The translations under genes and the position numbers were made by a program. Shown here piece after piece: positions 1 through 30,921 of a stretch of DNA of 30,921 bases. Positions within the stretch are counted from its first letter, which is position 1; each line of letters starts with the position of its first letter. A model generated the notes under the pieces. The model was not told where the DNA came from. It saw only the letters and a list, made by a program, of their open reading frames with translations, and made no database searches. Origin of the DNA: a virus; the IMG/VR virus record IMGVR_UViG_3300047548_000945, positions 1-30,921 of that record. One strand, written 5' to 3'.

Positions 1-1
1 A

Positions 2-118
2 AATAATCCAGAATTAAAAAATGATATAAGAAACAGATCTAAAGATCTTATAAAAAATAATTTTAATATAGAAGTGGTTGGAAATTTATGGATTAATCTA
101 TTAAATGAATTTTTATGA
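2..118 (+). CDS. C-terminal end of a gene cut by the window edge, probably a glycosyltransferase
   Basis: An open frame enters from the left edge and stops at a TGA at 116-118. The visible 38 residues end with the segment VVGNLWINLLNEFL. This style of C-terminus (a last helix with W and paired leucines) is common in phage and bacterial group 1 or group 2 glycosyltransferases, and the next four genes are glycan genes. The stop overlaps the next start as ATGA, which indicates translational coupling in one operon. The family call rests mainly on context because the catalytic part lies outside the window. Confidence 0.5.
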   Translation, partial: NNPELKNDIRNRSKDLIKNNFNIEVVGNLWINLLNEFL

Positions 119-822
119 AAAACCCGTTTCACTTTTTTGATAAGATATTTTATATAAACTTAGATCACCGTGTAGATAGAAAAGAGTACATGGAAGATCA
201 GTTTAAAAAATACGACATAGAAGCAGAGCGGTTTTCTGCAATCAGTCTTACTAAAGAGCAAAACGATGATTTAGTAAAAAGAGGTTGTAATTTTTACGAT
301 GACCCACGACCTGAGTACGCCCCAAGGATAAAGTCATGTACTATATCACATCTTACGGTTTTATTAAGAAGTAAGATGATGAACTATAGAAATGTATTGA
401 TATTTGAAGACGATGCTTTTTTTGATGATAACATAATATTAGATTTATCAGACTGCGTTAATGATTTATCGAATATTGATTGGGATATGTTTTATTTAGG
501 GTGTAATCCTTTAGAGTACTATAAAGAAACTGACAGTTTAGGTAGAGTTTTAAGAACAACGACTAATCACGCCTACGCTATTAATAATAAGTTCTATGAT
601 AAAATATTAACAAATTCAAATTTTTTTAGGAGCTATCCATGTAATGATGGGTATTATGGAAATCTAGGTTTAAGGAAGGAAAATAAAATCTATATGGCTC
701 TTAAGAATTTAGTGACTCAGAGGAAAAATTACTCTGATATAGAGTCTTCCGAAGTGGACTACACTTTATCTATAGCTGATAAATACAGATATAACGTAAT
801 TCAAAAACCAGCAGAATGGTAG
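115..822 (+). CDS. Glycosyltransferase family 25 (LPS-type sugar transferase)
   Basis: This 235-residue protein probably transfers a hexose onto a glycan or protein acceptor in the host cytoplasm. The N-terminus carries the GT25 signature FYINLDHRVDRKEYM at residues 12-26, which starts the nucleotide-sugar binding fold. The acidic motif FEDDA at about residues 97-101 corresponds to the metal/nucleotide-sugar binding acidic motif of the family. The length is close to bacterial GT25 enzymes. Its ATG overlaps the stop of the upstream gene, and its own stop overlaps the GT11 start at 816, so the cassette appears co-transcribed and translationally coupled. Possible targets are host surface glycan or phage structural proteins such as the Thr-Pro proteins downstream. 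The family call is firm; the acceptor is inference. Confidence 0.88.
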   Translation: MKNPFHFFDKIFYINLDHRVDRKEYMEDQFKKYDIEAERFSAISLTKEQNDDLVKRGCNFYDDPRPEYAPRIKSCTISHLTVLLRSKMMNYRNVLIFEDDAFFDDNIILDLSDCVNDLSNIDWDMFYLGCNPLEYYKETDSLGRVLRTTTNHAYAINNKFYDKILTNSNFFRSYPCNDGYYGNLGLRKENKIYMALKNLVTQRKNYSDIESSEVDYTLSIADKYRYNVIQKPAEW

Positions 823-1589
823 TTACTTACGATTTCCTTGCTAAGTATGGACAACTAGGAAATCAAATGTTCCAGTATGCGTTATTGTTAGGTGTAAAAT
901 ATAAAATAGGGGCAGATATATTAATAGACCCAGAAGTAAAACAGAGGAGTTATTTGTTTGATTTTTTTGATCTAAAGGAATGTGAAATCAAAAAAACCTA
1001 CACTCTAAACATATACCAGGAAAAGCATTTTCATTTTGATCAAGGTGTATTTAATATAGATATAGGCACTAACTTTAGAGGATATTTTCAGACTGAAAAA
1101 TACTTTCAACATTGTTCTAATGTGGTAAAAAAAGAGTATATTTTTAAAAAAGAAATATCTAGTAGAGTAGACGATTTTTTAAAACCGTATGAAAATAAAG
1201 TAAAAGTATCTTTACACGTAAGAAGAGGAGATTATTTAGTATACCCAGATGCACATCCTTTGTGTACTATAGAGTACTATAATAAAGCTATTAAAATGTT
1301 AGACGGAAATGACGTAGTTTTTATTTGTACGTCAGATGATATAGAATGGTGTAAAGACAATATAAAAATACCTAATATAGTATATAACAAACAGGATTTA
1401 GCACACGACATGTGTCTTATATCTAAATGTGATCATCACATAATAGCAAATAGCACTTTTAGTTGGTGGGGAGCTTGGTTGAGTAATAACGAAAGTAAAA
1501 AAATAATATCTCCAAGTACATGGTTTGGAGTAAGATATTCTGATTGGAATGTAAATGATTTATATTGTGATAGTTTTATAAAAATATAG
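816..1589 (+). CDS. Glycosyltransferase family 11 (alpha-1,2-fucosyltransferase-like)
   Basis: This 257-residue protein is expected to transfer fucose from GDP-fucose in an alpha-1,2 linkage. The family signatures are all visible: GQLGNQMFQYA at residues 12-22, HVRRGDY at 134-140 (the GDP-fucose binding motif with the key Arg) and STFSWWGAW at about 213-221. The length matches bacterial GT11 enzymes, which run about 260-300 residues. The start overlaps the GT25 stop by 7 bases. Fucosylation fits decoration of phage fibres or alteration of host surface glycans; the sequence cannot say which. No truncation or missing motif was seen. Confidence 0.93.
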   Translation: MVVTYDFLAKYGQLGNQMFQYALLLGVKYKIGADILIDPEVKQRSYLFDFFDLKECEIKKTYTLNIYQEKHFHFDQGVFNIDIGTNFRGYFQTEKYFQHCSNVVKKEYIFKKEISSRVDDFLKPYENKVKVSLHVRRGDYLVYPDAHPLCTIEYYNKAIKMLDGNDVVFICTSDDIEWCKDNIKIPNIVYNKQDLAHDMCLISKCDHHIIANSTFSWWGAWLSNNESKKIISPSTWFGVRYSDWNVNDLYCDSFIKI

Positions 1590-1592
1590 TAT

Positions 1593-2131
1593 ATGTTAAT
1601 AACAGATTTAAAGAAACATTTTAAATTCCCATTAAAAGGAGCTATACATATAGGAGCTCATCACGGACAAGAAAAAGGATGGTACCAAACTAATAATATA
1701 GATCCTGTCGTTTGGGTAGAAGCAAATCCAGAGTATGAAGTAGGTCTTAGGTCAAGATGCCCTAATGATATTGTTATTATATCTGGGGTTGGGAGTGAGA
1801 ATAAAGTGGAAACATTTAAGATTTTGTAAGAGAAATAGAGGTACAAATAAAAACAATGTCGGATATAATTTTAGAAAATAATATCAATATAGACCTGTAT
1901 AATTTTTTGAATGTAGACGTACAAGGGTATGAATTAGAAGTTTTTAAAGGTTTTAAAGATTATTTAAGTAAATTTGATTACGTATATTGCGAAGTGAATG
2001 AAGATTATTTATATCAAAACTGTGCATTAATAAGTGAAGTAGATGAATATTTATCAAAATTTAATTTAACAAGAGTAGAAACTTTTATGACAATTCATAA
2101 ATGGGGAGATGCTCTATATATAAAAAAATAA
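1593..2131 (+). pseudogene. FkbM-type methyltransferase, frame-disrupted with an internal deletion
   Basis: Two adjacent open frames are the halves of one FkbM-like SAM-dependent methyltransferase. Frame 1593-1829 gives the N-terminal part with GAIHIGAHHGQEKGWY (SAM-binding loop) and the acidic WVEANPE motif, then stops. The downstream frame is open from 1820 to 2131 and gives VREIEVQIKTMSDIILENN, then LNVDVQGYELEVFKGF and CEVNEDYLYQNCALI, all typical of the C-terminal half. Compared with the family, roughly 25-30 residues between the two parts (the stretch that usually holds an S-S-S/M-L segment) are missing, and the frame changes around 1812-1826. A non-triplet deletion explains both facts. 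If the second half is translated alone it would start at the ATG at 1856, giving 91 residues, but it would lack the SAM site. An assembly or sequencing error is the main alternative. Confidence 0.8.
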
Positions 2132-3217
2132 ATGTTTGATTATTTAATTGTAGGATCTGGTTTATTCGGGTCTGTATGCGCTAGAGAGCTAACAGATAAA
2201 GGATTTAAATGCTTTGTAATAGACAAAAGGTCTCATATAGGGGGCAACTGTTATACTGAGAGTATAGAAGGTATAAATGTGCATAAATATGGTCCTCACA
2301 TATTCCACACTTCTGATAAAAATATATGGGATTACGTAAGAAAGTACGCAGAGTTTAACGATTTTAAGTATAGGCCGAAAGTAAATTATAAAGGAAGCAT
2401 ATATTCTTTTCCTATAAATTTAATGACTTTGTATCAGATCTATGGAGTGACGACTCCGGATGAAGCTTTTAGGAAGCTAGAAGATGTTAAAGTTAGTATA
2501 AATGATCCAAAAAATTTAGAAGAGTGGGCTATTTCTCAAGTAGGGCCTGAAATTTATAATATTTTTATAAAAGGGTATACAAAGAAACAATGGAACAAGG
2601 ATCCTAAAAACTTACCCACTAGCATAATAAAAAGACTACCAATAAGGTTGTCTTTTGATGATAACTACTACGATGATATCTACTCTGGGATACCAATAGG
2701 GGGATACACTCAAATATTCCAAAAACTTTTAAAAGGGGTAAATCTTAGACTAAATTATGATTACTTTAAAGACAGAGATTATTTTGATTCCATAGCCAAG
2801 AAAGTAATATATACAGGACCCATAGATGAGTTTTACAATAACCAGTTTGGAAAATTGGATTATAGGAGTTTGAGGTTTGAGACATATAATCTCCAAATGA
2901 GTGATTATCAAGGGGTAGCTGGTATGAATTATACTGATGAGGAAGTTCCGTTTACTAGAATAACAGAACACAAACATTTTGAGTTTGGTAAACAAAAGAA
3001 TACCATAATATCTATGGAATTCCCAGAAAACAACGGAGATCCATATTATCCAATAAATGATACAGAAAATAACGTTAAATATAACAAGTATAAAAGTCTG
3101 ATGAATAGTGAGACTAAATATATTTTTGGAGGGAGGCTTGCCGACTACAAATATTATGATATGCATCAGGTAATAGGATCTGCTTTGTCAAAAGTGAACA
3201 AAACTATATTTATATAA
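2132..3217 (+). CDS. glf: UDP-galactopyranose mutase
   Basis: This 361-residue flavoenzyme should interconvert UDP-galactopyranose and UDP-galactofuranose, supplying Galf for glycan synthesis. The N-terminus has the FAD Rossmann motif VGSGLFGSV at about residues 7-15, followed by the family signatures IGGNCYTE at 36-43 and [10 protein letters not shown] at 51-60. The regions [10 protein letters not shown] and [10 protein letters not shown] are further landmarks of the family. The length is near the usual 370-390. It follows the broken FkbM gene directly, with the ATG right after its stop. Phages that carry glf generally use it with nearby glycosyltransferases to build their own or altered host glycans. 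Confidence 0.96.
3205..3215 (+). promoter_or_regulatory. Candidate phage promoter motif at the glf / Thr-Pro protein junction
   Basis: TATATTTATAT overlaps the last codons and stop of glf and lies 3 bases before the ATG at 3219. It fits the RATATTTATAT motif found in most other gaps of the window. Because it also encodes the last glf residues it could be coincidental, so confidence is lower than for the intergenic copies. Confidence 0.4.
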
Positions 3218-3218
3218 T

Positions 3219-3968
3219 ATGGATTTTATAGTTACTATATCAGGAGACGCAGCAGGACCGTTTGACATCTACTATAACAGTATTTCTGTAGGAACACTAG
3301 TAGAAAGTGGTGTAGATAGAGCGTCCTTATTGGCAGGATATTCAGTAACTATAGCTGGCAGCCCTGCTACAATCATAGTAGTAAATACAGATCCATATTG
3401 CGGGAACTCACAAGTTTACCAGGTTATACAGTACACTCCTACTCCTATGCCTACTTCTACACCTACGCCAACTCCGTTCCCAACAGTGTTAAATTGCACA
3501 TTGTTTGGAATGTCTGTTACTGTAACACAAAATGCTACACCTACACCTACCCCAACTGTTACAGCAACTCCAACAGCTACGTCAACGCCTACACCTACAC
3601 CTACTGGAGCTACAGTTAGGAATAGAGCCCAAGTAGTATTGAATGATATATCTCCTTCAAATGTGTTTGAGATATTCAATAGCACCGTAGGAGCTAGCCT
3701 AGATACCATAAATGTGGCAAGTTCCACTATAACAGCTTATGGTAAGAATGATTCTTATATAACAGAGGGAATATCAAACGAAGTTGTATACAGAGTTAGA
3801 AAGATATCTCCAACAAATACAGCCATGGATGCTGGATACGTTTTAATACAAGTTAATGGAACTGTATACCAATCATATAACTTTAATATGAATGATGTTA
3901 TAGATTTCTATCTAACTGTCAATATAACATCAACAGATTTTGTAAGTATTCAAATATGGGAGGGATAG
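3219..3968 (+). CDS. Thr-Pro-rich modular protein, probable virion surface or fibre protein
   Basis: This 249-residue protein was not assigned to a named family. It has a small beta-type N-terminal module (residues 1-70) with the signature AGPFDIYYN and [13 protein letters not shown], then a Thr-Pro linker at 73-89, a short Cys-containing segment, a second Thr-Pro linker at 107-129, and a beta-rich C-terminal domain to 249. The N-terminal module is repeated in the next gene, so the two are tandem paralogs that share a module and a linker but have unrelated C-termini. This organisation is typical of extracellular or virion-exposed proteins in which a conserved attachment module carries a variable head. 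There is no signal peptide. Position after the glycan genes suggests it could be a glycosylated virion protein; this is inference. Confidence 0.6.
3435..3485 (+). repeat. Thr-Pro codon repeat, first linker
   Basis: An imperfect tandem of act/aca-cct codons encodes Thr-Pro dipeptides with occasional Met, Ser or Phe. The repeat is degenerate at the third codon position, which implies selection on the peptide rather than a recent DNA expansion. Confidence 0.8.
3537..3605 (+). repeat. Thr-Pro codon repeat, second linker
   Basis: A second imperfect tandem of Thr-Pro codons in the same gene, with a few Val, Ala and Ser substitutions. It separates the short middle segment from the C-terminal domain. 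Confidence 0.8.
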
Positions 3969-3969
3969 T

Positions 3970-4728
3970 ATGCCGACAAGAGTAGCCACTGTTAGTCTTT
4001 CTAGTATAGGTACCTCCGCAGGGCCTTTTACAATATCAGACAATGTTTTGGGAGTTATAGCCACAGGCGTAACCAGAGCTCAATTATTAGCGGGATTTAA
4101 CGTAAACACAGACGTAAACTCTACTCAAATAACTGTGACATCTACTGGGGCTTGCACTAACAGTATTTCATATAATATAGTAAATCCAACACTAACACCA
4201 ACGCCAACGCCTGCAGTTACTTCTACGCCTACACCAACTTCAACACCTACTACAGTACCTGTATTATTTGACTCTAGCTACACAGGGTATTTAAATATAT
4301 GTGGTCAGGGAGGTAAAGTATGGACTCGTTTAAGAGGACCTGTAGGAGCTGTAATAGGAGTAGAATTGTACGCACAACACTATATGTTAAGTATAAGCGG
4401 GCCTTCTGCTTGTATTAGTGGTAGATTAAGTACAACTACTTTACCGCAAACTACACCTCCTGAGTCAACACTGTTAGCGGAGGTATATGCTAAAGTATTA
4501 GCTGCGGATGTACCAAGTGTACTAACTGATGCAACAATTACTAACATAACTATTCCGGCAGACGGATATCAGGATATTATTTTGGTATACAGAACAACTA
4601 ACTTAACTTCTGGATTCTCAAACGGAAATGTACAAGCAACAATAAAAACTGTAAATAGTGTTGCAGTAACTAATGGAGACTTTATACAAACGACATATGC
4701 ATGCTCAGACGCAGGCATTTGTCCATAA
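3970..4728 (+). CDS. Second Thr-Pro-rich modular protein, paralog of the preceding gene
   Basis: This 252-residue protein repeats the layout of its neighbour. An N-terminal module at 1-70 has AGPFTISDN and GVTRAQLLAGFNV, aligning with AGPFDIYYN and [13 protein letters not shown] next door. A Thr-Pro linker follows at about 73-97, and then comes a beta-rich C-terminal domain (98-252) with Cys residues near 113, 150 and close to the end. The C-terminal domain differs from that of the paralog. The start lies 1 base after the upstream stop. It probably is a virion-exposed or receptor-facing protein whose head has diverged by module exchange after duplication. Function is inferred from architecture only. 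Confidence 0.6.
   Translation: MPTRVATVSLSSIGTSAGPFTISDNVLGVIATGVTRAQLLAGFNVNTDVNSTQITVTSTGACTNSISYNIVNPTLTPTPTPAVTSTPTPTSTPTTVPVLFDSSYTGYLNICGQGGKVWTRLRGPVGAVIGVELYAQHYMLSISGPSACISGRLSTTTLPQTTPPESTLLAEVYAKVLAADVPSVLTDATITNITIPADGYQDIILVYRTTNLTSGFSNGNVQATIKTVNSVAVTNGDFIQTTYACSDAGICP
4186..4260 (+). repeat. Thr-Pro codon repeat in the second paralog
   Basis: Imperfect tandem of Thr-Pro codons with interspersed Ala, Val and Ser, in the same relative position as the first linker of the preceding gene. Confidence 0.8.
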
Positions 4729-4738
4729 AATATGATAT

Positions 4739-5038
4739 ATGCCAGGATACGAGGATTTTAATCTGCAATTTTCTAATAATCACTTAATAATAGAGAGGAC
4801 TATAAAATGTACTATTAAGGACCATGAAATGGGATATAGTTATAATCCTTCTTTGTTAACGGCATGTAGTAAGGAGAATATGGTTGGTTTTGCCAGCGGG
4901 TCTGATTTTACTCCTTATGCTACTATGGTAGGCTTCTACAATGATTCTAATGACTTGTTAATGGTAGCCAAATTTGCACAACCAATACCAATTTCCCCAG
5001 ATACAGATACTAACTTTTTAATCAGAATTGATATATAA
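4739..5038 (+). CDS. Small conserved phage protein, probable beta-rich virion module
   Basis: This 99-residue protein has a C-terminal half with the pattern SGSDFTPYATMVGFYNDSN followed by LLMVAKFAQPIPIS and a terminal beta strand. The combination 'tPY.t.iGlYn..neLLmvaKl.qPip' is one I associate with many large-phage virion proteins and small stand-alone modules next to fibre genes; no precise function is known to me. The ATG at 4739 is 10 bases past the previous stop; an earlier ATG at 4732 is in another frame and closes quickly. It probably belongs to the same virion-protein group as the two Thr-Pro proteins. Confidence 0.55.
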   Translation: MPGYEDFNLQFSNNHLIIERTIKCTIKDHEMGYSYNPSLLTACSKENMVGFASGSDFTPYATMVGFYNDSNDLLMVAKFAQPIPISPDTDTNFLIRIDI

Positions 5039-5039
5039 T

Positions 5040-5474
5040 ATGTGGTTTTACAAGGGACAGGTTATAAAAGACATATCCGAATTTCCGGAAAATACTTACG
5101 GTTTTATTTATAAAATAACTAAAATAGAGGGGGGAAAGTTCTATATAGGTAGAAAGAACCTATATTCAGAGAGGACAAAAGCCTTAACTAAAAAAGAACT
5201 TTCTGAACATACCGGAAAGGGAAAGAAGCCTACTAAGAAGAAAGTCATTGCTGAAAGTGATTGGAAGGAGTACTACGGATCTGAAGCCTCTCTTAAAGCA
5301 GAAGTAAAAGAACTAGGTAAAGGGGCCTTTAAAAGAGAGGTTTTACACATTTGCACCCATAAGAAACAAATGACATATCAGGAGCTTAGGCACCAAATAT
5401 TACAAGGATGTTTAGAATCTGATAATTGTTTTAATGGAAACATTTTAGGTAAATTTTGGAAGAAAGACATATAG
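5040..5474 (+). CDS. GIY-YIG domain protein (Seg-like putative endonuclease)
   Basis: The 144-residue product opens with MWFYKGQ. Residues after about 20 give YGFIYKITKIEGGKFYIGRKN, which matches the GIY-YIG core with Tyr-Gly-Phe-Ile-Tyr and Tyr-Ile-Gly elements. A further KEYYGSE resembles the strand found in the Seg and phage stand-alone GIY-YIG nucleases, and the C-terminus ILQGCLESDNCFNG is well preserved. The frame could be extended to a TTG at 5028, but the ATG at 5040 one base after the upstream stop fits the spacing used elsewhere. It could be a free-standing homing-type endonuclease or a recombination nuclease. The catalytic Arg appears present (GRK); the downstream Glu is not certain by eye. 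Confidence 0.7.
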   Translation: MWFYKGQVIKDISEFPENTYGFIYKITKIEGGKFYIGRKNLYSERTKALTKKELSEHTGKGKKPTKKKVIAESDWKEYYGSEASLKAEVKELGKGAFKREVLHICTHKKQMTYQELRHQILQGCLESDNCFNGNILGKFWKKDI

Positions 5475-5490
5475 TCTATATCTTTGAGCC

Positions 5491-6432
5491 ATGGAGACAA
5501 TTCTCTCTGGACTTATAGATCAGGTTTTAGGCTATGGAGAAAAGGCATCTAAAACTAACCGAAAGTACAACTGTCCTTTCCCGGATTGTCCTACTCATGG
5601 GACACATAAAAAAAAGCTAGAAGTAGATATCGTAACTGATTCAGAAGGTAATAATAGGTGGGCTTGTTGGGTATGTGGTAATAAAGGTAGAACAATAAGG
5701 TCCTTATTTGTAAAGACAGGAGTAACCTCAGACATACTAAAAAAACTATCATACATAGTCGTAAAAAACGACAGAGATGACGAGGATACAGAAGAATTTG
5801 ATGGAGTTTTGCCTGTAGAATATAAGTTTCTACTAGATGCAAAACCACATGATATACTTGCAAAACACGCCATGTTGTATCTTAAAAAAAGAGGTGTAAC
5901 AGAGGAGGACATAATTAAATATCAAATAGGTTATTGTGAAGATGGTAAATACGCAGAAAGGATAATAATGCCTTCTTTTGATTCTTCCGGTAAGATAAAC
6001 TTTTTTGTAGGCAGATCCTTTGATCCGGAAACAAGGTTAAAATATAAGTACCCTCAAGCTTCTAGGGATATTATACCTTTTGAGATGTATGTAAACTGGG
6101 ATTTGCCTGTGGTTTTGTGTGAAGGAGGGTTTGATATGTTAGCTATAAAAAGAAATGCTATTCCTCTTTTGGGCAAATCTATAACCCCTAAATTAATGAA
6201 AAAGCTTGTTGAAGCTAAGATTAAAAAGGTGTATATAGCTTTAGATAAAGATGCTATTAGGATGGCATTAAAGCATTGTGAGACTCTTATGTCACTAGGA
6301 AAAAAAGTATTTTTAGTTGAAATGGATGATAAAGACCCATCAGAAATGGGATTTAAAGCATTTCTATCTTTAATTCAAACAGTAGATCCTTTAAGTGCAG
6401 ATAAATTATTAAAATATAAACTATCGTTATGA
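5491..6432 (+). CDS. DNA primase with zinc finger and toprim domain (gp61/DnaG-like)
   Basis: This 313-residue protein should make RNA primers for lagging-strand synthesis. The N-terminal zinc-binding region shows CPFPDC at 28-33, H36/H39 and CWVC at 59-62. The toprim domain has the invariant acidic motifs EGGFD at 211-215 and LDKDA at 251-255. The central segment IIMPSFDSSGKINFFVGR is typical of the RNA polymerase domain of DnaG-type primases. It is near the length of T4 gp61 (about 340). The helicase partner is not in the window. Its stop overlaps the next ATG as ATGA. The isolated position between fibre-like and structural genes suggests gene shuffling relative to T4. Confidence 0.9.
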   Translation: METILSGLIDQVLGYGEKASKTNRKYNCPFPDCPTHGTHKKKLEVDIVTDSEGNNRWACWVCGNKGRTIRSLFVKTGVTSDILKKLSYIVVKNDRDDEDTEEFDGVLPVEYKFLLDAKPHDILAKHAMLYLKKRGVTEEDIIKYQIGYCEDGKYAERIIMPSFDSSGKINFFVGRSFDPETRLKYKYPQASRDIIPFEMYVNWDLPVVLCEGGFDMLAIKRNAIPLLGKSITPKLMKKLVEAKIKKVYIALDKDAIRMALKHCETLMSLGKKVFLVEMDDKDPSEMGFKAFLSLIQTVDPLSADKLLKYKLSL

Positions 6433-6980
6433 CAGAAACAACATCAAACTTTCTAATTAAATTAGACGAAACACAGTACCAAACCCCAGATTTAACTAAA
6501 AAAGGCGTAGCAAAGGCGGCTATGAGTATTTATGTGGCTTTAATGGAAGGTCATATGTCAGCCACTGACGTTGCTATAATGCTTAAATTTGTAGAGGAAA
6601 CAGGTAAACAGTTGAAAGAATTGACTGACGATGATGGTAAAAATACTTTTGTGGACCTAGTAAGAGATGAAATTGAAAAAAATGCTGATGACGGTAAAAC
6701 TTATGTATCTAAGCACGGTGTAAAGTTTGAATTGTTTGAAGCAGCTACAAAATTTGATTATGAATCTTGTGGGGATCCTATCTGGAATAGGATGAGTAAA
6801 GAAGTAGAACTTCTTAAAGTAAAGATGAAAGAAAGAGAATCTTTCTTAAAAACTTTAAAAGATCCGATCACAATGAACGTAATAGACCCAGATACTTCAG
6901 AATTACACGAAAATGTAGAATTATACCCTCCGGTAAAGAGTTCCACATCAACATTTAAGCAAACGATGATTAATGGATAA
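6429..6980 (+). CDS. Conserved phage protein of unknown function
   Basis: This 183-residue acidic, helical protein is translationally coupled to the primase by ATGA. It has a helical N-terminal region (KAAMSIYVALMEGHMSATD), an acidic middle and a C-terminal helix with many charged residues (around 118-145), ending with a Thr/Ser-rich tail. No catalytic motif, Cys cluster or membrane segment is visible. Coupling to primase hints at a replication or nucleoprotein role, but the family is not recognised. Confidence 0.55.
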   Translation: MTETTSNFLIKLDETQYQTPDLTKKGVAKAAMSIYVALMEGHMSATDVAIMLKFVEETGKQLKELTDDDGKNTFVDLVRDEIEKNADDGKTYVSKHGVKFELFEAATKFDYESCGDPIWNRMSKEVELLKVKMKERESFLKTLKDPITMNVIDPDTSELHENVELYPPVKSSTSTFKQTMING

Positions 6981-7014
6981 ATTCAATATTTATATGAGTA
7001 TTGAATATAAATAT
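6981..7014 (+). promoter_or_regulatory. Promoter motif inside a palindromic hairpin
   Basis: AATATTTATAT lies at 6985-6995, 17 bases before the ATG at 7013. It is embedded in an inverted repeat: ATTCAATA at 6981-6988 pairs with TATTGAAT at 6999-7006. In addition ATATTTATAT (6986-6995) is complementary to ATATAAATAT (7005-7014), so a forward T4-type TATAAATA box sits at 7007-7014 next to the start codon. Confidence 0.6.
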
Positions 7015-7654
7015 GCAAGAACAACATCCATGTTACTACCCAGGAGAATTCGCACCTCCTACTAAAATGCATTTAAATGCGTTATATTGGCTTTTAAACA
7101 GACCAGAAATAAGTCATGTTAATGTAGTAGTAGGTAAGACTAATGGACCTATAAGTCAAGATCAAAAAGCAAGAATGTGGGAAATGTTGTTAAAATCTCA
7201 TTTTTCACCTCAAGCAACAATAATAAAATCAAAAGAGAATGGCCCTTTAACCGAGGTCTATTCTCTTTTTGAAATTAAACCGGATAAACCTGCTTATATA
7301 GCTTTAGATGAGAAGTCATCTAGGAACAAAAAATTACAGGCTAAATTTGCAAAGTTCCCTAACTACGGGATGCAATTATTACCTTCCCAGTTCTATAGGT
7401 CATCTTCTGTATTACATCAGGCAGCTCAGAATAATGATATACAGGCAGCCAAAGAACAACTACCAGATGATTTTACTGACGATCAGGTAAACGAGTATTT
7501 GTCTATAATGAATGAAAAGGTAAATGACGAACCTTTAATAGATAAATCCCCACTACTTAAAAGCTACTCAGAACAATACCAAGAAATGTTTAACGATGGT
7601 TTTTGGAAAAGTGTATTTAATCCAATAGCCAATGAAATAGACTCTCATGAATAA
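7013..7654 (+). CDS. Nucleotidyltransferase-like protein (cytidylyltransferase/NMNAT fold)
   Basis: The 213-residue protein starts YYPGEFAPPTKMHLNALYWL near its N-terminus. This resembles the G-x-F-x-P-x-T-x-x-H nucleotide-binding motif of the HxGH nucleotidyltransferase superfamily, with the first His replaced by Thr. A later segment FYRSSSVLHQA near residue 126 could stand for the second (ISSTxxR-type) motif. Later residues are acidic and helical. It could adenylylate or cytidylylate a small molecule, for example in NAD or cofactor metabolism, or be a degenerate fold with a structural role. The frame is open to a TTG at 7001, but the ATG at 7013 directly precedes the conserved motif and is preferred. 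The stop overlaps the next start by 8 bases. Confidence 0.65.
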   Translation: MQEQHPCYYPGEFAPPTKMHLNALYWLLNRPEISHVNVVVGKTNGPISQDQKARMWEMLLKSHFSPQATIIKSKENGPLTEVYSLFEIKPDKPAYIALDEKSSRNKKLQAKFAKFPNYGMQLLPSQFYRSSSVLHQAAQNNDIQAAKEQLPDDFTDDQVNEYLSIMNEKVNDEPLIDKSPLLKSYSEQYQEMFNDGFWKSVFNPIANEIDSHE

Positions 7655-8018
7655 TTTATCATTACTAATCGGAACCTTACTACAAAGCAGAAACCAAGCT
7701 CAGATATATCATTGGCAAACCAAAGGATTAGGATCTGGCCAAGCACATTTAGCTTTACAGGCATATTATGAAGGTATTATACCTTTAATAGACGAACTTG
7801 TAGAATCCTACCAAGGGAAGTATGGTATTTTATACGGATATAAAATGGCTGGTACTTTGAGAGAAGATGGGGCACATGCTATGTACTTTGAAGGATTATG
7901 TAGATTTATGTCGTCAATAAAATCAACCCTTCCACAAGACAGCTATCTGTTGAATCAATATGATGAGATAGAAACCTTAATTCAAACTACTAAGTATAAA
8001 CTTGTAAATTTACAATAA
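7647..8018 (+). CDS. Small helical protein of the DUF5856 type (ferritin/Dps-like)
   Basis: This 123-residue protein has the run LLQSRNQAQIYHWQTKGLG followed by AYYEGIIPLIDELVESYQGK. I associate this pattern with the DUF5856 family of phage proteins, which is predicted to be a four-helix bundle related to Dps/ferritin. The His, Glu and Asp residues on the helices (HW, YEG, DEL) could be remnants of metal binding. It overlaps the preceding gene by 8 bases and the following gene by TAATG. A role in the virion or in protection of phage DNA is possible, but not shown by the sequence. Confidence 0.65.
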   Translation: MNNLSLLIGTLLQSRNQAQIYHWQTKGLGSGQAHLALQAYYEGIIPLIDELVESYQGKYGILYGYKMAGTLREDGAHAMYFEGLCRFMSSIKSTLPQDSYLLNQYDEIETLIQTTKYKLVNLQ

Positions 8019-8614
8019 TGAAGTTCACAGATTATTTAAGAGAAGTAGCAGAAGATTGCAACTGTGATAAAAAACCTATATCAGAAGGTTTGCAATATCA
8101 CATAGACAATCAAAAGCTACTTACAGAAAATGTATACCGTCCATTCTCCAAAAAGTATTTTGAGCTATTCAAAGAAGCTAGAGAATTATACAGAAGTGGG
8201 GAGTTAATTCTTACTGAAGAAGAAGAGAAACTTATAAAAAATACCGATCTTGGGGAATTCGGATACTACAACGGTATTAAAGTGCCTCTTGACTTTCCTA
8301 TGAGTGAGGAGCAATTAATGGAAGCAAAAGCAGCTAAGAAGAAGCAACCCCCATTAAATAAACCTAAGCGTGGCGGATCAAAAAAGTTCTACGTTTATGT
8401 ACGTAAACCAGGGGGAGGTATCAAGAAAGTTTCTTTTGGTGATACCAGTGGTTTAAAAGCTAAAATAAACGATCCTAAGGCACGTAAATCATTTGCAGCC
8501 AGACATAAGTGTGCACAGAATAAAGATAGGACAAGTGCCGGATATTGGGCTTGTAGGCTTCCTAGATATGCATCTATGCTTGGATTAAAATCTAGTTTTA
8601 CAGGATACTGGTAG
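8018..8614 (+). CDS. Tagged two-domain basic protein, candidate internal head protein
   Basis: This 198-residue protein begins MKFTDYLREVAEDCN, the first of several similar leaders in the window. Residues about 27-90 form a conserved helical unit (YRPFSKKYFELFKEARELY then LGEFGYYNGIKVPLDFPM). After a basic linker, residues 115-198 form a second unit with KVSFGDTSGLKAKINDP, RKSFAARHKC and GYWACRLPRYASMLGL. The second unit is strongly basic with conserved Cys and Trp, and occurs, as far as I recall, as a stand-alone protein in other phages, so this looks like a fusion. It could bind DNA or metal. No named function is known to me. Context and leader suggest packaging into the head. Confidence 0.6.
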   Translation: MKFTDYLREVAEDCNCDKKPISEGLQYHIDNQKLLTENVYRPFSKKYFELFKEARELYRSGELILTEEEEKLIKNTDLGEFGYYNGIKVPLDFPMSEEQLMEAKAAKKKQPPLNKPKRGGSKKFYVYVRKPGGGIKKVSFGDTSGLKAKINDPKARKSFAARHKCAQNKDRTSAGYWACRLPRYASMLGLKSSFTGYW

Positions 8615-8632
8615 TAGTTTAAATTTATTATA

Positions 8633-11083
8633 ATGAAAAAAAATAAAAAAGATATAGAACTGTTAATTAAAAAGATTCTATTAGAAGAAGTAAAACTCCT
8701 TAAAGAACAAGAGGATGATGACGATAGTGATGTAGAAAAAGGCGAAAAATGGAGCCAAACTAATGATCCAGACTCAGCTTCAACTTGGGAAAAGTTGAAA
8801 TACGTTATGGGTAGGTTAGGAAGCTACAAAGTAAATGGTAAATTCTTTGGAAAGAAGAAAGAACTGAAAGCTGCTAAAGAAAAAATAAAAGTTCTTATAA
8901 ATAAAGAAAGTAATAAATTTATAAAGGATTTAGATCAGTTTATTAAAAAAACAAACAAAGAGTTTCCTAATAACTTAAAAGGAGCTGATTTCTTAAGCAT
9001 TGTAATGTCTATAGCTGCTACTTACGATTCTATAGTAGACGCAGTTAAAAAAGAAGAAATGCCTGTAGATGCAGCAAATGGCGTTATTAATGATTTAAGA
9101 GAGTATGTAAAATTTATCTTAGATGCTAAATTATCTGCAGCATACTCTACTGTAGACGAATCAACAGAACAAGACTATAAAGAGTTGTATGAAGCCTTTG
9201 GGTTACAAGAAGACCAAGCAGCTGACATTAGAGCTAAATTTAAAGCAGATAGAGCGGCTAGAGCTGCTGGTGACGACAAAGATGATTACAAAAGCACTAA
9301 GATAGACACTCTTAAATCAAACAAGCTTCCTCTTACCTTAGCTGGGGTAGGAGCTTCTATGGGAGCCTTTAGTTGGTTAGTAAATACTGAATGGTTTAAA
9401 AGCTTGTTCGATGTAGTAACTCCAGATACTTGGAAAGATGGAGCGGAAGTAGCTAGCGAACAAATAACAGATATAAAAGAAGGAGAGGGGGTTTATAAAC
9501 TATTAGGAAGAGTTACTGGTAATAATTTAGATGGAAACTCAAGCCCTTCTGAGTTTGTAAATGCTTTAAAGCAAATAGGAGGGGGAGATGCTAATAAAGG
9601 AGTAGATTTACTTTGTCAAGAAGGCGGAGTAATGATGAAGCCTGAAGAAGCAAAAGAAGGTTTAAAGGAGTTCTTAAAGAACCCTAATGACTATAAGAAC
9701 ATGAATGATTTGTTTCATGGGTCTGCTTCTGGAACAGGTAAGCTAACTCCTACTGACACTACTTTATATGGAACAATATCTGGCAGACAGCTTACGTCTG
9801 TGGTAATGAAGATACTGCCTAAGATTTTTGTAAAAGGTTCTATAAAAACAGGAGCTGGGTATGCAATAGCTAAAGGGTTAGGAGGTATTTTAGGACCTAT
9901 AGGGGTAGGATTATTAGCAGCAGGAGCCACTGTAAAGCTTATGAGGATGAAAGGTTTGAAAACCTCAAGAGCAGCTACTTTAAATGCATTATATCAGTCT
10001 TTAAGAAACTTACCTTCAGGAGAGATAATAAAGCCGGAAGGTCCTATTGACACTAAGATAGAAGTTCCTGTTTCTGATATAAACCCAGCAACAGTATCAC
10101 CAGGAGATACGGGAGCTACTTCTGGAAAACAAGGAGCGCCTACATCTAAATCTGCAAAAGTTACTGATAGTGACGATCTTTATAATACATTAAAGAAAGT
10201 CCTTAAGATGGTAGTAAACAGCAGAAAGAAAGCAGGAACCAGATCTGCTGATAATGTAGGAATGGACGGAGCGGGCACTAGATCAGGAAACAAAAAAACA
10301 AGTAATGCTGCGCCTATTGATGTAGAAGACACAGAAGAGGATATTCCCGATACTCCTAAAACCAGTGAAATAGAAGTAGGAAAGAAGTATACTGTAGCGG
10401 CTAAAAACGGAAGAAAAAGGGAGATAGTTGTGAAAGATATAAAAAATGGACAAGCAACTATACAAAGCGCAGACAAAAAGCCTTTTATAATAAATAAAAA
10501 AACAGTGCTGACTCCTCAATTTTCTATAGATGTCCTAAAGAAAATGATGGATCTTGCACAAAAAAGAAGAGTGACTGAAGCCTACATCTCAGATAAAGAC
10601 ATGAGAAAGTACTTAAGTAGCTCCCTATCATTTGATAAACTTCAAACTTTTGAAGAGTTATTAAAACTTATAGAGAATTTGAGAAATAAAATAAGAGGAG
10701 CTCAAAAATCAAAAGATTCTGAGTTTAATAAGCTTATAGATAACTTCTCAGCTAATCCTATAATGTCTACGGATTTCAAAACAATGTTTGATGTATCTAT
10801 GGGCAAAGATAATAGAGAGTCTATAAAAGCCTTAATAGACGATATATTCTTATCATTGTATTCTAGCAAATTTGGAAGAGAGAATTTAATAGATAAGATG
10901 GCTAGTGCTGGAGGAGGTAACATAAATGCTTTGCAAGAAAAAGAATACAGCACAGTAGATCCAAATAAATCATTTGTTAAAGATGCACAATCTAGAGATA
11001 GATTTAAAGGCAATTTAATAAAATTCTTACAAGATTCAGTAAGACTCTTTCAACACATGTATAGCAGAAGAAAACAGAAGTAG
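8633..11083 (+). CDS. Large tagged protein with hydrophobic glycine-rich segments, candidate ejected internal virion protein
   Basis: The 816-residue protein has the leader IKKILLEEVKLLKEQE, with LLE and LKE sites, followed by an acidic run. Residues 1-220 are helical and charged. Hydrophobic stretches occur at about 231-251 (LPLTLAGVGASMGAFSWLV) and 404-436 (a Gly/Ala zipper: AIAKGLGGILGPIGVGLLAA). A Ser/Thr/Pro-rich disordered part follows at about 470-570. Then a small beta module appears at about 580-625 (KKYTVAAKNGRKREIVVKDI, KOW/SH3-like), and the C-terminal part is helical and charged. Long internal head proteins that can insert in membranes are known in other phages as ejection proteins; that role is inferred here from the leader and hydrophobic segments. 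I do not recognise the family. Confidence 0.6.
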   Translation: MKKNKKDIELLIKKILLEEVKLLKEQEDDDDSDVEKGEKWSQTNDPDSASTWEKLKYVMGRLGSYKVNGKFFGKKKELKAAKEKIKVLINKESNKFIKDLDQFIKKTNKEFPNNLKGADFLSIVMSIAATYDSIVDAVKKEEMPVDAANGVINDLREYVKFILDAKLSAAYSTVDESTEQDYKELYEAFGLQEDQAADIRAKFKADRAARAAGDDKDDYKSTKIDTLKSNKLPLTLAGVGASMGAFSWLVNTEWFKSLFDVVTPDTWKDGAEVASEQITDIKEGEGVYKLLGRVTGNNLDGNSSPSEFVNALKQIGGGDANKGVDLLCQEGGVMMKPEEAKEGLKEFLKNPNDYKNMNDLFHGSASGTGKLTPTDTTLYGTISGRQLTSVVMKILPKIFVKGSIKTGAGYAIAKGLGGILGPIGVGLLAAGATVKLMRMKGLKTSRAATLNALYQSLRNLPSGEIIKPEGPIDTKIEVPVSDINPATVSPGDTGATSGKQGAPTSKSAKVTDSDDLYNTLKKVLKMVVNSRKKAGTRSADNVGMDGAGTRSGNKKTSNAAPIDVEDTEEDIPDTPKTSEIEVGKKYTVAAKNGRKREIVVKDIKNGQATIQSADKKPFIINKKTVLTPQFSIDVLKKMMDLAQKRRVTEAYISDKDMRKYLSSSLSFDKLQTFEELLKLIENLRNKIRGAQKSKDSEFNKLIDNFSANPIMSTDFKTMFDVSMGKDNRESIKALIDDIFLSLYSSKFGRENLIDKMASAGGGNINALQEKEYSTVDPNKSFVKDAQSRDRFKGNLIKFLQDSVRLFQHMYSRRKQK

Positions 11084-11087
11084 ATAT

Positions 11088-11354
11088 ATGAGTTATGAAG
11101 TACCTTATAAAGAAGAATACTCCAAAGGCTGGTACGAAAGGGTTTTTAAAAGTGACGTAGAATCAGGAGAGCTAGTATGGCACAGAGATCGTGAAGATAG
11201 GATAGTAGAACCTATAGAACCTACTGATTGGATGTTTCAAAGGGAAAATGAGCTGCCTATAAAAATAGAGGGGCAGATTAACATACCTATGGGACAGTGG
11301 CACAGGACAATAAAAGGTACAGGGGATTTAAAAATAAGGATTAAAAAACTATGA
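11088..11354 (+). CDS. Small conserved beta-rich phage protein (cupin-like)
   Basis: This 88-residue protein contains ELVWHRDREDRIVEPIE, a W-x-F-Q segment, then NELPIKIEGQINIPMGQWHR and GTGDLKIRIKKL. The pattern of a 'WHRD' strand, a 'P-x-x-x-HR' turn and a last strand fits a small cupin-like barrel; I associate such proteins with T4-like marine phages. H33, D35 and the later H are possible metal ligands. It has no leader tag and its stop overlaps the next ATG. Function is unknown. Confidence 0.55.
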   Translation: MSYEVPYKEEYSKGWYERVFKSDVESGELVWHRDREDRIVEPIEPTDWMFQRENELPIKIEGQINIPMGQWHRTIKGTGDLKIRIKKL

Positions 11355-12091
11355 AATTTATAAAACTCTTAGAGCAGTCGATAGTAGAGGAGGCATTGAT
11401 AAATGAACAAGTTGAGGAAGGTATAGGAAAGACTATAGCTAAGGGAGCTTTAGCTGGTGCTTTAAGTTTCAGTCCTGTTAAAAAAGATATAAAAAGTACT
11501 AAACCCGATACTGAGTTATCAACTAAAGCCAAAAGTGCTACTAGTAAGTATTCTACAATAGTATCAGATATAATAGACAATATAGAAGGAGGTTACTATA
11601 ATCCTGGACAATTAAAAAGTAAAAAATATAAAAGGTCCGGAGAAACTATGTTTGGTTTAGATAGATTAAGATCTCCTGAAATAACTAAATCTCCACAAGG
11701 ACAAGAATTTTGGAACACTGTTGACAAAAATAAAAAAAATTGGAAGTGGAATGACATGGGAGGGGAGGAAGAAAGTAAGTTGAAAGATATAGCAAAAGAT
11801 ATAATGGTTTCTAGATTTGAAAACTATTTAAACAGGTATATAAAAACAGATAAAGCAAAAAATCTAATAAAAAATAATTATAACCTACTTTTTAATTTTG
11901 TATATTCAACTTGGAATGGCCAAGGATGGTTTAAAGACTTTTCAGAGATAGTAAATAGCGAAATAGACAAAGGGAATGAAAACCCGGAAGATATATTTGA
12001 AAAATTAATACAAGCTAGAAAGAACAGTAAAAACGGTCTTATTCGACAGTCCGCTCCTAAAGTAGAAAAATTAGCAAGTAAAAACCCATAG
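11351..12091 (+). CDS. Tagged lysozyme-like protein (candidate virion muramidase)
   Basis: The 246-residue protein starts with the leader MKFIKLLEQSIVEEALINE, which offers IVE and INE sites, and then a short Ala/Gly hydrophobic stretch (24-40). From about residue 70 it shows DIIDNIEGGYYNP, with Glu79 in the position of the lysozyme-superfamily catalytic acid, followed by SGETMFGLDRL at 96-106. This E-G-G ... G-E-T-x-F-G-L layout resembles GH108/secretion-type muramidases (E-G-G ... G-G-T-x-y-G-I). The later FNFVYSTWNGQGWF fits the helical lobe. It would cleave peptidoglycan. The head-type leader suggests the enzyme is packaged and ejected rather than used in host lysis. The alternative is a lysozyme fold without activity. 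Confidence 0.6.
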   Translation: MKFIKLLEQSIVEEALINEQVEEGIGKTIAKGALAGALSFSPVKKDIKSTKPDTELSTKAKSATSKYSTIVSDIIDNIEGGYYNPGQLKSKKYKRSGETMFGLDRLRSPEITKSPQGQEFWNTVDKNKKNWKWNDMGGEEESKLKDIAKDIMVSRFENYLNRYIKTDKAKNLIKNNYNLLFNFVYSTWNGQGWFKDFSEIVNSEIDKGNENPEDIFEKLIQARKNSKNGLIRQSAPKVEKLASKNP

Positions 12092-12093
12092 TT

Positions 12094-12672
12094 ATGTCAG
12101 ACACAAAGTTAAAGAAAGAGTTTAGAGAAAGAGACGTACAAAGGCTCAGAAACATCATTACCAAAAAATATGGAGATGCTACTGGAGTACAAGTAGGTTA
12201 CGAAAAACAAACGGAGGATCATTTAGAAGGAGATGTTTGGGAAGAGGGGGATAAGACTTGGACTATAAAAGATGGTATAAAGCAAACAGTAACAAAACTA
12301 GATAGAATAAAAAAACTAACTAGAATACCTTTACTATGTCCGAAGTGTTCTCAGCCTACTAAAAACCCTCTAGATAAGAAAATGTACCCTTTACATGGTA
12401 TGTGTTTTAATTGCGTAATTAGCATGGAAACACAGCTAAAAATGGAAGGAAAATACGAAGAGTATGCTAAAAATATGGTTACTAAAAACATAATAACCCA
12501 TATAGAAGAGGCAGAACAGTTTATCGAAGAGTTTGCTAAATCTAATATAAAAGAGACTTATGTTACGGAACAAGGAGATGTAGAAGAGTGGGAAGGCGGA
12601 GTAGATAAAGACAAGTTAGTTGATAAATTGAAAGAAGGTCTTAAAGAAATGAAAGAAAGACTAGAAAATTAA
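12094..12672 (+). CDS. Zinc-ribbon-like conserved phage protein
   Basis: The 192-residue protein has CPKC at 82-85 and CFNC at 104-107, separated by a short basic loop with PLHGM, which is a plausible four-Cys zinc site. The N-terminal half is charged (KKEFRERDVQRLRNII) and contains an acidic W-rich patch. The C-terminal half is a long amphipathic helical region with alternating Glu and Lys. I believe similar proteins occur in T4-like marine phages without assigned function. There is no leader tag. It follows the lysozyme-like gene by 2 bases and precedes a promoter-motif gap. Confidence 0.55.
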   Translation: MSDTKLKKEFRERDVQRLRNIITKKYGDATGVQVGYEKQTEDHLEGDVWEEGDKTWTIKDGIKQTVTKLDRIKKLTRIPLLCPKCSQPTKNPLDKKMYPLHGMCFNCVISMETQLKMEGKYEEYAKNMVTKNIITHIEEAEQFIEEFAKSNIKETYVTEQGDVEEWEGGVDKDKLVDKLKEGLKEMKERLEN

Positions 12673-12682
12673 ATATTTATAT
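12672..12682 (+). promoter_or_regulatory. Candidate promoter motif
   Basis: AATATTTATAT lies just after the stop of the zinc-ribbon gene and 17 bases before the ATG at 12700, the same spacing as the copy before 7013. Confidence 0.6.
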
Positions 12683-12699
12683 CTATAAATTATATAAAA

Positions 12700-13323
12700 A
12701 TGAACCTCTCTGATATTTTTAAAGAAGCGTTGCTTGAAGCCAAGAAAGAAAAACCATCTGCTGGACTTACAAAAAAGCAAAAATCTGACGTTGCGAAGAA
12801 GGCAAAAGCAGGTAAAGATATAGGCAAAAAAGGTAAAGGATTTGAAAAAATAGCTAAAAAAGCTGGTGGAGGAGAGAAAGGTGAAAAGATAGCCGCCGCA
12901 GCAATGTGGAAGAATGTCAAGAGGGTAAAAGAAGGATCGGATGGAATGGATCATGAAGTATCTATGGCCAAAAATAGTTTAAAATCAATAGCTAAATCGG
13001 TAATGGATTTGATGCAAAAACTAGGAGACGAAGAAAGAGACATTCCAGGCTGGATCCAAGACCACATAACTAATGCAGAGAATTTCATAGATCAAGCAGC
13101 TCAAGGATTTCATGAGTTGGGGGGACACGATGAAGAGGATGACGATGATTCTGAAGAATCAGAAATGATACAGCCAGTAGACGAGAAAAAACTGACTAAA
13201 GCTGAAAAAGAAAAGAAAGATGAGATACTAAAAGCAATGGAGAAAAAAGGTGGAGGCAAAAAAAAGATGGGTCCTAAACAATATGCAATAGCAACTGCAC
13301 AAGCAATTAAATCTGCTGAGTAA
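12700..13323 (+). CDS. Tagged Lys-rich mosaic protein, candidate internal head protein
   Basis: This 207-residue protein starts MNLSDIFKEALLEAKKEK, a leader with a clear LLE site. Residues 22-78 are extremely Lys-rich with GKGFEKIAKKAGGG and KIAAAAMWKNVK. Residues 85-132 form a helical unit with IPGWIQDHITNAENFIDQAA, similar to helices seen in other T4-like phage small proteins. A run of Asp/Glu at about 133-147 separates this from a basic C-terminus KKMGPKQYAIATAQAIKSAE. The mosaic of basic, helical and acidic parts would suit a DNA-associated internal protein. No enzyme motif is present. Its stop overlaps the next ATG as TAATG. Confidence 0.6.
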   Translation: MNLSDIFKEALLEAKKEKPSAGLTKKQKSDVAKKAKAGKDIGKKGKGFEKIAKKAGGGEKGEKIAAAAMWKNVKRVKEGSDGMDHEVSMAKNSLKSIAKSVMDLMQKLGDEERDIPGWIQDHITNAENFIDQAAQGFHELGGHDEEDDDDSEESEMIQPVDEKKLTKAEKEKKDEILKAMEKKGGGKKKMGPKQYAIATAQAIKSAE

Positions 13324-13841
13324 TGAAACTTTTAGACATACTAAAAAAAATGATTTTAGAGGAGCTAGAAGCCATGAACTGTGAAAGTTGTGGGCAAGAT
13401 GCCAATATGGAGATGTTATATGAAAAGCTTTGCCCAAAAGGAAAAGCTTATGCAGAACGTAGAAAAGCTGCTGGAGAAAAACACTCTGCGTATTTAATGG
13501 GAAGGGCTGTTCAAGTGTGTAAAGGAGGTATAGGAAAAAAGAGAAAAGTAAAAAAAGAAGGATTAGAGGATATAGAAGAAAGTTTACATAGTTGGTTTAA
13601 AAGAGAAAAGTGGGTTAGAATAGATACTGAAGGTAACATAGCAGGGAAATGTGGGACTATGAAAAAAGGAAAGCCTACTACAAGATGCTTACCTTTAGCT
13701 AAAGCAAAAAGCCTATCAAAAGAAGAAAGAGCTGCTACATCAAAAAAGAAAGTAGCTGCTTCTAAAAAAGGAAAACAGTTTGTGTCAAATACAAATAAAG
13801 CTAAAGTGTCTTTTAAATCTAGAGAAAAAGATAAACAATGA
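13323..13841 (+). CDS. Tagged basic Cys-containing protein with two small domains
   Basis: The 172-residue protein starts MKLLDILKKMILEELEAM (ILE/LEE sites), then CESCG at 20-24. Residues 37-67 read CPKGKAYAERRKAAGEKHS and end in a second Cys (VQVCKGG). Residues 86-165 contain LHSWFKREKWVRIDTEGNI, a CGTMKKGKPTTRC segment and SLSKEERAATSKKK. This second unit recurs, as I recall, in small basic proteins of phages, bacteria and large DNA viruses, without known activity. The strong positive charge suggests nucleic-acid binding, and the Cys pairs suggest zinc. It overlaps its neighbours by TAATG upstream and ATGA downstream. Confidence 0.6.
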   Translation: MKLLDILKKMILEELEAMNCESCGQDANMEMLYEKLCPKGKAYAERRKAAGEKHSAYLMGRAVQVCKGGIGKKRKVKKEGLEDIEESLHSWFKREKWVRIDTEGNIAGKCGTMKKGKPTTRCLPLAKAKSLSKEERAATSKKKVAASKKGKQFVSNTNKAKVSFKSREKDKQ

Positions 13842-14122
13842 TAAAATTTTTAAAATTATTAGAAGAGTACGGAGGTGGTAAATACGAACTTCCTGAAAAC
13901 CATAAAGCAGGTATGAAAGTGCCATATGGAGGCTCATGTTGTGCAAATTGTAAATGGTGGGTACCTAAAGACAAATCTGAGAAATACCATTGTATAAATG
14001 AGTATTATCAAAAATGGGCGGGTACTGACTCAATTCCATATGATCCAAAAGAGTATTGTACTGATTGGTGGGAACCTAAAAAAGGTGATGCACCTAAAAA
14101 ATCTAAATCTAAGGAAGATTAG
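13838..14122 (+). CDS. Tagged HiPIP-like cysteine protein
   Basis: This 94-residue protein begins MIKFLKLLEEYGGG, with an LLE site at residues 7-9. The rest has C34, C35, C38, C52 and C74 in the layout GSCCANCKWWVPKD, HCINEYYQKW, IPYDPKEYCTDWWE. This closely resembles the four-Cys iron-sulphur pocket of high-potential iron-sulphur protein-like domains found in some T4-like marine phages. It could bind a 4Fe-4S cluster or zinc. A redox function inside a virion would be unusual. Coupled to the previous gene by ATGA. Confidence 0.62.
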   Translation: MIKFLKLLEEYGGGKYELPENHKAGMKVPYGGSCCANCKWWVPKDKSEKYHCINEYYQKWAGTDSIPYDPKEYCTDWWEPKKGDAPKKSKSKED

Positions 14123-14132
14123 ATATTTATAT
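14122..14132 (+). promoter_or_regulatory. Candidate promoter motif very close to a start codon
   Basis: GATATTTATAT starts on the last base of the HiPIP-like gene stop and ends 3 bases before the ATG at 14136. If it is a promoter the message from this start would be leaderless or use an internal start, so an operator or boundary role is also possible. Confidence 0.45.
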
Positions 14133-14135
14133 ATA

Positions 14136-14711
14136 ATGAAGCCAAGATTTTACGAAATATTCAGAAATAAAGTCCTTTGGGAGGTAGAAATAACTAAGGT
14201 AGAAAATGAATCTAACTTAGAAAAGATTATTAAAAAATCTCCAAAAGTTACAAACACTCTCATAAAACTTTTAACTACTCAGGAAAAGAAGAGTAAAAAA
14301 TCAATAGATCAACTTAGAGAGGTAGTATCTGATATTAGGTGTATTGCATATAAACCTACTACCTTTAGGGTAGTAATACCTAATGGAAGTTTTTTTGATT
14401 TAAAATATAATCCAAGTCCTCTTGAGTTAAACTACCCTGAAGATTTTAAAGACTCTGATTTTTTTCAAGTTATTGCAAACGGGAAAAAATACGATATTGT
14501 TAATCGATCAGAGTATGAACAAGCATTGGATCAGATAAATATCTTATTGAAAAACAAACCCATAACTAAGGAGCCAGAACCAGAAGGAGGAGAAGGCGAA
14601 GCTCCCCCTGAAGGAGGAGATGAAACAAAGGGATTAGATACAGGAGAGGCACCTCCGGAGGGAGAAGAAGCAGCTCCAGAAGAGGAAGAAACTAAAGAAC
14701 CAGAAGCATAA
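14136..14711 (+). CDS. Unknown protein with acidic Pro-rich repeat tail
   Basis: The 191-residue product starts MKPRFYEIFRNKVLWEVEI, a weaker version of the leader (LWE site). The open frame extends upstream to 13998 but that part overlaps the HiPIP-like gene and lacks coding character, so the ATG at 14136 after the promoter motif is chosen. Residues 1-145 look like a mixed alpha/beta domain (FRVVIPNGSFFDLKYNPSPL). The last 45 residues are acidic and repetitive with GEAPPEGG and GEAPPEGE units. The acidic tail could keep a capsid partner soluble. The family is not recognised. The stop overlaps the next ATG. Confidence 0.55.
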   Translation: MKPRFYEIFRNKVLWEVEITKVENESNLEKIIKKSPKVTNTLIKLLTTQEKKSKKSIDQLREVVSDIRCIAYKPTTFRVVIPNGSFFDLKYNPSPLELNYPEDFKDSDFFQVIANGKKYDIVNRSEYEQALDQINILLKNKPITKEPEPEGGEGEAPPEGGDETKGLDTGEAPPEGEEAAPEEEETKEPEA

Positions 14712-15145
14712 TGGATCTTACTAAATATCAAAATATAAACCAACAAGTACCAGTTTCGGGACATAACGTAGTTCCTTACTTACTCAATTTGGCAGAATGG
14801 ATTCAAAATTCAGGGGTTCAGATAATACCATACCCATCCGTAATAGTATCAAGCAGTCAAGAATATGCCACCGATCCTTTTGGTAAAACCGCATATTATG
14901 ATCCTCAAGCCAAATCAATAACTTTGTTTGTGGCAGGAAGACATATAAAAGACGTATTAAGGAGTTATGCTCACGAGTTAATACACCATAATCAAAATCT
15001 TTCTGGAAAGTTTGATTCAATAAACATGCAAGCTTTATCTGATCCTAAATACGCAGAAAACGACAAATATTTGCTAGAAATGGAAAAAGATGCGTATCTT
15101 AGAGGCAATATATTGTTTAGATTTTGGGAAGATTCAATTAAGTAG
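14711..15145 (+). CDS. Zinc metallopeptidase-like protein (HExxH, gluzincin type)
   Basis: The 144-residue protein has AHELIHHNQN, a HExxH zinc site at residues 88-92, and a downstream EMEKDAYLRGN in which Glu125 fits the third zinc ligand of gluzincins (E-x-x-A/D). A beta hairpin with YYDPQAKSITLFV precedes the active helix, as expected for this fold. It lacks a signal peptide and the leader tag. It could process a virion protein, a host protein, or act during entry or lysis. It overlaps the upstream gene by one base and lies directly before the membrane proteins. The catalytic assignment is good; the substrate is unknown. Confidence 0.78.
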   Translation: MDLTKYQNINQQVPVSGHNVVPYLLNLAEWIQNSGVQIIPYPSVIVSSSQEYATDPFGKTAYYDPQAKSITLFVAGRHIKDVLRSYAHELIHHNQNLSGKFDSINMQALSDPKYAENDKYLLEMEKDAYLRGNILFRFWEDSIK

Positions 15146-15146
15146 T

Positions 15147-15491
15147 ATGAAAAAATTTATAATAATAACTATTTTTGTTTTTATAGGAGCTGCTATAATA
15201 TTTTATAGGTCTAATGTAAAAAGAGAAGTGGAGTATAAAAAAGCTATTGACAGTTTAAATCATCAAATAGATTTAAGAGAAGATTCCATAATTGCTTTTC
15301 GAGAGCAAGTAGAAATATTTGTTGAAAAAGTTCATAGAGCTGAAACACAATTGCAGGAAAATAAACTTAAGATTAAAAAAATATACAAGGAATATGAAAT
15401 ACATTTATTGTCTGTTGATAGCTACGATATTGATGAGCTTGAGCGCTTCTTCGCAAACCGTTATAAAGACTCAACAAGTACCGAATATTGA
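15147..15491 (+). CDS. Inner-membrane coiled-coil protein, candidate i-spanin
   Basis: The 114-residue protein begins MKKFIIITIFVFIGAAIIFY, a single N-terminal membrane helix, followed by a long charged region with heptad-like pattern (IDSLNHQIDLREDSI, RAETQLQENKLKIKKI). This is the layout of Rz-type inner-membrane spanins. The frame extends upstream to 15090, but the ATG at 15147 directly after the metallopeptidase stop gives a proper membrane anchor. The last 98 bases overlap the next gene in another frame, as in Rz/Rz1 pairs. No endolysin or holin is visible next to it, so this remains a proposal. Confidence 0.6.
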   Translation: MKKFIIITIFVFIGAAIIFYRSNVKREVEYKKAIDSLNHQIDLREDSIIAFREQVEIFVEKVHRAETQLQENKLKIKKIYKEYEIHLLSVDSYDIDELERFFANRYKDSTSTEY

Positions 15492-15813
15492 TACTTTAAG
15501 GCTACACAAAAATGTAGCTAAAAGAGTTGTAAAAGATTTAGTACATTCAGACGTTCTTAAACAAGAGAGAAATCTTTTATTGGAAAATATAGATACGCTA
15601 GAGAATCAGAAGTCTTATAAAGATTCTATAATAGCGTATAAAGACAAAGAAATATTTTCTTATAAAGACATTATAAAGATTAATCAGGAAAAAGAAGTAG
15701 TATACACAGGAACCATTAAAGGTTTAGAAAAAGAAGTTAAAAAACAAAAATTTATAAAAAAATCCGCTCTTGGACTTTTAGTAATATCAATCGGATTTTT
15801 GATTGTAAAGTAA
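15394..15813 (+). CDS. Secreted/membrane coiled-coil protein nested with the previous gene, candidate spanin partner
   Basis: The 139-residue protein starts MKYIYCLLIATILMSLSASSQ, a signal peptide with an SASS-Q type cleavage site. It lacks a lipobox Cys at the usual place. The middle is coiled-coil like (LKQERNLLLENIDTLENQK) and the C-terminus has a second hydrophobic helix at about 119-139. The frame is open from an ATG at 15319, but only the ATG at 15394 gives a signal peptide. The first 98 bases overlap the upstream gene in another frame. A signal at one end and a membrane anchor at the other recall unimolecular spanins, but these carry a lipoprotein signal. Other envelope functions remain possible. 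Confidence 0.55.
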   Translation: MKYIYCLLIATILMSLSASSQTVIKTQQVPNIDTLRLHKNVAKRVVKDLVHSDVLKQERNLLLENIDTLENQKSYKDSIIAYKDKEIFSYKDIIKINQEKEVVYTGTIKGLEKEVKKQKFIKKSALGLLVISIGFLIVK

Positions 15814-15814
15814 C

Positions 15815-17395
15815 ATGTCGAATGAGAAATCAATAAAAGAGATTATTCGTGAAGAATATCTCAAGTGTGCCGGAGATCCTATATACTTTTTAAAAAAGTT
15901 TGTTTATATACAGACTTCAGAGGGGAGAATGCTGTTCACCCCTTATCTGTTTCAAGAGAAGCTTTTATATCTTTTAAACAAACATGACAGGACTCTTATT
16001 TTAAAGTCTAGGCAGCTTGGTATAACCACTTTAACAGCTGCTTATGCTTTATGGCTAATGCTATTTAAAAAGGACCAGTCTATATTAGCACTAGCCCCCA
16101 CTCAAGAAAAAGCTAGAAATATAGTAGACAAAGTTAGGTTTGCGTATTCTCAATTACCCAGTTGGCTTAAAATAGCCTCATTAGAGGACAATAAACTGAG
16201 TTTAATATTAGAGAATGGATCTAAGATTAAAGCTGCTTCAGGAGCTTCTGAGAGTGCCAGGGGATATACTGCCAACGTTCTTATATTAGATGAGGCTGCC
16301 TTTATAGAAAATGCAGAGGATTTGTGGGGATCAGCACAACAAACACTTGCCACAGGCGGTAGAGCTATAGTATTGTCTACTCCAAATGGAATAGGTCAAT
16401 GGTTTCATCAGCAGTGGGTAGGAGCTGAGTCCGAAGAAAATAACTTTATACCGGTAAGGCTCCCTTGGAGCGTACACCCGTCCAGAAACCAGAAGTGGAG
16501 AGACGATCAGGATAAAGAACTTGGAAAAAGATTAGCTGCACAAGAGTGTGATTGTAATTTTAATTCATCTGGTGATACTTATTTTGAAGCCGAAGATTTA
16601 GAGTACTATACAGAAAGAGTAAAAGATCCAATAGAAATGAGAGGTCCCAAAAAAGACTATTGGATTTGGGAGTACCCTGTACCAGAGAGGTCTTATATAG
16701 TAATAATAGACACTGCTAAGGGAGATGGGTCAGATTCTTCAGTTATCCAAGTAATGGATGTTTTTACTGGGTCTCAAGTAGCCGAGTACAAAGGTGATAT
16801 GGACACTAAATCTCTATCTAAGTTTGCTGTTTCAATAGCCACAGAGTACAATTCTGCTTTACTTGTTGTAGAAAATACAGGATTAGGACATGCAACTATA
16901 TCCGATGTTTTAGAGATAAACTACAACAACATATACTACTCTCCCAAAGGAGATACTACAAATGTCTCTCAGTATCTAAATCAAATATACGATTATGATA
17001 CTAGCAAAATGACCCCAGGGTTTACAACATCTACAAAAACAAGACCAGAAGTTTTATTATCTTTTAAACAGTATGTTAGAGATCATAGCATATCTTTGAA
17101 TTCTAGAAGATTAACGTCTGAAATGTCTACTTTTGTGTGGAAAAATGGTAAGCCAATAGCTCAAACCGGATATCATGATGACTGTGTTATGGCATACGCT
17201 ATAGGTCTATACTTAAGAGATAGCGCTGTAGAATATAGGGCTAGAGGGATTGATTTGCAAAGAGCGTTGATAAACAACATATCTAGAGGAAGTGGGTATA
17301 ACACAACAACTGGATACAATCCAAATCAATTTCAAAACCCATACCAAATGAATGTTAATGGACAACAAGAGGACATAACCTGGTTAATAAGGTAA
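15815..17395 (+). CDS. gp17: Terminase large subunit, ATPase and nuclease
   Basis: This 526-residue protein packages DNA into the prohead and cuts concatemers. The ATPase has a Walker A-like SRQLGITT at 65-72, Walker B VLILDE at 155-160 and the coupling motif LSTPNG near 188-193. The RNase H-like nuclease carries acidic residues at D299 (YIVIIDTAKGDGSD), E353 (LLVVENTG) and D455/D456 (TGYHDDCVMAY). The length is slightly shorter than T4 gp17 (610). It follows the nested membrane genes by one base and sits upstream of the portal gene, with no tail genes between, unlike in T4. Confidence 0.97.
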   Translation: MSNEKSIKEIIREEYLKCAGDPIYFLKKFVYIQTSEGRMLFTPYLFQEKLLYLLNKHDRTLILKSRQLGITTLTAAYALWLMLFKKDQSILALAPTQEKARNIVDKVRFAYSQLPSWLKIASLEDNKLSLILENGSKIKAASGASESARGYTANVLILDEAAFIENAEDLWGSAQQTLATGGRAIVLSTPNGIGQWFHQQWVGAESEENNFIPVRLPWSVHPSRNQKWRDDQDKELGKRLAAQECDCNFNSSGDTYFEAEDLEYYTERVKDPIEMRGPKKDYWIWEYPVPERSYIVIIDTAKGDGSDSSVIQVMDVFTGSQVAEYKGDMDTKSLSKFAVSIATEYNSALLVVENTGLGHATISDVLEINYNNIYYSPKGDTTNVSQYLNQIYDYDTSKMTPGFTTSTKTRPEVLLSFKQYVRDHSISLNSRRLTSEMSTFVWKNGKPIAQTGYHDDCVMAYAIGLYLRDSAVEYRARGIDLQRALINNISRGSGYNTTTGYNPNQFQNPYQMNVNGQQEDITWLIR

Positions 17396-17400
17396 AAACA

Positions 17401-17411
17401 GATATTTATAT
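17401..17411 (+). promoter_or_regulatory. Candidate promoter motif upstream of portal gene
   Basis: GATATTTATAT lies a few bases after the terminase stop and 25 bases before the portal ATG at 17437. Confidence 0.6.
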
Positions 17412-17436
17412 ATATTAAAACAGTAAACAAACATAG

Positions 17437-19293
17437 ATGCCAGTAGATAAGTCACTTTTCCCCCGTCTTAAACGACTATTTTCAACAGACGTAGTAATAC
17501 GTAATGTTGGAGGTAAGCAGCTTAAGGTGGCAGATGTAGAGAGAATACAGTCTTTTGGCCAGTTACAAACCAATAGTTTAGTAGACAGGTTTACCCGTCT
17601 TCACAAAGCGGGACAAAGGATGCAGTTTAATCCAACCCTAAACTATCAAACTCTTAGGCTTCAATTGTATGCTGATTATGAAGCAATGGACACAGATGGT
17701 ATAATATCTTCTGTTCTAGATATTATCTGCGAAGAAGCCACATTAAAAGGAGAGAGTAACGAGGTTTTAAAGATTAGAAGCAGTAACGAAAATATTCAAA
17801 AAATACTTTATAATTTATTTTATCAAGTATTAAATGTGGAATTTAATCTACCGATGTGGATTAGATCTATGTGTAAATATGGAGACTTCTTTTTAAAACT
17901 AGATATAGCTGAAAAATACGGAGTGTATAGTGTTCGACCTTTATCTGTTTATGATATGATCAGAGAAGAGGGTCAGGATCCAAATAATCCATCCTATATT
18001 AAATTTATATATGACCCAGTGGCAGTAGCTGGAGGTACAACTGCTACTAAAGGTAAAGAGGCTTTTGAGAATTTTGAAATAGCGCATTTCAGGCTTCTTA
18101 CAGATACTAACTATCTTCCATTTGGCAGATCTTACATAGAGCCCGCTAGAAAGTATTTCAAGCAGTACACTCTTATGATGGATGCAATGTTGTTGCATAG
18201 AATTATGAGGGCCCCTGAGAAGCGTGTATTTTACATTAATGTTGGTAACATTCCTCCAAATGAAGTAAACGCTTTTGTACAGAACACTATAAATGGAATG
18301 AAAAAAACTCCTTTTGTAGACCAACAAACAGGAGATTATAACCTTAAGTTTAACGTACAGAACATGCTTGAGGACTTTTATATTCCTGTTAGACCTGGAG
18401 ACAATACTACAAAAATAGACACAACTAAAGGCCTTGAGTATGCTGGTATAGAAGACGTTGAGTTTTTAAGGGATTTGATGTTAGGATCTTTAAAAGTGCC
18501 TAAATCATTTTTGAACTACTCTGATGAACTTAATGGTAAATCTACTATAAGTGCGTTAGATGTTAGGTTTAGCAGAACTGTAGAGAGACTTCAAAGAATT
18601 ATAATAAGTGAGCTTGAAAAGATAGCTATTATTCATTTGTATGTTCAAGGATTTGAAGATGCAGATTTGTTGAATTTTAATTTAGAATTAAACAATCCAT
18701 CTATAATTTATGAACAAGAGAAGATTGCTTTGTTGAAAGAGAAAGTAGCCCTTGCTGGGGATATCATGGATAAGAAGTTATTCTCTAGTGATTGGGTAGG
18801 AGACAAGATATTTCAGATGTCTGAAGATCAGCTTAACCAAGAGAGGGATCTTATTGTTGAAGACGTTAAGAGAGTGTACAGATATAATCAAATTGAAAAC
18901 GAAGGAAACGATCCAGCCATTTCTGGAGAGTCTTATGGAACCCCTCATGACCTTGCATCAGTATATTCCAAAACAGATGAGAAAGAAGGTAGGCCAGACC
19001 TCCCTAATGGATATGATGAGATGGAAAAAAATTCAGTAGGAAGGCCAAAAGAAAAGTCTTCTATCTTCAAAACGGATAACTCTGCTTTTGGAAGAGACCC
19101 TCTAGGATCTAAGGGGATGAAACCAGAAACTCCGTTTGATAAAACTAGAAAAGATAAGATAGGCGCTTTTCAACTTGAAAACTCTTTAAAAGGTTTAGAA
19201 TCAAAAAGAAAAAAGAAAATAGTTCTTTTTGAACAAAAAAAGGAAGAATCCGACCTTTTAAATGAGAGTAACATACTTAATGAAGATATTTAG
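17437..19293 (+). CDS. gp20: Portal protein
   Basis: The 618-residue protein forms the dodecameric portal through which DNA enters the head. The central part carries sequences typical of T4-like portals, such as YADYEAMDTDGIISSVLDII, FRLLTDTNYLPFGRSYIEPA and LHRIMRAPEKRVFYINVGN. The motif YAGIEDVEFLRDLMLGSLKVP precedes the DELNGKSTISALDVRFSRTV helix. The C-terminal 120 residues are charged and low in complexity. The length is a little above T4 gp20 (524), mainly because of the C-terminal tail. It begins its own transcription unit after the 17401 motif. Confidence 0.95.
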   Translation: MPVDKSLFPRLKRLFSTDVVIRNVGGKQLKVADVERIQSFGQLQTNSLVDRFTRLHKAGQRMQFNPTLNYQTLRLQLYADYEAMDTDGIISSVLDIICEEATLKGESNEVLKIRSSNENIQKILYNLFYQVLNVEFNLPMWIRSMCKYGDFFLKLDIAEKYGVYSVRPLSVYDMIREEGQDPNNPSYIKFIYDPVAVAGGTTATKGKEAFENFEIAHFRLLTDTNYLPFGRSYIEPARKYFKQYTLMMDAMLLHRIMRAPEKRVFYINVGNIPPNEVNAFVQNTINGMKKTPFVDQQTGDYNLKFNVQNMLEDFYIPVRPGDNTTKIDTTKGLEYAGIEDVEFLRDLMLGSLKVPKSFLNYSDELNGKSTISALDVRFSRTVERLQRIIISELEKIAIIHLYVQGFEDADLLNFNLELNNPSIIYEQEKIALLKEKVALAGDIMDKKLFSSDWVGDKIFQMSEDQLNQERDLIVEDVKRVYRYNQIENEGNDPAISGESYGTPHDLASVYSKTDEKEGRPDLPNGYDEMEKNSVGRPKEKSSIFKTDNSAFGRDPLGSKGMKPETPFDKTRKDKIGAFQLENSLKGLESKRKKKIVLFEQKKEESDLLNESNILNEDI

Positions 19294-19294
19294 T

Positions 19295-19305
19295 AATATT
19301 TATAG
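19295..19305 (+). promoter_or_regulatory. Candidate promoter motif downstream of portal gene
   Basis: AATATTTATAG follows the portal stop and is 14 bases before the ATG at 19320. Only its last base differs from the most common form. Confidence 0.5.
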
Positions 19306-19319
19306 AAGATCAACATAAA

Positions 19320-20168
19320 ATGAAGCTTAAACATAATAAACTTCGAAACACGGGACTCTTATTTGAACTGCTAGTCAGACAAATAACTACGGATACTTTA
19401 AATAATAAAGAGTCCAAAGCTGTAGACATTCTTAAAAAGAATTTCAACAACACCCTTATTGCCAAAGAATACCGTATCTACAAAGCACTTTTGAGTAGTA
19501 AAAATCTTTCTGAATCTAAAGCAAATGTTGTAATAGACACTGCTTTACAGGCACATAAAAAGATAAATAAAAAAACTTTAAGTAAACAAAAATACGATTT
19601 AATATCCCAAATTAAAGAGCATTATAACCTTGATGATTTCTTTAAAACTAAGGTAGATAACTACAAAAGCATAGCATCTGTTTATATGCTTTTCGAGATA
19701 CAACAAAGTGATAAAATAGACCCAGAGGCTGAAATAAAGTACAAGTTTTCTATAATGGAAGACATTTGTAATGGGGCAAAAAATAAAGAAATTGATCCTC
19801 TGTTAACAGAGTTTGCCTCTTATGATAAGGGTACCAAAGCCCTTGTTTACAAACTCGTAATTCAGAAGTTTAATGACAAATACTCAAATCTTAATGAAAG
19901 TCAAAAGAACCTTTTAAAAAGGTATATAACTGACATTTCTACTCCTGAGTCTTTTAAAGAGTATGTAAACGAGGAGTACGATAGAATAAAAACAAAATTA
20001 ACTAAACTAACAAAGACTATAGAAGACACGGTTAGAAAAGTTAAATTAGAAGAGGTCGTAAATATAATAAAACCTATACCAGCCGGAAGACAGGTATCAG
20101 ATTTGGAGTTAGAGAATTTACTATATTTTTATCAACTTGAAAAAGAACTCGAAAATATTAAAAGATAA
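19320..20168 (+). CDS. Conserved helical protein in the head-assembly block
   Basis: The 282-residue protein starts MKLKHNKLRNTGLLFELLVRQ and is almost entirely helical and charged. It contains repeated Lys/Glu/Asn-rich stretches and no Cys cluster or enzyme motif. It lies between portal and protease genes, where T4 has the small prohead-core genes 67 and 68, so a prohead or scaffold-related role is likely by position only. I associate similar openings (K-x-N-K-L-R-N-T-G-L-x-F-E-L-L) with other T4-like phages, but no function is known to me. Confidence 0.6.
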   Translation: MKLKHNKLRNTGLLFELLVRQITTDTLNNKESKAVDILKKNFNNTLIAKEYRIYKALLSSKNLSESKANVVIDTALQAHKKINKKTLSKQKYDLISQIKEHYNLDDFFKTKVDNYKSIASVYMLFEIQQSDKIDPEAEIKYKFSIMEDICNGAKNKEIDPLLTEFASYDKGTKALVYKLVIQKFNDKYSNLNESQKNLLKRYITDISTPESFKEYVNEEYDRIKTKLTKLTKTIEDTVRKVKLEEVVNIIKPIPAGRQVSDLELENLLYFYQLEKELENIKR

Positions 20169-20178
20169 AGTAGACGAA

Positions 20179-20394
20179 ATGTCTACAACTGGGGGAGGAG
20201 CTCCTGCAGCAGATCAAGGTCACGTTATTCCTGGTGACGGAGAAGGTGTAGCAACTAGGCATGCTTTTTCTGGTGCTGGAGGTACAAAAGCAAAAAGAAA
20301 AAAAGGGATATTGGTTACTAAAAAAATAGGAAAATGGGCAGAATCGATAGATTTAGCCTCAGAATATAAAAGACTTTTTAAAAAAGAACTATAA
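20179..20394 (+). CDS. Small Gly-rich basic protein
   Basis: The 71-residue product starts MSTTGGGAPAADQGHVIPGD, has a flexible Gly-rich N-terminal half with PGDGEGVATRHAFSGAGG, then a basic KAKRKKG and a C-terminal helix ending LFKKEL. The frame can be extended to a TTG at 20137 inside the previous gene, but the ATG at 20179 after the upstream stop is more likely. Similar short proteins appear near head genes of related phages as far as I recall. Function unknown. The next gene starts one base after its stop codon. Confidence 0.55.
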   Translation: MSTTGGGAPAADQGHVIPGDGEGVATRHAFSGAGGTKAKRKKGILVTKKIGKWAESIDLASEYKRLFKKEL

Positions 20395-20949
20395 ATGACA
20401 ACGCAGCAATTATATCAAAAAGTATTAAAAGAGGAAATGTCAAAATCTGAATTCTTATTTCACATAAGAAGAAATCCTCTGTATCAGGACTCTTTAACAA
20501 ACACCATGTCATATGATGACACAGTTAATAAGTTAAAAGGTAAAGGACATTTATGGGACCCAGAAAATAAAGCTGAAGTAAAGCAAGGATATAACTTTTT
20601 TAGCGCTTTTAAAGCACTTAATGAGTCTTTAACTGAAGGTAAAAAACAGAAAATTAAGGGTGGAAAAGGCGATAAATTAACTCCCGATCAAGTTAATTAC
20701 TATGAATTTACCAAAGGTTGGAAGCATGAATTAGAGCATACAGATGATTTAGATAAGGCTAAAGAAATTGCCTTAGACCATTTAGCAGAAGATCCAAACT
20801 ATTATACACGTTTGGATATGATTGAGTTTAAAGCAAAGAAGAAAAAAGTACGTGCTGATCTTCCTACTGAAGTTAAAAAAAATAACTTCAAAGATAAGGA
20901 AAATCAAATGAAAAATGCACCAAAAAAGAAATCTCCAAAGAAGTCTTAA
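20395..20949 (+). CDS. Tagged basic protein with a DUF5661-like domain
   Basis: The 184-residue protein starts MTTQQLYQKVLKEEMSKSE, a leader with LKE. Residues 22-80 form a unit with FLFHIRRNPLYQDSL and an AFKALNESL helix. Residues 95-140 read VNYYEFTKGWKHELEHTDDL then AKEIALDHLAEDPNYYTRL, which closely matches DUF5661-like phage domains (ELEHT ... A-x-x-I-A-x-DHL-x-E-P-x-YY). The C-terminal 40 residues are strongly basic (KNAPKKKSPKKS). A DNA-associated internal head protein is a reasonable guess from leader, charge and location. No catalytic motif was recognised. Confidence 0.62.
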   Translation: MTTQQLYQKVLKEEMSKSEFLFHIRRNPLYQDSLTNTMSYDDTVNKLKGKGHLWDPENKAEVKQGYNFFSAFKALNESLTEGKKQKIKGGKGDKLTPDQVNYYEFTKGWKHELEHTDDLDKAKEIALDHLAEDPNYYTRLDMIEFKAKKKKVRADLPTEVKKNNFKDKENQMKNAPKKKSPKKS

Positions 20950-20951
20950 TA

Positions 20952-23852
20952 ATGGATTTTGAAACCATAATATATAATATTTTAAACGAAGATTCGGATA
21001 GGCTGAGATCTTTAAAATTAGCAGCCGCCTCTAATGACCCACAAAGAACTAGAGACACTTATCCGAGCACTAAATCTTCTTTTGAAGAAGGAAGTGTTCA
21101 TATGATTCCATTTAAAAATATTGTTGATGGACAAAAAAGATTGTACAGAGAAATATACAGAAAAATTACTAAAGCTGAATATGACAGTTTAAAAAACAGT
21201 TATAAAATAGTGGCTGCTGTAGTACCTACTAAAGAGGAAGAACACTACAAAGATGTGTATTACACGGCAGTTAAGCAATATACTAAGGGGGATAAAAGTA
21301 AAAAAGATTCTGAAGATGATTATAACCCTCCAAAAGAGTATAAAAGCAAACAATTTATATACCTCTCGAAAAAAGAGGCCGATCAATATAACAGAGATCT
21401 TCCTGATGAATACAAACTAGAACTTGTACCCCTCAAAGATATATATGAAAAAGGAATAGGCGTTAGAAGTACGTCTATAAAAGATTATATAGATTATGTA
21501 GAAAAGTTAGAAAAGTCAAAAGAGTTTAAAAAGCAATCGCTACAAAAACCTAAAAGTGACGTAGAGCAGGAAACAAAGAATTTTTTAACCAATAATAGCA
21601 GCACTTTAGATAAAATAGAAAGCTTATACGATCAGTATAAGAAGCCTGGACAAAAAGCAGATGCTGTAGAAGAGTACAAGAGCCTTTTAGTTAGGTTTAT
21701 TAAAAGGTATACTGATAGCCTAAAAGATGAAAAAAATGACACAGTTATTGCAAAAGTGTGGTCAACTTTGAAAGAGAGGTTTTCAGATAAAATGGCATTG
21801 TACAACATGTTAGTATCTGAGTATACAAATACAGATACAGATACAAAAACTAAATCACCTTCTGACACAAGCCCGGAACCAAAATTTGAGCCTAAAAAAC
21901 AAAAAATAGATAAGCCTAAACCCTCTACAAATGCAAAAGTAGATAAAGATGATGCTAAGTCTAAAGGACAAGAGTTTATGCTTGACAATAGCAATATCTA
22001 TCTTTTGAATAATATGATAAAAGCTTTTTCTGAATTTGAAGATAGAAAAAATAGCAGAGAAGAAAGAGAGTATCAAAGAGGAAAGGTTCTTGAGTATATA
22101 GGAAAATTATTAAATAATATTTATAAAACTAGTAAAAAAGTTGAAGTAACGGATTACATAGTTAATGAAATGATAAGGAATAGAATTGCTGCATTAGCAG
22201 GCCAAGACGATACCGAACTATACAGCATGCTTAGCAGAGCTTACGAATACCAAAAAAAACAGAAAATGGAAAATAGTAAAAAAGAAAACTCACTATTAGA
22301 AATGGAAGGAGCTCTTCCTGATGATATGTCTTTTGATGTGATTATAAAATATTCTAGTGATAGTGTGAAACCTGGGTATGAAAAGACACAAGAAGCTAAA
22401 ATGAAGGGAAAATCTATAAAAGCACTAGTAAAGAAGGACTCTATAGAATTTAAAAAAGAGTATGATTTTCAAAAAGTGGTTGAAGTTCCTGTAAAAAAAG
22501 GTTCAACAACGTATGACAGAGAAACTATATCAGGTAAGATAACTGTTTTAAAACCTTCTGGGGGGCTTGTTCCTGATAGAAATCTAATGTTAAAAGGGAA
22601 GAGGGACTCCACAGGAAAATCTGTAAATACGAATACTGCTGAAAAAGAAAAAGATAAAAACTTTAGGACTAGTATAGCAGGACAGGCTGCTGGATTTTAC
22701 AAAGCTCCTGATAACAGAGGCGTTACTAAAGTAAATGCTACTCCCAATCAGCTTAGAAGTTCTTATTATGTTGTAGATACTCAAAATAAAAAGTATGTAC
22801 CGGGAGGATTTGATAATTGGGGGGATGCTAAATTAGCAGCTGCTAATCTTAATAGTAAGGAGAATGTATCTTACTATAAAGCTGTTCCAAAAACAGCCGT
22901 ATCAAAATATACAGGAGATATATATGAAGAGTTTACAGACAAGGAAAAGAATGAAGTAAAATCTAAAAAAATATCATTTAAAGTAAGATCATCAGATCCT
23001 AAAAAACCAGATGCTGAAGAACAAGTAGATGGAACTATAAAAACCGCTACTTTTAATAAAAAAGATGGTTTGGTTATTATTATGGATGATAATTCAGAAG
23101 TAGTATTTAGCAACGAGGATACAGGTAAGTACTATAAAAATCCTCAAGATAAACAAAATTTCAATGTTGTTAATTTTGTTCCAAACTCTCTTAAATCTGT
23201 GTTAAAAAAGGCATTTGCTGCTCCAAAAACAGAAACTAAATTAGAATCATATATCCGTAAAAGAATTAAAAGAGCTCTTCAAGAAACAGAGTTATCGCAA
23301 TACATGGGAGCTCAAGGTCCTGAAGTAAAAAAAAAGCGTCTTGAAGAGTACATGAAAAAATATGAGTGGGGATTTCAAGAAAGTGAAGATCCTTACGTAA
23401 GATCTAATGGAACAGAAAAACATTCTATTGTAAGTAAACTTGTCCATGAGTTAGGAGACGAAGGAGTTTCTATATTTAATTCTTACGCCCCTAAAGGCTA
23501 CGAAATAGCTCGTCCTGACGACTTAAATGATATGGCTGATAGTCCATTAGGATCTCAAATGGCACGTCCTTTTGAGCCAAATACATTGACTATGAGAGGC
23601 GGTAGAGTTGCTGAAGATGGTGTGTGGGGAGGTCCTGTAAAAGACAAAGGACAGAAAGCAGATCAGTTACCTAGGGTAATAGCATCTCCTCAGTCTTCTA
23701 AAATAGTACCTGCTATAAAAGCTAAAAAAAGTGCAAAAGAAGCAGAAGGGCTTATATCAATATTTAGGCAAGCAAATAATATGCCTCTCCCAGAAAAAGG
23801 AGGGCATGTAACCGATCAGCAAATATACGATGCAATAAAAAATTATAAATAA
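20952..23852 (+). CDS. Very large tagged hydrophilic protein, candidate internal head protein
   Basis: The 966-residue protein begins MDFETIIYNILNEDSDRLRS, a leader with an LNE site. It is highly charged, Lys-rich and low in Cys and in hydrophobic segments. Residues about 190-420 look like helical repeats separated by a Pro/Ser/Thr/Lys linker (LLNNMIKAFSEFEDRKNSRE). Residues about 590-650 carry RSSYYVVDTQNKKYVPGGF and NWGDAKLAAANLNSKENVS, a small alpha/beta unit. The C-terminal 200 residues include LESYIRKRIKRALQE and APKGYEIARPDDLNDMADS. It sits directly upstream of the protease gene. Not assigned to a family; a packaged cargo or core protein is inferred from position and leader. Confidence 0.58.
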   Translation: MDFETIIYNILNEDSDRLRSLKLAAASNDPQRTRDTYPSTKSSFEEGSVHMIPFKNIVDGQKRLYREIYRKITKAEYDSLKNSYKIVAAVVPTKEEEHYKDVYYTAVKQYTKGDKSKKDSEDDYNPPKEYKSKQFIYLSKKEADQYNRDLPDEYKLELVPLKDIYEKGIGVRSTSIKDYIDYVEKLEKSKEFKKQSLQKPKSDVEQETKNFLTNNSSTLDKIESLYDQYKKPGQKADAVEEYKSLLVRFIKRYTDSLKDEKNDTVIAKVWSTLKERFSDKMALYNMLVSEYTNTDTDTKTKSPSDTSPEPKFEPKKQKIDKPKPSTNAKVDKDDAKSKGQEFMLDNSNIYLLNNMIKAFSEFEDRKNSREEREYQRGKVLEYIGKLLNNIYKTSKKVEVTDYIVNEMIRNRIAALAGQDDTELYSMLSRAYEYQKKQKMENSKKENSLLEMEGALPDDMSFDVIIKYSSDSVKPGYEKTQEAKMKGKSIKALVKKDSIEFKKEYDFQKVVEVPVKKGSTTYDRETISGKITVLKPSGGLVPDRNLMLKGKRDSTGKSVNTNTAEKEKDKNFRTSIAGQAAGFYKAPDNRGVTKVNATPNQLRSSYYVVDTQNKKYVPGGFDNWGDAKLAAANLNSKENVSYYKAVPKTAVSKYTGDIYEEFTDKEKNEVKSKKISFKVRSSDPKKPDAEEQVDGTIKTATFNKKDGLVIIMDDNSEVVFSNEDTGKYYKNPQDKQNFNVVNFVPNSLKSVLKKAFAAPKTETKLESYIRKRIKRALQETELSQYMGAQGPEVKKKRLEEYMKKYEWGFQESEDPYVRSNGTEKHSIVSKLVHELGDEGVSIFNSYAPKGYEIARPDDLNDMADSPLGSQMARPFEPNTLTMRGGRVAEDGVWGGPVKDKGQKADQLPRVIASPQSSKIVPAIKAKKSAKEAEGLISIFRQANNMPLPEKGGHVTDQQIYDAIKNYK

Positions 23853-23853
23853 C

Positions 23854-24462
23854 ATGCAAGTACTTACCGAATATTACAAGTTAGATGTAAACCCTATAAA
23901 GCTTACGGAGGCTTACAAGCCTGGTGAGAGAATGATTATTAAGAACGTAGTCATACAAAGGGCTAACGCTAAAAATAGGAATGGTAGGGTTTATCCGGAA
24001 GGAGTACTGCGTAAAGAAATAGAAGAGTATAACAATACCATGGTAAAGCAAAACCGTGCTTTAGGAGAGCTAGATCATAGCGATTCTAACGTGGTTAACC
24101 TTAAAAATGTGTCTCACAACATAATAAACATATACTGGAATGGAGATGATGTTATGGGAGATATTGAGATACTAGACGGAGACGAGTTTCCAGCAGGAAG
24201 AATTGCTGCCGGACTTCTTCGTAGAGGAATACCAGTAGGAATTAGCTCTAGAGGCATGGGAAGTGTTCAAGAAAGTCATGATGGTGTAGTAACTGTAAAC
24301 GATGACTTTAAGTTATTGACATTCGATTTAGTATCTTTTGAATCAACTCAAGGAGCTAATTTAAGTTTAAAAGAAGGGTACGAAATAGGCCAATCTTTCC
24401 AAAGCATAGATACTATTATAAAGGATCTTATCTGTAATAATACAGGAGTTTGTCATTGCTAA
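23854..24462 (+). CDS. gp21: Prohead maturation protease
   Basis: The 202-residue serine protease (herpesvirus-assemblin-like fold, peptidase family S80) cleaves core and head proteins after (L/I)-x-E. The key residues fit: His75 in GELDHSDS, Ser131 in PVGISSRGMGS, and the strand LLTFDLVSF with Asp158. The N-terminus VVIQRANAKNRNGRVYPEG matches the family. The length is near T4 gp21 (212). Located between the large internal protein and the acidic core protein, in the same order as T4 (21-22-23). It should process the leaders of the proteins described above and the N-terminus of the capsid protein. Confidence 0.95.
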   Translation: MQVLTEYYKLDVNPIKLTEAYKPGERMIIKNVVIQRANAKNRNGRVYPEGVLRKEIEEYNNTMVKQNRALGELDHSDSNVVNLKNVSHNIINIYWNGDDVMGDIEILDGDEFPAGRIAAGLLRRGIPVGISSRGMGSVQESHDGVVTVNDDFKLLTFDLVSFESTQGANLSLKEGYEIGQSFQSIDTIIKDLICNNTGVCHC

Positions 24463-24503
24463 AAGTAAAAATTTTATATAAAATATAGTTTTTTACTTTT
24501 TTT
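24461..24503 (+). terminator. AT-rich hairpin with T-run after the protease gene
   Basis: AAAAGTAAAAA (24461-24471) pairs with TTTTTACTTTT (24490-24500) across an 18-base loop and ends in a T-run to 24503. It overlaps the stop of the protease gene. The stem has only one G-C pair, so termination may be weak. Confidence 0.45.
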
Positions 24504-24515
24504 ATATATTTATTA
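24504..24515 (+). promoter_or_regulatory. Divergent copy of the promoter motif upstream of the scaffold gene
   Basis: ATATATTTATTA contains the core ATATTTAT at 24506-24513 in the leader region of the scaffold/capsid operon. It ends 104 bases upstream of the start at 24620, so transcription from it would produce a leader of about 90-100 bases. Confidence 0.5.
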
Positions 24516-24525
24516 TCGACATATT

Positions 24526-24592
24526 CGCCTAATACTCTTTTTCTTATAAAGAGTTGAATAAAAAGAAATCTATTACACCTCTTTAATAGGCG
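24526..24592 (+). promoter_or_regulatory. Structured 5' leader of the scaffold/capsid operon
   Basis: The 157-base gap before the scaffold gene holds no open frame but has nested inverted repeats. CGCCTAATA (24526-24534) pairs with TAATAGGCG (24584-24592) with one mismatch. Inside, ACTCTTT (24534-24540) pairs with AAAGAGT (24548-24554). A second CTCTTT (24579-24584) could capture the same AAAGAG, so two exclusive folds are possible. The start codon follows after an A-rich stretch with AAGGA at 24612-24616, one of the few visible Shine-Dalgarno-like sequences. A regulatory or stability role of the leader is inferred. Confidence 0.5.
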
Positions 24593-24619
24593 TAAATCCA
24601 AAAAAAAATTTAAGGAAAA

Positions 24620-25699
24620 ATGAACACAAATTTGCTCAAAGAAGCAATCGCAGAAGCGGATGCTATCAAAAAAATGGCTATTGAAAACGCAAAAGCAAGT
24701 TTAAACGAAGCTTTTGATTCTAAAGTTAAGGCAATGCTTGCCGCTCGTTTATCAGAAGAAGTTGATGATGCAGAACTTGAAGAAGACTACGAAGAAGGGT
24801 ACGATGATAAAGAGAAGATGGATGAGAAAAAGCATGAAGACGGTGATGACGAAGGCTATGGTATGGAAGAAGCCGAAAAAGATATGGATTATGAAGACGA
24901 AGCCTATTCAGAAGGCGATGAAGATGCCGATGAAGCTTTCGATCTTGATGAAATCTTAGCTGAACTTGAAAAAGGCGGCGATGATGGTGAAGATAAAGAT
25001 GCAGAAGAAGAAGATTCTGAAAAAGGTGATATGGACGAAGCTAAGGACGATGAAGGCAATGAAGATATGAAAGAGGCTAAAGACGAAGATAAGGAAGAAT
25101 CAGTAGATGAAGAAATCGACATAGCTAAACTTCTTGCTGAAATGGGCGATGAAGAAGAAGTGAAAGAAGCCAAGCATGATGACGATGACGATGATGATCA
25201 TGAAAATGATGATGATAAAGATGAAGTGGCCATTTTAGAAGAGGAGATGATGAGTCTTCTTGAAAAAATGAAAATGGCAAAAGAAGCTAAGGAAAATAAA
25301 AAACAAAAGAAAAATCCTGAAGCTGAAGAACTTCAAGAAATCAAGCGTCAAGCTGCTGAATTAGCTCAAAAAGTTAATGAAACAAACTTGATCAACGCTA
25401 AACTTCTTTATCTGAATAAGATTTTACGTAAGTATAATCTTTCTGAACAACAAAAATTAAAAGTTATTAGCGCTTTTGATAAAGCTGGAACAACTAGGGA
25501 AGCAAAAATTGTACACGAATCTCTGGATCAAGCATTTAGCGTTAAGAACGACAATACTAAAGGAAGTCTGAAAGAGTCTATTGGGTTTGCTTCTAAGGCA
25601 GCTGGTACCTCAACTAAGCGTGTTATAAATGAAGGCGTGATTACCAATGCAGATGCGCAAGTGTCTAGGTGGCAAAAGCTCGCTGGTATTATAAAATAA
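24620..25699 (+). CDS. gp22: Acidic prohead core (scaffold) protein, gp22-like
   Basis: The 359-residue protein should form the inner scaffold of the prohead and be digested by gp21. It starts MNTNLLKEAIAEADAIKK with an IAE site, followed by LNEAFDSKVKAMLAARLSEE, which resembles N-terminal regions of T4-like core proteins. Residues about 50-210 are an extreme Asp/Glu-rich region with repeated D-E-D/E-E-G units. Residues 215-290 form a helical coil with AEELQEIKRQAAELAQKVNE, and the end is ADAQVSRWQKLAGIIK, a closing motif common in related core proteins. It lies between gp21 and gp23 as in T4. T4 gp22 is shorter (about 270); the acidic insertion explains the difference and may take the role of T4 gp67. 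Confidence 0.82.
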   Translation: MNTNLLKEAIAEADAIKKMAIENAKASLNEAFDSKVKAMLAARLSEEVDDAELEEDYEEGYDDKEKMDEKKHEDGDDEGYGMEEAEKDMDYEDEAYSEGDEDADEAFDLDEILAELEKGGDDGEDKDAEEEDSEKGDMDEAKDDEGNEDMKEAKDEDKEESVDEEIDIAKLLAEMGDEEEVKEAKHDDDDDDDHENDDDKDEVAILEEEMMSLLEKMKMAKEAKENKKQKKNPEAEELQEIKRQAAELAQKVNETNLINAKLLYLNKILRKYNLSEQQKLKVISAFDKAGTTREAKIVHESLDQAFSVKNDNTKGSLKESIGFASKAAGTSTKRVINEGVITNADAQVSRWQKLAGIIK

Positions 25700-25726
25700 A
25701 ATAAAAAATAAAAAAAACAAAGTAAA

Positions 25727-27367
25727 ATGAACGTACAATCTCTCCTCGAAAGCTCCAATCCGTACGCTTCGCAAATGAACGAAGCTACAAGGTTGGTGAA
25801 GAAGTGGGAAGCTACGGGTCTTCTTGAGGGTAATGACCTTAAGAACCAAGCCTACGGTAAAGAAAGGATGTCTATCATCCTTGAAAACCAAGCTAAGCAG
25901 CTTCTCGTAGAACAATCTCAAACTGGTACCGGTGGCACATTTACCGTAGGTGCTGGTGAGCAATGGGCTGGTGTAGCTCTTCCTTTGGTTCGTAAGATCT
26001 TCGCTGAAATCTCTTCTAAAGAGTTCGTTAGCGTGCAGCCAATGACATTGCCTGCTGGTCTTGTGTTCTTCTTGGAATTCAAGTATGGCAACAACCGTCC
26101 TGGTACTCCTCTGACAAACCGTTTCACATCTGGTGACAGCATGTACGGTACAACTAACGTAAAAGATGTTAACCCTGCTGGTGGTCTTTACGGTGCTGGT
26201 CGTTTTGGTTACTCAATCAACAACTACTCTGCTTCTGTAAACTACACCATCACTACAGCTTCTGCTGCTGACGTTAACTTCAACTCTATCTACAGCGCTT
26301 CTGCTGCTGCTGGTAAGCTTCGTAAGTTGTCTGTAACTTCTGCTAGCGGTTCTTTGACTAACCTCGACATCAACGCTGTTCGTGGTTTCATCGTAACTGG
26401 TAGTGGTGTAAACGAAAGCAACTTGTTTGCTGAATTTACTTCTTACGCTTCTAACGATACCCTTTCTTTCATTGTATCTGGCTCTGCTGGTCAATTGAAC
26501 TTGGGTTCTGGTTCTGGCGTAGTATTCTACCAGAAGCAACCTGCTGACAACAGCCGTGGTGACTTCGAAGATGCAGTATCTTCTCCTCTTACTGGTTCTA
26601 ACGCAATCCCTGAGATTAACGTTGAACTTCGTTCTGAGGCCGTAGTTGCTAAAACAAGGAAACTTAAAGCTAAGTGGACTCCAGAATTCAGCCAAGACCT
26701 GAATGCTTACCAGTCCCTTGACGCTGAAGCTGAATTGACTTCTACTCTGTCAGAATATATCTCTCTTGAGATCGACCTCGAAATTATCGACATGTTGATC
26801 CAAAATGCTAACACCACAGATTACTGGTCTGCTTCTGCTAACACCTTCTACAATAAGGTAGCTGGTACTTGGTCACAAGCTGCTGCTGGTGCTGGTGGCT
26901 ATTACAACACTCAAGGTCAGTGGTTCGCCACTCTTGGTACTAAGATCCAGAGCGTAGCTCGTAAGATCCACCAAAAGACTTTGCGTGGTCAAGCTAACGT
27001 TCTCATGTGCGGTCCTTCTATCGCAACAATCATCGAATCTATCCCTGGCTATGCCGCTGATACCGATGGTAGCAAAGAAGAGTTTGCAATGGGTTCACAC
27101 AAAGCTGGACAATTGAATAGCCGTTACAAAGTGTATGTTAACCCATACATGAACGAAAACACTATTCTTTTGGCTTATAAAGGTAGCCAGTTCCTCGAAA
27201 CAGGTGCTGTGTTTGCTCCTTATATCCCATTGATTATGACTCCGTTGTTGTATGATCCTGAAACTTTCACCCCAAGGAAAGGTCTGATGACCAGGTACGC
27301 TAAGAAAATGTTGCGTTCTGAGTTCTTTGGTAAAGTTGAAGTAGCAGATCTTGACAATGGTTATTAA
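25727..27367 (+). CDS. gp23: Major capsid protein
   Basis: The 546-residue protein forms the hexamers of the head shell (HK97 fold). The N-terminal propeptide holds KWEATGLLEGNDLKNQAYG and ends LLVE-QSQTG, so gp21 probably cuts after Glu62, close to the T4 site at 65. Conserved T4-like segments include ALPLVRKIFAEISSKEFVSV, QPMTLPAGLVFFLEFKYG, RSEAVVAKTRKLKAKWTPE and the C-terminal FTPRKGLMTRYAKKMLRSEF. Residues about 150-275 form a Ser/Ala/Gly-rich insertion typical of the surface domain. Codons are enriched in gct, ctt, aac, cgt and ggt, unlike the AT-rich neighbours, as expected for the most abundant virion protein. It ends before a strong terminator. Confidence 0.96.
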   Translation: MNVQSLLESSNPYASQMNEATRLVKKWEATGLLEGNDLKNQAYGKERMSIILENQAKQLLVEQSQTGTGGTFTVGAGEQWAGVALPLVRKIFAEISSKEFVSVQPMTLPAGLVFFLEFKYGNNRPGTPLTNRFTSGDSMYGTTNVKDVNPAGGLYGAGRFGYSINNYSASVNYTITTASAADVNFNSIYSASAAAGKLRKLSVTSASGSLTNLDINAVRGFIVTGSGVNESNLFAEFTSYASNDTLSFIVSGSAGQLNLGSGSGVVFYQKQPADNSRGDFEDAVSSPLTGSNAIPEINVELRSEAVVAKTRKLKAKWTPEFSQDLNAYQSLDAEAELTSTLSEYISLEIDLEIIDMLIQNANTTDYWSASANTFYNKVAGTWSQAAAGAGGYYNTQGQWFATLGTKIQSVARKIHQKTLRGQANVLMCGPSIATIIESIPGYAADTDGSKEEFAMGSHKAGQLNSRYKVYVNPYMNENTILLAYKGSQFLETGAVFAPYIPLIMTPLLYDPETFTPRKGLMTRYAKKMLRSEFFGKVEVADLDNGY

Positions 27368-27387
27368 TCTGAAAAGATAAAATATAG

Positions 27388-27417
27388 AAAGGCCGGAATA
27401 TTATTTCCGGCTTTTTT
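27388..27417 (+). terminator. Rho-independent terminator after the capsid gene
   Basis: GCCGGAA (27392-27398) pairs with TTCCGGC (27405-27411) around a 6-base loop, the stem is extended by G-T and A-T pairs, and a run of six T follows. This is the only strong GC-rich terminator in the window. Confidence 0.93.
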
Positions 27418-27428
27418 ATTTATTTTAA

Positions 27429-27439
27429 AATATTTATAT
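27429..27439 (+). promoter_or_regulatory. Candidate promoter motif upstream of phoH-like gene
   Basis: AATATTTATAT follows the capsid terminator and lies 10 bases before the ATG at 27450. Its location right after a terminator strongly supports a promoter role. Confidence 0.7.
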
Positions 27440-27449
27440 AAAAGCGTTT

Positions 27450-28139
27450 ATGTCATCAAATCATCACACCGATTCAGTGTTTAGATCAAAGAAGATTCCT
27501 AAAAATCCAATAAAATTTAATGTATCATTAAACGATGAGCAGAAAAATGCAAAGGATAAGATAATAAACAGTGATATATCAGTCATAAGAGGCAAAGCAG
27601 GTAGTGGTAAATCATTACTAGCAGCGCAAGTAGCACTGGATATGATGTTTAAAAAGGAAGTAGAGAAGATAATAATAGCAAGACCAGCTATTACAGCAGG
27701 AGAACAGATAGGATTTTTGCCTGGTACTAAAGAAGAGAAGATGGCTCCTTTTACTGCGCCTGTTTATGATAACATGTTTAGGCTTTGCGGTAAAGAAAAA
27801 ATAGAAAAAATAGTAACAGAAGGCCTCATAGAGATAATACCAGTAGGGTTTTTAAGAGGATTTAACTTTACTAACTGTGTAGTTATAATTGACGAAGCAC
27901 AGAACTGTTCTGAAAATCAATTAGAGTTAATTATGGGACGATTGTGTTTAGGGTCTAAGATAATAATATGTGGAGACTCCGCACAAATTGATCTCAGAAA
28001 TAAAAAAGATTCTGGATTTGATTTTGTATGCAAGCATATGAAAGACATTCCAGGATTTTCAATAATAACTCTGCAAACAAACCATAGACACCCGATAGTG
28101 GATCCTATGCTTGCTATATTTGAACAATATAGGAGTTAG
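27450..28139 (+). CDS. phoH: PhoH-like ATPase
   Basis: The 229-residue protein has Walker A GKAGSGKS at 48-55, Walker B VVIIDEAQN at 144-152, and the family motif ARPAITAGEQIGFLPGT between. PhoH proteins have an ATPase/helicase-like core thought to act on RNA; phage copies are common in T4-like phages of aquatic bacteria. The length matches the single-domain form. It lies in its own motif-to-motif unit between capsid and neck genes. Function in infection is not established. Confidence 0.94.
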   Translation: MSSNHHTDSVFRSKKIPKNPIKFNVSLNDEQKNAKDKIINSDISVIRGKAGSGKSLLAAQVALDMMFKKEVEKIIIARPAITAGEQIGFLPGTKEEKMAPFTAPVYDNMFRLCGKEKIEKIVTEGLIEIIPVGFLRGFNFTNCVVIIDEAQNCSENQLELIMGRLCLGSKIIICGDSAQIDLRNKKDSGFDFVCKHMKDIPGFSIITLQTNHRHPIVDPMLAIFEQYRS

Positions 28140-28140
28140 T

Positions 28141-28151
28141 AATATTTATAT
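28141..28151 (+). promoter_or_regulatory. Candidate promoter motif upstream of neck genes
   Basis: AATATTTATAT begins right after the phoH stop, 15 bases before the ATG at 28167. Confidence 0.62.
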
Positions 28152-28166
28152 TTATAAAGAATTATA

Positions 28167-29333
28167 ATGGCTGGCCAAGTAGAAATACAATATTATGATG
28201 CGAGTGTCCCGTTACTCCCTGTTTCGGGAAACACTCCATTTGGATTTTTTGATACAGACTCTGAATTTCAGACGGATGGTCAAAAATTTGTCAAGTTTGC
28301 TGCTAGGAGACTTGGTTATCCAATCATGGAAATTGAATTGCAAGACATAAATTTCTACGCTTCTTTAGAAGACGCAGTAGCTGTGTATGGCAAAGAGTTA
28401 TATGAATATAAAATAAGAGAAAACTATCTTTCTTTAGAAGGAAATACAACAGGAAGCGCATTAAACACAACTCTAATTCAACCGAATTTTGAGAATATGT
28501 TTAGAATAGCTGCCGATTATGGAAGTGAAGTAGGTAGTGGAGGGAATATAAACTATTATTCCGGATCTATAGATCTAATAGCAGGACAGCAGTACTATGA
28601 TTTAACTACTTGGGCCAGTGCATCAGCTTCCCTAACTCCTGGAGATAGTATAGAGATAAAAAGATTGTTTTATGAAGCATCCCCAGCTATTGTAAGATAT
28701 TTTGATCCATACGCTGGAACGGGTACCGGACTTCAATCTTTAATGGAAACTTTTGGATTTGGACAATTTTCTCCTGGAATTAACTTTATGTTGATGCCAG
28801 CTTATTTTGATGTGTTAAAAATACAAGCAATTGAGTTTAACGATCAGATAAGAAAGTCAGGATATGGATTCGAACTTATAAATAACAAGCTTAGAATTTT
28901 TCCAATACCTACTTTTAATAGAAAGATGTTCTTTACCTATATTAAAAAATCAGAAAGAAGTGCTCTATACAGAAATCCTTCTAACGGATTGATAACTAAT
29001 GTAAGTAATGTTCCTTATAATAACATTAACTACAGCCAGATAAACGATATATTCAAAAAATGGATATTTGATTACGCTTTAGCCGTAACAAAAGAAACTT
29101 TAGGCAATATCAGAGGGGTTTATAATCAAATACCAGTGCCGGGGGCAGAGGTTACAGTTAACGGACAAACTTTAATTGATCAAGCAAATGCAGAAAAAAC
29201 TGCTTTAGTTGAACAGTTAAGAGCTACTTTAGATGATACATCTCGTCAAAAGCAATTAGAAAAGAAATCTCAAGAGGCTTCTATGATGAGAGAGACCTTT
29301 GTGAACTTTCCAATGCCAATTATTATAGCCTAA
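28167..29333 (+). CDS. gp13: Neck protein, gp13-like
   Basis: The 388-residue protein likely is the head-completion (neck) protein that docks below the portal. The N-terminus has FGFFDTDSEFQTDGQKFVKF, AARRLGYPIMEIELQDINFY and KIRENYLSLEGNTTGSALN, which match gp13-type neck proteins of T4-like marine and cyanophages. A middle part, IDLIAGQQYYDLTTWA, precedes YFDVLKIQAIEFNDQIRKSG. The C-terminal helix (QLRATLDDTSRQKQLEKK) is charged. It is longer than T4 gp13 (309). The stop overlaps the next start as TAATG. Confidence 0.78.
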   Translation: MAGQVEIQYYDASVPLLPVSGNTPFGFFDTDSEFQTDGQKFVKFAARRLGYPIMEIELQDINFYASLEDAVAVYGKELYEYKIRENYLSLEGNTTGSALNTTLIQPNFENMFRIAADYGSEVGSGGNINYYSGSIDLIAGQQYYDLTTWASASASLTPGDSIEIKRLFYEASPAIVRYFDPYAGTGTGLQSLMETFGFGQFSPGINFMLMPAYFDVLKIQAIEFNDQIRKSGYGFELINNKLRIFPIPTFNRKMFFTYIKKSERSALYRNPSNGLITNVSNVPYNNINYSQINDIFKKWIFDYALAVTKETLGNIRGVYNQIPVPGAEVTVNGQTLIDQANAEKTALVEQLRATLDDTSRQKQLEKKSQEASMMRETFVNFPMPIIIA

Positions 29334-29734
29334 TGACTAAATTATTAGATATACTATTAGAAAAAGACAACGATTATAGGTTCAGAAAGAAAGAATCTAT
29401 AAAGAAGACTTTTCATAGCTATTCTTGTGTATTTCTTGTCAAATTTAAAAGAAAAGTAAACAGGGTACAAGCAGTTGAGAGAGTTAGAGGAATTCCTACT
29501 GTGACTATAGTAGACCTAAGAGGGGATGAAAAACTTGATAAGATAAATAGAACACTAAAAGATTACGAATACAGCACTGTAGAAGTAAAATTCATAACTA
29601 ACAGAGATCCAAAAAAACATTTGAATTTTATAAAACATGCTATGGTCAGATCAGATAAAGAAAAAGGATTGAATAATATTCCTGGTATAGTTGCTGCTAC
29701 TCCTAAATTAGACACCCTTGTAAAAACTGACTAA
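29333..29734 (+). CDS. Small unknown protein between neck genes, with a leader-like N-terminus
   Basis: The 133-residue protein begins MTKLLDILLEKDNDYRFRKK, very like the leaders of the internal-protein candidates (LLE site). The rest is alpha/beta with HSYSCVFLVKFKRKVNRVQA, RVRGIPTVTIVDLRGDEK and YSTVEVKFITNRDPK, suggesting a ferredoxin-like fold (beta-alpha-beta). Overlaps both neighbours as TAATG. It may be a virion component of the neck or another head cargo. I do not recognise a family. Confidence 0.6.
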   Translation: MTKLLDILLEKDNDYRFRKKESIKKTFHSYSCVFLVKFKRKVNRVQAVERVRGIPTVTIVDLRGDEKLDKINRTLKDYEYSTVEVKFITNRDPKKHLNFIKHAMVRSDKEKGLNNIPGIVAATPKLDTLVKTD

Positions 29735-30222
29735 TGGCACTTTACGGAGGACCTAGAGCACGATCATTTTTTAGACATCACAGCAGACAAATCGTAAATA
29801 GAATAGTTGCTGAGGAAGTACTATATTATAAACTGTCTCTTTCAGAAACTAAGTATAATATTTATGGAGAGTCTAAGAGTAAAATGTATGAACAGCCTAT
29901 ATTAATAGCTTGTTTTTACTTAGTTGATGATCAAATATCAGAAGATCAGTCTTTTGGTAAATCTATAGGTCAAGCAGCCGAGTTTAGATTTCTTAGAGAT
30001 GATTTAATAGACATTAATCTAATAATGGAATCTGGAGATATTATATATCTAAAAGAGTCTTATTATGAAGTAGACTTAGTAATAGAAAATCAGTTTTATA
30101 TGGGTAAAAACCCTGAATACTCTCTTGAAGAGGATTTACAAAATTACGGTGAGTCTTGGTCCATAAAATGTAAAGCTCATCTTACTGGTGTAAATAAATT
30201 AAATATTATAAAATCTACATAG
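29734..30222 (+). CDS. gp14: Neck protein, gp14-like
   Basis: The 162-residue protein starts MALYGGPRARSFFRHHSRQI and ends with a beta-rich part that includes YYEVDLVIENQFYMGKNPEY and SWSIKCKAHLTG. The combination 'YEVD..Ien.fymGKnPeY' is characteristic of gp14-like neck proteins. T4 gp14 is about 256 residues, so this one is on the short side. It overlaps the upstream gene as TAATG, and a new gene follows after one base. Confidence 0.75.
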   Translation: MALYGGPRARSFFRHHSRQIVNRIVAEEVLYYKLSLSETKYNIYGESKSKMYEQPILIACFYLVDDQISEDQSFGKSIGQAAEFRFLRDDLIDINLIMESGDIIYLKESYYEVDLVIENQFYMGKNPEYSLEEDLQNYGESWSIKCKAHLTGVNKLNIIKST

Positions 30223-30223
30223 T

Positions 30224-30921
30224 ATGCCTTTACAAAAAAGAGTTCTAAAAAATAGACCTAAAACAGAGGCAGAAATTTTAAATGATAAAATAGAGCCTAA
30301 CTATAGTAACGTACAGAAACCTCCTATACACGAGTATAAGAGAGGTGAAGATGTGTCAATGAGAGGCGAAGACCTTAAAGACATATCAGTAGGTTTAGAA
30401 GACATAGATAGTGCTATATTATACTATTTTCAAGAGGTTATAATGCCTTATGTTATAAATGAAGGTACAAAACAAAATATCCCTGTAATATTTGCTGATG
30501 CCGAGAGGTGGAAAACAGCTCAAAAAGATGGTATTTACAGAGATAAAGATGGTAGAATCATGCTACCTATAATAACTATAAGAAGAGACAACCTAGAAAG
30601 AAACAGATCTATCAGCCATAAGTTAGACGGAAATACTGTAAACATCTTTCAAACGTATGAGAAAAGATACACTACTAAAAATCAGTATGATAATTTTGCT
30701 GTTCTAACTAATAGAGTTCCTGTTAAAGAATTTTATAATGTAGTTGTACCAGATTACTACACTCTTACATACACATGTACTGTTTATACTTCTTTTTACG
30801 AGGATATAAATAAAATTATTGAAGATATAAGCTTTAGAGCAGACTCATATTGGGGAGAACCTGGTAAGTTTTTGTTCAAAGCTAGGATAGATAATTTTCC
30901 TATTACTAATGAAATTAACGA
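30224..30921 (+). CDS. Structural protein cut by the window end, probable neck or tail-completion protein
   Basis: An open frame starts at the ATG at 30224 and runs off the right edge with 232 complete codons visible. It opens MPLQKRVLKNRPKTEAEIL, contains IPVIFADAERWKTAQKDGIY and IMLPIITIRRDN, and continues with a beta-rich part (YYTLTYTCTVYTSFYEDI). These features are familiar from a structural protein that follows gp14 in other T4-like phages. By position it may correspond to tail-completion proteins gp15 or gp3, but the resemblance to these was not checked. Translated directly from the nucleotides. Confidence 0.6.
   Translation, partial: MPLQKRVLKNRPKTEAEILNDKIEPNYSNVQKPPIHEYKRGEDVSMRGEDLKDISVGLEDIDSAILYYFQEVIMPYVINEGTKQNIPVIFADAERWKTAQKDGIYRDKDGRIMLPIITIRRDNLERNRSISHKLDGNTVNIFQTYEKRYTTKNQYDNFAVLTNRVPVKEFYNVVVPDYYTLTYTCTVYTSFYEDINKIIEDISFRADSYWGEPGKFLFKARIDNFPITNEIN

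Follow-up and report, generated by a model that had tools for sequence, protein, structure and literature searches.

Short leaders at the N-termini of otherwise unrelated proteins in a group of T4-like phages are probably capsid-targeting sequences that would be removed by the prohead protease gp21, and they would load a large and variable cargo into the head, some of it by mimicry of the scaffold. The original prediction, made from one stretch of phage DNA, had described a fleet of unrelated proteins with leaders resembling the T4 capsid-targeting sequence (CTS) and ending in a gp21 site; comparison with relatives supports this well, whereas the loose L-x-E rule and a proposed lysozyme found little or no support. 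Beyond that prediction, four leader families, leader swapping and an apparent mimicry of the scaffold C-terminus are well supported by the sequences compared. From the precedent of T4 (PMC3012670, PMC9026906), we infer that the tagged proteins would be packaged, cleaved and injected.

The window and its candidate tagged proteins

The window, meaning the whole stretch analysed, is a 30,921-base IMG/VR record (IMGVR_UViG_3300047548_000945) and a fragment of a T4-like phage. It keeps the order of the T4 head module, with terminase (15815-17395), portal (17437-19293), small core-position genes, gp21, gp22, gp23, PhoH, gp13 and gp14. The terminase, the portal, the scaffold gp22 (24620-25699, plus strand), PhoH and gp14 were named by position and sequence resemblance, and gp23 occupies 25727-27367 on the plus strand. 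The gp21 gene is present as had been stated (23854-24462, plus strand); its product matches phrog_207 with an E-value of 1.7e-45 and has LTE sites of its own at residues 6 and 19. By gp21, the closest named relatives are Microcystis phage Mel-JY01 and Flavobacterium phage immuto; the phage group is T4-like, and its nearest isolates infect Flavobacterium. Eighty relatives were collected via gp23; nine large ones, together with most of the immuto genome, served for gene calling.

All nine N-termini originally listed as alike are present, with one detail amiss: the product of 8633 begins MKKNKKDIELLIKKILLEE, and IKKILLEE starts at residue 12. Two further N-termini can be added, those of the protein at 14136-14711 and of the scaffold gp22. 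The candidate tagged proteins of the window, all encoded on the plus strand, sum to about 3,200 residues, in agreement with the claim of a packaged set above 2,000. In the window and its closest relatives the tags are of class A, with B-like variants, and the leader is kept in orthologues of 8018, 12700, 13323, 13838, 14136, 20395, 20952 and 29333.

The 198-aa protein at 8018-8614 carries the putative leader MKFTDYLRE (8018..8044), with a second possible cut at VAE12; its orthologues have MKFTDFLKE or MKLTSFLKE. The same body follows an A leader in the window and the class B leader MDKARLKQLIKEV in the relative G005. In immuto (101226) it has none, one of some homologous bodies without a leader that count against the leader reading. 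The 816-aa protein at 8633-11083 would be preceded by MKKNKKDIELLIKKILLEEVKLLKE (8633..8707), and its homologue in G012 (50315) begins MANKNKEIQDLIKKILREE. This protein has hydrophobic, glycine-rich segments, and the hydrophobic stretches are real, at about residues 232-250 and 411-435. The leader MKFIKLLEQSIVE (11351..11389), with a further site at INE19 and a class A profile score of 19.0, is found on a 246-aa protein (11351-12091), for which a search returned no relatives. This is the protein that had been called lysozyme-like. Family searches linked it to no lysozyme or muramidase, and a single-sequence structure model, itself poor (pLDDT 47.7), yielded no match by fold, so that the lysozyme reading is unsupported rather than refuted.

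Further downstream, the Lys-rich 207-aa protein at 12700-13323 begins with MNLSDIFKEALLE (12700..12738; class A profile 27.2), a leader pattern retained in G001, G012 and G013, and the 172-aa DUF5872-like protein at 13323-13841 begins with MKLLDILKKMILE (13323..13361; class A 25.5), its body being preceded by MTHERLQELISE in G004 and by other letters in G002 and G006. The 94-aa Cys-rich, HiPIP-like protein at 13838-14122 has the leader MIKFLKLLE (13838..13864), replaced in orthologues by MISFLKLME or MIKIVDLLKE; its Cys pattern fits the proposed iron-sulphur character, although the best match to HiPIP is weak (E 0.13). The 191-aa protein at 14136-14711 starts with MKPRFYEIFRNKVLWE (14136..14183), followed by VEITKV, and in G003 the homologous body begins right behind the class B leader MKKSDLKKVILEAYVEVLKE with AEAPVLKTS.

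Between portal and gp21 lies the gp67-position core protein (20137..20394), of 71 aa from the ATG at 20179; a TTG start at 20137 would add MKKNSKILKDKVDE, and the protein of relatives has the class B leader MKKSQIVKAVQEVLEE in front of MSTTG. It is followed by a 184-aa DUF5661 protein (20395-20949; 6.7e-11) with the leader MTTQQLYQKVLKE (20395..20433), near-invariant within the clade, the body being elsewhere fused or differently tagged. The next, 966-aa protein (20952-23852) carries MDFETIIYNILNE (20952..20990); in its homologues the bodies are homologous and the leader letters vary with the pattern kept (MTFSDIIFYSLKE, MALHKEIYDFFKE, MNLVHEIYEFFNE). The scaffold gp22 itself begins with MNTNLLKEAIAE, followed by A (24620..24655), and the gp22 N-termini of relatives match families A and B (immuto, IMM 125582; G006 93891; G002 136545; G005 56256). 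A 133-aa protein between gp13 and gp14 has the leader MTKLLDILLE (29333..29362), with MKLIDIILE, MVKLIDILIE and MTKLLDILLE in orthologues.

Leader families, putative cleavage site and scaffold terminus

Four leader families were found on unrelated proteins in ten related genomes and IMG/VR, namely A (MKLLDILKE), B (MKKSQLRQLIKEE), C (MENFDLKKFLVEN) and D (RMQKLAGIITES). Unrelated proteins within one phage have a leader of about 10-20 residues in common, a likeness that is marginal in the window alone. The leaders end in [LI]-x-E, most clearly in families C and D, and among named phages they were found in immuto only. A class C scan of IMG/VR, with M-x-N-F-[DN]-L-K-K-[FY] written as a DNA pattern and the downstream residues unconstrained, returned 84 distinct leaders. 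The residues that follow are L or I (78), a variable x (A 37, V 25, K 7, S 6, T 4), E (76) and then N, G or S (77). Class D, with the residues past RMQKLAG unconstrained, continues mostly as [IL]-x-E, chiefly [IL]-[TNKS]-E. For class A the DNA pattern lacks specificity: of its 84 matches, 24 are plausible starts, and 14 of these 24 have E at residue 9 (L-x-E).

The propeptide of gp23 (25727..25912, plus strand) offers an independent view of the protease. It contains putative gp21 sites at LLE8, LLE34 and ILE53, and the maturation cut is expected between LVE62 and Q, near the residue-65 cut of T4. In all 64 distinct gp23 sequences of the clade the residue-62 site has E (100%) and L, I, V or M at P3 (100%), with P2 variable, and LLE34 and ILE53 accompany it. 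Because this site keeps [LIVM]-x-E, the specificity of gp21 is expected to be that of the leader end, as in T4, where CTS residues 8 and 10 govern processing (PMC9026906). From this conservation, we infer that gp21 (S77) of the same phage would share the leader-end specificity.

The leaders also occur together with the protease. Every one of the six contigs that reach 100 kb and have a genuine class C leader encodes gp21 (PF03420, S77), and at the same length PF03420 is present with the N-terminal class D leader (1/1) and the C-terminal class D motif (4/4). Conversely, S77 (PF03420) and the T4 portal were not found in three contigs, G039 among them, whose pattern-matching ORF lacks L-x-E, and searches with phrog_207 and Portal_T4 on contigs without gp21, run with no positive control, gave no match. 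No leader-class match was seen among 629 proteins of three large phages without gp21. Among the shorter contigs with C or D leaders, many yielded no gp21; that they are fragments would explain this, without proving it. Nor was gp21 found in one contig of 98.8 kb that bears both kinds of leader.

Leader family D appears to copy the conserved C-terminal peptide of gp22, which in the window reads RWQKLAGIIK directly before the stop codon (25667..25696, plus strand). Among 3,526 proteins, [KR]xQxLAG[ILVM] lies at the extreme C-terminus in 65, almost all of them scaffold gp22 (the window's included), at the N-terminus of 5 unrelated proteins and internally in none; an 805-aa protein of G007 (82104) has the D motif at both ends. 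Of 80 distinct D-motif matches in IMG/VR, 75 are terminal (52 C-terminal, 23 N-terminal) and one more is at both termini. Of the remaining four, two sit roughly 20 residues short of the C-terminus, and one looks like an N-terminus whose start codon is not ATG. The RMQKLAG motif was not found at the gp22 C-termini of T4, cyanophages and related phages, and gp22 of Mel-JY01 has the variant RMKKLAGIVK. Members of family C, in turn, are located between gp21 and gp22. Since D equals the gp22 tail, and A, B and C match the termini of core proteins (gp22 and the gp67-position protein for A and B), the cargo leaders appear to be copied from the ends of proteins resident in the core. The D peptide as a copy of the scaffold's tail end suggests how cargo may be loaded into the head.

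Likeness beyond chance and alternative readings

In the window alone, the leader pattern barely exceeds chance. Of the 38 window proteins, 8 have an L-x-E with amphipathic spacing among their first 24 residues, compared with 4.8±1.9 in shuffles. Pairs with alike N-termini and unrelated bodies number 0 at a score of at least 28 and 2 at a score of at least 24 (null mean 0.2, maximum 2). The terminase N-terminus (MSNEKSIKEIIREE) fits the pattern equally well, so that an inference from L-x-E in the window by itself is unsafe. Against relatives, however, the likeness is far above chance in the sequences compared, and it is they that bear out the shared leaders. For proteins with non-homologous bodies only, tested against 100 column-permuted controls at a score of 32, the N-terminus-anchored likeness exceeds the null maximum in G002, G003, G005, G007, G012 and immuto, most clearly in immuto (15 pairs, null mean 0.23). 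In the stretch of T4 used as a control, the sole pair recovered was IPII/IPIII, which is known to share the CTS. When a profile was trained solely on sequences from outside the window's clade, it picked 20 of 359 clade proteins, with 1.8 expected at the threshold. Within the window it finds 29333 (decoy fraction 0.0001) and 13838 (0.002) clearly; 8633 (0.009) and 13323 lie at about 1%, the terminase at 1.6%. No class matches were found in the part of the cyanophage S-SM1 genome examined. Two class-A-like N-termini in G039, where gp21 and gp23 were both looked for and not found, count against the leader reading. When the frequency of the pattern among non-virion proteins is considered, families C and D survive, whereas the loose L-x-E rule is nearly refuted.

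This near-chance behaviour in the window, together with matches of the less specific families A and B to terminase and conserved baseplate-region proteins, would agree with leaders that are ordinary amphipathic N-terminal helices, arising by chance or serving another docking (baseplate, membrane), with an incidental L-x-E. We consider this very unlikely: the specificity of families C and D is much too high, both co-occur with gp21, L-x-E is kept while its middle residue is free, and D equals the scaffold C-terminus. The tandem arrangement of several tagged genes (at 20-24 kb in G002 and 117-119 kb in immuto) could instead point to shared 5′ ends that act as DNA, in translation signalling or as hot spots of recombination, with no protein signal. 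At identical leader residues, though, the codon differs in 63 of 235 pairs, and the leaders of G002 show 25 synonymous and 0 non-synonymous differences, which places selection on the leader peptide. This codon variation largely refutes the DNA-element explanation, against which the C-terminal occurrences of D also speak, and we regard it as extremely improbable.

The tagged proteins might also be constituents of the prohead core only, which would shape the core, be cut up by gp21 and leave without ever being delivered. The same leaders on gp22 and the gp67-position protein, and the location of the 966-aa protein within the portal-gp21 block, are in keeping with such a role. It is nevertheless unlikely, as clustering the bodies of the 116 tagged proteins gave 90 clusters, most of them unique to one phage (78 singletons), and enzyme-like bodies (Acb1-like, zeta-toxin kinase, NT5C) are unlike a structural core. 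Four of the clusters mix leader families, and the same bodies are seen behind other leaders with the junction at L-x-E.

For leaders that are capsid-targeting sequences, the following course may be proposed. A short amphipathic peptide, N-terminal or occasionally C-terminal, would bind the prohead core or shell, and the protein joined to it would be built into the prohead. Cleavage by gp21 after [LI]-x-E would leave the mature protein in the head with the DNA, from where it would probably be ejected into the host. The leader families are interchangeable, and each resembles one end of a protein that is itself resident in the head or core. Families A and B recall the N-termini of gp22 and of the gp67-position protein, C a small protein beside gp21 and gp22, and D the gp22 C-terminus. 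As RMQKLAGI is the scaffold's own C-terminal peptide, cargo bearing it would enter the prohead posing as scaffold and be freed by gp21. Somewhat less securely, we favour a modular packaging code in which copies of core or scaffold termini, RMQKLAGI being the clearest, are moved between unrelated genes, and the virion is preloaded with dozens of counter-defence and host-takeover proteins.

Cargo and comparison with known systems

Most tagged bodies have no recognisable function. Among the exceptions, a protein of G005 (148412) with a D leader is Acb1/2H phosphoesterase-like (4.8e-6, just under the Pfam cut-off), and zeta-toxin kinases follow C and A leaders (5.5e-15 and 4.5e-10); other recognisable bodies are an NT5C-like protein, DUF5872 and DUF5661.

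The internal proteins IPI-III and Alt of T4, with their CTS and gp21 cleavage, likewise have a short leader at the N-terminus that finishes in [LI]-x-E, on unrelated bodies and in a phage with an S77 gp21; in Alt the C-terminus is cut as well (PMC9026906, PMC3012670). With the T4 CTS MKTYQEFIAE the leaders here have only the end pattern hydrophobic-[LI]-x-E in common. Their letters differ, several families coexist and many more cargo families are involved, and one leader equals a scaffold C-terminal peptide that is absent from T4 gp22. Homologues of the T4 internal-protein bodies were looked for in PHROGs and Pfam, with no family match. In the phiKZ-type phage SPN3US, gp45, gp47, gp53 and gp54 have N-terminal propeptides cut by the prohead protease after x-x-E, and the paralogues gp53 and gp54 have an identical N-terminus (PMC5694885). 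These phiKZ-type propeptides are mostly of 100 or more residues with other cleavage motifs, whereas the leaders here have about 10-25. The C-terminal helix-turn-helix of the P22 scaffold directs fused proteins into the capsid in laboratory loading (PMC9962691). There the cargo is engineered onto a truncated scaffold; here loading would occur naturally, through a peptide that is mostly N-terminal and has a protease site behind it. Among the open-access papers that were searched, none describes these leaders or contains the RMQKLAG peptide, comparable tags being reported there for T4 and giant phages only.

The leaders would provide a sequence rule that predicts, from genomes, the packaged and probably injected phage proteins of a widespread T4-like group. 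They point to candidates for preloaded counter-defence, such as the Acb1-like protein and the zeta-toxin-like kinases, and could act as loading tags for non-coliphage capsids.

Scaffold-tail motifs at protein ends

The RMQKLAG-type peptide of leader family D, which is the same as the C-terminus of the scaffold protein gp22, is also found at or near the C-terminus of small proteins other than gp22, with lengths of 76–180 amino acids (loci L347, L353, L356 and L361). C-terminal tags on cargo may therefore be common as well. A different shared C-terminal motif, resembling S-M-x-x-Y-x-x-x-x-K, occurs in gp22 of cyanophages and related phages (L552–L555).

One 805-amino-acid protein (L155:2104-4518; positions 82104-84521 of comparison genome G007) carries the motif, as RMQKLAGV, at both its N- and C-terminus, an arrangement that recalls T4 Alt, which is cleaved at both ends. 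The protein contains an OmpA-like stretch, and its gene adjoins the orthologue of window gene 11088, itself a neighbour of the tagged 816-amino-acid protein gene at 8633.

Leaders within and beyond the head module

For the gene in the gp67 position of the window (20137-20394), an in-frame upstream TTG start would add the leader-like MKKNSKILKDKVDE, which matches the leader of Flavobacterium phage immuto and of genome G003. A second island of genes with class A leaders lies distant from the head module (G001, 131-137 kb; G012, 8-12 kb), and the N-termini of two conserved baseplate-region protein families (G001 124550-124930 and 128017-128385, with their orthologues) match families A and B. Two class-A-like N-termini, at 24155 and 36916, were found in G039, the 150 kb contig of L224, in which neither gp21, gp23 nor a T4 portal was detectable. 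G039 may possess a different head protease, or the contig may be incomplete.

Other window genes

A Dps/starvation-inducible-like protein (7647-8018; phrog_858, 2e-13) is encoded immediately upstream of the tagged block. Two fibre-like proteins (3219-4728) contain TPTPTPT repeats, and a pair of adjoining ORFs (1593-2131) resembles two halves of a single FkbM-type methyltransferase, broken or frameshifted.

Recognisable cargo candidates

Two zeta-toxin-like kinases carry leaders, one of class C (L183:8743-9561) and the other of class A (L414:924-1676). An Acb1-like 2H phosphoesterase is fused to a class D leader (L134:8412-8972; G005 148412-148975) and is a candidate for a preloaded anti-CBASS protein.
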